Made by a program: the position numbers and the translations under genes. Source: Tribonema minus (lineage: Eukaryota > Sar > Xanthophyceae > Tribonematales > Tribonemataceae). From it: 64,000 bases of DNA. Where the stretch lies: contig JAFCMP010000423.1 of assembly GCA_017506865.1 (NCBI GenBank), positions 620,001 to 684,000 on the forward strand. Reading direction: 5' to 3'. The notes under the pieces were generated by a model that did no database searches, was not told where the DNA came from, and saw only the letters and a program-made list of their open reading frames with translations. Shown here one piece after another: positions 1 to 64,000 of the stretch. Positions within the stretch are counted from its first letter, which is position 1, and every line of letters begins with the position of its first letter.

Positions 1-84
1 ACTTACGCTGGCCAGGGTGTGGGCGCGCGTTGCTGGACTAGGGTTAGGGTTAGAGATAGGGCTGGGTGCACATGCGTGCGTACA

Positions 85-860
85 CGACGAGCCTTGTCAG
101 CATGCACGGCGGCGCTCTGGCGCTCGCATACTGGTGCCAGCTCGCCAGGGCGCGTGCAGCATTCTAGTGCAGCATGTGGCGCGAGATGCTTGCCACAGAG
201 CATCCTGCTTAGGCCTCGTGGCCAGTTGCAGTGGCCAGCGTGGGCGCACGTGGACGCGTGAGAAATGCGGGCGCCGCGCCCACTGCTGCTGCGCCACGCT
301 GTGCTGCTGCTGCGGCTGCTGCTGCTGCTGCTCCTGCTCCTATCCATCCTGCTGCTGCTACTGCTGCTGCTGCTGCTGGTACCGCCGCCGCTGCTGCTGT
401 TGCTGCTGCTGCTGTTGTTTCCGAACCTGTGGGTGTTGCTGCTGCTACTGCTGCTGCCGCTGCTGCTGTTGCTGCTTCTGCTGCTGCTGCTTTGTCAGGA
501 CCTGCTGCTGCTGCTGCTACTGCTGCTGTTGCTGCTGCCGCCGCCGCCGCCGCCGCCGCCGCTGCTACTGCTGCTGCTGCCGCCGCTGCTGCTGCTGCTG
601 CTGCTGCTGCCGCCGCTGCTGCTGCTGCTGCTGCTGCCGCCGCCGCCAACGGAAACGCATTGCGCACGACAACAGCGCAGCTGCCCGACACGTCATCATT
701 TCTGTTCAAGTCGGTCACCGATAGCTGAAGCAGCATCGGCTTGATCTGGTCCAGCGCTTGTATCGGCGAGAGCTTCGGCGCTTCGCTAGGGCGCATCGGC
801 GCGTACATGACGAGCCTGGCCAGAATAAACGGCAGCGCTCTGGCGCTCACATACCTGCCG
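85..860 (-). repeat. Imperfect direct duplication flanking the GCN tract
   Basis: Positions about 91-131 and 806-853 share a run (ACGAGCC..CAGCGCTCTGGCGCTC with scattered differences) in the same orientation, on either side of the trinucleotide tract. On the minus strand both read as a similar peptide (YxSARAxPxxLxRLVxYAxM). It looks like one more case of the local exon-edge copying seen elsewhere in the window, but the host gene is not recognised. Confidence 0.45.
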
Positions 861-1226
861 CGTGGCCCGCAGAGGATCACGTCAAGGATTTTCGACAGGC
901 GGTTGAGCTGCTCCTGAGCGCCTGTGAACGCCCGGTGAGCTCTGTCGATTTGGGTGCCGGTGGCGCGTCCATCGAGGTACTACGCCACCCAGGCCTTCGC
1001 CGCCAGCTGCAGCTGCGGCTGCTCCACGTCGTGCAGCGCTGCGCCAGCCATGTCAAATCCCCTGCCAACGCCCACCGTGACTTTGCGTCCGTCCTTGTCC
1101 GGACAGCGGTGCAGTGGCATCATCCAGATCCTCGCGGTCCGCGATGCGAGGACGCTTGCCGCTTCTCCGTCCACCGCGGTTGTCCTTGCCTTTTCTCTTT
1201 GGCAGTCGGATCTTTTTCTTTGCGCC
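209..1226 (-). pseudogene. Unrecognised minus-strand ORF with poly-Ala tail, possibly broken
   Basis: Two minus-strand segments look protein-like. A lysine/arginine-rich start at about 1226 (MGAKKKIRLPKRKGK) runs to about 1053. A second open frame runs from about 1047 through a helical-looking stretch into the poly-Ala tract, interrupted by one in-frame TAG near 982. The TAG and the frame change could be real lesions or unrecognised splice sites. I do not recognise a family. The gene could be a low-complexity protein with introns or a decayed copy. Confidence 0.3.
296..652. repeat. GCN/CTG trinucleotide tract (poly-Ala coding)
   Basis: About 350 bp of nearly pure CTG/CCG (GCN on the minus strand) triplets. 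All three frames on both strands are open and give homopolymer-like peptides (Ala, Leu, Cys), so long ORFs here are mostly composition artefacts. The minus frame reads poly-Ala in continuity with non-repetitive sequence to the right. Similar GCN runs occur in the retrotransposon linker (about 47.8-48.7 kb) and near 58.6-58.8 kb. Confidence 0.85.
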
Positions 1227-1269
1227 CATCGCGTGCCTGCAGCAGATTGCATTTGAAGCAGTGTTCATT

Positions 1270-2733
1270 GAGCTGCGACTCGCCAGACGGCTACTGGGAT
1301 GCCGTGGTTTTTGTTTGTGGTCCTGTGTTATGACCAGTGCACGCGAGTGCTACAGCAGGCTAGCAGTTGAGCTACTCACCGAGACGCGCCGGCACGTGCT
1401 CGTAACAGTTTCAGCACGCACGTTGTGCACCTGCCAACAGCAGATCTGCTGCAGTTTAGTGTGCCTTAACGCCACGCGAGTGCAGTCGTGCAGTGCAGTA
1501 TTCAATTGCATGTTATGCTCTTGATTAGCTCGGCCCACTTGAATTCAACGGCAGCTCGGTGAATCATCAGTGAGACTTGAGACCAGAAGTGGCTTCGCAC
1601 CTACCTAGTGCTGCGCCAATCGCTCTTTCCTTAGTGCTGCGCCGAGTGAACTGCTGCTGCTGCCTCGTTTCAGCGCCAAAAAATTCAAACCCGGAACTTC
1701 AATCATGGCGTTGGGAGACTGTAAGCAAGAAGCCCCTTAACAGCGGTCGTCGGCACCGAGTACATCAGGTGTTAGCGAGGAGGAAGGCGCGGCAGGAAGC
1801 GGAAGTGGGCAGCGGTCAGGATGCCGTTTTATCAAAATGTGAGCAGCCGTGGCGAATGTGCCACAACAAGGTCGATCACGCTTTGTGGGAGGCTCATGGT
1901 TGGAGCATGCTGCAGTACTTCGCTTTGTACTCATCTGTGTAGTACAGGGAGCCTGGCATATTGATGCAACAGCTGCGCATCGTGACTTTGACTGATGCCA
2001 TTGTTGATCACTGCTCCAGCTCCTGGAGTTATCTTGTGGAACCTCGTCGAAATCACATCAACGTTAGGCCTCAAAGTTTCGGCCTCGAGAGCACAATTTC
2101 TAAGTCACATGTTGTTGCTGAAAGGATGGCGAAGCTTTCAGACCCTTTGCGCTGTCCTGCACCATCAAAGCAGTTATTAAGGTTGCCGGACGGGCATTTC
2201 GTTTCTGCGGACACACCAAGCTCCGCGTTGACGTGACCGAGTTCCCATGTCTTGTCAGATCATCTGAGGCGATCATGTGCCTGTTGTGGTGATGCCGTGA
2301 CAGGATCAGCAATTCTCTGTGTGAAAATTGCATTCAAAGGCAGTTGACACAGTATTGTCATATTGCGGGCGTAGTTGGTTGCCTTTGCTCCATTCTCTGC
2401 GCTGCCTAGACTGCCTGTATGCAGCCACAAAAGAACGTGCTTTGCTGCAATCGTGGCGTCAAAGTAAAACACATCACTGCCTTCTGAACGTCTTCTCCAC
2501 ATCTGCTTGTGCTGCAGACATTCACGTGCCTCCCAGCTGCACATTTGCGCAATCCATGTTGACTGCGCCGGTATCAGCTGCCGTCTGCTTCGCACCCTCT
2601 GCATCTCAACTCGCACACCCTCCTCCGCCTCTCACAATCAAATTCATGATCTCAATTGATCATCACACCCTCCACCCACGCTCACAATCAAATTCGTGAT
2701 CTTCATTTCATGATTACAAACTCATGCTCTTAG
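1270..2733. other. No gene recognised
   Basis: Short ORFs on both strands, none with recognisable motifs. The missing first exon of the bS6m gene may lie here, but I could not locate a convincing start plus splice donor. A near-duplicate CTCACAATCAAATTC segment occurs at 2631-2645 and 2680-2695. Confidence 0.5.
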
Positions 2734-5700
2734 GTGTTCACCTGCAAGTGGCGCACACCGCCAGAACAGCTGACGCGCTTGTACCGGCGTTTATGCAACA
2801 CGGTCCTAGAGGACGGAGGCATGGTGCGATGCGTGGAGAACCATGGCGTCAAAGACCTGGCCTACCGCTTCAGGGCTAGAACAGTAAGTACTTGAAGTTG
2901 AATAAATGCCCTGCCGCGTCAGCGCCAGGGCGGCAAGTTGCTTAGAGTGTGATTGAAGCACAGCGATTGAAGTAATGTTTTGAAGTACACCATATGGACC
3001 TCATGCCCATCGCCTATGTAGTGCTTGAGAGCTAGAACATGAGACGCCTGAAGTCACAACCGATGGGGCCAGGCCTATAGGCCTAATGCCTCAGAGCTGG
3101 AATAACAAATGCAACAAGCATATGCCACAACAAATTCAGACCCCCACCCCACCCCTCCAGACAGCCCGCATTGCATTGCAATGCAGCAAGGGGGTCGCGT
3201 GTGTTTACGATGCTGCAGAGATCCCAGCGTCGCCCTTTTGTTCAAGCAGGCTCTTCGGCTGCGATACGCTGAACATGCTAATTCTTCAACATGTTCGTTG
3301 CAGGCGTTGACCCTAACCTCCAGTGGGTGCTGTTGCGTGCCATGTCTAACCCTAACCCTAAGATGGATTACTGCTTGCGAGCAAACACACAGGCGGCGTA
3401 TGCAGACGGCACACGCTCAAGGCTGGTCAAGCACTTCAGCACCAGGGTGTTTGAAGTTCAAGTATGCGTCGTGCCGCGTGCTACCCCTGGCACTGCGCCA
3501 CTCTCCCGTCATGCGGAACGTGACACTCTTGCAACGCCGCCGCTGCGCAAAGTTGAAGTTCAGCACCTGAGTTGGCGATCGGCAATCTGTGGCGCGCGCG
3601 CCTTGGTCCCAGCATCCGCTTTCACCATTCAACGTGTACATCATGAAATCCGCCACTCACTTTCGACCCCACACGCACAAGAGGCATTCGCGGCTAAGCA
3701 CACCTTGTCACCTAGAGCTCTGAGATCTTCTTATTCGTTTCCATGAGTGCGCGCGGCGATTGCGCGCGGGAGGCATCCACCTTGTCTCTGTGTGCTGTTT
3801 TGCCCTCAGCATCAGCTGTGCGCCTTCACAGTACTTTAAGTACGTGATGAAATGCACCACTCACCAGCGACCGAACACGCGCATGAGCGCGCACTGCAAT
3901 TGCGCGTGGGAGGCACTGAGTTTGTGTCTGTGTGTGCCGCGCGCGCCGCGTGCGCAGGCCATGAGCGGCTCGGAGAACCGGTATCACACACGCGGGCGCT
4001 GGGTAAGTATGTATTTCGACGCGCGCCCGGAGACGCTGGACAAGATCGACGCCGATCTCAAGATGCAGGACTTCTACCTACGGTCAAACACAATCAAGCC
4101 GGTGAGAACGAAGTGCATTCGCTGTGAGGTGAAACCGGCAACTCTCTCCTCCTGGGAGGCGACGGGTTCAATTTTAGCTGAAAATTGCTGCATGTAAACT
4201 TCAACTTGAACTTCAAGTGCCCCGAGACGCTGGACAAGATCGACGCCGATCTCAAGCTGCAGGACTTCTACCTGCGCTCCACTACAAACAAGCCGGTGAG
4301 GAGCTGAACTTGAAGTAAAGAATGGTCGCATGCAAACTTCAACAGACCATCTCAAGCTGCAGAACTCCTACCTGCGCTCCACCACAATCAAGCCGGTAAG
4401 AATGAAGTGCATAACTGTGTGGTGAAACCGACAACTCTCGTGCGAGGTGCGCTCCATTACGATCAAGCCGGTGAGAAGTTTAACTTCAAGTGAAGAGTGG
4501 CCGCGCATGTGAACTATAACTGACGATATCAAGCTGCAGAACTTCTACCTGCGCTCCACCACAATCAAGCCGGTGTGGAGTGTAACTAACTTAAAGTGAA
4601 GAGTGGCCGCGCATGTGAACTTCAACTGAAAACCCAACTGTGCGCATCCACCTGTGTGATTGTCCACTGAGTGTGTTGATGCAACGCTCCACCATGATCA
4701 AGCCCGTTGGTGTTGTGTTAACTTCAACTGCCATGAACTTTAACGGTGTCATCGCCTCCCCAAGACGATGGTGAGAGAGTAGGCGCTCACGCAATTAGCG
4801 CATGATCACTCGCTACCGCCCCGGCCTTCTCGCTATGGGCCAACAGTCTCGCGTTCGTACGCATTTATGTAGAAAGATAGTAGGTATGTATGTATATTCC
4901 GCACATCGGACGCAGCGCTTCGCTGCTGGTGGGTGCCGCGGTGCCATCGCTGCTGTGAAGTTTATGAAGGTCTCATGTAGCGGTGTACAGCGGTGTGCGC
5001 AGCGTATGCCTGGTTTACAGAAACGCGGCGGAGCGTGTTGTCGTTGTTGTGTCCTCTCGTGTTTCTGTCGTGGCAGCAAAGTAGGCGCTGCTTCGCTGTT
5101 TATTGTACGATGCCGTTCAGAGCCGCAGCATTGCCATCTAGTCACCGTGTATGGCCACAAGCAAGCAACAGTGACATATGCTAGCATGCCCTCTATGGTT
5201 CTCATGCCACTCGTCGTTTCATGGCGTCTCTGCTGGTAGCCCTGGGGTCAGGGTTTCCTCAGCAAGACATTGAATACATCACTGCTGCACGAGTTCTGGT
5301 GGTGCTCTGCCCTGGCTGCCGGCCAGAGGGCTTCCTGTGGGCTGAAAGGTTTTGTTTTTTTTTCCCCTTGTTGCAACAACCTACCAAGACAACGCTTGTG
5401 TGGACCGTGGCATATACATACCGTATGCGTATGTATGTACACCGTGGCAACTGCATCGCCACGAGCTCCCTTGTCCCAGCTTTTGACATCATTACTCTAC
5501 CTGATGACTCATGACACCAGCAGTGCCCGAGTGGTACTGAGCTCCCGAACGCTCTCCTCTTAGGGGTAGGGTTACGGTTAGGGTTAGGGCTAGGGTTACC
5601 CTCGACCGCCTCGACGAACAACAAACCACATGCAAAAAACAAGCGCTGCAAACAGCACGTTTTCCAGTAACAGCGCTCATGCGACGCACGCCAAAAGCAC

Positions 5701-7074
5701 CAAACAACAAAGCGCCATGCGCAGCGCGCGTTCGCTCCGCCGTTCCCTCCCGCTCACCACCCGCTCCCCTGCCTTTCCTGCACTGCAGGTGGTCAAGATG
5801 AACTGGATATCGACGCGCCACAAGACCAACCCCTGGGAGCGCGATGCCACCGACCCCCTCCCCTTCTACATGGTCCCCTCCAATTCGCTCGCGTACCGTC
5901 CCGGCGAAGCGCCGAGCGCTGCTGCGTACGCCGATTCCGTAACCGACGCGAGCGGTTTCAGGCACGCGGGCTACGTGCGCATGGCGTCCGAATACCAGGA
6001 CAGGGAGAAGGTTGAGGTGCGTTGTTGAAGTTGGCATGTCACCGGACTTGGTCACGGGCGCGATGCGCTCATGATGAGTTGAAGTTGTACGTCGGTATAT
6101 AGGGTGACGAGTGTAAATTCGGTGCGACCCAGCACGGCGTGGGGGCCTACTGTATGTGTCACGTGGGCTGGCGTAAAATAAGGTTGTTTCGAATGCGAGG
6201 CGTGTCTAGCGCTGCTGTTTCTACGATGGATTCAGCAGCAGCTGGAGGCACTTTTGGGGGGGTGGAGGCACGTTTGGGAGTATACACATGTACACGTGTG
6301 CGCGCCAACGGAAAAAATGTGTGCAAATTCAAATCGGGCGACTTGCACATCCCGTCTCTGTAACGAAGGCATCATGCTTGCATGGTAATGTCCGTCCCTG
6401 ACCCCTCCTGACTCAGCTGCTCGCTTAGGGTTAGGGTGAAAAGCTCTTCTACATGACACTATCCCTGTCATGCAGAGCGCTCATGCCTGTGCGTTAAGAT
6501 ACAGACACATTGCAGCGGGTGCCGTATCAATCCTCTGTGGTCCGGAATCAAAATTGACCGTGTATCCCACCCCCACACACATCGACTCGCCAGTCGCAGC
6601 CGATGTGCAACGCCCAATTTCAACCCTGTTCAACTTCAACCCTGTGATGAAAACTTCAACTTTCCCCTGCAGATGCCCTCCGAGGCAAAGCTCGGCCGCC
6701 CCCCCGCTCCCACCGACTATGAGAAGGAATTCCCCGAGTACATCTACAGAGGCAAGCTCACAAAGACCCCCCAAGACCTGAGGCCACCGGGGAGTCCCAG
6801 GGAGAGGGCGTCGCTCTTCAGCGCCGATTCGTCCAGCGCCGGTAGGTGGCTGCCTTCGCGCGATCGCAGTTACTCTGATTCAGAGTCAGGGTCACAGTAC
6901 CCCTCCAAGTACAAATCGGGGGATGAGTCAGAGTCAAGGTTGGAGTACCACTCCAAGTACGACCAGGAGGATCCCTACCCAGACTTTGACCCCGATGGGA
7001 ACCCTTGGGAGGATGCGCCGTCTGGGGAGGAGGGTTTCGAGTCGGACGAGGGCGATTCGCGCGATGGCAAATAA
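2734..7074 (+). CDS. MRPS6: Mitochondrial small ribosomal subunit protein bS6m (5' exon missing)
   Basis: Structural protein of the mitoribosome small subunit. Four exons join in phase 0: 2734-2883, 3958-4101, 5789-6016 and 6673-7074 (TAA), with AG before and GT after each junction, giving 307 residues. The first two exons carry the S6 fold: a helix after PPEQLTRLYRRL, then LEDGGMVRCVENHGVKDLAYR, the typical GG..V..xE.xG...L.Y pattern. Next comes the strand WVSMYFDARPETLDKID and then LRSNTIKP, matching the animal MRPS6 layout. Exon 3 starts NWISTRHKTNPWERD. The last exon is a roughly 110-residue acidic Ser/Asp/Glu/Tyr-rich tail absent from bacterial S6 and from animal MRPS6 (about 125 residues). 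The N-terminal strand (usually M-x-x-YEL) is missing, so at least one upstream exon is unannotated. The gene converges on MutS2. Confidence 0.85.
3744..3957 (+). repeat. Two acceptor-side copies before bS6m exon at 3958
   Basis: The 85-90 bp preceding the 3958 acceptor (CATGAGCGCG..ATTGCGCGTGGGAGGC..TGTGTCTGTGTG) has a diverged upstream copy at about 3744-3830 in the same orientation. It covers the polypyrimidine/GC tract before the AG. Confidence 0.6.
4215..4710 (+). repeat. Serial donor-side copies of bS6m exon 3958-4101
   Basis: The exon end plus its GTGAG donor recurs at about 4215-4310 (86 bp, almost perfect), 4345-4402, 4447-4480, 4523-4576 and more weakly at 4677-4706. All are in the same orientation, each ending AATCAAGCCGGTRAG or a close variant. 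The spacers carry TGAACTTCAACTTGAA-type motifs. Copies shorten and diverge, so they are not usable in-frame exons. Confidence 0.85.
5563..5600 (+). repeat. Interstitial telomere-like repeats in bS6m intron
   Basis: Degenerate TAGGG/TTAGGG units between bS6m exons 4101 and 5789. The intron otherwise holds exon-edge copies and no supported ORF. Confidence 0.7.
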
Positions 7075-8523
7075 GACGCTTCGAGAAAGTGTTAGTGTGT
7101 GTTCTCGTCTCTTGTTGCGCGCGCGCATGTGTGGCATCCGCGGCGATTGTGTGCGACACATGGTATGGTTTGAGGCAAGGGCTCGTGTCATGACTCACAA
7201 GTCATGACTCACAAGTCATGAACACCAGTCGATGAGTGTTTTCTAGTAGTTCTCGCTCCGGGCAACGAGTACTTGGGGCCCTTCAAGTACAGTCCATGCG
7301 TACAAGTTGAAGAGCACAAACGGGCAGCGAAGTCTCATTCACATGCATGTCATCAGATGTACGGCAGGCACAGGTAAATTGGTGGGGAAAAAAAACATTT
7401 TGTCCTCTTTTCTCATCCTTGTAAATTCAGCAATGGCAGCTGCACAAAGCAGTGTGCGCACTCTGTCAGAGACAGCTGTTGTCCGTTGAAGGCCAGGCAA
7501 CAGAGCAGAGTTGATCTGAATTGCAGGTGTGCCAATTTGCTTGTCTATGCCACACCTACAACAAAGCATTATGATAAGAGACAGTGGTGGTGATGCTATA
7601 CTTCAAAATTGAAGTGCCATGTGACCCCTGCTATGCACGGTGGCCTACTGCTCCCTCTGAGCTGCACAACGGAGTGCTTTACAGTATGCAAAGCAGCCGC
7701 AAGGGTGTGTGGCAGCCTCACTGTCTCTCGAGTGCGCATGCAAGTAGACAGCACGACACTGCCACTGCGCCGCACGATGTGGTGTGCACACCATGTTCCC
7801 CGGCTTGGCTCCGCAAGTGTGCCAGCGCACTCTGCCGGCGCACTGTCACCGCGCAAAACTGCGGCGGCAGCCTCTCAAAAGATTGCGTCAGAGGCATACA
7901 GCCCGAGTGCTGTTCTCGAGGCGTCGTCACTGCGTTGCCACCTGGCTCTCTGACCTGAGCACTGCTGACGCTGCTGCTGCTGTCACCAGCGACTGTGTCG
8001 ATGCACACCTGCCGCATGCGGCGACAGTCTGTCGCGGCGGCGCAGCGCCAGATTTACTGGCCTGCCCACGCGCAAACATGCGCAGCAAAGGGCGTCGGCA
8101 GCATTCGTGTGTCTAACACATGGTCTGGCAGCTGCTGCGGCGCCGCAAAGCGGTCGTTGAGCATCGCTGCCCTCACAGCTGTAGTGGCGGGCCGTGGCGT
8201 GGAACGATGCTGGCGCGGGTGCTATGCTGTCGTGCTGCTGCTGTGCGGTCGGCCAGCGTGACCTGCGACTCGTTGCACGTGCAATTGCGGCGATAGTGCC
8301 AGCGAGGCGAGTCAACCCGGCACGCCCCGATCGCATTACGCTCAGGGAAGCAGCTGCGCAAACCGCCTGCATCTGGTGCGCTTTGCTGTACCAGCAGCAC
8401 TGCCAGCTGAGCTGCCGCCCTCATTGGTCCACTGCACAGCACAGGCCGGCTTTCGATTCGGCGGCTTTTGCTGACGTCTGCCATGCACCGCTGCCGCATT
8501 CATGCTGTGAGTCAATGTCCGCT
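7075..8523. other. Convergent intergenic region between bS6m and MutS2
   Basis: 1.4 kb between two gene 3' ends. It contains a 13-bp tandem repeat (ATGACTCACAAGTC twice and a bit, 7190-7220). Several short ORFs on both strands have no recognisable motif. I see no supported gene. Confidence 0.55.
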
Positions 8524-11500
8524 TCAGCTAAGCTCGACCACCGTATAGGCGTCGCCGCCATCGGAAGAGTCGGCGGGGCGCGCGCGCTTGACCATGGGTG
8601 CCTTTGGCAGCCATGCACGCAGTCCCTTCTTGAGCACTTCCGTGCCGTGGCCGTGTAGGACAAAGGCGACACCGTTGCCATTCATGATGCACCTGAGGGA
8701 TGGATGAGAGCAACAGTTGGAGTCATAGTTGAAGTTATAGACGCTGCAATCGACGACGCAATGAGCAAAGGACGGAGCGTCGCTGAAGTTGTACTTACAG
8801 GCAGCTGGTATGAATTGCATGCCGTACCAACGCTGCTTCAAGTTCAACTTGAACTTCCACAGGCGTTGTGTACACAGCTACTGCACGCCATGAAGCCAGG
8901 TCAAGAACCTCGACCCAACCTTGTCCACACAACCCTGCACTATCTCAACAAGCAGGAAATACAATCAGGCGTGCAGCCCCGCTGCCGCTGCCCGCGAAGC
9001 ACTCAGCGTCACCTGTTGAAGAACTGGTCGCACAGCAACTTCGACTCCTCCAGTGACTTGCCGCGCAGGTCCAGCGTGTTTGCGGGCGTTCGCACGTATG
9101 CCTTGGCCTGGGGCCCCACGGGTACGCTGGGAGTAATAGATACATACCCCCTGCTGCCCTTCCTACCGCCGCTAGAGGCGATCTCTTGCTCCATGTACTG
9201 GGCGACGCGGCGGCTGGTGCCGCCGCTGCCGCGGCCGCCGGCTTGCGCCTTGATGCCGGACTGCGCGGGCGAGGGGCGTCACATGTGAGGTGAAGTTGGG
9301 CAAGTGAAACTTTGAAGTTGTGTTCATCTGATGTTGGCAATGCGGCAACTGGTGGCGCTGCTGCTGCGGCCGCCGGGATGCCGGACTGCGCAGGCAAGGG
9401 GCGTCACAGGAGGTGAAGTTGGGCAACCTAGGGCTTGAAGTAAAAATGAATTGAGCAATGGTGTGCGGCCGGCGCCGCTGCCGCGGCCGCCGGCTTGCAC
9501 CTTGATGCTGGATGAGGAGCGTCACAGGAGGTGAAGTTAGGCCACTGCAAAGAACAGGAGCGCTGCACCGAGCGACGTACCCAGCGGTGGAAGCGCGCGG
9601 TCTGTGGCACAAGTTTCCACAGTGCTCAATACATACTTCAACTTCAAGCCCTCACTGCTCAACACATGCTACTTCAAGCCCTCAGATGCCCAGTTTCACG
9701 TGTGGGCAGCAGCGACAGCTCGTGGAGCCGGCACTTGATGGCGGCCCGTCCGATCGCTGGACGTTCACAGCCACTTCTGAATTGTTGAAGTACACTGTTG
9801 AACATGCACTTTCAGAGCTGAGCACTGACCCTGCGGCGAAAGCCTGCGATCAGCGGCAGCGACAGCTCGTGGGGCCGGTACTTGATGGTGGCGCGGCCGC
9901 CGACGTTGCCGTCAACTTCTGTACTATTTGAAGTACACTGTTGAAGTACACTGTTGAAGTATATTGTTGGAAGTACATGAGCGAGAATTAATAAAAAGTA
10001 CATGCTGAGCGTTGAGCCGGATAACTCACCCTGCGGCGGAAGCCTGCGGTCGGCGGCAGCGACAGCTCGTGGAGCTGGTACTTGATGGTGGCGCGGCCGC
10101 CGACGTTGACGTCGACACCGCTCTTCTTGTGCACGCGAACGACGGTCCCCTCACGGCCGTACATGATGCCGCGTGCACACACCACAACTTTCTCGTTTAG
10201 CGACAGTTCGTGGTCGGGGGTCAGGGGGGTCAGCCCCAGGTCATCCACCTGAGAAATAATAAAACGCAATTTTTTTTTATGCACTTGAAGTTGGTAGTGA
10301 AGGTTCAGTTGCACGCGCTCAGTGGCTTCGTCGTTCAACAACAGCTCTGGGGCAGCGGGTGTACTCTGCGGTTAGGGGGGTCAGCCCGAGGTCGTCCACC
10401 TGGGGGGGGGGGGTGTAACAGATGAAAAGTGAGGGTACTCAAAGTTGGTAGTGAAGTTCCGGCCGCACGCGCTCGGAGACTTCGTCGTTCAGCAACAGCT
10501 GGGGGGCAGCGGGTGTTGCCTGAGATTTTCAACCTGAGGACATGAAGGTCATGGAGGTTGGTAGTGAGTTTTCGGTCCTGCCTATTCACCACACTGCCTG
10601 CATTCCATTTGCCAGTGCATCACAGTGTACGCCTGTTTGTAGCGTTGCGCTCATTGTGGCACATCACAACTGCCATTGACTGGACTGTATGCCCAATGCC
10701 GCCGACAGTCGCAGCAAGTTCAGTCTAACTTACAGGCGTGCCGTTGCGGCGTGCTGAGCTCAGTAGGCATCAAACATGTACTGCTCGAGTACACATTTAT
10801 GTACTTTTTATTAATTCTCGCTCAGGGCGCGAAAAAGCCCAGATGATTGGCATCTAGCTGTAAGGAATCTACATGTCGTATGACAGTCTGAAAGTGTCGC
10901 AACGACAACCACTCAAACGCCGCCGCCGCCAAATGGACATTTATGTACATGAGGTGGTGATTTGCGCCTATCCTTCGCTCAAATATGTAGGCATGTATGC
11001 AGTGCTTCTTGTGCCTCTCCATGCGCAACGTCGTTTGCAATGCTACTGTTGCAGCACATATATCACAAAATGAGTACACGTGCAGATGTGAAGTCTGCAT
11101 GGTACGCGTATCATGTGGTACCTTCTCGCGAATGTATACCTCTGCTTGTGCCTCCTCCTCCGCCGCGGCCTTGATTGTCTGCAGTGGCCCGGTGATTTAA
11201 CTCAAGAGTACATGAAGCAGATTTGATCGAGTACATCAAGTACATGAAGTTGCTGTGATTGCCCACAACGACTCAATGCTGGAGCAAATGGACACCTATG
11301 TACACCTCGAAGTACAATCGTCCCGTTCGTGTATGCAAATATGTACGAAAAACAGGAGTACGCAAGGCAAAGCTGAAAGCAAACTTCCACTTCTACTTCA
11401 AATAACTTCTACTTCTACTTCAAATACATTAGGTTGTTTGTGGTACGTACCTCCCCCCTTGCCTCCTCTTCCGCCACCGCTTTGATGGCCCGCAGGGAGC

Positions 11501-14500
11501 CAATGCTGGAGCCAATGATAGACAGGCTGCAACGCACACACGCACACACACACAAACACACACACAAGCACATACGTAACCGACTTTGTCAGCCAGCAGC
11601 ATGCAATCAAGAGGGTTTTGGTCAGGGTTAGGGCTAGCCATCGGGATCAAGGTTGATAGCGTGGGTTAAGGACAGGGTTAAAGTGTAAGAGACAACGGCA
11701 GACACGCTTTGGCGCACGCAAAACCACCGACCAATGTCAGCCAACACAGGACGTGATGATCATCACCATCATTGTACATAGCAGCATTCGCCTGTTGTTG
11801 CGTGGCACGGTGTGCAGTGCTTACTAGTAGTGCGGGTTCAGCAAACTCTCGTGAACTCAATGCGTTTTGCGTGATATTGAAGTTCAGAAGTTGAGATTGA
11901 CATGCCCGGGTGTGCAATTTCATCCTGTGGATCCTCTACAAAGGTTTCTATCAACGCACCTAATCGAGAGGAGCCTCATACACCGCTAGATCTGCTGTCA
12001 CAGCAGCTCCACCATCCGAAACACCACCACGTGATGAACTGGATCTACAACAAGCTGTATTGCAGCAACAACAGCTGACTGCGGTCCTTCAATGTACTTC
12101 AACACCACCACCTGATGAAGTTAGTTACTGTGTTGAGGCAGCAAAAGCTCACCTGGGGTCCTCCTTAAGCTTCTCAAACACCTCCTTAAGCTTTGCCTCT
12201 CGCGCCTCAAGCTCTATTGCATACTCTTCCGCCGCCTCGCGGCGTGCATCCGCCTACGCAAACGAGGGTTGAAGTTAGTATCATACTAGGGCTTGAAGTT
12301 GGTGTCAGGCTTGGGCTTGAAGTTTGCTTCACGCGCCTCAAGCACTATTGCATACTCTTCCGCCGCCTCCCGTCGGACGTCCGCCTGCGCAAACAAGGGT
12401 CGAAGTAAGTGTTAGGCTCGGGCTTGAAGTTTGCCTCTTGCGCCTCCAGCTCTATTGCATGCTCTTCTGCCGCCTCCCAGCGCGCGTGCGTCTGCGCAAA
12501 CGAGGGTTGAAGAAGTGTGACGCTAGGGGCTTGAAGTTGGGGTGGGACACAGCATCGGGTTCAGCTTGTTCTCCTGTTTTCAATCAACCCCCCAGAAAAC
12601 TAACCACCAGGCTGTCGAAGTCGCACACGGCCCCTGTACCTGCAAAGTGCACTCCAACATAAATTCAAATTCAGCATGCATGCTTGAAAGGCACGCCTGC
12701 CACAACTTGATGTCACACATTAAACTTGAAGTTGTTGACAAGGCCCTGCACCCTACTACATTATTGTTGAACGACGTAAACCCGTATGAATGCTCGGCGC
12801 GCTCACCTTCTTCCTCTGCACCGGACGTTTTGCTCGCTCTGGCACGCCCCTGTACATCGCCTGCACTTAGAAGTTCAACTTGTTTCACTGCTCATCCTAA
12901 CTGCTCATCCTAACTCTAACTCTGACCCTAACCCTAATCCTGCTTCCTCCCTTATCTCGTGCTTTGCCTCCCCCAGCTCATGCCCACAGTTGTTAACATT
13001 CTGTCGCAGACATACAGCATGCCGCCTAACCCTAACATGCCAAGACTTGATGTTTTGGACTTTCCAGTTGGACTGTTGAAGCCCGCGCATTGAACTTGCT
13101 TGAACGCTTCGCCTCCTCCATATGCATCCGTGCACCCTTCATTCTTGTTGACCATAAACTCGTTTGTCAACGCGCGCATTGATGTTGAACTTGAAGTTGC
13201 ATCACTGCTCGGCGCTCTCACCTTCTTCCTCTCCGCCTCGCGCTTCGCCGCTTCCATATGCACCGCTGCGCCCTTACTTCTTGTTGAACGCAAACGCGTG
13301 TCAACATGCAATTGAACCTCAACTTGTTTCAACGCTCAGCGCGCTCACCTTCTTCCTCTCCACCTCCCGCTTCGCCTCTTCCAGAGCATCTTCGCGCGCC
13401 TTCAGCTGAGCCCTGACATCATTCATCTCCACCTCCCTCAGACGCAGGTTCTCTCGCTCCTGCTCCAGCTCCCGGATCAGGTCGCTGACCTGTCATGATT
13501 CAAATGTTTCATGATCACATTCATGAATCTTCATACTTGAAGACTAATCGGGTTCTCGCTCCTGCTCAAGGTCTCGAATCAGGCCGGCGCTCAATCACCC
13601 GGATCAGGTTGCTGACCTGTGAATCATGATGTTCACGACTTCGTCCATGAATATCTACAGTTGGCGACCAAGCAATCTGCTTCTCGGGTCATCTCGCTCC
13701 TGCATTATAAAACTCCCTCATGCCATTGACCTGTTGTCGGGTGAAACTACACATCCTCACAACATTTGTGAACCTCCTCGTTTTGGGGCCCAGCAATCTG
13801 CTCCTGAGCAGATCGGTTGGATCACAGCAATCAAACGATCAGATATACGAAGCATTCCTAGTCACCACAAAGGGTACCGTAAATCACGGGGTATAAGATA
13901 CCCGTTCCTTAACAACGCCAGCTTTTTGGGTCTCTTAGATACAGGTTTCTTATACGGCGTATAAGAAAGGGAGTATCTTATACAGCAAACCTAGTATCTT
14001 ACATACACAACTGTCAACATGCTATAAGAAACAGGTATCTTATACGGCGTATGTACATTTATGCGCGCATGCGTATGCGTATGCGTCACCAACGGTGTTG
14101 GGGTCTTGAAGTTGAGAGCTGTGAGGTGTGAGAGGTAGTACGGCTGTACAATGAATGCCGCCGGTGGTAGTGCAGCTGCTTTAGCCGGTTTAGCAGCAGC
14201 AGCAGCAGCAGCGGCAGCAGCAGCAGCAGCGCCACCAGCGATGGTGAATCAGATGACCGCTACCAGCACCAGAGCCTGCTGCCAAGCGCGAGCGAGGGCC
14301 TGCCAAGCTCATGCACTGCTTGCTGCATGCCTGTCGTTGGCGCTTTGCTACAATTTGAAAGTTGCCTTGCTTGCTGCACAAGGTACGGGGTTACTTATAC
14401 CATCGCGTAAGGAACCCCCTTTCTTACACACAAGGGTTCCTAATGCTGCGTGTAAGAAAGGGCGTTTCTTATACAGGAAACCTAGTATCTTACATACATG

Positions 14501-17500
14501 CCTGTCAAAATGTTATAAGAAACGGGTGTCTTATACGCCGTATAAGATACCCGTTTCTTATACAGAGGCACTGCCTTATACCCCGTGATTTACGGTACTT
14601 TTCGAGATTTGCTTGCCTGCCGCTTAGTGCCGATGACACAGTAAGTTATGAGAAGTTCTACTTGAAGTAATCAGTCACTTGAAATCAGTCATCGCCTGTC
14701 ACGTTCCCTCAGTTAGCAGCGACTTTTAAACTGATGCCTTCAAAATTAGGGGTAGGTGGTGGCTGATGCAGAGCGCAAAACAACAGCAGCACTAAACCAT
14801 TACTTCATCTTCATTACTTCAACTTGAAGTCAGCGCTCACCTGCTGCTGCCGCGTCCCCTCGTCCAGCAGCGACTTGGCCCTCTCCAGCATCGGCGCCGG
14901 CAGCCGCAGCGCTACTTCAACTTCATTACTTCAACTTCACTACTTCAACTTGAAGATTCACTACTTCAACTTGAAGAAGTCAGCGCTCACCTGCCGCGTC
15001 CCCTCGTCCAGCAGCGACTTGGCCCTCTCCAGCACCGGCGCCGGCAGCTGCAGCCTCTCCGCCACCGCCAGCGCAAACGACTCGCCTATCGCACCCGCCA
15101 TCAACCGGTACGTGGGGCGCCCTTCCACAAACTGCATCGCCGCGACTTTAAAGCGCGCGTCCCCTGCCGCGAGCTCCTTCAGCTGCAAGTAGTGCGTCGT
15201 CAGCGCCACGCGCGCGCCGCTGTCGAGCAGCGCTTCGAGGAGCGCCTGCGCTAGCGCGACGCCTTGCGCGGGGTCCGTGCCGCTGCCCATTTCGTCCATC
15301 AGGACGAGGGCGCCGGGGCGTGCGCGCTCGAGCACTGCCTTGCACACCTGGGGGGGGGGGAATGGTAGGCGGTGAGGAACTGGTGGGTAGGTTGCTAGTG
15401 AGAAATTGCAAGGGACATTATTAGTGATCAGGTTCCGGGGCGCGCGCACTCGAGCACTGCCTTGCACACCTGGAGGGGTTAGTAGGTATCAAGGGTTGCA
15501 AGGTAGATTGGTAGTGATTAGATTTGTCCCCCACCATGGTATGCCCGCTGAATAACCACAGGCCCACCCCCATGACATACAGGTAACTTCAAAACCAGAG
15601 TTAGCAACTACACTGGGGCGTTGAAGCCAGGCCCCCCTCTCAACATCAACGTTGAAGTCTCACCATGAGGTGCCCGCTGAACGTCGACAGATCCCCCGTG
15701 ACGCTCTGCAGATCCCCAATGTCGGCGAGAACGGGATCAAACACATCGACGCGTGCACCGCGCGCCGCTGGTACGGGTATTCCCGCTCGCGCCATGAGAG
15801 CTACCAGCCCTAGCGTCTTCAGCACCACGGTTTTGCCGCCGGCGTTGGGGCCGGTGAGAACCAGTGCCTGAGGATGTGAAGAATGAAGTAGGGTTAGGTT
15901 AGGTTAGGTAGGGTTAGGGTAAGGGTAGGGTTACACGAGGTAGGGTACGGGGATGCCCGCTGGTGCCATGAGGGCCACTAGCCCTAGCGTCTTCAGAACG
16001 ACGGGTTTTGCCGCCGGCGTTGGGGCCGGTGAGGACCAGTGCCTGAGGATGTGAAGAATGAAGTAGGGTTAGGTTAGGTTAGGTAGGGTTAGGGTAAGGG
16101 TAGGGTTACACGAGGTAGGGTATGGGTATGCCCGCTGGTGCCATGAGGGCCACTAGCCCTAGCGTATTCAGGACGACGGTTTTGCCATCAAGGTTGGGGC
16201 CGGTGAGGACCAGTGCCTGAGCGGTGTGGGGGTATGAGGTAGGGTTAGGCTTAGGGTAAGGTAGGGATATACTTTGGGTTGGGGGGTTTGTGAATCTCGT
16301 TAGGGTTGGGGTTGGGGTAAGGTGAGGACCAGCGCCTGAGCGATGATGTGGAGAACGAGGTAGGGTTGGGGTGAGGGGGGCATTGTAGGCAATCAGGGTT
16401 AGGGTAAGGGTAAGGGGGTAGGGCCATACGACGTATGGTTAGGGTTTGTGGAAGCCAACGTTGAGAATGGGGTCGGGGCAAGGTGAGGACCTGAGCGGTC
16501 TGGAGCACGGAGGTGGGTTACGGTCAGGGTGGGATTGTAGGCAATTACGGTTAGGCTTAGTGGCGGCCAGAGTCCTTGCCATGCATCGCCAGCATGAGGT
16601 GGCGAAACGATGGCAGAATCTGGCATAAAGCCGCACTGGGTAAACACCTCCTTCCGCCGCACAAACCTGCGACGAGGCATCTAGCTCAGCGCAACGCCGC
16701 CGAAACGATGGCAGAATCTGGTATAAAGTCCCATCAGCCGAAAACTCCTGCCACGCACACCTCCAACAAAGCATCTCGCTCCAGGTCATTTTGGGCACCG
16801 GGGGAGTCCTTGTCACGCAGCGCCAGCCTGAGGTGGCAAAATGATGGCAGAATCTGGTATGAAGTGCCAACGGCTAAACACTTTCGCCACACACACACGC
16901 ACCTGTGACGATGCATCCAACTCCAAATCATTGGGCACGGGGTCCTTTCCCACGCAGCGCCAACACATATGCAGTGGGGGCCATGAAGGCAGAACCTGGC
17001 ATAACCTTGCACTTGGCAAAAGTAATGGCAGAACCTGGCGTATGAAACTTGCACCTGCGCGTACCTTGGCACCGCCTGCCATCAGCTTGACACTGGCGTT
17101 CCTGCCACAAAACCGCCACACGCACCTGCGACGCGGCGTCCAGCTCCAGATCATTGGGCACTGGATCCTTCCCACGCAGCGCCAGCACCGGGTGGCGCAC
17201 GGCGCGCAGGCGGATCGCGCCCTCGCTGCCGACCTCAGGAATGGTGCCTCCGAGTCGAGCTCCGAGTCGCGCGCGCGCACACGCCAGGTCCACCTCCGCA
17301 GCAGCGCTCAGCGAGGCGAGCAGCGGCCGCTGGTTCTGGCCAACCTGCGCCAGGCAGCATGAAGTGTAGGAGAGTCGCAGGTTGAGGTGCACAGTGTAGG
17401 AGAGTCACTGGTTGAATTGCACTGAGGTCAGTGAGGCGCGCAGCAGCTGTTGGTTCTGGCCGACCTGCGCAGGCAAGGCAGTGCTCAGCATGAATCATAG

Positions 17501-20500
17501 GAGAGTCACTGGCAGAGTTACACTGAGCGGTCGCGAGACGATGACTTGTGCGGCGCTTCCGCCACGGAGACCAGCGACGCGAGCAGTGGCCGCTGGTTCT
17601 GGCTGACCTGCGCAGGCAGCAGTGGTCAGCATGAAATGTAAGGAGAGTCACTGGTGAGTGTGTGGGGAAGTCACTGGTTGACTTGCCCTGTTATTGACAA
17701 CGGGGTGCGGCTGCGAGTCAAATTCTGAGTCAGAGTCCGGCTGACCTGCACAGGCTGCTCAGCGCATCGAGGTATGGGAGAGTCACTGGTTATGTTGCAC
17801 TGCAACTTGAGACAGGTTGAGGCCGATCTACACAGACAGTGCTTCGCGTGAGCAGAGCTGTCGGTGCAGAAACAAGGCCACATTTCGTGCATGATGCGTA
17901 AAACCTCAACATTTGCTTTGCAGTACGTACCTTGATGGTCATACGCGACCAGGATGCGCGCTTCCTCCGCCTTAGGGTTAGGGTTAGCTTAGGGCTAAGA
18001 TCACTTAAAACTAGGGCTGTGGTTAGCCCAGGGTGCCCACTGCGTTGTGCGCAGATGCCTTGGGCTTAGCGAGGTGCTTGGCCAGGGTGCGCCCGCTACA
18101 GAAACCGAGGCCTCAATTCAAGTCTACTGTAACAAACATACATGCATACCTTGATGGTCATGCGCGACAGGATGCGCGCTTCCTCCGCCTTGAGCGCAAG
18201 CTTCAGCTCCACCAGCTCATTGGTCGGCTCGACGACGGATGACGGCTCTATGAACAGCGTCTTGCCCGTGCGCGATACGTCGTGGACGATGCCGACGCTG
18301 CGAACATAAACAAGAGGTTCAGCATACATGACATCAAGATGCGTGTCACGTACATAGTGCTTCAAAGTTTACGATGTTTATGTATTGTACACCAGATCAA
18401 CAGGGTCTTGCCCGCGCACGATACGTCGTGAACAATGCCGACGCTGCACATGAGGAGGAAAACCACATGTGAACAACCACGGCGCATGCATGTACATGAT
18501 GCTTTGAAGTATATGGTGTGCATATGATGTCAACAGGGTCTTGCGCATGGGCAATACGATACGTCGTGGATGATGCCGATGCTGTGGAAATGGGGAGAGT
18601 TGGGGTTAGGGTTAGGGTAGGGTTTAAGGATAGGGTTACAGTAAGATAGACAATTGTGCTTGAGGACATTGTAAAGCATCAGCAGTAAACACTGGGTTAC
18701 AAAGTAGGGTTAGGGTTAGAATTATAGAAGCCTACAACAGGATGAGCGCGAGGATGAGTAACTGTTAGGGCAACGGAAGTCACGAACCTGCGGTGGAACC
18801 GCTACTAAGGGTGAAGCAAGTGACTCGCTTTAGGAAAAAAAAAAGTCACTCACTTTGCGCTTGTACTATAGTAGTATTGCAAGCAACAGGTCAAGGGTTT
18901 CAATTGAGATTGAGCAAGTCACTCACTTGCGCTTGTACGTGGGCTTCACAGGCAGCACAAAGCGGCCATTGACCTCTGACACGTCAGATGATTTGATTGA
19001 TGATAAGGAGGTGAAGGACAGTCACTCACTTGCGCTTGTCATAGGCTTCACAAAAGGCAGCACAAGTGCCGCTGCAACAAGACGCACATTTGATTGAAGT
19101 TGAGGCACGCCACTCACTTGCGCTTGTATGTGGACTTCACAGGCAGCACGAGTACAAAGCAGCCCTTACCGATTCCCTTACTTTAACCCTAGTCCTAACC
19201 CTTACTCAGGCAAGTCACTCACTTGCGCTTGTACGTGGGCTTCACGGGCAGCACAAAGCGTCCATTGACCTCTGACACGTAGGCGCCCCTGCCCTCGTCC
19301 GCCAGCATGCCGCTGAAAGTACCCGAGCTGAGCAGCTTCTGCACCGACTGCCGGATGCTGCACAGAGGAGGGTGGGGGTGGGGGGGGGGGGGGGGGCAAG
19401 GTTAGGGCTAGGGTTAGGGTTGGGCTAAAGTTAGGGTTTGTGGAGCAGTGCAAGTACAGCATGCGAAGGCATCTCGCACTCCGTCACGTCTTCTCAAAGA
19501 CGTTGGGATGATTTCTGCCGGATGATGCGCGGAGAGCGCGCAAGGAGGGCTAGGGCTAGGGGGTTAGAGGTGGTGTTTGGTGTAGGCTAGGGTTAGGGTT
19601 AGAGGTAGTGTAAGGGTCAGTGCAGTGCGCAGCTTGATGTCAATTCTGGCCCTGTCCTCAACTCCAACCCGGAGCGTTTGTAAGGCATCGCAAGCACGCA
19701 GTGACTGCTGGGTATGCATGTATTTCGGGCAAGACTGCCAAATGCGGCATGGGAAAGCGTGCAAATGCAGCCCGTCACGGCTTTTTCATCACTGAGATGT
19801 TTTCTGAAACTGATGCGGCGCAATGTAATCCCTCCTGCTACCCACTCTCACAGAGGCCGCGGGGACTCCAACCCTAACCCTAACCTTTACCCTAACTCTA
19901 ACCCTAACCTAACCCTAATTGCGTATGCCGGACCAATTCTCGTCTCACTCACCTGCTGCGCTCTTACAGGGTCAGGGTTCACCCGAAGCCTAACCCTGAC
20001 CCTGATCCGTCGCGCCCATCCTAACGCCTATCTTTATCTTCCTGCGGCCCTGAATTTGACTCTAGACCCAACCTTGACTCTTCTTTGGTACAAAGTCCAT
20101 CCATCCAAGCAACCCTAACCCTAACCCTGACCTTGACCCTAAAACCAATTTTAGCCCTGAACCCAGCCCTAACCCTCACCCTTGCCCTAAGCCTACCCCT
20201 AACACCACCCGTAACCTAACACACTGACCCGACCCTTCATCCAATGCCAACATGATGCAAACTTTGATGCATGCACACCTGCTTGAGCATGCGCAACACC
20301 GCTCCGGCTGCTGTCAGCCTTTGGGGGTTAGAATAGGATTTAGGGTTAAATTGGAGTAAGGTTAGAGGTAGGGTTAGGGTTAGAGTTAGGAGCACACCTA
20401 ATGCCAGCCCCCTCAAGGAGGGCAGGCTCTTGAATCTCGGAAAAAACTTCTTCCGCTCACCTGTCATACAGCTTGTCTATGCGCGCGCGCAGCCGCCCCA

Positions 20501-23064
20501 GCTCCGGAAACTTCTTCCCGCACAGCTCTCCCGTCGCGTCAAACGCCTCGTGCAGCAGCTCCACCAGCTCCGGATCCAAATAAATAGGTCGCGTCAGCCC
20601 CTGCAGCGTGGGGGTGGGGTAGCGCGCGCCCGCGCCGCCGCTGACAGTTACGCCCCGCACCGGAGCGTCCCCCTCCTCCGGGTTGAAGAAGCGCTTGAGG
20701 TTGGAGAGCGACGTGAGGCAGTCACTGACTTCGCGCAGCTCGGGGGGCTCGAGCGTGGTGCCCTTTGCTGCGAGCGCTATGATGGCCTCGATGTCCATGC
20801 CGCTGGCGATGGGCACCGGCTCCGTGAGCGAGTATACTTCCTCCACGCCCCTGTTGAAGTTGGGTTGAAGTTGAGGCGTGGTTGAGTTTGGTTTGAGTTT
20901 TGGCTAAAGGTGAGTTTGCTTGGCATATGTACACGGAAGAGGTGAGCGAGTATACCTCCTCCACGCCTCTATTCAAGTTGGATTGGAGTTGAGTCATCGT
21001 TGAGTATTGGTTCCAAGTTGAGGTCGCCTGACATCTAGTGTTGGTTCGAGGTGAATTCGCATACTTGACATCTGTACAAACCAGAGTGTCAGCTCGAATT
21101 TGGTTCTGGCCCCAAATACAACTTCTGGCTCAGGGTAAGGCCACAAAACAGAAGCGCAGGTCACGCGGAGGGAAGACACGAGACTGCGTGCTGAAGCGTG
21201 ATGCACTTCAAGTTGAAGTACATCAGATAAGGATGACGTGCGGTGGGTCTGAAATGAGGTAGCCGCTGCCACTCCTTGCAGCTCGTGCGCTGAAGCGTCA
21301 TGCACTTCAAGTTGAAGTACATGCAATTGTATGATGTGAGATGCGTCTGTGATGCAGTAGCCGATGCCACTGCCTGCACCTTGTGCTGAGACACGTACAC
21401 TCGGTCACTGTTGTCTGAGACAGGAGAAGGGCTCTTCTGAGTGTTGAGGTCTCGTGAGCGTCACGGGTTGAAGTTGCAATGTGAGGATGACTGGAACCGG
21501 GCTCACTGACAGAGCGCGCCTCTCCTATAGCACCGAGATTCTGTGAGAGTCACAGGTTTAAAATTGCGATGAAAAGGGTGATGAAACTAGTTATCTGTCA
21601 CGGCGTGTCACAGATCTCAGCGAGAAGGACAGCGCAGCACGACTCAGCAAAATAATGTTGGGTCGCCACGTTTCACAGCTTTTACAATACCTCAGTGACA
21701 AGAATGTTGCATTGAATTGCGTCATGGCTTAGTAAGAATGATCATGTGTGCATATGGTGTTGTGTACTGAGCATTGCATGACGCAACGGCATTACTCTGC
21801 CAAAACGAAGTTTGTGTACCAGGAGCGCAATGCTTAGTGTGCTTCTCGTGGTTGCATGTGTCTTGACGGCACTTGCCACGCAGTGATGGCCTGGTGCCAA
21901 GTGTAAACGGCACTTGCCAGGCACTGAAGGCCCCCCGGCGATTTATCAGCGACGAGGCTGTTGTGTCACGTAGCAGCACTGCTCAACTGAGGTGCTGCTG
22001 TATCACTCGAAACCATTCTTGTCCAACGTACTGCAGTCAGCCACACTCAGTCACAACAGGCGTTATTTCTGTGCATGGTTCACTGCAGTCTACAACAGCA
22101 GCTATGACTAAGCCCATGCTGCAAATCAGACACATTTATGACAACTGAACTGAGATATTACTACAGTACTCTCAAAGAGCCCTTAAAGAGTTGCTGTGCA
22201 CCTCCTGTGACTGCAGCTTTGACTGAGCTGCAGCCTGTTACTCATACAAATACCCACTACTCAAATGAGATGTAATTACTCTGACTTCAACGAGCCCTGA
22301 CATAGTTGCTGTACCTCCTGTGACCAGCAGCTTCAACTGAGCTGCAGCAGCAGACAATGACTTGCCCATGGCTGCTGTAAGGCTCGCTTGGACAATAAAC
22401 CACTTGCTTGCACTTGACTTGAAAATAGATGCTGCTTGCCGTCGTGGAAGGCTGTGCAGCAACAGCTGCGTTGCAAATACGGAAAACTTCAAATTGCTGC
22501 GTCAGAGTGTGTGACATCTGCGCTGTACTAGACGACAGAGTTAAGCTTGAGCTGCAGGTATAACATGTCATGCGCAGCGCTTCGGACTGTGCTGCGTCAC
22601 CTGTAAAGCGCTTGCACCGACTCCACGTCCGCTTTGAAGTCCGCTTTGAGAGCCGCCTTCCTCCCCATGGCCGTCCAGCACTCCTTGGACAAATGCTCCA
22701 GCACCACCCCAAAGTCCAGCGACTCCCAGGTCCGCGCAAAGAGGTCGACGCCATCAGCTGGTGGCTCCTTCGCAGGCTCTGCTTCTGCTGGTTGCTTGGT
22801 CGGGGGCTTGTATGTCAGCGGCAGAGGCCCCATGAGAGGGTTGTAGTCCTGCTGTCGCTTGACTGCTGGATCTGAAGACGACATGCAACATAGGTTGCTT
22901 CTGCTGAATGCAGCATGTCGGCAAGCTGCTGCTGGTCCGCATCTGCTGCTGCCGCCCACTGCGAGCCACGGCGAGAATCCGTGTGTGCGCGTCACTGCAA
23001 TTGCCAACAAGGAGAGGAGTGCCTGCCGAAAGCTGCCGCCCCTGGAGTTTTGAGTGCTGGCCAT
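8524..23064 (-). CDS. MUTS2: MutS2-family ATPase/Smr nuclease, 13 exons, plastid-type leader
   Basis: MutS2 proteins are MutS-like ATPases with a C-terminal Smr domain. They act on branched DNA and, in bacteria, on collided ribosomes. Exons (high to low): 23064-22601, 20850-20461, 19357-19223, 18297-18150, 17344-17126, 15867-15664, 15347-14991, 13489-13349, 12253-12153, 11526-11451, 10248-10030, 9260-9013, 8692-8524. They sum to 2871 nt (956 aa plus TGA) and every phase matches. Landmarks: [17 protein letters not shown] in exon 4; RHPVL in exon 5; Walker A GPNAGGKT at 458-465; DIGD 501-504 and STFSGH 513-518; Walker B LMDE 536-539; TTH 570-572; coiled coil in exons 7-10; a KOW-like segment in exon 11; Smr LDLRG 881-885 and LHGHGT 913-918. 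Residues 1-60 hold a hydrophobic segment, then GFSP and a basic Ser/Ala-rich stretch, like a signal plus transit peptide. An in-frame ATG at 23124 could add 20 residues. Bacterial MutS2 is about 780 aa. The Smr motif is LDLRG, not LDLHG. Confidence 0.95.
9357..9540 (-). repeat. Two acceptor-side copies of MutS2 exon 12
   Basis: The first bases of exon 12 (GCCGCGGCCGCCGGCTTG.., + strand) plus the upstream acceptor and intron sequence (GGGCGTCAC..GGTGAAGTTGGG) recur at about 9357-9425 and 9462-9540, in the same orientation as the exon. They lie 100-210 bp into the upstream intron. Sequence decays with distance. Confidence 0.85.
9697..9912 (-). repeat. Two donor-side copies of MutS2 exon 11
   Basis: The end of exon 11 (CGACAGCTCGTGGAGC..TTGATGGTGGCGCGGCC, + strand) recurs at 9829-9912 and 9697-9760. 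The first copy retains the CTGCGGCG..AGCCTGCG donor-proximal segment. They are separated by repeated GAAGTACACTGTT units (9925-9975). Confidence 0.85.
9979..9997 (+). mobile_element. 19-bp micro-insertion of the LINE 3' end
   Basis: GAGCGAGAATTAATAAAAA, identical to the last 19 bases of the retrotransposon, is flanked on both sides by GTACAT (9973-9978 and 9998-10003). A perfect target duplication around an exact 3' terminus argues for target-primed insertion aborted after 19 nt. It lies in MutS2 intron 11. Confidence 0.8.
10335..10532 (-). repeat. Acceptor-side copies of MutS2 exon 11
   Basis: Exon 11 start plus acceptor (GGGGGGTCAGCCC.AGGTC.TCCACCTG, + strand) recurs at about 10375-10412, followed by a G10 tract. 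A weaker flank copy (CAGCAACAGCT.GGGGGGCAGCGGGTGT) occurs at 10337-10366 and again at 10491-10520. Confidence 0.7.
10805..10936 (-). mobile_element. 5'-truncated LINE copy, 132 bp, perfect 12-bp target duplication
   Basis: Identical over 132 bp to the last eight sense codons, stop codon and 3' UTR of the full-length element at 46646-46777. It is flanked by ACATTTATGTAC at 10793-10804 and 10937-10948. The element ends in five A residues abutting GTAC of the target. It is inserted in MutS2 intron 10, antisense to the window and so in the same sense as the MutS2 gene. Identity implies a very recent insertion. Confidence 0.95.
11140..11200 (-). repeat. Donor-side copy of MutS2 exon 10
   Basis: Minus strand reads ATCAAGGCCGCGGCGGAGGA..GAGGTATAC, a copy of the exon 10 end (ATCAAAGCGGTGGCGGAAGA..GAGGTACGT) with a donor-like GT. 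It still reads in frame ([13 protein letters not shown]). It is the best candidate for an alternative exon, but using it as well as exon 10 would duplicate a coiled-coil segment. Confidence 0.75.
11530..11575 (-). repeat. AC/GT microsatellite at MutS2 exon 10 acceptor
   Basis: Impure (AC)n, read as (GT)n on the gene strand, directly upstream of the exon 10 acceptor at 11527-11529. It replaces a conventional polypyrimidine tract. Confidence 0.8.
12325..12510 (-). repeat. Two acceptor-side copies of MutS2 exon 9
   Basis: Exon 9 start (CTCAAGCTCTATTGCATACT.. CCGCCTCG, + strand) with the acceptor CCTRCGCAAAC.AGGGT.GAAG recurs at 12327-12405 and 12437-12510. The period is about 112-115 bp, separated by GGGCTTGAAGTT spacers. 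Confidence 0.9.
12795..13275 (-). repeat. Donor-side copies of MutS2 exon 8
   Basis: The exon 8 end (GCGCTCACCTTCTTCCTCT, + strand; donor AAG|GTGAGC on the gene strand) recurs at 13211-13265 and 12796-12860. A piece without the donor (CTTCGCC..CCATATGCA) lies at 13105-13130. CCCTAA-type repeats lie between copies (12900-13035). Confidence 0.85.
13550..13622 (-). repeat. Acceptor-side copies of MutS2 exon 8
   Basis: CGGGTTCTCGCTCCTGCTC..GTCTCGAATCAGG and CCGGATCAGGTTGCTGACCT reproduce two parts of the exon 8 start next to CTG(TCATGATT), each followed by CATGAT-type flank sequence. Confidence 0.8.
13874..14598. mobile_element. 725-bp TIR element (MITE-like) in MutS2 intron 7
   Basis: Perfect 24-bp terminal inverted repeats, 13874-13897 and 14575-14598 (outer bases GTACCGTAAATCACGGGG). 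Inside, shorter palindromic modules with TTATACGGCGTATAAGA cores recur near both ends (13945-14050 and 14440-14570). If the outer TA is the target duplication, the layout suits a Tc1/mariner-type non-autonomous element, but this is inference. The interior holds an impure CAG tract (14197-14232) and no transposase. It lies in an intron, so it should be spliced out. Confidence 0.85.
14833..14920 (-). repeat. Donor-side copy of MutS2 exon 7
   Basis: The exon 7 end (CGCGTCCCCTCGTCCAGCAG.. with donor GTGAGCGC on the gene strand) recurs at 14833-14920, nearly identical except for a small CTG insertion at the junction. Spacers consist of CTTCATTACTTCAACTT repeats (14805-14980). Confidence 0.9.
15351..15480 (-). 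repeat. Poly-G/C tract and acceptor-side copy of MutS2 exon 7
   Basis: A G10 run (poly-C on the gene strand) directly precedes the exon 7 acceptor. The exon start (CTCGAGCACTGCCTTGCACA, + strand) with acceptor CCTGG recurs at 15432-15475. Confidence 0.85.
15868..16345 (-). repeat. Three acceptor-side copies of MutS2 exon 6 with telomere-like blocks
   Basis: A roughly 174-bp unit contains the exon 6 start (Walker A coding, GGTTTTGCCGCCGGCGTTGG, + strand), its acceptor and about 60 bp of AGGGTTAGGTTAGGTAGGG-type sequence. It is repeated at 15953-16110 and 16128-16260, with a remnant at 16318-16400. The telomere-like block is copied with the exon edge, so the unit that duplicated already included it. 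Confidence 0.9.
16570..16965 (-). repeat. Serial donor-side copies of MutS2 exon 5
   Basis: Segments like the exon 5 end (GATCATTGGGCACTGGATCC..CCCACGCAGCGCCAGC, + strand) recur at about 16900-16965, 16756-16825, 16655-16695 and 16575-16600. They are separated by a recurring GATGGCAGAATCTGGYATAAAG module. Confidence 0.8.
17400..17775 (-). repeat. Acceptor-side copies of MutS2 exon 5
   Basis: GCTGGTTCTGGCCAACCTGCG (+ strand), the exon 5 start, recurs at about 17428-17490, 17578-17640 and 17735-17765 with decreasing identity, interleaved with AGGAGAGTCACTGGTTGA units. Confidence 0.85.
17922..17998 (-). repeat. Donor-side copy of MutS2 exon 4 ending in telomere-like repeats
   Basis: GTACCTTGATGGTCATACGCG..GCGCGCTTCCTCCGCCTT copies the exon 4 end for about 47 bp. 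It then switches at CTT directly into AGGGTTAGGGTTAGC. The junction falls at a telomere-like repeat. Confidence 0.85.
18402..18590 (-). repeat. Two acceptor-side copies of MutS2 exon 4
   Basis: GTCTTGCCCG.GCACGATACGTCGTG.ACAATGCCGACGCTG (+ strand) at 18402-18450 and a weaker copy at 18536-18585, in the intron upstream of exon 4. Confidence 0.85.
18845..19165 (-). repeat. Four donor-side copies of MutS2 exon 3
   Basis: CACTCACTTGCGCTTGTACG.GGGCTTCACAGGCAGCAC (+ strand), the exon 3 end with donor, recurs at 19113-19160, 19021-19070, 18926-18985 and 18848-18872, a period of about 95-100 bp. The 18926 copy extends furthest into the exon (to GACACGT). Confidence 0.9.
19379..20395. repeat. Telomere-like repeat-rich MutS2 intron 2
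   Basis: A poly-G run (about 19379-19396), then scattered TTAGGG (19400-19440, 19552-19600, 20330-20390) and CCCTAA blocks (19868-19917, 20110-20215). Orientation switches within one intron. No gene seen. Confidence 0.8.
20940..20982 (-). repeat. Acceptor-side copy of MutS2 exon 2
   Basis: GTGAGCGAGTATACCTCCTC CACGCC followed by CTATTCAAGTTGG copies the exon 2 start and acceptor region (20825-20865). Confidence 0.85.
21000..22600. repeat. MutS2 intron 1 with palindromic CTTCAAGTTGAAG motifs
   Basis: The 1.6-kb intron has no supported gene. A 60-bp tandem-like pair (GCGTGCTGAAGCGTGATGCACTTCAAGTTGAAGTACAT..) occurs at 21186-21225 and 21285-21322, centred on the palindrome ACTTCAAGTTGAAGT. A second pair (CTGAGCTGCAG..) lies at 22215-22350. 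Confidence 0.6.
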
Positions 23065-23261
23065 TGCTGGACAGTGCAGCTGCTGATGGCCGGGGCGAGC
23101 TGGGGCTGAACCGACTATGTGCACAGCTGTACAGTGAAGTGTGCACCTCTGACAGAGATGGACTCTGAGTCAACCAGAAAAAAGACTCGACGTTACATGA
23201 GGGGTAACGAACTTTTGTTGAAGCTGGCAATGGTGAGGCAAGGGAGCACACCTCATACAGT
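23065..23261. promoter_or_regulatory. Bidirectional intergenic region, MutS2 / membrane-protein gene
   Basis: 197 bp separates the two divergent start codons, so both promoters must lie here or in the 5' UTRs. I see no TATA box or other recognisable element. If MutS2 starts at 23124 the gap shrinks to 137 bp. Confidence 0.5.
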
Positions 23262-26200
23262 ATGGTACGCAAAAAAGCTTCCAATGAGGCAAGCCGCAAC
23301 GCCAGCAGTATGGCAGCACCGGAGTCGTCGCCGCCGCCAGCAGAAGAGGAAGGAGAGGACGCTGTTGACGACGATGTTGAAGCTCAGGTCGCACTCACAG
23401 CTAGCTCCAAGCGCGACGCTCAAGCCGCCTACGCTCAGGCTCGCCGCCGACTGTCTGATGTCGACATGTTCTGGTCGCAGAAGCTGATGATGGCCATCGA
23501 CGTGCTGCAGATCTACGCCCTTCTCTGGTCGATGAGCCAGCCATGGCCGTGGCCCTACACCTGGCTGCGCAGCACACGCTGGACTCTCATCGCAAACCTG
23601 GACATCCTTGGCCTGTCTCCAGGAGGAGCGGGCATGGGCAGCACAGCCGTTCGAACCAGCGTGTGGGGAGAGAGACCCCACTACCTGCGCTACGCCGCCG
23701 CCTTCGCCCTGATCCCCGCAGCCATCGCCCTGCTGTGGGCAGCCAGAGGACCCTTGGCAGCCCCCAGGGCAGGCCCATCCCGCTGTTGGCGCGTGCAGCG
23801 CTTCTTTCAAACCCGCGGGCGCATCGCTCTGGAAGCAATGCTCCTCGTCAGTGCGGACCTGCTGCTGCTGCCAGTAGGACTCGCCATCTCCCGCATCTTC
23901 ATCTGCGAGGGAGGCGTGCTGATGGTGGACCCCGCTGAGCACTGTGGTGCAGGGCGGCAGCTGGCGCTGGCGGCGGTGCTCGGAAGCGGCTTTTGCGTGG
24001 GCGCGCTGCTGTTTGCGGGGAAGCTGTGGACCCTGGCGCAGCGGGTAAGCTCGAAGCAATGATGCACAGTGCAAAGCCGCCTTTACTTTGATTTCGACTA
24101 CCAATTGCACTTGACAATGCGGCTGAAGCGGTGTTGTGAGGCGGGTGTCATGCTGTGAGCGGCATGGCAGGTGCAGACGGGTTGACAGAGTGGAACAGGC
24201 GTGGCTTTATCTGAGTTGGTTCGTGCATGTTTTAATGCTGTAGGCAAGCATCTGGGAAGGCATCATCTGATGAGTTGCCAAAGTGGAGGCGGCAACTTCC
24301 AAGTTGAAGTCGCAATGCATGGTGGGCGTGTGGCCTACTAACCACTTGTTTGCCCACTCCAAAGGTTGGCTGCTGCTGAGAAGTGCGCACAGGTTTGCTC
24401 AACCCTAACCCTAACCACTAACCCAAACCGTACCCCTAGTTTATTGCACCTCTGGCCTGAGCAAGCACAACCTGATGCAAGTGGTGACTCCTCCACACTT
24501 GAAGTATTGTAATCGACGAGCTTTGGGCCAGAATGAAGGTTGCAGTGCTGAAGCTTACATTATCACTTCAGAGTCCTGTATAGGCGCGCATGAACTCAAC
24601 AGGCAGGACCCATGCATGCCTGCAGCTGCGTTAGGTAATGGGGCTATTCCCTGAGCGTCGACACCATGCCTACCCCAAACTGATCTAGTAAATGTTGTGT
24701 CATCTTACCAACTGGAAGTACGCACCTCCTGCAGCATTGGCAATCATTAGCCCATGACTCAGTATGACTAGCCATAGCATCACTTATTGTCAACACCACT
24801 ACCCTTACTGAATCCAGCAAGCCATCACCTGCAACTGCAGCAAAGCATTAGAAGGTACGGCAGATTTGCAGCACCAGGCAGCATCTTGACTCGAACTTCA
24901 ACACCCCCGATGTTGTTGCACATATAACCTTGACCCTAGCCCTAACCTGTTTGTAACCCAACTTAACCAGGCAGTACTTGAAGTTGTAGCTGCCTGCTTT
25001 GCCTTGCTACGACGGGGGTCATTGCCTCAGCTCGCATCTCACTAGTACTGTACCCTGCCGGGACACTGGCTCTGATACTGGCTGTTGCCTCAACTCGCTC
25101 ACCACAACTCAGCGCTGGCCAGCGGGTATCAGGTAAGGGTAAGGATCAGGGTTGCTGGATGTAGGTGATCACCACTATAGATTGCTCACAACATGACGTC
25201 CTGCCCCAAAAACACTACTGCTCACAATTATCGGCAAGGCCACGAGAAGTGGAGCTGGAGCACGCCCTTCTAAGCGCTGCCACACCTGGAGCGGCTGACC
25301 CTAGTTGCCACAGCATGCCCTGTTAACACCAGCGCCTCCCCAATGGCAACCCTGGCTACACGCGAACCGCTGCAGGCCATCCTCTGCGACAATGTCCAAG
25401 AACTTGAAAAGCACCTGCAGCTGCTGGAGCTCGCTCCGCTGAACACTGTCCCTCACACACCGCTGCAGGCCATTTTTGTAACATGGCAGCCCCTGTCGTT
25501 AGGTACTGACACCAGCACCTGCCATCGTAATCTCCGACAACAACAGATGTCAAGTGAAGTTCAAGTTAAAGTTGGTTAGAAGTGTAAGCACTGACATCCA
25601 GCGCCACCTGTGCACTCTTGCAGGCCATCGCCTACGACTACGCGCAAGATCACGAGAAGCACCTGCAGCTGCTGGAGCTCGACCATGCCCTCCTGAGCGC
25701 TGCCACCACCGGCGCAGCCACCAGCGACCACCGCGCCGCGCACGCGTGGCTCGTCGCCAGCTACCGGCGCCACGCCGCGCACCACCGCCTCTCAACTTCA
25801 ACTTTGAAGTTGACGCTCCTCGCCGTGTTCGCGGCGCTGCGCTTCCGGCCGCGCGCGCAGGCGCTCCTGTTCTGGGGGGTCCTGACCCCCTGGACGGCGT
25901 GGGTGGCAGCGCTCAGGAGGCCGTACCGCTGCGCCTCGAGCAACGCGCTCGCAACGATCTGGTTCGGCGCGCTGTGGCTGATAAGGCTAGTAACGGGTGC
26001 ACGGTTGATGATGACTCCCAGAACAGATGATTAGTGCGTTCGTGAACATGCACATCGGATGCGGTTGGTGGAGATTTGTACATCACACAAGGGGTTTCCG
26101 CCCCTCAAGCGGAAGTTGAACAGCACAACACTTTTTCACACCATAAGCCGAGATTTTAAAGAGGAAAAACTTAAGATCATGTCAGCTGGGGTACAGCGGC

Positions 26201-29200
26201 TCCTCCGATGTATCGCAAGCGCTGTGTGTTCTTAGAGCAGACGCTGGGATGGGCACTCGCCAACAACATAACTAGTGTGATGCAGCAAATGCTACACCCC
26301 GGAACACAAACAAGCAGTGCTGGAATGTTAAAGCAGCGCTACACCAGCCATACCAAATGTGTGGCACATCCGCAACGTGTCTCACGTCACACAATTATCC
26401 AGCATATGCTCACTGGGCCTCCAGATGTGTACCACTAAAGCACATCATGATTGCTGCTGAATGCGTGACTAGCCCTCCCAGAATTTATCTTGAACTTCAG
26501 TGACCTATTGCATGCACAAAGTGTGCGCACAAAGTCTCATCTGCAACAACTCACTGCTGCCGCATGCTGCAGCTCCTGCTGCATGCTGACAGCACTGCTT
26601 GAAGTTCATCTTCAAATCATCTTGGTGTCAAACCACAGTCAACTTGGCGCTTTCATCTGCGCCTAACTGCTGCCGCTGCTCTTGCTTCAGCATGTTGATG
26701 AAGGGCTAGAGCGCCCCTTGCTTGAAGTGAATGGCGAAGTTCATAATGTCATCTCACACTTTCATCTGTACCTGCCTGCTGCGCGGCGCAGCTCCTTTGC
26801 GGCATGGGGGGCGGGCTGCGGCGTCGCCTCTTGATGTTCATCTTGAAGTCAATTACTCAATTGCACTTCCAACCTGCGCTTGTCCCGCAGCTCCTTCGGC
26901 ATGCTCACGGGCTACGGCGCGCGCAGCAGCACCTTCTTAAGCTGATCTTGCACAGCCACCACCGAAACTTCATATTCATCTTCAAGTTCAATATCAGTCA
27001 TCTCGCACTTCCAATCTGCGCTCGCCCCGCAGCTCCTTTGGCATGCTCACCAGCTACGGCGTTCGCAGCAGCGCCATTGAAGCACAGCATCACCAAACTT
27101 TAACTCCATCTTCAACTTCAACAACAGTCATCTCACACTCCCAATCCGTGCTCGCCGCGCAGCTCCTTCGGCATGCTCACGGGCCACGGCATGCGCAGCA
27201 GCGCCTTTCAAAGCACAGCATCACCAAAACTTCAACTCCGTCTTCAAGTTCAACAACAGTCACTCCCATCCGTATTCGCCCTGCAGCTCCTTCGGCATGC
27301 TCACCGGCTACGGCGTGCGCAGCAGCGCCCTAGTGGCGAGCGCGCAGGCCTACTGGCTCGGGCTGATCGCTGCCGCGGCCGCGTGCGCGTCAGCAGTGCT
27401 CATACTGCTGGTGGCGATTTCGCGGAAGCGCGCCACGCGTGCGCTGTCGCGCGGGCGGTTGTTAGGGGCGCATCAGTGGCCTTCGGCGCCCACGCTCGCC
27501 GCCATTATGTGGGACGAGAGGCGTAGAGGCTGGGTCACAACAATCAGGTAGGTAGTCTGGCGCGTCTGCAGCACACGTGCAGTCTGGCAATAGGCACGGT
27601 GCTTGCAGCAGCAGGCGCCCGACGCTGGGGCCTTTGTCGGGGACGAAAGGCGTACATAGGGGCTGGGTCACGACAATCAGGTTTGTACTTTTATTATATT
27701 CCACTTGTGGCTGTGGAAATGCCATGTTGTAGGTTTGTACTTGTGGACTTGTGGTGTTTGAACTAACCCTAACCCTAACCCTAACCCTAAGGTGTTAAAC
27801 AGGTCTTTTGCGCGCCATGTGAGCTCGTTCACGCCCTGGGCAAGGGTTAACAAGAAACACGATGCAGGCACAAGCAACAGGGAGCTCGCCGCCATTGTGT
27901 GGGATGAGAGAAGGAGAGGCTGGGTCACGACAAGAAAGGTAGCCGCTTGCAGCAAGAGTGCTTACGTTCGGCCGTTGCTGCATACGCAGGTGCGCAGAGC
28001 AAGCTGGCTTCTGTTCAAGCTACGGTCGTCGTATGTCCAGCTAACAGTTTCAGCTGATGTGGTCGTGATGGCTGTGTCGTGTCAAGCGCTGGCGACTCCA
28101 TGCTGCCACGCCGTGCATATTGTGGGTCTGCAAAGGGGTCTTGACCCTAACCCTAACCCTAACCCTAATCCTAACCCTAACCCTAACCCTAACCCTTACC
28201 CTGACCCTTACCCTACTGCCCTACCCAGACACTGCCCTATTTTAGCCCTAAGAGTGGGTCAATGCAGTACGCCCATATCTAGCCCTAGACTTGCCCTCAC
28301 CTAGCCTGTTCCTTAGGGTTAGAATTAGGGTCCTTTTGACCCTTACCCTTACCCTAGCCCTGATGCTAAATGCCTCAACCATTGACGCACCCATGTGATC
28401 CCCTCCCGCCACGCCGTGTATGAAATTATCAACTTCCTGTGTGTCCTTCCCTAGGGTTAGGGTTAGGTTAGGGTTAGGGTAGGGTTAGGGTTAGGGTTAG
28501 GGTTAGGGTTAGGCCAAGCTGCATTCCATACACTCCAGGTCAGCGCGTGAGTCATTCCCTGCTCCTATGGCGCGCGCTGCTAAACCCAGCCCTCACCCAT
28601 CAGCGACCCACCAACACCATGCACTGTAGCCACCGCGCCCTCATCAACCTCAGTCATATATAGAAGTGCTTCGCTTCGAAGATGCTGAGCATTGCCACCT
28701 GCTGGCACAACGGACAGGGAGGGTGCACGTGATTATGCCAGCATTTCGTCCATGACTGCACCGGTACTCAACCTTCAGAAGTATTACTTCTACCTGTTGT
28801 TAGAAGTGTTTGTTGAAGTAACACACTGCCTGTTGTACCACGCTCCGCATATCCCTCCAGGTCTGCGCGCGAATCACTGGTCCTGTGGCGCGCTTTGCCA
28901 CCAGAGCTGGTGCCAATGCAAGACATTGAAGCTGCCATGGGCGCGCTCTGGGCGCAGTGGGGGGAGGCGAAAGCCGCCGACAGCCTTCTAGAGCATCCGC
29001 TGCGGGAGGCGCTTGAGGATATGGCTGAGCTGCATGAAAGGACCAGGTGAGCTCAGCCACTTCAAATGCGAGTGCTGCATCGTACTTGAAGTACTTGCAC
29101 CCAAAGATATCCCCCCCATGGGCGGATCAGCGAGGGGGACATCATACATGTAGCCTGACCCTAACCCTACCCCTAATCCTAACCCTAACCCTAAGTGCTT

Positions 29201-30413
29201 TGCACTGAACACTGTAAACAAATGGTGGAGCACTGCATATTACATCACGCTGCGCATCTGCGGTGGCCTTTTAATGGGTGCTGCGCTTCGACTTCGGGGC
29301 ATAGTGTACCGGTGTACCGTGTACTGTGTTGTACACTGCAGCTGCTGAGGAGTTCCGCAACAGCCGGGGAGGGTAGTAGCGGTAGTGAGTAAAAGTGGTA
29401 AGAGTTGTGGTAGTGGCAGGAGCGGTAGGGGTAGCTGTAGTTGGGTGGGAACGGGATGCGCTAGGCGCACCCTGCGTATGGTATGTATACTGCACATATT
29501 CTGCATGATGCAGTACAGAGCTTTTCGCCCCTCAGCAAAGATGAATGAAAGTACACACACAATTAATAAAAAGTACACACACTTTCAGACTGTCATACGT
29601 TATGTAGATTCCTTACAGCTAGATGCCAATCATCTGGGCTTTTTCGCGCCCTGAGCGAAAATTAATAAAAAGTACACTGCACTGTGCACTGTACTGTACA
29701 CTGCACCTGAATCACTCCCGATTGAGGGGCGCAAGACGCTGAAAAAAACATCACACAATATTATTTGCGCTTGAGGGGAGGAGAACCCTGACACATTCGC
29801 AAAATCACATGTGTTCATCTTTGTTAGGCTGTTGCCAAGCGCTATTGCTGAACGCTGCCTTGTCTCCCGTGCAGGCCGGCTAGCATCATGCCCGGGCCGC
29901 AGGGCGTGCTGGCACAGGCGCTCGCCGACGGTGGCGTGCGGCACGCTTTCCGGGCGCGACGCATGCAACAGGTACGCCCCATTGCCAGTTTAGAGACCTG
30001 AGGCACCCCAGGGGTACATATGTACGTGCGCGAATAGATCCAAACGCACTGCATGAGTGAAAAACGCTCCGGGGTCATTGTTGAACCCATTTCCCAGCTT
30101 GAGGAAGCGGCGCAGGCACAGCGTGACATTGCTAGCATGGTTAAACGTAGTGTTGATGCATGCGTGGCACAAATGATTGGCAGCGCTCAATGGCTGCTTC
30201 CCTGTCCTAAGCCTGCTCCCGTTTTGCATACTTCAACATTGGACTTCACGCCTTTTGCAAACTTGCCCGTCGCAGGTTCTTGTGCCCGTACTTCAACGGC
30301 GAGTGCTCTTGAAGTTGCTGGCCGTGAGCGCTTTCCGACAGCACGGCAACCGGCGGCGAAAGCGCCGACAATCGCGAATCATCACCACTGCGCTCGCCTT
30401 GGACGCGACATGA
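23262..30413 (+). CDS. Polytopic membrane protein, TRP/adhesin-C-terminus-like
   Basis: Exons 23262-24044, 25624-about 25989, 27287-27547, 28861-29046, 29875-29971 and 30276-30413 (TGA) give roughly 610 residues. After an acidic N-terminus come at least seven hydrophobic segments. They include one around MMAIDVLQIYALLW, AFALIPAAIALLW and AMLLVSADLLLLPVGLA in exon 1, three in exon 2, and WLGLIAAAAACASAVLILLV in exon 3. After the third helix of exon 1, CEGGVLMVDPAEHC matches the C-x(n)-DP-x-x-C motif common between helices of large algal and ciliate membrane proteins with a polytopic C-terminus. Exons 3 to 6 join in phase. The exon 2/3 junction does not: CTA|GTAACG is phase 0, exon 3 needs phase 2, so a GC donor at 25987 or a small missed exon is likely. 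The C-terminus is cytosolic-looking and very basic. Function unknown. Confidence 0.7.
25220..25485 (+). repeat. Acceptor-side copies of membrane-gene exon 2
   Basis: CTGCAGGCCATC.. plus GAAAAGCACCTGCAGCTGCT (25368-25440), a second CTGCAGGCCATTTTTG (25463-25480) and GGCCACGAGAAGTGGAGCTG..CCTTCTAAGCGCTGCC (25228-25285) reproduce the exon 2 start at 25621-25700. Confidence 0.85.
26780..27210 (+). repeat. Four acceptor-side copies of membrane-gene exon 3
   Basis: CGCAGCTCCTTCGGCATGCT CACGGGCTACGGCG..CGCAGCAGCGCC recurs at 26785-26825 (weak), 26888-26930, 27028-27075 and 27157-27207, before the real exon at 27287. The period is about 120-140 bp, with TTCATCTTCAAGTTCAA spacers. Confidence 0.9.
27625..27950 (+). 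repeat. Two donor-side copies of membrane-gene exon 3
   Basis: GGGACGARAGGCGTA..GGCTGGGTCACGACAATCAG GT (27636-27685) and CGCCGCCATTGTGTGGGATG AGAG..GGCTGGGTCACGACAAGAAA GGTAG (27889-27945) copy the exon 3 end. A CCCTAA array lies between them. The second could act as an alternative donor exon. Confidence 0.85.
27763..27790 (+). repeat. CCCTAA telomere-type array
   Basis: Four and a half perfect CTAACC units inside membrane-gene intron 3, between two exon-edge copies. Confidence 0.9.
28145..28200 (+). repeat. CCCTAA telomere-type array
   Basis: Nine to ten CCCTAA units with one CCTAAT variant, then degenerate CCCTTA/CCCTGA units to about 28220. Inside an intron. Confidence 0.9.
28452..28513 (+). 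repeat. TTAGGG telomere-type array, opposite orientation
   Basis: About ten TTAGGG/TAGGG units, 250 bp to the right of a CCCTAA array. Immediately followed by an acceptor-side copy of exon 4. Confidence 0.9.
28530..28605 (+). repeat. Acceptor-side copy of membrane-gene exon 4
   Basis: CACTCCAGGTCAGCGCGTGA GTCA.T..CTGCTCCTATGGCGCGCGCTGC copies 28853-28895 (acceptor plus first 35 bases of exon 4). Confidence 0.85.
29561..29572 (+). mobile_element. 12-bp LINE 3'-end insertion with 10-bp target duplication
   Basis: AATTAATAAAAA, the terminal 12 bases of the retrotransposon, sits between GTACACACAC at 29551-29560 and GTACACACAC at 29573-29582. It is directly adjacent to a second LINE insertion that used the same GTAC. 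Confidence 0.65.
29579..29671 (+). mobile_element. 5'-truncated LINE copy, 93 bp, GTACAC target duplication
   Basis: Matches the last 93 bases of the retrotransposon with three or four substitutions. Flanked by GTACAC at 29573-29578 and 29672-29677. Plus-strand orientation, in the membrane-gene intron. More diverged than the 10805 copy, so older. Confidence 0.9.
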
Positions 30414-31464
30414 TGCGTATGAAAACGAATCAAAAGATCGTAGAGCTCTAGGTGACAAGTATATTCATCCTGTGCATCCAGGCGCATCCGCCAGTGTGAC
30501 AGCGCCGCTTGTGCTCAAGATGCACTCGACTGCTTTAACAACGCCTGATCAGCGATGCCGCACATGTACAAAGACTCTCGGAGGCAACGGCACAATGAGA
30601 GTTGAGGACACCAGCACTGGCCCCATGTGACTCTTTGTGTCATGAAGACTCGAGTCAGGAGTCACAGTTGTGCAAGTGCAGAGTGCGGTTGCACCGTGTG
30701 AGCCCAGCCCTTGAGCTACCGTGCCGGCAAGAGCTGCTGAGGCAACAAGAGTCGTTCGCACCTTGATTTCCAAGAGGAACGACACTCTGCTGATGCAAAT
30801 GAGCAGATGCGGCAAGCCGGTGCAATCCAGGAAAGCGGGATTGCAGTTCACAGAGTGCAACTAGAAGCACACCCAGCTAGTCGAGAAAGAGGGAGCATGC
30901 TGAAGCAAGGATTGTGCCCAGCAAGCCTAATGCAAGCACCTTGGGCTACACAAACTGTACTTTCTGTTTGCTTGGTGTTTCTATGTTTCCTCTTTTCTGA
31001 GTTGCTGTTTTTCTGTTTCCTTTCTTTTCAGTTCCTCTTTTAGTAGTGCAGTCGGCACACATTCCATGTGGGGTTCAGGAAGCCCAGCGTGGTCAAAATG
31101 AGTGCTGCGGCGGTGATGTTTTGTTTACTGTGCTGCCCATAAAACAGGCATTGCATGCGGCGGCCCTACGCATGTGTGCTCGTGCTGCGCAGCAGAGCTG
31201 CTGACGAAGGGAGGGGTAAGCAGCATGGCCGCGGGCGCCGCTGCACCCATTCATTGTTCATTGATGAATTCATTCAAGCATTCACTCAAAGGCAAACCAC
31301 GCAGAGCACAGCCACCAGCGCAGCCTTTGCGCGCATGCATGTCAGCAAGAGAGCAGGACACCAGAGTGTTGCTGCTGCTGCACCCACACGCGTATTCAAG
31401 GTCAACACAGGGAGACATAGACACCGGGCATCTGGTGTGCATTACACCCAAAATCATGAATCCA
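30414..31464. other. Convergent intergenic region
   Basis: 1 kb between the 3' ends of the membrane-protein and RbfA-like genes. Contains a T-rich stretch (30955-31042), possibly 3'-UTR or terminator sequence. Short ORFs lack recognisable motifs. Confidence 0.5.
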
Positions 31465-34400
31465 TTAGTGCCGCGAAGAGAGCCGAATGCGCGGAAGGGG
31501 GATGTTGTCTCTGAGCGGCCGTTTGTCCCCCTGCCCCTCCTCCGCGCCCCCCCTCGCGCGCCGCCGCGACCGCCGCTGCCCCTTCCGCGCGATAGCCGTT
31601 TCGTAACTGTAGCTTTTGTATGCGGCGCGCACCACCGGGTCCGACTCAGCAAAGTGACGGAAGAGGACCTGCGGAACTTTCTTGGAGTTGACACGCGTTG
31701 CCAGCGTGGCGCGCAGGTACCCTGCCTGCGCCGCGAGCCGTTGCTCCACCTGAATCGTATTGTTTTCAAGCAAAAGTTCAAATATCAATCAGTGATTCTG
31801 GGTACTCAGAATCTTTGCATATTGCCAGCGTAGCGCGCAGGTATCGCGCCTGTGCTGCGAGTCGTTGCCCCACCTGAAACGTAATTTCACAAAAGAATTC
31901 ATCGAATAGTGACATTGAGGTACTCCAAGCCGTTCTTGACTTTAGAAATATGAGCATTTGGGTGATTTACGAAGAGGTCATTGACTTATTTTATGAATGA
32001 TTTTGGAGTACTCAAATTTTATCTTGATTGTGAAACTATGTGCATTGGACAGAGCTCGGTGCAGGGCACCCGGTGGCGGCTTACTGGTGGCATACAACCG
32101 ACGTGTAGGCGAAAGGTGTGTTAAGCACACACAAGTCAAGTTCTTGTAGCAAAGCCAGTCTAATTGTGTGCTGAAAGTATGTTATGCTGAGTGTAACGAC
32201 ACTTTTTCAGTCAATTGAAATACCAAAGAACCTGACCTATGTATTGGCGGCACCTTGTTCAATAGTGCAATCTTGCACCCATGCGTGATTACAATAGTTG
32301 CAGGCCGATGAGATGTAAAAATTGCATCTTGCCACCTTGATAAGCCGGAGGCTGATGCGTCTGAAACCAGGCGTGGCAAGAGGTCTGCTGCAGCCGAACG
32401 ACATACTTCAAGATGCATACTTCAAGATACAAAGTCCAAGTAACTGACCATCTTGATGAGCCGCGCTTCAATCGCGGGTAGCGTGGCGGGGGTGGCAGAC
32501 TTCAGCATGGTGGCGACAGCTGCCGTAACAGGTTCCTGAGGTGAACAAAAAATCGAGAGTAAAACGCAACAGACGTTGAGAGTATTTATTTATTGTAAGA
32601 CATAACAAAAGCGCAAGAGCACAACTGGGCTGCGTTAGTCAGCGCAGGTTTGTGAGGTGCACATCCCAAAGGCGCAAAGAATGAGTGAGAAGACAACCGA
32701 GCTTCATCAGTCGTGGCGACGGCGGCTGTCACGGGTTCCTGGGATGAACATGAAGTTGAGAGAAAAATGCAGTAAGAGTTCAAGACGGACCCTCCGTTTT
32801 CTCCCAAGGATGGGGGCGAGAGACGTCGTGATGACAGGTTCTTGAGGTGCACACATCACAAAAGCGCCAGGGACGGCAAGAGCGCGACTATGCAGCATGC
32901 GTCAGCACCGAGCTGCATGCATCCGCACAGGTTCCTGAGGCGCACACTTACGAAAGCGCAAAGAATGAGTGAGAAGACACCCGCGCTTCATCAATCAGCT
33001 CCTGCGAGGTCAAACTGCATTCCTGAGATGCACGCGAGCAACACAATACTTCAGAGTAGTAGTCTGAGTACTTTCAATTCAAAGTTGAAAGAATGACTAG
33101 GCCGTAGAAGACTAGCTGTCAGCTGCTGCGACAGCAGAGTGGTTCATCACGGACAGTACGGAAGCCCTACTAACCCTAACCCTACCCCTAACCCTAAGGG
33201 TTTTTAGCGCTGGAAAAACAACGACAATGTCATCAACGCAATGCTACTGCCCAAATCTCAGCAAAAGGACAAGAGGCGAAACAAAAAGGTGGAGAAACCA
33301 GCCACTACAGTTGACAATGGAGCATGCTCATTGTATTGATCAGCCTGCTCATTAGCAACAACGAGCAAGTTGCGAGAAACTGCTGATGTCAGCAGTAGGG
33401 TATGGTGATCTTTCCTGGCATGGTGTGATTCAAGGTGTGTGCCACTTGTGTGCCTTCTTGTGCAAGAGTGGGGAACTGAATGCCTGTTATATGCGTCTTA
33501 TGGCGCTTACTGAATGTCTGCAGCAGGAGCTTGCAAAGCATACACACTGGGTGACTGAGAGCCTCGAAAACTCCGTAGCGATGGTACTTGCAATGCAGTT
33601 ATACATTTAATACGATCGGTGCCACAATGTGCCCCAAAAGAAGAAATCGTCACTGAGCGGCCTTCCGGCTCCCCGTTGTTGAAGAAAAAAAACGCATCAC
33701 TGCGCGCATTGCTGCTGCCATGAGCTCGATGTTTGCCTGAAACAAATGAACGGGTGATGTTGCTAAGGTGCTGTAACTGTGCCTCATGCTTGGACACATG
33801 ATACTGTAGAATACGTGCCCTTACATGACAATCAAATGGCAGACTTCGTCAATGTGTAATGAGTTGAATGCACAAAGTGACCAGGCATTTTGTTGCCGCG
33901 CTTTGTGTGGAGCATCAAATTTGAAGGTGCTCAACTTCAAAGTCAATGATTGCAGTAATATGAGGTGTGAGAAGTACATGTCCACCAACACTTGTGTAAG
34001 ACGCGTCACAGTATAATGCCCGGCATCAGGTATTCAAACGCACCTGTGGCTCCTCGCTGAATGCCCAAAACACAGTGAGCTGCGCCAAATCCGGAGAGAT
34101 GGACACTGACGCCACTTCTGCAGCCAGGCCCGGCACGAACAGCGCACTCCTGAGGAGCGTCACAGCAGAAATTCAACTTCAAGTGAGTACTTCAAGTGTA
34201 TATAGTTACCACATATTCCGCGGCCAGTTGCGTCACAAACAGCGCGCTCCTGAGGGCGTCACAGCCATGACATGCAAAGTTCAAGTGATTACTTCAGGTC
34301 TGCGATTCACGCCACCTCCGCGGCCAGCCCCGGCACTAACAGCGCGCTCCTGAGGGGCGTCGCAGCAATGATTTGCATACTTCAAGTGGGTACTTCAAGT

Positions 34401-37400
34401 GTTCTTCTGAAGCCAGCCCCGGGATGAGTAGTGAGTTTCTGAGGGGCAACACACCGCGAGCAGCACATGCCTCATGTGATTACTTGAAGAAACGTGCACC
34501 GGGCACTTCAAGGGAAGATCTCGGTGTTGACGTGTCAGAATAGTTATGGAGAGGCAAGTGAGAAATACTGAACACTGCGAATGCGCCAGATATGCATAAT
34601 CTTTGTTGTGTTGTAGGGTCAAAATCACCACACGTGGACAATATCAGATTACAGTTCCATAGTAGGGGGTCTCCGGATACTCTAGAGCAAAAAATAGAAA
34701 CTCGCGCGACTCGAAAAGTCCGAGTTTTCGATGAGTCTTTGCTGAAATTTCGTAAGAGTTAGAAAACTCAGCGAAGAGGCCTTAGCGAGCTCCACTACCA
34801 CGCGCGACGTAGTAGGCGGGCAAGCAAGCGTCAGGCGCGTGCAGGCGTGAGTAGTACTCATTCTGCCAGACAACACATGATGCGTGAGCGTGAAGAGAAG
34901 CCATGTAGCATCAGCTACCAGCATGTAGGGTTCACGCGAAATCGTTTGAATGAACAGAGGTCGCTGCCGCGCAGCCACTAGACGCATGTGTCCTATCCAC
35001 TTATCGGCCAGAGGGCATCGTGAGTATGGCTTGCTCTGTCGTGTGCGCAATCGACTGTACTGTCAGGCGGCTGCTTCGTGTGACACACCGTGTTCTCTTC
35101 TCTCAAGAAAAGCCATCAGGCTGATTGCGTGCAGCCGTGCGCGAGCGGGATGGGAGTCACGGTGCACAAGACAGCATGACGTTCCACAATGAAGCTGACA
35201 ACCGCTTGCTGCATCTCACGCGCAAACAACACGGTGCAGGCCTGCGTGGCCCCCATGCGTGAGTCGTGAGTCACCGCATCAAAGGAGCGGCTGAACGCAC
35301 ACCGTGTGCTCACTGCACACGCCAACCTCGCGTCAGCCGTACTGGATAGCCTTGCCGACAGTACTACAACCTCCCCTATGCTTACATGGCACCAGATTGC
35401 GCTCGTGTCACGCGCACAAGGCTTTTCTAGAGTGCACGCCCGGCGCATGTTTCTAGAGAAGCTCCAGAGTTTTTGATTACAAAAAAGAGTGCTCGCCCGC
35501 TCTAAAAACAGAAATAGAGACGATTTCTAGAAAAAAGCAAGATGAACGGCCGAGTCAAGACTCGCGCTTCTCTAAAAATCGATTTCTAGTTCGAAAATAA
35601 AGAACTCGGAAACCCTCTAATCCGGACCCAGTCTCAGGAACTAGGGCGTCCCAGAGTTGTTAATGCGCGCTGAAGCGTGGAAGGCCATGCTCGCAGTCCG
35701 CACTCAGTGCATGCAAGTCAGAATCTGATTCATACCCGACAGTCCGACGCGCGAAGAGCGTGTCATTACTTGTACCCATTCCTTACCACGACTCAGAGTC
35801 GCACTCACGCCCATGAAACAAGTTGCCTAGCGCCTCTTCCTGGCACTCACGCATAGACGAGTCAAAATCAACAGGATGCACTCAGTGCAATAAGTCAGAG
35901 TCAGATTCATCACTGGTGCACTCAGTTCAATGAGTCAGAGTCAGAGTCATCACTTGTGCACTCAGTACGATGAGTCAGAGTCATCCTCATCACTTATGCA
36001 CACTCAGTACAGTGAGTCAGAGTCAGAGTCATCACTCACGAGCCGCCGTCCAGCTCGTCATCGAAGATCTGCGAGATGGCGTCAATGTACTGCTCTTCCT
36101 TCACCAGCTGCCGCGTGCTCTTGGACCAGCGCGCGCTGCGTGCCTCTGCTAGCGGCCGCTCTGAGTACGCCTGGCGCGACGATGCCACCTGCATGCAGTA
36201 CACCCGAATGAAAACGGATCAAAACACATCAGAAAAATCGTAGAGCTCTAGGTGACACGGTGTGGTTGGCCATCGAATGTTACATGCGCATGTACAGTAC
36301 GTGAGAAACGGTTGCTGCGGTGCCTCTTCTGGAGGTCGTTCGGAGTACGCCTGGCGCGGCGCTGCTACCTGCATGCAGTACGTACGATTGATACATGCGT
36401 ATGTACAGTACATGAGAAACGGTTGCTGCGGTGACAGCCACGGGCTGAGCGTATGAGTAATTGCTGCGCCGAAAGCCAGAGGTGGTATCCAGTATACGGC
36501 TCTTGAAAGCGGCTGCTGCAGTGAGCCACAGGTAACTCTCAGGAGGCAACTCCAGCATCATCGAAGAGCTCAACGCAGTCAACCATCACCACTGCCACTT
36601 CCGGCAGGCTGAATGTACTGTGCTGTGCGTGCGCGCTGCAAGCGACGCATTCAGAGCAGAGCTGATGCCCGCGAAGGTCACATGACTGCGGCGATCGATG
36701 GGTTGAATGAACAACGCTTGCTACACATGCTTCCTGTGGTGCCGTGGGAGAGTCAACCCCCGAGAGCACCCAGGAGCACCTAGAGTTGAAGTTGCGGTTA
36801 TGTATGATCCAAAGGGAGCAGAGAAGAGCACCATTGCGTTGCGTAAGACCAGCATGTGCGATGAGGGCGCTCTCGATTCGTGCCTCTCATTGCCTTGACG
36901 GAGAGGTCATTCAATGTAGTGACTTTGTCAAACAGGTCACTTTATGGCCTTGAAAGACGACCATGGAAAGGCTACATGCGTGGAGCTGTTGCAGGCATCA
37001 ACTGCAGGTCAATGTCTCAGAAGGGGAAACCACACGTCATGAGATGGTGACTCACACTTGACCTGCACTTCAAGTGCGTGCCGGCACAGTAAGTGCCTCA
37101 CAGTGCTAGTGGAAAGTTTCAAATCCAGCAGCAGCTAGAGGCCACAACGTTCCTGCAACCAAGCCTCAAAACAAAACCTCGTCAAACCAATACCAGTTCG
37201 GGGACAGGAAGCAAATATATTCTGCAATGTCCCCATCATTGTCCCATGTGAAGTGGTCCACACCTACAAAACAGTCATGTCGGGCGCGACCTTCTGCATA
37301 GATTCTGCGTTTTCGTGCGCCGTCAACACTTCCCAGCTCTCGGTGATGCAAGCAAAGGCTTATAAGAAAGGGTCCTCGCATCATCGGGGGGGGGGGGGGG

Positions 37401-37659
37401 GCGACCATGAAGTCATTTTGAGGTTTACCTTGCCGAGCTCTTCGAGGCCTTTCCTCACGGCAGCCGACAGTCCGTCGTCCTTTTGAGCGCCGGCTCCGCT
37501 AGCTTTTCCGCCTGCCGGCTGCTTGCTGCTGAAATCTCTTCTGGTAGGGCTGCTTACGCCTGGTTTGATGGAAAGCCACCATCGCACCTCACAAGCCGAA
37601 GCTTTTCCAGCTGTCTGCATTACGCTCCTAGTGGCGCAAAGGCACCCACGAAGAGCCAT
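31465..37659 (-). CDS. Ribosome-binding factor A (RbfA)-like protein, probably mitochondrial
   Basis: RbfA is a KH-fold factor that binds the small ribosomal subunit during late maturation. Five exons, 37659-37429, 36188-36040, 34149-34044, 32535-32449 and 31749-31465 (TGA), total 858 nt (285 aa) and all phases match. Exon 1 encodes an Arg/Ser/Ala-rich leader with few acids, mitochondrial in character. Exon 2 supplies the N-terminal helix (RWSKSTRQLVKEEQYIDAIS). Exon 3 carries VASVSISPDLAQLTVFWAF, equivalent to the RbfA V-x-x-V-x-x-S-x-DL-x-x-A-x-V strand. Exon 5 carries AGYLRATLATRVNSKKVPQV LF, equivalent to the xGxxRxxLxxxxxLRxxPxLxF segment. Exon 4 and part of 5 look like a longer linker than in bacteria. 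The C-terminus is basic and disordered. Identification rests on two motifs plus length, so moderate confidence. Confidence 0.7.
31826..31878 (-). repeat. Acceptor-side copy of RbfA-like exon 5
   Basis: CCAGCGTAGCGCGCAGGTA..GCCTGTGCTGCGAGTCGTTG CCCCACCTGAA copies 31699-31755, with frame-breaking changes. Confidence 0.85.
32705..33025 (-). repeat. Serial acceptor-side copies of RbfA-like exon 4
   Basis: Copies of the exon 4 start/acceptor (GTGGCGACAGCTGCCGTAAC AGGTTCCTGAGGTG, + strand) at 32708-32745, 32828-32852, 32928-32948 and 33018-33032, getting shorter with distance. They are interleaved with repeated GAAAGCGCAAAGAATGAGTG AGAAGACA modules. Confidence 0.8.
34205..34460 (-). repeat. Three acceptor-side copies of RbfA-like exon 3
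   Basis: GCCAGSCCCGGCACRAACAG CGC.CTCCTGAGG.GCGTC recurs at 34212-34262, 34312-34365 and 34408-34450, a period of about 100 bp, with TTCAAGTG..TACTTCAAGTG spacers. Confidence 0.85.
34663..35632. mobile_element. Possible non-autonomous DNA element, about 970 bp
   Basis: Ends resemble imperfect inverted repeats: GGGTCTCCGGATACTCTAGAG at the left against GGGTCCGGATTAGAGG as the reverse complement of the right end. Both ends are A/T-rich with TCTAGA and CTAAAAA modules, unlike the GC-rich surroundings. No transposase. No clean target duplication found. It lies in intron 2 of the RbfA-like gene. Confidence 0.35.
35881..36039 (-). repeat. 40-bp tandem repeat abutting a splice donor
   Basis: Four units of 40-42 bp (CACTCAGTRCAATGAGTCAG AGTCAGAGTCATCACT.., + strand) end exactly at the exon 2 donor (36038-36039). 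Each unit repeats the intron start GTGAGTGATGA with variation. A looser fifth unit lies at 35700-35740. Confidence 0.9.
36315..36382 (-). repeat. Acceptor-side copy of RbfA-like exon 2
   Basis: TCTTCTGGAGGTCGTTCGGA GTACGCCTGGCGCGGCGCTG CTACCTGCATGCAGTACG copies 36143-36203, which covers the exon 2 start and acceptor. Confidence 0.85.
37386..37401. repeat. Poly-G tract near RbfA-like exon 1 donor
   Basis: About sixteen G residues (poly-C on the gene strand), 28-43 bp inside intron 1. Confidence 0.9.
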
Positions 37660-37799
37660 ACTCTAGCCAAGATGTATGGAAACTGAAACGAGCCCGTCGC
37701 ACAAAGTGCCCAAGAAGTTTCAACCTCAAGTTGAAGTGCCCATGAGTGATGTTTCATCATGAGGCAAAAACGCGGAGCTCAATCGTTTGCTGACAATAC

Positions 37800-39060
37800 A
37801 ACATTTGCTGACACAGCTGCATTGTCTCACAAACGCTCGCACAGCCAACAGATCAAAATGCGTCATGATGCCGTCATCCATACATCATCGTTCAAGCAGG
37901 CCAGGTACCTCAAGTGACAGCCTGAGCTGTGTGCGGTCATGAGCTATCGTGCATACACTACACTGCAGCTGCAGCACTCCACATGGTATGTATTATTTGT
38001 GGCAGGTACGAGCCAGCATGGCATAGCCAGCAGGGTGTGGACATGAAAACAAGGCAACATTAACTGTTGCATAAAGCGCCGGGTCCTGTTTCCCAATGGC
38101 ATTTCAGCATGATGGAGCATTTTTTTTGTAGTGTGCTATTCTGACGCATTCATAACACAACGGTGGCGCCTCCGCAATTGTGACAACCGCAATGTGATGA
38201 TCGCATGATACAGCCGCTCTGTGTCGTGCACTTGATCTATAGCAGCTGGGGCTGCAAAACAGCGCCGTCGCCATCGTAGGACTGTGTGCTGCGCCAATGC
38301 ATTCAAGATGAGACGGCAAATCATTCAGCATTGTGTTCATCACATACTACAGCGCTCGATGTCATGCATAGTATCGAACGCGAGTACGCAGGGACCACTT
38401 ACTCGACAGCATGGCAGACATGGGCTGCAACACTGCGTAGTCTCCTGAGCGCTGTGGTGGTCGTCTAAGTGCACGTGCGTGCAACAATGGATGTACGGCT
38501 CGCGCACTTACACACAAGAGCGAGTGGATGCTTGCATTTACGCGTTGGCCAACCTTTGAGAAATTTCTGGTGCGTGCATGACACAACAGTGAAGCATGCA
38601 GTGCTGCGCCATGCGTGCGGCGGGCGCACGTACCCATACATACTGGCATGTACTATCATGTACTTTGTATCATGTATTTTTATTAATTCTCGCTCAGGGC
38701 GCGAAAAAGCCCAGATGATTGGCATCTAGCTGTTAGGAATCTACATGTCGTATGACAGTCTGAAAGTGTCGCAACGACAACATGTACTACTTAGCATGTA
38801 CTGCATGCATCTCGGCACACACCAACATCCGACAGCGGATATAGACACCAGAAGTCATAATTGCACCAAGGTCATCCGGTGAGTGCATGTGCATTCAAAC
38901 TCAGAGCTGTCCGCAGCTGCGAAGCTTGGCAAGGGGCCACGGTGTGTGACAATTATGGACCTACAATGACGGCGCAAAGGCCTTGTGCTAGTCACTTACA
39001 AAATGGGGATGTGCACTGTGCACTGTGCACAGCGCATCAGCTTGAACCCCGTTGAAGTGC
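37800..39060. repeat. Array flank module F1
   Basis: Roughly 1.2 kb 3' of ankyrin copy 1. Homologous to 42030-43130, 45640-46645 and 54790-55960. Shared landmarks: GCAGCACTCCACATGG, GCTCTGTGTCATGCA, GGCATGTACTATCATGTACT, CACCAAGGTCATCCG, GAGTGCATGTGCATTCA. No conserved ORF across the four, so probably non-coding. Confidence 0.8.
38677..38780 (-). mobile_element. 5'-truncated LINE copy, 104 bp, CATGTA target duplication
   Basis: One substitution relative to the full-length 3' end over 104 bp. Flanked by CATGTA at 38671-38676 and 38781-38786. It is inserted in flank module F1 and absent from the homologous position in F2-F4, so it postdates the array duplication. Confidence 0.93.
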
Positions 39061-39137
39061 ATGATAGACAGGTATACAATATCATACCTGCATTGGCCGC
39101 CCTCAGCTATTTTGGCAATAATTTTGCCCTGAGCCTC

Positions 39138-40296
39138 TTAACTGCCGTTGCTGCCACCGCAGCTGCGTGCTCCACTTTTGAGCTCCTTAATGCGCCCCCC
39201 CCCACCCCTCCCTACGCCCCCTCTAATGCAGCTAGCATCCGTTACTCGGGGCATCCATGCACGCGCCCACTCCAGCACCTCCTGATGCCCGCGCTGTGCG
39301 GCAGAGCGGCAGGTACGACTGTCCCAGGGGCACCCATTTGCGCGTGCCCACTGCAGCACCTCGAGATGACCTTGCTCTGCAGCCTCGGCACAGGTATCCT
39401 CGTCCCACAGACATCCGTGTTCGCGGGCCCACTGCAGCATCTCCAGGTTGCCGCTGCGGGCAGCGCCGCTGCAGGTGCCGCTGTCCCAGGGGCACCCATT
39501 TGCGCGTGCCCACTGCAGCACCTCGAGGTCCCCTCTAGTGGCAGCGCCGCAGCAGGTGCCCTCGTCCCACGGACACTCATTGGCATGCAGCCACCGCAGC
39601 ACCTCGAAGTGCCCATGTATGGCGGCGAGAGTGCACGCGACACTGTCCCAAGGGAGATCATTAGCCCGTGCCCACTGCAGGATGCGCAGATGCCCGCCAC
39701 TTGCAGCAGAATGACCAATACTATCCCTCCCTGGGCACCTGATTGCATGTGCCCACTGCACCAGCTGGAGATGACCATGGGCTGCGGCGTGACCGAAGGT
39801 GTGATTGTCCCATGGGCAGCCGTTGGCTCGCGCCCACTGCAACAGCTCCAGGTGTCCGTTATGCGCAGCGCTAGTGCACGTGGCAGTGCCCCATGGGCAA
39901 CCGTGGCCCCGCAGCCACTGCAGCACCTCTTAGGTGCCCTCCCCAAGCTGCTATGGAACAGTGACACTTTCTTAGAGGCACCTCATATGTGCTGTGGACC
40001 AAACGCAGCCTGTAACTCGCCGGTGTGAATGCACGATGTGAGAGCTTCTCCGGGCTGCAGACCTTCCTCGACGGCCGGCTGGCGCTAGCGGTAGCTTCCG
40101 CAGCCACCGTCAAGTGTCGCCTCTCGGCCTCGTGAATCCGCTCAGTGACGCCGTTAAAACCGCGGCAAGCGCTCCTGATCATCAAAGAGGGAGCCAGGAA
40201 GGCAAGTATGTGCGAAGCCAGCGTGAGCACTGGGTGTTCTGCTGTTGCAGCTTTGCTTGCCGTGCGCCTGGCCTTGCCATGCGGCGGCTCTGCCAT
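39138..40296 (-). pseudogene. F-box-like/ankyrin-repeat gene copy 1 (frameshifted)
   Basis: Starts MAEPPHGKARRTAS with an F-box-like helix pair (LASHILAFLAPSLMIRSACR GFNGV). Compared with copy 4 it has a 13-bp deletion near 40080 that removes LLGWA, a compensating shift near 40015, another frame change near 39935 at GGHL, then an open frame of about eight 25-26-residue repeats (GHLEVLQWARANGCPWDxxT C). A 2-bp deletion in the GCGCGC run at about 39257 replaces the normal AHGCPE end with 30 unrelated residues. An intact ancestor probably bound proteins through the repeats as a ubiquitin-ligase adaptor (inference). Confidence 0.85.
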
Positions 40297-40320
40297 CCTT
40301 TCAATCTGCTGCGTAGTGTG

Positions 40321-41319
40321 GTCCTGAGCAGTGATCGACTGATGCTCCAGTGATGTGACGTGTCTACGTCTCCGCTCCGCTCTCGCTCTCCTCCTCCTCC
40401 TCTCACTTCAACTTGACGTAGGTTTTGGTAGATGTGATTAGGGTTAGGGTTAGGCTGTGTGTGTCGCTTCACCTCTAGAGCTCTCAGACACAATTGGACT
40501 TGGAGACGTACACTGGATCTGGGCGTGCCTCACGCAACTCATGTACTTTGCCGTGCATCCACAACATTATGCGACTGTCCGACAAGTAGACTTGCACATG
40601 GTCCTGATAGGTCGCTGGCTAGCATATCTGTGAGCACAGCTACAATGTCCTGCTTGTGGCACGCAATCTTGTGCTCTTGTAGGCAAATGCCAGTGGGAGG
40701 TGTTCGTCAGGAGCAAGCATGCGTGCACTTGTTGCTGCGACTACGTGACCCACTTGCACTTGTTCGTGGCTGCCACGGACCGGTGATTATAATGAATCAC
40801 ATGCTCTCTCAACGTGTCATGTCATAGTCTCATGATCTGATCTGTCCAATTGAACTCTGGCCAAGTCATGCGTATGTACGCAGTGCCATGCGCAACACCT
40901 TTGCATGATCTGGCAGGGTTGACGTGCAAAAATGGCAACAAATTTGAGTTGATTTGAAAGGTTCTATTTTTGTCTCTTCTGACAACATCCAAGTTTTGCA
41001 ATACGGATTGATCACTTCAAAACCCTCACAAGGGTGAAACAGGCACTGAGCTGGAGCAACTGCACCACTATGTAAACAACAAAGCAAGCAGAGAGGCCAG
41101 ACGAGTATGTATGTATGTAGGGAGGGGTTACATTCACAAGTGAAAACTTTCAAACCACACAGATTTATCCATCCATGAAACGGACACATGAAAGACACCG
41201 AGGGGAGGGACGGCGCCGCTAGCCTAAAGAAATTGCACAAAAACCAGGCCAGGTGCCCATGCGCGCCAGAACGCATGAACAGGTGCCAGGCACCTCAATG
41301 CGCGCCAAAGGGCGCAGAG
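40321..41319. repeat. 1-kb duplicated block, left copy
   Basis: Nearly identical to 57031-58054 (about 97% by eye; length differs by a CTC microsatellite). Lies just upstream of ankyrin copy 1, as the other lies upstream of copy 4. Both copies keep open a 136-codon minus frame (40866-41276; 57601-58011) and a 122-codon plus frame (40459-40827; 57194-57562), probably only because the duplication is recent. Contains a TTAGGG pair (40439-40454). Confidence 0.95.
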
Positions 41320-43749
41320 CTGAGCAGCCTGAGTCTTGACAATTTTGCTATTTAAGGCTCCACTACACTTCAAGTTGAAGTGCCTACACGGAAGAAAACA
41401 CGAAAACGAAAACAAACGAAAACGAAACGAAACGAACTAAACGACAACGACGACGACGACGAACGACTGGCTGGAGCGCGTAAAAAAGCGTGCAGCCAGG
41501 TATTCACCTTCGCTGACTCTTGCCCAAATTGATCGGAGACTGTGCATCGCTCCATGGAGAACGGTACCTACATCAAAAGCTTCGTCGACAAGAGGTCTGG
41601 TGGTGAGCGAACAGGGACATGGCACGTGAATAGCAGAGCAGCAGAAAGGCAAACAGAAGTCTTATTGATTGGTGGCGATGGCGGCCACAACGGCGGTGCT
41701 TGCTGCGGCTCGGGCAGAAAATACTACAGAAAAAAAAGTGTGTAAGCCATTTACAGATGACGCTCGCTCCATACCTTTGCGCCTAGCCTAGTAGGGATCC
41801 TCCCCCCACATCATCATCGATGTGTTGGTTGCAGCATTCAGTGCAGATTGCTCTGCCAGAAAGCCAAATGCTGCGCACAGCAAGCCGTTATCATAGGTTG
41901 CACGGCAGCACTTTGCTAATGAGGTTGAAAATCAGATCCCTCGCGCTATGCGTATTACTAAGATCAGTTGAGAATTATTGACAACAGGCCACCTGTCAGT
42001 CCCCTTATTTCCCCAACTTCTGTTACCTCAAAAGCATTCCTTATTTGAATAATTCTCAGACCTGTGACAATACAGCATATTATCACGAACGCGCTTTGCA
42101 AATAAATCGAAGGCAGATAGATACCAACTCATCAAATCATCAAGCACTGGCAGGCCAGGTACCTCATCTAGCAGCAGTGGTCATGATTCGCCTTGCGCAT
42201 ACAATGCTCCAAGTGCAGCACTCCACATGGCATACTTCATTCGCAGGCAAGAATTAGCATAGTCAGCAGGGTGTGAACACCGTGACGAGGACAAAGGCAC
42301 TTGCGGAAGACAAATTAATAATTTAAATTGAAGGTGCTGCATTTACATGCCATTCTAGTGTGATGGAACACATTGACTTTGTGCTGTGTCATTCGTGACA
42401 AGACGGCAGCGCCTTCGTCCCTTGAATGATCACGTAATTCAGCGCTCTGTGTCATACATCCGATGGCATGACAACAACTACCAGAAGTATGGGCTGCAAA
42501 ACAGCGCCGTCGGCATCATAGAAACACCGTGTGCGACTCCAGTCATAATCAGATAATGAATCCTCCGGCTTCATGTTCAGTTTATGTTCATCACGTGACA
42601 TAGCGCTCTCTGTGTCATGCATAAGAAATGGCGTGGATGCGCAGGGACTGTGTTCTCAAAATCATGACAAATATGGGCCGCAATACAGCGCCATCACCTT
42701 AGTCACAGCGCTGTGGTGGCCGCAAAAGTGCAAGTGTGCACGCAACAGTTGATGCACCTCATGCACTCAACCGTACAGCAAGTGGAAGCATGCAGCGCAC
42801 CTTGGCCACCCTTCAAAACATTCCGGTGCGTGCATGACACTGCGTGACAACATTGAAGTATATGCGCATATATGCAGTGCTGCACCGTGCGCGTGCAGGT
42901 GTACTGGTATGTACTATCATGTGCTATAGCATGTACTGCATGCAGCTCAGCACGCACGCCACATGTCCAACCATCCAAACAGCGGACAGGAGACACCGGA
43001 AGTCATTGTTGCACGAGGGTCATGCTCTGAGTGCATATGCATTTAGAGTCAAAGCTACCGCAGCAGTGAAGCTTGAGGAGGAGGGACCACGGTGTGCGCC
43101 AGTTATAAAACTGTCATGACGGCCCAAAGGCCGTGTTGACTTTGTCTACTTCCGCTTAAGCAATTGAGGGGCGGAAACCCATGACAAATGCAAGATATAC
43201 AACTCTTGTGCACGTGTCGAGTGTGTGCATAGTATACGCATTTGCGACCGCAATGGGACTCATGCGCTCTCTATACAATAAAGGGTCACTGACTGCCAGC
43301 CCAACTTGTTGAACTGCAGATGAGCCTTAAAACCCCCGCTACTGCCCCTAGATACCAGTAGTAGTTGGCACCGCCAGACGCAGCATCAGTCGCCGACACA
43401 ACCTCATTGCGAAGTGGAAAGCGCAGTCTTAGTCCTAGCAACTGCGATTGCCTCATGCGCCGCCTACGCGCGGCCAAAGTCGCTCCGCTCGCGCGCTGCA
43501 TACTCGTCAGCCTTCTACCAGTCTCTCCTGCAGGGGTTATGCGCACGCTGCACACTGCGCGCCCCCTTAGTCAATCAGACAGAAAGGTGGACAGACTACC
43601 ATACCTGTACCGGCAGCCTGCAGCCAGCATGCACTGAGCCTCCTGACTGCTGTCGCTGCCAGCGCAGCTGCGTGCTCCTCTTCCGCTCAGAAACGCCCCC
43701 CTCCCCCCCGTCCCTGGGCCTCCGCCCCCTCCGAAGCGGCAAGCATCGG
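41320..43749. other. Upstream module P1 and flank module F2, no supported gene
   Basis: 41490-41750 is related to 54330-54510 and 45310-45440 (TGTGCATCG.., CAAAAGCTT.., GTGAGCGARCAGGGA). 42030-43130 is flank module F2, nearly identical in parts to F4 (for example AATTAATAATTTAAATTGAA near 42315 and 55090). A CGA microsatellite sits at about 41440-41466. Confidence 0.7.
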
Positions 43750-44976
43750 TCAAACCGGGCATCCATGTGCGCGCGCCCACTCCAGCACCTCCTGATGCCC
43801 GCACAGCGCGGCATAGTGGCGGGTGCGCCTGTCCCAGGGGCACCCGTTTGCGTGTGCCCACTGCAGCACCTCAAGATGAGCTTCCTCTGCGGCCTCGGCA
43901 CAGGCATCCTCGTCCCACGAACATCCGTGTTCGCGGGCCCACTGCAGCAGCTCCAGGTTCCCGCTGCGGGCAGCACCACTGCAGGTGCGGCTGTCCCAGG
44001 GGCACCCATGTGCGCGTGCCCACTGCAGCACCTCGAGGTCCCCGCTAGTGGCAGCGCCGCAGCAGGTGCCCTCGTCCCACGGGCACTCATTGGCACGCAG
44101 CCACTGCAGCATCTCGAGGTTCCCGCTACCGGCAGCACTAGCGCAGGTCTCCTCGTTCCATGGGCAGCCGTGAGCAAGTGCCCACTGTAGCTGTTCGAGG
44201 TCCCCGCAAGCGGCAATGCCGCTGCAGGTCTCCTCGTCCCACGGGCAATCATTGGCATGCAGCCACCGCAGCACGTCGAAGTGCCCATATGCGGCGGCGG
44301 CAGCGCATGTGAGACTGCTCCAGGGGAGGTCATTAGCCCGTGCCCACTGCAGGATGTGCAGATGCCCGCCCCCTGCAGCAGCGCGGCAAATGCTCAAGGC
44401 TGTCGCTCCCTGGGCACCCGTTTGCATGTGTCCACTGCAACACCTCGAGACGTCCATGCCGTGCGGCGCTGAAGCAAGTGTACTCGCTCCATGGGCAGCC
44501 ATTAGCTCGCGCCCACAGCAAGAGCTGCAGGTGCCCGCAGCTCGCAGCGATAGAGCACGTGGAGGTATCCCAGGGGCAACCGTGGCCCCGCAGCCACTGC
44601 ATTACCTCGAGGTGACCTCCGTAAGCTGCTGCGTTAGAGTGATGTCTTGTCAGAGGCAGGTCGTATGTGCTGTGGACCAGACGCAGGCCCTTGACCTCGC
44701 CGGTTTGTATGCACGATGTGAGAGCTCCTCCGGGCTGCAGACCTTCCTCGACGGCCCACCCAAGCAGGCTGGCGCTATCTACACTTCCGCAGCCACCGTC
44801 AAGTGTCGCCTCTCGGCCGCGTGAATCTGCTCAGTGACGCCATTAAAACCGCGGCAAGCGCTCCTGATCATCAAAGAGGGAGCCAGAAAGGCGAGGATAT
44901 GCGAAGCCAGCGTGAGCACTGGGTGTTCTGCTGCAGCGCTGCTTGCCGTGCGCCTGGCTTTGCAAATAGGTGCCAT
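43750..44976 (-). pseudogene. F-box-like/ankyrin-repeat gene copy 2 (two frameshifts)
   Basis: Reads MAPICKARRTASSAAAEHPV.. with the same F-box-like segment. A 1-nt deletion at about 44781 brings in TAG. Downstream the frame resumes with SASLLGWAVEEGLQPG, KGLRLVHSTYDLPL and repeats. A second shift near 44395 (after HANGCPGSDS) separates it from a 3' open frame of about nine repeats ending ARAHGCPV. Apart from these two lesions the sequence is well kept, so inactivation is recent or the lesions are assembly errors. Confidence 0.85.
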
Positions 44977-46645
44977 CTGTGATTTGTGAACAAATTTTCC
45001 AGAAGTTGCACTTCAAGTTGAAGTGCTGACGCGAGAACGAGAACTTTTTGTAAACAAGAAGATACATAGCGTAAGAGTGTGCAAACGGGAGCAGGCGTAA
45101 ATTGCGTGCGACCATGGTAACGCACAGGTTTGCCTACGCTTGCAAAATCGAGCACGGCTTTTAATCAGCATTCAGTCTGGTGCTTCAGGTTCCTGCTGCC
45201 AACGTCTAATGCCAACATGGCAATATTCTTGCACTTCTGATCGTAAAGACACAGATATATGGATATGCTGGAGGGGCCTCTTGGTCATATCGTAGAAACT
45301 GTTGCAACACTTTGTTTGTGATTGAACACCATGCGTAGATTGTGCATCGTACAACAGAGCACGGTACTACGTGTCAAAGCTAGCTTACAAGGAAGGAGAT
45401 CTGGCGGTGAGCGAGCAGGGATCCTCGATGTATTGTTTACAACATACATTAGAAATGTCCAACTTGCATCGCCCGACGGGCAACGCTGCGCACAGCAAGC
45501 TGCCATTGTAGGTTGCACGGCAGCACTTTTAGGTTTGACAACATGGCCAGCGTGGACCGCGCACTCTGCTAAAGTCAGCTGAACACTTAATAACAGGATA
45601 ATGATCTATTATGAGGTGCGCCTTTTTGCTCTGAAACTGTCACTTACTCCAACACCATCCTGATTCGGACAAATCTCAGATCTGTGCTTTTGCTTGCAAA
45701 TTGCCGTTGCCAAAACTGGCGTGCAGCGATCCACTCATCAACCATCAAGCTGGCCACGTACATTAACTAGCAGCAACGGTCAATGGTCATGGTTCGCCTT
45801 GCACACACTATGCTCCAAGTGCAGCACTCCACATTGCATACTCCCTTTGTGGGCAAGAGCCCGCATGGCATAGGTAGCACAGTGTGGACATGAGAATAAG
45901 GCACTTGTCAAGGCAGAGGAGGTGCGTTTCAGTTAAGCACTTTGTACGGTAGCATTTATGACAAGACGGTGACGCCTGGGGCATTGTGTTGATCATGTAG
46001 TGCAGCCTTCTGTGTCATGCATTCGGTAGCATCATGATGACAAGTGTGCGCTGCAAAACAGCACCGCTACCATTACAGAGCACTGTGTGCTGCGCAATGA
46101 TTCATGATGAGATGCGAATCCTCCAGCGCTGCATTGATCACGTGATACAGCGCACTGTGCCCTGCATAAAAATGGAGTTGAATTCACAGTAACCATATAC
46201 TTGACAGCAAGGCAAGTGTGGGCTGTAAAATAACCATTACCTGAGTCGCAGCGCTGTCGTGCTTGCAGAAGTGCAAGTGCCACAGTGTGAGCAAGCAACA
46301 GCTAACATTATGCGGAAGCGCAAGAGTGAGTGGATGCATGCATCGCGTGTTGGTCAACCTCTGAGAGGTTCTGGTGTGTGCGTGGCACAACAGTGAAGTA
46401 CATGCAGTGCTGCACCGTACATGCACATGTGTACTAGTGTGTACTATCATGAACTAGCATGTACTGCATGCATCTCAGCTTCACCGCCAACGTCCAACAG
46501 ACAGGAGACACTGGAAGTCATCATTGCACCAAGGTCATCTGCTGAGTGCATGTGCATTCATAATCAGAGCTAACCGCAGCTGTGAAGCTTGGCAAGGGGC
46601 GACGGCGTGTTTTGGACCTACAACGACAGCCCAAAGGCCTTGTAC
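44977..46645. other. Upstream module P2 and flank module F3
   Basis: P2 (about 44980-45560) resembles P3. F3 (45640-46645) resembles F1, F2 and F4, and stops abruptly at GGCCTTGTAC where the retrotransposon begins. The homologous sequence resumes at 52183. No gene supported. Confidence 0.8.
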
Positions 46646-49600
46646 TTTTTATTAATTCTCGCTCAGGGCGCGAAAAAGCCCAGATGATTGGCATCTAGCT
46701 GTAAGGAATCTACATGTCGTATGACAGTCTGAAAGTGTCGCAACGACAACCACTCAAACGCCGCCGCCGCCAAATGGCATCTCGGGGTCCTCCCCTACGT
46801 CCTCCTCCATGTGCCCCCCCCCCCTGGATTCTGCCATGTGTGTCATGACACGGCCAGAGTACGCCATGTGGAGCGCTGCCGACAGTGCCGAGCGTAAGCG
46901 CGCCAGGGCGATGCCCTTGAGAGCTTTAGGGCGCGCTCCTCCGGGCACTGACATCCTGCTGGCATACTCCGTCGCCACAGCCTCCAGCAGCTTCCGCCCC
47001 TGCTCCCCGATGCTGCCAAATGACCCTATTGCCAATGTGGCAAGTTTGTAGCAATTCTGATCATAATGACCAGAATAGTGGGTAGTCTTGGCGGCCTCTT
47101 GGTCGCGGCAGCATCGCTCGGGGTCTGCTGCAGTCTTCGCCGCCCGCGACGCCACCTGTGCCTCGAAGCAGGTAACGTCCACCATGAGCGGTAGGTGGCG
47201 TGTCGGGTCGTCGTAGCCGGTCACCGGGAAGGCGTCGGCAGGCAGCACGATGTCCATCCTGCGACTCCCCGGCGGCCCGGCGGACCCCAGAAACGGCGTG
47301 TAGTCCTCGTCCACCAGTCCCGTTTTGAGGTATTGCCGCAGGAGGCGCTGCGTGGCCCTCTTGACGCTATTGTGGACAATGGTGTCGTGCGCCTTGACGC
47401 GTGGCGCTTGACACAGCCGTGCATGCAGGGTGCCGCCCGGCGACTTCCCGCACAGCTTGCAGCCTGCCGTCTGCTCCTCTACTCCGATGGCGCGTTTGAC
47501 GGCCAGCTGCCAGGATAGGCCATCGAACGAAGCCGTTGTGGAGTACATGGGCTCGTTGAGGAATGCCATGCCGATCGAGTGCATGTGGCGCTGCGACCGG
47601 AATCGAGCAAGTGCTTGCGTGCGTTGCGTGCCCTGCGGCAGCTGTTGCAGGTCCGCCTCCACCTTATCTGCAAGCTCGGTAGCGACGGCATCTGCAAGCG
47701 CACTCTGATTGGGGCGCTTCAGGCTACACTGCAACTGCAGAGCACTGGCGTCAAGTACGCAAGCAGCATCCGCACCAGTGCCACCACCTGCTGTCGGCCG
47801 CAGCGGCGGCTGCTGCGTAGGTGGTTGCTGCTGCAGTGGCGTTAGCGCTGGTGGCAGTATATGTTCCAGCTTGTCACCTGTTGCTGCACGTAGAGATGTG
47901 GCAGCTGTGGCGATCGTCCGCATGAGGGGCAGGCGCGCCACCTCTGCTGCTGCTGCGCCTTGTAGCATTGCTGGTGTGGAACGCGCAGCGCCTGCATTGA
48001 CGGCTGCCGCTGCTGCGTGCGCTGGTGCTGCAGCTGTGCCGCCTGCCGTTGCTGCTGCTGCCAGTGGTGTTGCTGCTGCCGCAGGTGTTGGTGCAGCACC
48101 TGCCGCATTGGCCGCTGCCACCGCCATTGCCGCTGTCGCAGCCGGCACGGTTGCGGCGCCGCCTGCCGACGCTGCTCCTGTTGCAGGTGCTGCAGCAGCC
48201 CTTAGGCTAGTAGGGCCTGTAGCAGCTGTATTGCCTATGCCCGCAGCCGCTGCTGTTGATGCTGCAGTTAGTGATGCCGCCGAGGCCACTTGAGGTGCAA
48301 CATGTGCTGCCGCTGCTGCAGCAGCCTCTGATGCTGGAGCAGCTGCTGCTGCCGCCGCTGCTGCTGCCGCCGGAGTAGTTGCGCCGTGCGCCGCCGCTGC
48401 TGCTGCTGCCGCTGGTGCCGCCTGTGCTGCCGCCGCGGCCCCTGATCCAGCGGCAGCTGCGTCGTGTGTTGCCGGAATGGCTGCGCCATAAGCGCGGCCA
48501 GCCGCTGATGCAGTTGCCGCTGCCGAAGCGGTCGCGCCTCCACTGGCAACCGCCGCTGCCGCTGTAACAGTTGCCGCTGCTGATGCTGCTGGTGCTGGTG
48601 CTGCTGCCGCTGCTGCCGGTGCCGCTTGTGTTGCCGCATCCTCAGCAGCGTTGTCTGCAGCCGCTTGAGGAGCCGCCTGCTGCAGCACCCCCGCCCATCC
48701 AGAGAGTGCTGGTTGCAGCGCTTGCAACGTGCCCGCCACATACGCAGCATCAGCGATGTCGCAGGCGCTGGTAATGCCAAGGCCGCCATGCCGTGTTGGG
48801 AGTCGCGCTTGCTGTAAGGCTGGGCCGTGCGCTGCCAGATGGAAGTGGGCCCCACTTTGCTCAAACTGGCGCCAGGTCTGGCCTGGTGGCTGCAGGCCCA
48901 TTGAGTGCTCAAGCACCCACTGCGTGACCCGATCCCACTCCTTGGCGGCTGGCGCTGTCTGCGTAGTGGGAATGGTGCGCAGGCAGTACGTCATGCGAGG
49001 CACCACGCAGTAGCGCAGTAACCTGAACATAGCCCTCGGAGATGTCAGGCGCGCGCATCGCTCTGCAAATCGAGCCCCTGCCCCGCCTGCACCCGCTTCC
49101 CTGCGCAGCCATGCGTCCACAAAGCTGCTGCGGCCCACCGGCACCCCCAGCAACACAGCTCCACGGTTCTGATTTTCATCCGTATCCCCCACTAGCTGAA
49201 CGCCCAGCTGCTGCAGCAGTTGCCGCTCGTGGTCTGTCACCACATGCCCCCTGCCAGGCAGCGCGCGTGACTTGGTGAGGTTTAGCTCCAGCCCCACCTC
49301 CGCAAAGTGTTGTTTGAGCTGCGCCACCGCCTGTATGTCATCCTGAGTCAGCGTGCAAGCGCCTGTTCGGACGTTGGCATCGTCCATGTAGGCGCCCATC
49401 CGCCTCCGCGCGCGCTGCGCAGCCGCCGCCTCATTGAACCGTTTCAAGCACTGAGCAATGGCGCCGCAGAAGAGCATCGGTGCCGCGGGGTCCCCCTGCT
49501 TAAACCCGCGCTGAGACATGATGATGCGCGTGGAGCCGTCAACGTGCTGGAACAGCAGGCGTGGCCGAGTGCGAACGTATGTGCCGATGAAGTAGTCGAG

Positions 49601-52176
49601 GAAGTCCGGCAGCTGTGCTGCTACCCATTCCGCTGCCGCCAGGACGAACACCATGTTGAAGGCATTCTTGAGGTCCAGCATGAACTGCCAGTGACCGAGC
49701 TCATACGCGAGTTTGCCGGCCATGGCCGCTTTCTCCGCTCCTGCTGAGACGGCTACCCCATACTGCCCGTCTGGCTCAAGGAGCTCCGCCAGGAAGTCTT
49801 TGCGGTCTGCCACGTACACCGAAGTGCATAGTCGCTGCAGCACCTCGCCGCAAACGATGGGCCGCTGCTTAGCTGTACCATCTTCCTGTTGTTCTGCAAG
49901 TGGCGTCAGGCGCCCCGCGCCATGCAACTGCCAGAAGGCATCCGGCAGCCGCGCAGCCTCCCGCATAACGGTCTGAAGCCACCGTGTGAGGACAGCAGCA
50001 AACTCATGCCGTCCCCAGCTTGTGCGTAGCGCATCCTGCAGGTGGCTGTAGCGCAGCCCCGATGGGCCTGCTCCACTGTAAGGGCTTGCTCGCTGGATGA
50101 GCTTGGCAACCGTCTCTGGCTCAATTCCCTCCCCCTGTAACAGGCTGAGTTCTGCTGGCATGTCGGCTGCTTTCGCCACAAGCTGATCAACCATGCCGGA
50201 TAGCTCATGGAGTTGTTCCCCTGGCGCAGCGGGGGGGTGTTTGGACTGCATGGCGGCAAAGCAGTCATCATCAGGTATCGCCACCGTTTTGGGCTGAAGG
50301 AAACGCGCTGCCTGCTGTAGCCCCCCCCGTGTGCCCATGCACTGTAGGACGTAGGCGTTGATCGCTGCCTCCGTTTGCTGGCGCGCGCGCCAGCGCCGGT
50401 GCGCACGCGCGTGTGCGAGGAGCGCTGGCACCAACCGGTCAAGCTCACCGCGTGCCAACATTCTGATTCTGTCGGAGCGAGTGATGCCAGGTGCGCCATC
50501 GGTGGAGGTGATGAGTGATGGCATGAGGTGGTGTAGAATCGTGGATCTTTGCAGTCGCTGCACCCGCCCTGCGGAATCTGGCTCCCGCGCCGCATTGACG
50601 AACATCGTCATTGTGTGTGCCAACAGATGTGTTGCTGCGTTCTCCAGTGCAGCTCCCACATAGCGACGATTGCGTGGTCTAGCAAGGCTTCTAGTTGTCG
50701 CGAACTGCAGCTTGCACAGCTCATCGAGGCTGATGCTGTCAAGCACTGCTGCGACTGCGGGGGTTGAGATGGTCCACGTGAAAAGCCCACCTGCCCCACC
50801 TGCTGCGCCTGCAGGGCCTGGCGCTGCCGCTGCTGTCGCCGCACCTGCCGCTCTGGGGCCCCCTCCGCCGCCGCCGCGGCCGCCACGACCACAGCCTCGT
50901 CCGCCGCTGTCGCTGCTACGACCGCTGCCACGGCCACCGCGGCCGTTTTGAGTTCGCGCGCCACTGCCGCTGTTGCTAGCACCGCCGCTGCGGCTGCTGG
51001 CATCACTGCTGCGGCCGTTGCCAGCGCCGCTGTCCTTAGTACCGGCTGCACTGCCGCCGCCGGCACCGCTGCTGCTGCCGCCTCCGGTTCTGCTGCCGCT
51101 AGTCGCTCTGCTACTGCTGATGTCTGCATCATTGCTGCCGCTGCGAACGCGTCCTCCATTGCCACGTCCGCGCCCTCCACTGCGACCCCGACCCCCTCGT
51201 GTAGCACTGCTGCCCCCGCGTTCCGGCCTCTTTGAGCTGCCGGAGGAGCTGCTGCCACCAGCCTGAGCAGCAGGTGCCTGCTGCGCGTGCGCTGGTCCCT
51301 TTGCGTAGGGGTTGCCGATGGGTGTGCACGCCGGTTGCTGCTGTGGCAGCGACGTGGTAGCTGTTGCCGTCGATGCATCAGGTGCTAGCGGTGCTGCTGA
51401 TGCTGTTGTTGACAATGTTGCCGCCACTGCAGCGGGTGAAGTGATAGGCCTGCATTTGCGGCAGTGCTTGCCCGCGCTGGCATCGCTGCTGTCCACTCTG
51501 AATGTCTTGTTGGCATGAAACAGGTTTTTGCACAAGGCACACTCGGTGTAGATGGTTTGCAAGTGCGACGTGCTGAGGTCGGAGCGCTCCAGGAACGTTG
51601 TTGCTGTCCCACTGTGGTGTTTGCGCTGGTGCTTCGCCGCGATGTGGGCGTTTAACCTCTGCTGTAACGAGAGCAGCGACATGCCCTTCTTCACCACGAG
51701 GTCGCATAAGTTGCACTTGTACTCCGGGTCCGCACTGCCTCCACCTCCAGCTTCGTCGTCTAGCATCAGACGTTGCTGTTCCAGACTGTTATGACCTGTT
51801 CTAGAGCGCTTGACTGCACTTTGCCCGCCCGTGTGCTCCCCTTCGCCTGTTTGATCGGAAATTGACCAACCGTCATTCTGTACCCTCTTGCGTTTGTGCG
51901 CTGCGCGTCCGTCTCCAGTTGCTCTGCTGCTGCCACTCGTGCCATCGTCCTGTTGACAAGCGCCATTGCCATCTGCAGCACTGGTGCTAATGTCCTGCGC
52001 TTGTGCGCACGCTAGATCGGATTCCTTGCATTTCTGCGCTGATTCAGAGTTGGCAATACGGGCCTCCCGCCGCCGCCATGATATTCTTTTCATGATCTCT
52101 GCTACGCCATGGTGCTACATGCTACAGCTACATACCTATCCGCATCTCGTATGTACCTGTCAGGGGAATCCGATCT
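46646..52176 (-). mobile_element. Full-length non-LTR retrotransposon (LINE) with C-terminal endonuclease
   Basis: About 5.5 kb: 83-bp 5' UTR, one 1779-codon ORF, 108-bp 3' UTR ending ATTAATAAAAA. Flanked by CTTGTA at 46639-46644 and 52177-52182. Comparison with flank modules F1 and F4 (GGCCTTGTRC..AGTC) shows the empty site, so both ends are exact. The 3' UTR can form two small hairpins (AGATG-CCAAT-CATCT, then GGGC..GCCC), probably the RT recognition region. It splits ankyrin unit 3 between its flank module and gene. The intact ORF and a 132-bp identical daughter at 10805 suggest recent activity. Confidence 0.93.
46754..52093 (-). CDS. Retrotransposon polyprotein: zinc fingers, reverse transcriptase, PD-(D/E)XK-like endonuclease
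   Basis: Single ORF of 1779 residues for target-primed reverse transcription. Order: basic N-terminus; C2H2-like finger YKCNLCDLVV..HIAAKH (about 123-160); Cys pairs CALC..CRKC (about 185-215); a long Ser/Gly/Arg RGG-type disordered region to about 430; reverse transcriptase with QGDPAAP and catalytic YMDD at 902-905; an Ala/Thr-rich linker of about 300 residues (roughly 1130-1430); a CCHC finger CKLCGKSPGGTLHARLC at 1545-1561; then RRMDIV (D1614) and VDVT (D1639), the pattern of the restriction-like endonuclease of R2/NeSL/Utopia-type elements. No apurinic-type endonuclease seen. Start ATG at 52093 is the first in frame after the 5' end. No lesions. Confidence 0.93.
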   Translation of the reverse strand: MKRISWRRREARIANSESAQKCKESDLACAQAQDISTSAADGNGACQQDDGTSGSSRATGDGRAAHKRKRVQNDGWSISDQTGEGEHTGGQSAVKRSRTGHNSLEQQRLMLDDEAGGGGSADPEYKCNLCDLVVKKGMSLLSLQQRLNAHIAAKHQRKHHSGTATTFLERSDLSTSHLQTIYTECALCKNLFHANKTFRVDSSDASAGKHCRKCRPITSPAAVAATLSTTASAAPLAPDASTATATTSLPQQQPACTPIGNPYAKGPAHAQQAPAAQAGGSSSSGSSKRPERGGSSATRGGRGRSGGRGRGNGGRVRSGSNDADISSSRATSGSRTGGGSSSGAGGGSAAGTKDSGAGNGRSSDASSRSGGASNSGSGARTQNGRGGRGSGRSSDSGGRGCGRGGRGGGGGGPRAAGAATAAAAPGPAGAAGGAGGLFTWTISTPAVAAVLDSISLDELCKLQFATTRSLARPRNRRYVGAALENAATHLLAHTMTMFVNAAREPDSAGRVQRLQRSTILHHLMPSLITSTDGAPGITRSDRIRMLARGELDRLVPALLAHARAHRRWRARQQTEAAINAYVLQCMGTRGGLQQAARFLQPKTVAIPDDDCFAAMQSKHPPAAPGEQLHELSGMVDQLVAKAADMPAELSLLQGEGIEPETVAKLIQRASPYSGAGPSGLRYSHLQDALRTSWGRHEFAAVLTRWLQTVMREAARLPDAFWQLHGAGRLTPLAEQQEDGTAKQRPIVCGEVLQRLCTSVYVADRKDFLAELLEPDGQYGVAVSAGAEKAAMAGKLAYELGHWQFMLDLKNAFNMVFVLAAAEWVAAQLPDFLDYFIGTYVRTRPRLLFQHVDGSTRIIMSQRGFKQGDPAAPMLFCGAIAQCLKRFNEAAAAQRARRRMGAYMDDANVRTGACTLTQDDIQAVAQLKQHFAEVGLELNLTKSRALPGRGHVVTDHERQLLQQLGVQLVGDTDENQNRGAVLLGVPVGRSSFVDAWLRREAGAGGAGARFAERCARLTSPRAMFRLLRYCVVPRMTYCLRTIPTTQTAPAAKEWDRVTQWVLEHSMGLQPPGQTWRQFEQSGAHFHLAAHGPALQQARLPTRHGGLGITSACDIADAAYVAGTLQALQPALSGWAGVLQQAAPQAAADNAAEDAATQAAPAAAAAAPAPAASAAATVTAAAAVASGGATASAAATASAAGRAYGAAIPATHDAAAAGSGAAAAAQAAPAAAAAAAAHGATTPAAAAAAAAAAAPASEAAAAAAAHVAPQVASAASLTAASTAAAAGIGNTAATGPTSLRAAAAPATGAASAGGAATVPAATAAMAVAAANAAGAAPTPAAAATPLAAAATAGGTAAAPAHAAAAAVNAGAARSTPAMLQGAAAAEVARLPLMRTIATAATSLRAATGDKLEHILPPALTPLQQQPPTQQPPLRPTAGGGTGADAACVLDASALQLQCSLKRPNQSALADAVATELADKVEADLQQLPQGTQRTQALARFRSQRHMHSIGMAFLNEPMYSTTASFDGLSWQLAVKRAIGVEEQTAGCKLCGKSPGGTLHARLCQAPRVKAHDTIVHNSVKRATQRLLRQYLKTGLVDEDYTPFLGSAGPPGSRRMDIVLPADAFPVTGYDDPTRHLPLMVDVTCFEAQVASRAAKTAADPERCCRDQEAAKTTHYSGHYDQNCYKLATLAIGSFGSIGEQGRKLLEAVATEYASRMSVPGGARPKALKGIALARLRSALSAALHMAYSGRVMTHMAESRGGGHMEEDVGEDPEMPFGGGGV

Positions 52177-52182
52177 CTTGTA

Positions 52183-52841
52183 TTAGTCGCTCACGACACG
52201 GGGATGTGCACTTTGCACTGCGCACCAGCTTGCACTCCGCTGCAATAGGCAAAAAATCATACCTGTATCGGCAGCCCTCAGCTAATTTGCCCTCAGCCTC
52301 CTGACTGCTGCTAGGATCCGCTCCGCTCATCCGCGACCCTGAAAGCCAAGAAGCAACCGAGGCCCTTAACCAGTAGTAAAGTCTCCAGGGCAGAACTGAT
52401 ATTGAAGTTGGGTTATGGCATGCTGTAGCCCTATGTCAGGGGCATCTGCTGACTACTCACTTGTTGAAGTTGATATTGATCCTGATGTGATATTGAACTT
52501 CAACGGTGATATTCAAACTTCAACTTCATGCCAACTTCAACTGTCATGTCACTGCTCAGCGTGCAATAGCACGGCTCCACCCATCTCAACTTCAACAACC
52601 AAGAGCTCTTCTGGTGCGTCTGAGTGAGGCCAACAACCTACTATCATCTAACTTCAACAGTTTGAGGGTCTTGACTGACCTCACTATAGCATAAGTGCTC
52701 GGTTAGTTTTTGGGTTTCAGGGTCGCGGATGGGCGGAGCGGATCCTTCTGCCGCCCTATCTGCTGCTCCTCTTTCCCATTCCTCAATGCGCCCCACCCCC
52801 CCAGCCCCCCCCTCCGCCCCCTCTGACGCAGCTAGCATCCG
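52183..52841. other. Remainder of flank module F3 and 3' end of ankyrin unit 3
   Basis: Continues the module broken by the retrotransposon (GGGGATGTGCACTTTGCACT). Contains a dense cluster of TTGAAGTT/AACTTCAA motifs (52400-52670) and a locally repeated GATCCGCTCCGC..CGGATGGGCGGAGCGGATCC pair in inverted orientation (52314-52345 and 52722-52745). Confidence 0.6.
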
Positions 52842-54149
52842 TTACTCCGGGCATCCATGCGCGCGCGCCCACTGCAGCACCTCCTGATGCCCGTGCTGTG
52901 CGGCCCAGCGGCAGGTGCGGCTGTCCCAGGGGCAGCCGTGTGTGTGCGCCCACTGCAGCACCTCAAGATGACCACCCAGTGCGGCAACGGCACAGGTGTC
53001 CTCATCCCACAGGCAGCCATTGGCTCGCGCCCACTGCAGCACTTCTAAGTGCCCGCAAGCCGCAGCGTTGCTGCAGGTGCGGTTGTCCCATGGGCAGCCA
53101 TTGGCTCGTGCCCACTGCAGCACCTCGAGGTTCCCGCAGCCGGCAGCGCCTCTTCAGGTACGACTGTCCCAGGGGCACCCATTTGCGCGTGCCCACTGCA
53201 GCACCTCGAGATGACCTGCCTCTGTGGCGTCGGCGCAGGTAACCTCGTCCCACGGACATCCGTGTTCGCGGGCCCACTGCAGAACCTCCAGATTCCCGCT
53301 ACCAGCAGCGACGAAGCAGGTCCTCTCGTCCCATGGGCACCCGTTTGCGATTGCCCGCTGTAGCACCTCGAGATCCCCACAACTGGCAATGCCGCTGCAA
53401 GTCTCCTCGTCCCACGGGCACCCGGTGGCATGCAGCCACCGCAGCACCTCGAGCTGCCCATATATGGCGGCGACTGTGCACGTGGCACTGCTCCAAGGGA
53501 TATCAATTGCAAGTGCCCACTGCAAGATGGGCAGCTGCCCTTCCTCCGCAGCAGCGCTGCAAATGCTCTCGCTCCCTGGGCACCCGTTTGCGTGTGCCCA
53601 CTGCAGCACCTCGAGATGTCCACGTAACGCTGCGCTGGTGCACGTGTCCTCGTGCCATGGGCAGCCATTGGCTCACGCCCACTGCAGGAGCTCCAGGTGC
53701 CCGCAGGCCGCAGCAGTTGAGCATGTGAAAGTGCCCCATGGGCAACCGTGGCCCCGCAGCCACTGCATTACCTCGAGGTGCCCTTCGCGAGCTGCTACAT
53801 AACAGTGACGCATTGTCAGAGGCAGACCGTATGTGTTGTGGACCAAGCACAAGCCCTTGACCTCGCCGCTACGTATGCACGACGTGAGAGCTACTTCGGG
53901 CTGCAGGCCTTCCTCCACGGCCCACCCAAGCAGGCTGGCGCTAGCGGCAGCTTCCGCTGCCACCGTCAAGCATCGCCTCTCGGCTGCGTTGATTTGCTCG
54001 ATGATACCATGGAAGCCACGACAGGTGCTCCTGATCATGACAGAGGGAGCCAGGAAGGCAAGGATGTGCGACCCCAGCGTGAGCACTGGATGGTCTGCTG
54101 CAGCGCTGCTTGCCGTGCGCCTGGCCTTGCCATGGGGTATCTCTGCCAT
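52842..54149 (-). pseudogene. F-box-like/ankyrin-repeat gene copy 3 (two in-frame TGA)
   Basis: The longest copy: 435 codons in one continuous frame from MAEIPHGKARRTASS to ARAHGCPE, with the F-box-like segment, LGWAVEEGLQPE, and about twelve 25-26-residue repeats. Only two lesions: TGA at 53675-53673 in QWA*ANGCP (CGA to TGA, a CpG-type transition) and TGA at 53156-53154 in SRT*RGAA (TGC to TGA). No frameshifts. It is either newly dead or read through. Confidence 0.88.
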
Positions 54150-54179
54150 GTTTATGATCTGCAGCGCGGTTTGAATCTA

Positions 54180-56181
54180 AGCAGTGATCGACGGTCGCTG
54201 TGCTCCACACTGCAGATCTTCTCCCGACAAAACTTCAAGTTTAAACTTCAATGTAATTAAAGTTGAAGTGTTGGCTTTTTTTTTTTAATGACTACTGTAT
54301 ACAGTATAGTGCGCACGGGGTGTAAAATGTGTGCAATCAGGTAACTCACAGGTTTCCCTTTTTTTCGCCAAATAGATCGTAGACTGTGCATCGCTTCAAG
54401 GAGCACAATGTGTCAAAAGCTTCCTTGCAAGGGGGGGCAGGGTCTGGTGAGCAAGCAGGGATCACTTGATGTGGATGGGGATCGCAGGTGAATAACAGGG
54501 CAGCAGAAAAGCCGTCACTTGTTGGTCGGTGGTATGCGGGCCACAACAGCAGTACAGATAGGGGCTGACTCAGAGGAGGGGACGCTCCACATAGAATTTG
54601 ACTTGGGAGAGCTGTGGCGCCTAGGTCTTGGTTCTCTTTCCACATCAAGTATGTGTCGATTGCAGCAGTCAGTGCAAGTTGCTTGTCAGAAAGCCAAATG
54701 CTGCGCACAGCAAGCCGTTATTGTAGGTTCAACTTGCATGCACGGCAGCGCTTTTGAGGTTTGATATGTTGCCCAAAACACTGTCACGGTTTCCTCAACA
54801 CCATTTCTGATTCAGACAATTCTCAGACCTGTGACAACACTGGATTTCTCACAAACGCCCTCTTGCCAAAAAACCGAAGGCAGATACCAACTCATCAAAT
54901 TATCAAATCATCAAGCAGGCCACTGGCAGGTACTTCAACTAGCAGCAATGTCCATGATCTGCCTTGCGCCCACAATGCTTCACGTGCAGCACTCCTCATG
55001 GCATACTTCATTCGCAGGCACTGCACTGGCAAGATTTAGCATATAGCCAGCAGGGTGTGAACATGAGGACAAAGGCACTTGCGGAAGACAAATTAATAAT
55101 TTAAATTGAAGGTGCTGCATCCACATGCCATTCCAGTGTGATGGAACACATTGACTTTGTGCTGTGTCATTAATGACAAGACGGCAACGCCTTCATCACT
55201 TTGATGATCACGTATTTCTGCGCTCTGTGTCATACATTCGACTCTATCGGATAGCATGACATGAACTACCAGAAGTAAATACCATATGGGCTACAAAACA
55301 GCACCATCAGCATCATAGAGCACCATGTGCTGTGTCATCATGATGAGGGCATGATTGCTTATTAATACGCATCGTGTTCATATTGCGTTCATCACGTGCT
55401 ACGGCGCTCTCTGTGTCATGCATAGGAACTGACGCGAATGTGCAGGGAACTTCGTTGAACGTACTCTCGAAAACATGACAAATATGGCCCGCAATACAGC
55501 GTTGTCACCTGAGTCGCAGCGCTGTGGTGGTTGCACAGGTGCAAGTGTGCTTGCAAGTGTGCATGCAACATTTGATGTTCAGCGCACGCACTCAAGCGCA
55601 AGAGCAAGTGTAAGCATGCAGCGCACGTGGGCCAACCTTCAGAACCTTCGGGTGCGTGCACGACAGTGGAGTATATGAAGTGCTGCGCCGTGCGCGCATA
55701 TGTGTACTGGCATGTGCTAACATGTACTGGCATGTACTGCATGCATCTCAGCATACAAGCCCCAACGTTCAACAGCAGACAAAACACTGAGGGTCATCGT
55801 TGCAGTGGCACCAAGGTCACCCGCTGACTGCATGTGCATGCAAACTCAGAGCTGACTGCAGCTGTGAACTACTGGAAGCTTGGCAAGGGGGCACGGTGCG
55901 TGACGATCATACACCTACAATAATGGCCCAATGGCCTTGTACCAGTCTCTTCTGTGACCCGGCTATGCACATTGCACACTGCGCGCAGGCTTGCGCCCCC
56001 TTACTCAAACAGCCAGAAAGGTAGACAGGTAATCATACCTGTATCCGCCGCCCTCAGCTACTTTGCCCTGAGCCTCCTGACTGCCGTTGCTGCCGCCGCA
56101 GCTGCGTGCTCCAGTCTTGCGCTCCGCCTTGCGCCCCCCTCCTACCCGCCCCTCCGCCCCCGCCAACGCAGTTAGCATTGG
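54180..56181. other. Upstream module P3 and flank module F4
   Basis: P3 (54180-54770) and F4 (54790-55960) repeat the array architecture. A minus ORF at 54346-54708 (120 codons) overlaps the P-module conserved patch but is broken in P1 and P2. Not supported as a gene. Confidence 0.7.
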
Positions 56182-57006
56182 TCACTCCGGGCATCCATGC
56201 GCGCGCGCCCACTCCAGCACCTCCTGATGCCCGTGATGTGCGGCCCAGCGGCAGGTGCGCCTGTCCCAGGGGCACCCATTTGCGTGGGCCCACTGCAGCA
56301 GATTCAGATGACCAGAATGTGCGGCGTAGGCGCAGGTGTACTCATCCCACAGACATCCGTGTTCGCGGGCCCACTGCAGCATCTCCAGATTCCCGCTGCT
56401 GGCAGCGCCTCTGCAGGTGCGGCTGTCCCAGGGGCACCCGTTTGCGTGTGCCCACTGCAGCACCTCGAAATGGCCATGTCGTGCGGCGCTGGCGCAGGTA
56501 AACTTGTCCCATGGGCAGCCATTGGCTTGCGCCCACTGCAGCACCTCCAAGTGTCCGCAAGCCGCAGCGCCGCTGCAAACGCCCTCGTCCCATGGGCAAC
56601 GGTGGCATCGCAGCCACTGCAGGACATCTAGGTGCCCTTTGCTAGCTGCTAGGTAACAGTGGAAGTGATGCAGGGGGAGGTCGTATATGCTATGGACCAG
56701 AAGCAGGCCCTTGAACTCGCCAGTACGTATGCACGATAGACGAGCTACTTCGGGCTGCAAACCTTCCTCCACGGCCCACCCAAGCAGGCTGGCGCTAGCA
56801 ACAGCTTCCGTTGCCACGGTCCTGTGTCGCCTCTTGGCATCGTGAATCTGCTCTATAATGTCGTGGAACCGACAGCAAGCGCACCTAATCATGACCGAGG
56901 GAGCTAGGAAGGTAAGGATGTGCGAAGCCAGCGTGAGCATTGGATGTTCTGCTGCTGCAGCGCTGCTTGCCGTGCGCCTGGCCTTGCCATGGGGTATCTC
57001 TGCCAT
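56182..57006 (-). CDS. F-box-like/ankyrin-repeat protein copy 4 (intact)
   Basis: 274 residues, single exon, no lesions. Residues 22-60 (LTLASHILTFLAPSVMIRCA CCRFHDIIEQI) resemble an F-box: hydrophobic L-x-x-h..P..h followed by CxRFHDII. Residues about 70-120 are a conserved linker (LLGWAVEEGLQPE..). Six to seven short ankyrin-like repeats follow (GHLEVLQWAHANGCPWDxxT CxxAA) of 25-26 residues, ending ARAHGCPE. It is five or six repeats shorter than copy 3. This repeat style is abundant in algal and giant-virus-associated lineages. A role as ubiquitin-ligase substrate adaptor is inference. Confidence 0.85.
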   Translation of the reverse strand: MAEIPHGKARRTASSAAAAEHPMLTLASHILTFLAPSVMIRCACCRFHDIIEQIHDAKRRHRTVATEAVASASLLGWAVEEGLQPEVARLSCIRTGEFKGLLLVHSIYDLPLHHFHCYLAASKGHLDVLQWLRCHRCPWDEGVCSGAAACGHLEVLQWAQANGCPWDKFTCASAARHGHFEVLQWAHANGCPWDSRTCRGAASSGNLEMLQWAREHGCLWDEYTCAYAAHSGHLNLLQWAHANGCPWDRRTCRWAAHHGHQEVLEWARAHGCPE

Positions 57007-57030
57007 GTTTATGATCTGCAGCGTGGTCCG

Positions 57031-58054
57031 GTCCTGAGCAGTGATCGACTGATGCTCCAGTGATGTGACGTGTCTACGTCTCCGCTCCGCTCTCGCTCTC
57101 CTCTCCTCCTCCTCCTCCTCCTCCTCCTCTCACGTTGCACTTCAACTTGACTTAGGTTTTCGTAGAATGTGATTAGGGTTAGGGTTAGGCTGTGTGTGTC
57201 GCTTCACCTCCAGAGCTCTCAGACACGATTGGACTTGGAGACGTACACAAGATCTGGGCGTGCCTCACGCAACTCATGTACTTTACGGTGCATCCACAAC
57301 ATTGTGCGACTGTCCGACAAGTAGACTTGCACATGGTCCTGATAGGTCGCTGGCTAGCATATCTGTGAGCACAGCTACAATGTCCTGCTTGTGGCACGCA
57401 ATCTTGTGCTCTTGTGGGCAAATGTCAGTGGGAGGTGTTCGTCAGGAGCAAGCATGCGTGCACTTGTTGCTGCAACTACGTGACCCACTTGCACTTGTTC
57501 GTGGCTACCACAGACCGGTGATTATAATGAATCACATGCTCTCTCAACGTGTCATGTCATAGTCTCATGATCTGATCTGTCCAATTGAACTCTGGCCAAG
57601 TCATGCGTATGTACGCAGTGCCATGCGCAACACCTTTGCATGATCTGGCAGGGTTGACGTGCAAAAATGGCAACAAATTTGAGTTGATTTGAAAGGTTCT
57701 ATTTTTGTCTCTTCTGACAACATCCAAGTTTTGCAATACGGATTGATCACTTCAAAACCCTCACAAGGGTGAAACAGGCACTGAGCTGGAGCAACTGCAC
57801 CACTATGTAAACAACAAAGCAAGCAGAGAGGCCAGACGAGTATGTATGTATGTAGGGAGGGGTTACATTCACAAGTGAAAACTTTCAAACCACACAGATT
57901 TATCCATCCATGAAACGGACACATGAAAGACACCGAGGGGAGGGACGGCGCCGCTAGCCTAGAGAAATCGCACAAAAACCAGGCCAGGTGCCCATGCGCG
58001 CAAGAACGCATGAACAGGTGCCAGGCACCTCAATGCGCGCCAAAGGGCGCAGAG
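57031..58054. repeat. 1-kb duplicated block, right copy
   Basis: Partner of 40321-41319. The boundary at the right end is sharp: identity stops after GGCGCAGAG. Starts with a CTCCTC microsatellite (about 57090-57130) longer than in the left copy. Absent upstream of ankyrin copies 2 and 3. Confidence 0.95.
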
Positions 58055-58639
58055 AAGTGCCCTAAGGCAGAGAGCGCTGCTGCTTGTGGCAGCCGAAGGC
58101 TACCGACACAACACTGCAACGACTCTGCCCGGCCACCAAAAACTCCCAGAAGGTCTGCTGCAGCCGGCTTGTCATGCCCGGTTGCATTAGGTCGCGCCCT
58201 CTCTCTAGTGTGACGCACTTGGGTCACATAACACACAAAGAAAAAGCTGGCAGGAGGCCAGAAACACACAAGCACCCCCCCCCTCTGCCAGGGTCAGAAC
58301 ATTGCTGCTGCTGCCGCAGCAGCGCATTCGGGGCTTCTATATCGCAATCTGTACAGCAACAAACACGGGTCGCACCGTCTAATCAGCATGCGCCCGTGTC
58401 GCTGCCCTTTTCTGAGGAGTGCCGGCTTTAATGACCGGCGCTGTCATGAGTCTTCCTGCTGCATGCCTGCTGCATGCTTCGTTCAGTGCTGAGCACTGCT
58501 ACAATTGATCTACGCAGCCGCCAACGCAGAACCCACGTACACGGGTGTTGAGAGATGCCAGCGCCTCCGCTCCTGCCCTGCCCTTGTGCGGTGGCACATT
58601 GGCAGCAGCAAGGGCAGCGGCAGCGCCCGAACGGGCCAT

Positions 58640-58768
58640 CAAGCAGCTTCCAGCAGCAGCAGCGTCGGTGGCAGCCGCAGCAGCGGCAGCGGCTGCAGCA
58701 GAAGCACCGGCAGCAGCGGCAGCGGCGGCAGCAGCAGCGCAGCAGCAGCAGCGCAGCAGCAGCAGCGC
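58640..58768. repeat. CAG/GCN tract 3' of the dehydrogenase gene
   Basis: Impure CAG repeats just beyond the dehydrogenase stop codon, plus a (GCC)n run coding eight alanines in its last exon (58820-58850). Confidence 0.8.
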
Positions 58769-61700
58769 TCAGAGCAGCCTGAGGCCGCCAAGCGACTTGA
58801 CAGCCGCGGGCGCCCCCCCCGCCGCCGCCGCCGCCGCCGCATCATCAACGCCGCCGTCGCAGTGGAAGCACTCCAGCAGCTGCACCGTGGGTGGGTTGTA
58901 GGAGACAAGGAACACCTGGCCCTCCGCACCGACGGCAAAAGACGAGATCTGGCCGACGCCGTTGGTGGCGTCGGCTAGGAGACGAGGGCGCCACGTGTCG
59001 GCGGCGGCGTCGTACCAGATGCCCGTGACAGTGCTCGTCTCGAAGTCGGCGAAGGCGTACAGGGCGGGGCCGCCCGTGGGCAGGTGGAAGAGGACGCCGC
59101 CGGTGATGGACTGGCCCGTCACCTGCGCGCGTTGGCAAGTTCATGTTGACGTCTGAGTTTAAGTGAAGGCTGAGGTTTTGAGTTTGCATACTGTGACAGT
59201 GCTCAGCTCAATGCCCGTGACAGTACTCGTCTCAACCCGTCACCTGCGTGTGTTGACAAGTTCAAGTTGACGGTTGAGTTCAAGTGAAGGCTGAGGTTTT
59301 GAGTTTGCATACTGTGACAGTGCTCGTCTCAATGCCCGTGACAGAGCTCGTCTTAAAGTCGGCAAAGGCGTACAGGGCGGGGCCGCCCTAAGCAGGTGGA
59401 AGAGGACGCCGCCGGTGATGCTCTGGTCCGTCACCTGCGCGCGCTGGCAATTTCAAGTTGAAGATTGAGTTCAAGTGAAGGCTGAAGTTGAGTTTGTACA
59501 GCGCAGGGCACCACCCTCGGTAGGCGAAGAAGACGCCGCCAGGATGGACTGGCCTGCCACCTGTGTGCTGGGAGTTCAAGTTTGAAAGTTAAGTTCAAAT
59601 GAGGGCTGGAGTGGAGTTTGCACACCGCAGGGGCTGCCCTACCAAGGGGAGGTGGCAGAACACGCTGCCAGTGATGCACTGGCCCGTCACCTGCGTTATG
59701 AAGTTCAAGTTGAAGTGTCAGTTCAAGTGAAGAATGAAGTTGAGGTTGTACAGGGCGGGGCCGCCAGTGGGCAGGTGGAAGAGGACGCCGCCAGTGATGC
59801 ACTGGCCCGTCACCTGCGCGCGTTGGCAATTTCAAGTTGAAGATTGAGTTAAGTGGAAGCTGATTATGACTTTGTACAGTGCAGGGGCTACCCTCACGGA
59901 GGTGGAAGAGGACGCCACCGGTGACGCACTGGCCCGTCACCTGCTGCGTGGTGGCAGTTAAAGTTGATGCTGAAGTTTGAGCTCAAGTGGAAGAAGCTCA
60001 GATCAGAGATGGCATATGGTTACCAACCTCAGGTGCAGGGAGTGACTACTACCTTCCTGTGAAGACTCGGTGTGGGAACACAGGCAAACGCAACCAGATG
60101 TTGTCAGCCTAGCACTACTTCACAAAAGTATACTTTTGTCGGCAAAATGCAACAGTGTGAGTGGCACTATGTAGTTTGCTGGCCTGACACTGACCTTAAC
60201 ACCCCCACAGATTCTACAGCGCCTGCGGGCAACCGTAGTCCCTGGTGGCAGAGCTTCAAAATATGTGGACTCACAACTAGCGCTACACCGCTCACCGTTG
60301 TCCACCCATAAAAGCTCAGCTGTACCTTGTACTAACCCTAACCCTAACCCTAGCCCTTGCCCTAACCCTAATCCGTGCACATGTCGGCTCCGCTCCGCCA
60401 CTGGTGGGTTGCCGTAATCATTGCTGCCAACCCTACCTGAGTCCCATCCTATTTCAGTCAAAGCACCAGAAGTGACAGTACTGAACGTGGACCCTGGCCC
60501 AGGTCGTTCGCGCGTCAGCTGACACCACTGGTACTTTTAGGGGGCAGTGCTTGAAAAGCGTTGGAGGACACTTGATCATTACGTGTGCGCAACTTGACCC
60601 CTGACCCCACCCCAAGTCAGCTTCAAAGCATCACACAAACTTCAATATTCAAACCTCACCTGGTTCTTGCACACCTCTGCTGAAACCGCAGCCTCCGCTG
60701 CAGGCGGATTGTCCTGGTAGTCCTGGTGGCAGTACTCGAATATGGGGGGCTCGTAGGCATCGCGCGCATGCAGCTGCGCATTAGTCGCCGCAATGTTCAC
60801 GCGCGTGCCCTCGTGGTACCTCCAGCCGTAGTTGGCACCAGCCTGCAGCAGCACCGCAGCAGCGCTCCGCATCAGGTTTACTTCTATTACCTATTCATGT
60901 AGAATTTTGCGCTACCCATACATTCAACCGTAACATGCATTTATTAGGGCTAGGGTTATGTGTTCACGCGCGTGCCCTTGTGGTACCTCCAGCCGTAGTT
61001 GGCACCAGCCTGCAGCGTGGTGGTATATTGCGGCAGTGCTCTGCGTCAGTGTACTGCTTCAACAGTAATCAGCATCAGCTAGGTTTAGGGTTTGTGTGTT
61101 CACACGCGTGCCCTCGTGGTACCTCCAGCCGTAGTTGGCGCTGGCCTGCAGCGTGGTGGTATTGCGGCAGTGCTCTGCGTTAGTTTACTGCTTCAACAGT
61201 GAACAGCATCAACTAGGTTTAGGGTTTCAGGTCCGCTTGTGTGCCCTCGTGGTACCTCCAGCCATGGTTGGCTCCAGCCTGTAGCGGTGGTATTGCGGCA
61301 GTGCTCTGCGTCAGCTTACTACTTCGACAGTGAACAGCATCAATTAGGATGAGGGTTTGAGGGTTTACACGCGTACTTCCAGCCGTAGTCAGCGCCGGCC
61401 TGCAGCAACACTGCAGCAGCGCTCCGCATCAGTTTACTTGGATTGCCTATTCATGTATGCGCATGTCCCATACATTCAACAGTGCCATGCATCTATTAGG
61501 GTTAGGGTTTATGTCTTCACGTTCGTGCCCTCGTGGTACCTGCAGGTGTACTTGGCGCTGCCCTGCTGCAGCATCGCAGCAGTGCTCCGGATCAGTTCAC
61601 TACCTCAACGTTGCAAAGTGGTCAATTCAAGTTAAGGGGTTGAGTGTTCAAGCGCGGGCCCTAGTGGTACCTCCGGCCGTGGTTGGCGCTAACCTCCAGA

Positions 61701-63765
61701 GCTGCATCGCAGCAGCGCTCCGCATCAGGTCGCTTCAGTGCCCAGACATGTGCCGTGATCTCGTGATCACTCTTCCGCAGCGTCAAGCATTGACATTGAA
61801 GATACCTCAATAGCCCCCCCACATACAGATGTGCCACCCACAACACCCTACGTACCACGAACCGCATCAGTGCCCGTATACCACCGCCTGTACATCAATG
61901 TTACCCACTCATGTACCGATACTTACATACCCCTGCGCACCACCAACCGCAATCGACACCGGCATACCCCCCACCTGCATACCAATATGACCTGTACATA
62001 GTACTGCAAGCACTTGACGTATGCATTCAAGTTGATGGCTAACCACACCTTGTCACCTCGAGGTCTACAATTTTTTGGTTCGTTTCCATGCAATACAAAT
62101 CCATCCCGTGCATGACTCAATCACATTTACTTCCTCCACGGAGTCCAATGTTGCCTACACATGTACTTGAAAAATACTTGAAGTGTGCGATACCCATACA
62201 TACCTTGATCATGTTGACCTCCTCCACGGAGTCCTGCCCAACGTCTCCACACATCAGGTTATTAGACAGATCGAAAGAGCAGCGCCATGGATTCCTGAAG
62301 AGGGACACCACAAGCAAGAGAGCAGTGATTGAGTGATCGTGCCGATGCAAACGCACGCATTCCTGATTTCATAATACTAAAAAGGCAGGCAAGGCATTAA
62401 TATGGAAGACATTAGTATGAAACGCACGCATTAATATGGAAGGCAAGATCTGGCCGTACGGTTGCGTTTTACCAAGAACAGTCGGTGGGCTGCCCAAAAC
62501 AACAGTGCTCGCAGGTGCTAGGATCAAGCTTCCAGTGCAGAAGCATCGTTTGCCATTGTTTGCAAGCACACATTCAACAGGTGGTCGCGACTGTGTTTTT
62601 TTCATGTTTTTTTCCAATGAGTTTCAATACGTCCCTTCCAGCAAGAAGCACCTGCGCAGCTTGGGACAGGTGGACTGCCGTATATGTAATTGAAATACGT
62701 ACCTCAAGCCGTACGCGTACACCGTTCCTAGCGCAGTGACACCATTCACAACGGCCGTTGCGCCAACGAATGGGTTGTCGGTCGGGACAGAGTAGAAGGG
62801 GCCAACTGCGATGGTGGCTTGCGCCTGCCAGATGCGCACGCGCAGCATCTTGCCGAGAGGGCTGGAGAGGTCCTGCGCGTTGCCGGTGTCGCCGTGCATG
62901 TCGTCTGCAGCCAACCAAAGAGCACCGAGGCTGTGAAGTTGAGCTTGACGTATGAGAACTATGCATATGTAACGATAAACAAAGAAGTTGACCTTGAAGT
63001 ATGGTAACGCGTCATGAAACATGTCGGTATTGCTGTGCATATTGGCTGCACCCAGAGACGCGAGCAGGGTGTGAAGTTGAGGTTGAAGTATGGTTATGCA
63101 TTCAGGTTAAAGTATTGTAGGTATGCAAGTGGATGTGAACTGCGGACGAGCATCATCGTTTGCTGAGGGGGCGCAGGGAACTGGCGCGTTGATGGTGTTG
63201 CCGCGCATGTTGGCTGCACTAACCCTGACCCTAACCCTAACCCTGCCGTGTCAGCATCTGCACCGCCGCAACAACAAAAAAAGCGGAACATCAAGGCTGA
63301 ATGACAATGCACATGTACATTGCGCACGAGGCCATTGCGGAAGGGTAAGGCACAATGTAGCAAGTTCGAGTTCATTTCCATCTAACGATCACCCGGTTGC
63401 AACTTCAACTTCATTTCTGCCGCCGTGGTGAAGATTTGAGCGGTTCATATACTTCAGCTTTGAATTTGATTCAGGTGCTCTCAGGTGTTGTTCGGCCAAA
63501 AGTGGCAGCACTCATGCATGCACTCATGCCTAATCCTAGCTCTATACCTAAACCTAAGCCACAATGAACATCAACCAAAACAACAGCTGCTGAACTGCCC
63601 CCTGCTGAAACCAAGCAGCCTCAGACTGAACTTCAGCAGTCAACTTGAACGATACTCACTTGCGCCACCGCCGTCGCCGGTCGCAATGTAGAGGTCGTGG
63701 TATGCGGCCGCGGGGTCCAGATTGTTTTGAAAGCTGATCCAGCCCGCATTGTGGTTCTGCTCAGG
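58769..63765 (-). CDS. Glucose/sorbosone dehydrogenase-like protein (HHIPL/PQQ-type beta-propeller), 5' partial
   Basis: Soluble-type beta-propeller sugar dehydrogenase family, usually secreted. Exons 63765-63660, 62904-62703, 62294-62204, 60842-60660 and 59122-58769 (TGA) give 311 residues and all phases match. Landmarks in family order: HNAGWISF and LYIATGDGG; DTGNAQDLSSPLGKMLRV; YSVPTDNPF; YAYGLRNPWRCSFD; DVGQDSVEEVN; GANYGWRYHEG; PPIFEYCHQ; SITGGVLF; LYAFADFETSTVTGIW. The usual TGG..YRG element is present as SITGGVLFH. The C-terminus ends in a short Cys and poly-Ala tail. The N-terminal half, including any signal peptide, lies beyond 64000 or in exons I could not see between 63766 and 64000. 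The family is also called GSDH; substrate unknown. Confidence 0.88.
59235..59950 (-). repeat. Six acceptor-side copies of dehydrogenase last exon
   Basis: GTGGAAGAGGACGCCGCCGG TGATG..CTGG.CCGTCACCTG (+ strand), the last exon start plus acceptor, recurs with ends at about 59245 (weak), 59438, 59565, 59695, 59815 and 59944. Each is followed by GTTGGCAATTTCAAGTTGAA-type spacer. The period is about 120-130 bp. It fills almost half of the 1.5-kb intron. Confidence 0.92.
60331..60373 (+). repeat. CCCTAA telomere-type array
   Basis: Four CCCTAA units then degenerate ones, in the same intron as the six exon-edge copies. Confidence 0.9.
60955..61705 (-). repeat. Six acceptor-side copies of dehydrogenase exon 60660-60842
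   Basis: TTCACGCGCGTGCCCTCGTG GTACCTCCAGCCGTAGTTGG C (+ strand), the exon start plus acceptor, recurs at 60962-61035, 61098-61165, 61230-61300, 61362-61425, 61512-61580 and 61648-61720. Each is preceded by AGGTTTAGGGTTT or TTAGGGTT, so the telomere-like motif is part of the repeating unit. The period is about 130-150 bp. Confidence 0.93.
62130..62165 (-). repeat. Donor-side copy of dehydrogenase exon 62204-62294
   Basis: TTCCTCCACGGAGTCCAATG TTGCCTACACATG copies part of the exon near its donor (CTCCTCCACGGAGTCCTGCCC, 62219-62240). Confidence 0.75.
63015..63215 (-). repeat. Two acceptor-side copies of dehydrogenase exon 62703-62904
   Basis: Weak copies of the exon start (GTTGCCGGTGTCGCCGTGCA TGTCGTCTGCAGCC) at 63023-63055 and 63183-63217, the second followed by CCCTAA repeats (63220-63244). 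Confidence 0.7.
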
Positions 63766-64000
63766 CTGCATTGCCCAGCAATGGGGGGAGGGGGGGGAGG
63801 GGATTAGGGTAAGCGTAAGAATTGAGAGTCAGGGCTGGAGAGAGCAACAGCTGCCGTAGAAATGTAACCTTACGCGCATAGCGCAGTAGGATCAGGCGTA
63901 GTCTGAGGGTTTGGCTAATCCTAACCCCTCAATCTTCAACATGCACGACAGGCCAGCAACTACTTCCTGGTGCAGGTGTAGAAGTTGAAGTGAATACTTC
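63766..64000. other. Window edge, no exon identified
   Basis: Contains a G-rich run (63781-63802) acting as poly-C upstream of the 63765 acceptor on the gene strand, and degenerate telomere-like units (63803-63815, 63915-63930). The next upstream dehydrogenase exon is not visible. Confidence 0.5.

Follow-up and report, generated by a model that had tools for sequence, protein, structure and literature searches.

Introns of Tribonema minus hold extra, imperfect copies of their own exon edges

Introduction

Can an intron grow by the repeated copying of its own splice junctions? The question is raised by a 64-kb stretch of the Tribonema minus genome (64,000 nucleotides of contig JAFCMP010000423.1; hereafter the window), for which an initial annotation described introns that carry serial copies of the adjoining exon end. 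The way in which introns lengthen in protist genomes is poorly understood, and here growth leaves readable copies of splice junctions. Such copies allow one to ask where the duplications start, which of several near-identical sites the spliceosome chooses, and whether sequence passes between an exon and its copies in the intron.

Results

Exon-edge copies in the window

Of 21 junction sides examined, 13 contained exon-edge copies on the same strand, 27 in total at an alignment score of at least 40; the best reverse-strand score among these sides was 24. The junction itself is spanned by 25 of the 27 (Table 1). The central claim, that an intron holds same-orientation and exon-specific copies of the adjoining exon end with its splice site, is thus borne out. 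We placed the 21 sides manually in the regions of MutS2, bS6m, a membrane-protein gene and an open reading frame at 27 kb, and for three of them the partner junction was unset, such that 900 bp of flank was searched instead. MutS2 alone among the four regions exceeded its Pfam cut-off, bS6 fell below it (20.3 versus 27 bits), and Pfam gave no clear family for the membrane protein or the reading frame at 27 kb. The initial annotation claimed upward of 45 copies, spread over five genes; our count of 27 covers four gene regions, and arrays at 59.0-60.0 and 60.8-61.7 kb, with same-strand spacings of 121-167 bp, lie outside it. Ankyrin coding repeats lie at 38.9-58.5 kb of the window. Telomere-like arrays were also noted, and a psaA-like fragment matched 168 sequences, the 60 listed ones all being PsaA chains.

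Table 1. Exon-edge copies in the window and contiguous tandem cases (window positions, except for rows that name an L locus)
Feature	Position	Strand	Match or basis
MutS2 gene region, introns with edge copies (outer limits approximate)	14815..22900	-	Pfam and sequence reading
MutS2 C-terminal MutS_V exon	14964-15488	-	Pfam MutS_V, E 1.5e-16
MutS2 donor CGCAA/gtgagt, last exon base; presumed site in use	19223	-	by reading
Copy of donor 19223, -58..+13 about junction	18914..18984	-	69/71
Copy of donor 19223	19103..19149	-	42/47
Copy of donor 19223	19020..19065	-	40/47
Short copy of donor 19223	18843..18866	-	23/24
Copy of acceptor 18298	18396..18447	-	46/52
Second copy of acceptor 18298	18532..18584	-	42/53
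Copy of donor 18150, stops 3 bases inside intron	17928..17973	-	44/46
Copy of acceptor 17345	17572..17621	-	46/51
Copy of acceptor 17345	17428..17475	-	42/49
Copy of donor 17126	16894..16966	-	63/73
Copy of donor 17126	16750..16837	-	66/89
Copy of acceptor 15868, including start of Walker A exon	15953..16072	-	intron flank 75/75 identical
Second copy of acceptor 15868	16127..16248	-	100/122
Third copy of acceptor 15868	16308..16367	-	47/60
Copy of acceptor 15348	15435..15478	-	41/44
Copy of acceptor 20851	20942..20993	-	46/52
Copy of donor 14991	14815..14910	-	88/99
Copy of bS6m donor 4101	4219..4300	+	74/82
Copy of bS6m donor 4101	4349..4424	+	64/77
Copy of bS6m donor 4101	4524..4575	+	45/52
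Copy of membrane-protein acceptor 25623	25371..25433	+	52/63
Exon-only copy near membrane-protein acceptor 25623, short of junction	25250..25283	+	29/34
Copy of acceptor 27286	27136..27205	+	62/70
Copy of acceptor 27286	27022..27075	+	50/54
Copy of acceptor 27286	26884..26933	+	46/50
Copy of donor 27547	27614..27682	+	55/70
Exon-only copy near donor 27547, ends 4 bases short of junction	27884..27933	+	44/50
Contiguous tandem, L018	4320		72/72
Contiguous tandem, L017	5837, 4043, 3153
Contiguous tandem, L002	3435
Contiguous tandem, W	59114

Copies in conserved genes elsewhere in the genome

Beyond the window we sampled ten conserved genes on eight contigs, among them chaperonins and clathrin (L008, partial); the C51 matches of the chaperonin search were left out. 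The edge test compared exon edges with 30 bases of flank, rather than whole intron bodies, for introns of at least 100 bp with GT donors (80 introns, 160 sides). A self-repeat analysis covered 88 introns with GC donors included. Aligner introns of 30-67 bp, together with some GC-donor introns, were taken as artefacts and left out.

With a score of at least 40 required, 52 of the 160 sides and 39 of the 80 introns had a copy in their own intron, while both the reverse strand and the other introns of the same gene, used as controls, gave 0 of 160. About half of the tested introns therefore hold extra, imperfect copies of the adjoining exon-intron boundary. Lowering the score to 30 gave 59 sides for the own intron against none for the reverse strand and six for other introns, and one of 1906 random edge-intron comparisons scored as high. 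Nearly all matches cross the junction (50 of 52 in the edge test; 97 of 106 copies), and mid-exon segments used as queries matched in 3 of 44 cases. Copies were found in nine of the ten genes, CCT2 having none in 20 sides. The suggestion of the initial annotation that splice junctions are duplicated repeatedly across the genome is supported in these ten genes. Its phrase that introns are ‘built from’ such copies goes too far, although the copies are real: detectable repeats cover 27.4% of intron bases overall, with 37.7% in the six copy-richest genes (picked after the result was seen) and 3.1% in the other four. Differences in intron length are not independent support, because longer introns give more room for copies and copies themselves add length.

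Repeats of this kind might have been made by introner-like or other mobile elements, and the palindromic motif ACTTCAA/TTGAAGT is indeed about 20-fold over expectation in introns on both strands. However, the same motif also exceeds expectation in exons (2 and 8 occurrences versus 0.3 each), and the copied sequence is exon-specific and goes unmatched in other introns or on the reverse strand, so that no one sequence family recurs in many introns among the tested edges. An introner or transposon origin was rejected on these grounds, as it had been when the window was first described, and we regard any mobile-element explanation as very improbable. Still less credible is an assembly artefact: we found nothing in its favour, and most copies are several to about 30 percent diverged from their source, carry indels, vary in spacing and occur in nine of the ten genes.

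Geometry of the copies and the case for local duplication

Across the ten genes the nearest copy lies at a median offset of 156 bp (10-90% range 102-207 bp). The exon part of the copies has a median of 48 bases and a 90th percentile of 81. Sixteen of 62 copies reach no more than 10 bases into the intron, and the median ratio of extension to offset is 0.45. Identity had been said to fall with distance from the true exon, but we found no such decay (rho -0.04, P 0.76), and of 14 pairs of adjacent copies the one closer to the exon was the better match in 7.

Most local repeats involve a junction. Among 132 pairs, 93 link a junction with the intron it borders, and a further 20 have both members in introns but overlap junction copies; 13 lie wholly in introns and 6 wholly in exons. 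Six of 60 fresh pairs form a contiguous tandem, with gaps between copies of -3 to +2 bases and little microhomology, and the remaining 54 are gapped or lie inside longer arrays rather than being simple contiguous doublets. Repeats encoding ankyrin, found in the window, L017 and L018, were excluded from these fresh pairs, and a few places were counted twice through overlapping loci. The argument that copies cannot be tandem since their flanks cease to align was dropped for CCT3 intron 3, in which the gap between copies is homologous once indels are permitted and the filler stretch aligns upstream with a score of 79; the L034 and CCT8 fillers aligned poorly in the same test (13, and 41 in a C-run).

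Must exon edges be preferred at all? Short tandem duplication might instead strike the whole genome uniformly, with selection tolerating the junction copies and unequal exchange amplifying them, and no targeting of splice sites would then be needed. In favour of this view, exon coverage by copies is 0.26 at the junction and declines gradually to 0.03 at -80 to -100, whereas in the intron it remains within 0.2-0.36. Some fresh tandem duplications, too, fall outside predicted exons (L003 8740 and L017 3153, with no predicted exon within 400 bp; L018 4320 adjoins one). The simulations, which used fixed 150 bp exons, a single duplication rate and settings of our choosing, divide on this point. Matched runs of uniform duplication gave 31-43 junction and 38-52 purely intronic pairs, against 98 and 11 observed, and placed junction copies in 22-29 and pure duplications in 20-27 of 47 introns; the observed numbers, for the 53 introns of the six active genes, were 35 and 9. 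Runs that began from 60 bp introns reached junction-to-pure ratios of up to 11.7 and 8.8, near or above that observed, with junction copies in 70-75 of 88 introns versus 36 of 88 observed and a coverage of 0.71-0.86 versus 0.27 overall and 0.38 in active genes. Junction copies are thus more numerous than matched simulations of uniform short tandem duplication yield, but not under all settings, and we consider uniform duplication a rather unlikely account. Local repeats make up 6.8% of ‘intergenic’ versus 18% of intron-like bases, and several of the ‘intergenic’ ones resemble missed-exon junctions or ankyrin coding sequence, hence this comparison provides no usable baseline.

Coding-like divergence among the copies

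Neutral pseudo-copies should diverge equally at synonymous and nonsynonymous sites, and the copies do not. Variation among them by codon position is 0.151, 0.135 and 0.291, highest at the third. Their N/S is 0.38 (P 2.5e-13, assuming independent sites), with wrong-frame controls at 1.37 and 1.27, and remains about 0.45 by our arithmetic when the two strongest L034 arrays are removed. Between copy and exon, N/S is 0.30; 48 neutral replicates gave 0.33-0.62, where the observed value was 0.29. Exchanges of G and C account for 42% of exon-copy differences at 4-fold sites, close to the 46% of functional paralogs, compared with 7% at nonsynonymous and 10% at intron sites. In addition, a tree cannot accommodate 21 of the 34 informative site pairs (testable pairs came from 5 of 13 arrays). 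This coding-like divergence appears to indicate that copies trade sequence with functional exons or with alleles. We propose such exchange because the copies differ from one another mainly at synonymous sites, and the same bias counts against neutral passengers, which should lack it. The synonymous bias is puzzling, as the copies are spaced out of frame.

The N/S, third-position, G-C and site-pair data also speak for maintained cassettes, in which copies either exchange with the expressed edge or enter some transcripts, and coding damage is selected against. However, the offsets of the copies ignore the reading frame (33 of 98 are divisible by three), which leaves translated alternative exons unsupported. 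The arrays that we read hold partial exon ends, and each unit in intron 4 of L034 follows an AG that would put it in the wrong frame (by eye). Retention of GT/AG in 56 of 62 copies is about what neutral decay would give by our estimate, and 10% of nonsynonymous sites differ in the most diverged third of copies (age-sorted terciles, a sorting that may bias the figure). We therefore doubt that cassettes are maintained. The claim that coding frames are usually broken fared unevenly against these data, since the spacing is random as it implies, but the exon part is free of indels in 49 of 62 copies.

Duplication between strongly diverged alleles or haplotypes would need no selection on the copies, as the synonymous differences would already exist, and the N/S and G-C data speak for it too. 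The MutS2 Walker A copy fits this account: its intron flank is identical to the source, while its exon part differs at 12 aligned places, of which 9 or 10 are synonymous, one changes an amino acid and one is an indel (codons by eye). Against it, the assembly shows no second allele of a 411-base CCT3 stretch (the one stretch tested), and allele divergence would have to be very high. We judge allele capture to be unlikely, although less so than maintained cassettes. If the coding-biased divergence holds, it implies either recombination between exons and intronic copies or unusually divergent alleles, each unexpected in housekeeping genes such as those for clathrin and chaperonins.

Discussion

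The explanation that we favour, with modest confidence, is short local duplication focused on junctions and tolerated by splicing, together with exchange with functional, perhaps allelic, exons. Recurrent duplications of roughly 60-210 bp, tandem or partly tandem, would lengthen introns, and these events may start from breaks or nicks repaired by end joining, probably with a preference for exon edges. A duplication across a donor or acceptor would keep the outer original site, such that splicing there could still produce a normal mRNA and the extra junction would persist as passenger DNA within the intron. Once formed, the copies seem to exchange sequence with expressed exons (or diverged alleles). 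More speculatively, the exon-edge versions arrayed in introns might keep trading sequence with the expressed exon, or have come from strongly diverged alleles, and so form a selected, standing reservoir rather than decaying junk. This is a tentative idea that we think will probably prove incorrect, but if true, a junction-centred cycle of duplication and exchange both enlarges introns and shuttles synonymous variation between them and the coding exons.

In tandem exon duplication, and among mutually exclusive exons, whole exons are copied with both splice sites and alternatively spliced, whereas the typical copy here holds one exon edge. Duplicated exons resemble these arrays in that copies of exonic sequence stand in tandem next to the exon (PMC6071210). 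Introns can also be created when an exon segment containing AGGT is duplicated in tandem. Splice signals are carried along by the duplication in both situations, but in our case the intron pre-exists and a whole donor or acceptor is duplicated. In rice, tandem or partly tandem insertions of 10-1000 bp have been attributed to nick or break repair (Vaughn and Bennetzen 2014, as described in PMC7407515). The resemblance is in local, same-orientation duplication of that size range, and we likewise find direct copies within a few hundred bases; those of Tribonema differ from the rice duplications in being serial, junction-concentrated, gene-specific and coding-biased in divergence. Introner elements of Amoebophrya, Aureococcus and Micromonas also mould the introns of algal or protist genomes (PMC7789003), but no shared element was found here among edges and their 30-base flanks, and introns were apparently enlarged rather than gained. 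Among the matches listed in our literature searches, none described arrays of exon-edge copies in introns.

Probable enlargement of pre-existing introns in a Cpn60 pair

The data suggest that repeated local duplication of splice junctions enlarges introns and leaves a record of itself, and two Cpn60 paralogs offer a comparison. Judged by eye, six introns of L029 and L034 correspond in position, with lengths of 141, 357, 479, 772, 302 and 524 bp in L029 and 343, 2382, 897, 1131, 865 and 823 bp in L034. Copies occur at 1 of 12 sides in the former and 9 of 14 in the latter. This suggests that pre-existing introns were enlarged in this pair, with growth in L034 being the probable direction as opposed to shrinkage in its paralog. 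Polarising changes by the paralog was noisy at synonymous sites and was left unused. Of the 13 L034 copies, three aligned too briefly to the paralog to be compared, and all 10 comparable ones (paralog aligned over at least 30 columns) are closer to their own exon, which rules out a paralog origin for these 10.

Exon-edge copies in their own introns

The initial annotation had proposed that introns hold serial, junction-spanning copies of their own exon edges. This pattern is real, and it recurs outside the window. Ten genes on 8 contigs were modelled by spliced protein alignment, namely a portion of the clathrin heavy chain gene, six CCT subunit genes and three genes for Cpn60, and nine of the ten show it. 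When 60 exon and 30 intron bases from each of 160 junction sides (80 introns of at least 100 bp with GT donors) were searched against their own introns, 52 sides (30 donor, 22 acceptor; 39 of the 80 introns) had a copy scoring at least 40, and 50 of these matches span the junction. The same queries and threshold gave 0/160 on the reverse strand and 0/160 against the gene's other introns, and lowering the threshold to 30 gave 59, 0 and 6 sides, respectively. The excess that the annotation had suggested seeking in other genes of this genome is also evident against random edge-intron comparisons (1/1906); mid-exon segments matched in 3/44 cases. An iterative search of 176 sides found copies on 54 of them, 106 in total and at most eight per side, of which 97 span the junction. 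Copy load is very uneven between genes, being high in clathrin (10/24 sides), CCT3 (7/16), CCT8 (8/14), CCT4 (6/16) and the Cpn60 genes L034 (9/14) and L035 (8/14), and low in CCT2 (0/20), CCT7 (1/12), CCT1 (2/18) and a third Cpn60 gene, L029 (1/12).

Within the window (G000:C423:620001-684000, from a 158 Mb, 554-contig genome), where genes lie on both strands, self-comparison yielded 146 same-strand repeat pairs at most 4 kb apart. MutS2, bS6m and the 23-30 kb region were read directly and 21 junction sides were set by hand; 90 exon and 30 intron bases were compared with the side's own intron, except that three sides lacking a set partner junction were compared with 900 bp of flanking sequence. 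This search found 27 copies on 13 of the 21 sides, and the reverse-strand control reached a top score of only 24.

Anatomy and divergence of the copies

Among 62 non-overlapping copies, the exon part has a median of 48 bases and the nearest copy lies a median of 156 bp from its source junction. The splice dinucleotide is retained in most (GT in 31/36 donor and AG in 25/26 acceptor copies), and the copies are not in frame. The proposed decay of identity with distance from the true exon was not borne out, as these 62 copies reveal no such dependence. Six of 60 fresh pairs are contiguous (gap -3 to +2); other duplications are partly tandem, with intervening stretches that are decayed, indel-rich or unrelated. 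A very recent, perfect 71-bp tandem duplication occurs at L018:4321-4463, a locus outside the window (72/72 aligned). Judged by sequence, the copies appear to match no recognisable element family.

Exon and copy differ by 0.19 changes per synonymous site but by 0.055 per nonsynonymous site, a ratio of 0.29 versus 0.33-0.62 in 48 simulated replicates of neutral copies beside a constrained exon. Compared among themselves (26 sides with at least two), copies give 0.38, where 1 is the neutral expectation, and about 0.45 once the two strongest L034 arrays are dropped; wrong-frame controls give 1.37 and 1.27. Variable sites among copies number 112/310 synonymous and 134/970 nonsynonymous (P 2.5e-13, assuming independent sites). 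G<>C changes make up 42% of fourfold exon-copy differences and 46% in functional paralogs, versus 7% at nonsynonymous and 10% at intron sites. In MutS2, the copy at 15953-16072 is identical to its source over 75 bases of intron flank but differs from it at 12 aligned places in the exon part, nine or ten of them synonymous (codons read by eye). Informative site pairs are tree-incompatible in 21/34 cases, to which repeated mutation could contribute. The simplest readings of this coding-like divergence would be that the copies were captured from alleles that had diverged strongly, or that they still exchange sequence with the expressed exon; a second allele of one CCT3 stretch (411 bases) was sought in the assembly and none was found. 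We infer a mechanism in which short duplications focused on the predicted splice junctions would be tolerated by splicing and accompanied by sequence exchange.

Junction preference versus uniform duplication

Local repeats comprise 132 pairs in 88 introns: 54 donor edge-intron, 39 acceptor edge-intron, 6 exon-only and 33 intron-intron, the last divided into 20 that overlap junction copies and 13 'pure' pairs that do not. Uniform duplication might produce such a distribution if duplications survive only when they leave a usable outer splice site, and we simulated this process with detection as for the real data. Five replicate runs, each of 47 introns that started at 400 bp, were matched by eye to the real introns in length and in repeat coverage (0.38-0.52); they gave 31-43 junction and 38-52 pure pairs, with junction copies in 22-29 introns and pure ones in 20-27. 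The six outside genes richest in copies, picked after seeing the result, have 98 junction versus 11 pure pairs, in 35/53 versus 9/53 introns, at coverage 0.377. Simulated growth from 60 bp introns raised the junction:pure ratio to as much as 11.7 and 8.8 in two run sets; the former placed junction copies in 70-75 of 88 introns versus 36 observed, and the latter reached intron coverage of 0.71-0.86. The excess over matched runs makes it likely that duplication prefers junctions, although this conclusion depends on the simulation model.

Probable growth of existing introns

The Cpn60 paralogs L029 and L034 (78% coding identity) have six intron positions in common, matched by eye. All six introns are longer in L034, which is rich in copies, than in L029, which is almost without them (343/141, 2382/357, 897/479, 1131/772, 865/302 and 823/524 bp). 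In 10/10 comparable cases, of 13 copies, L034 copies are nearer to their own exon than to that of L029, and thus look younger than the split between these genes. Existing introns therefore probably grew rather than being gained, with shrinkage in L029 as the alternative. Median intron length is 777 bp with copies versus 411 bp without (P 4.6e-7), a gap that is partly expected because copies add both length and room.

Composition and other features

The palindromic motif ACTTCAA/TTGAAGT is strongly enriched on both strands of introns (60 and 51 versus about 2.5 and 2.8 expected; 54.8 kb, ten outside genes), is above expectation in exons of the same genes (2 and 8 versus 0.3 each; 13.6 kb), and frequently lies inside duplicated units. 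In the ten modelled genes, G+C is 86% at third codon positions versus 53% in introns, a gap that allows a simple codon-based exon detector to work (tried on the clathrin gene only). The window's 81 bp-period coding repeats are presumably ankyrin-like, and interstitial telomere-like arrays are frequent.

Positions of additional features in the window
Feature	Position	Strand	Remarks
Putative LINE-type reverse transcriptase	46754-52114	-	Single 1786-codon open frame; YMDD-like stretch by eye
Coding repeats, 81 bp period (LEVLQWARANGCPWD)	39138-39929, 43750-44601, 52848-54176, 56182-57129		Several genes or gene remnants
Same-strand arrays	59019-59995, 60794-61734		Spacing 121-167 bp; resemble additional junction arrays
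ACTTCAA/TTGAAGT motif	14911-14956, 21190-21386, 25800		Examples
TTAGGG arrays	5560, 19870, 20111, 27763, 28144, 28452, 29154, 60332

Eleven short psaA/psaB family matches, including locus L021, are scattered across contigs, some with stops, and are probably plastid DNA inserted in the nucleus.
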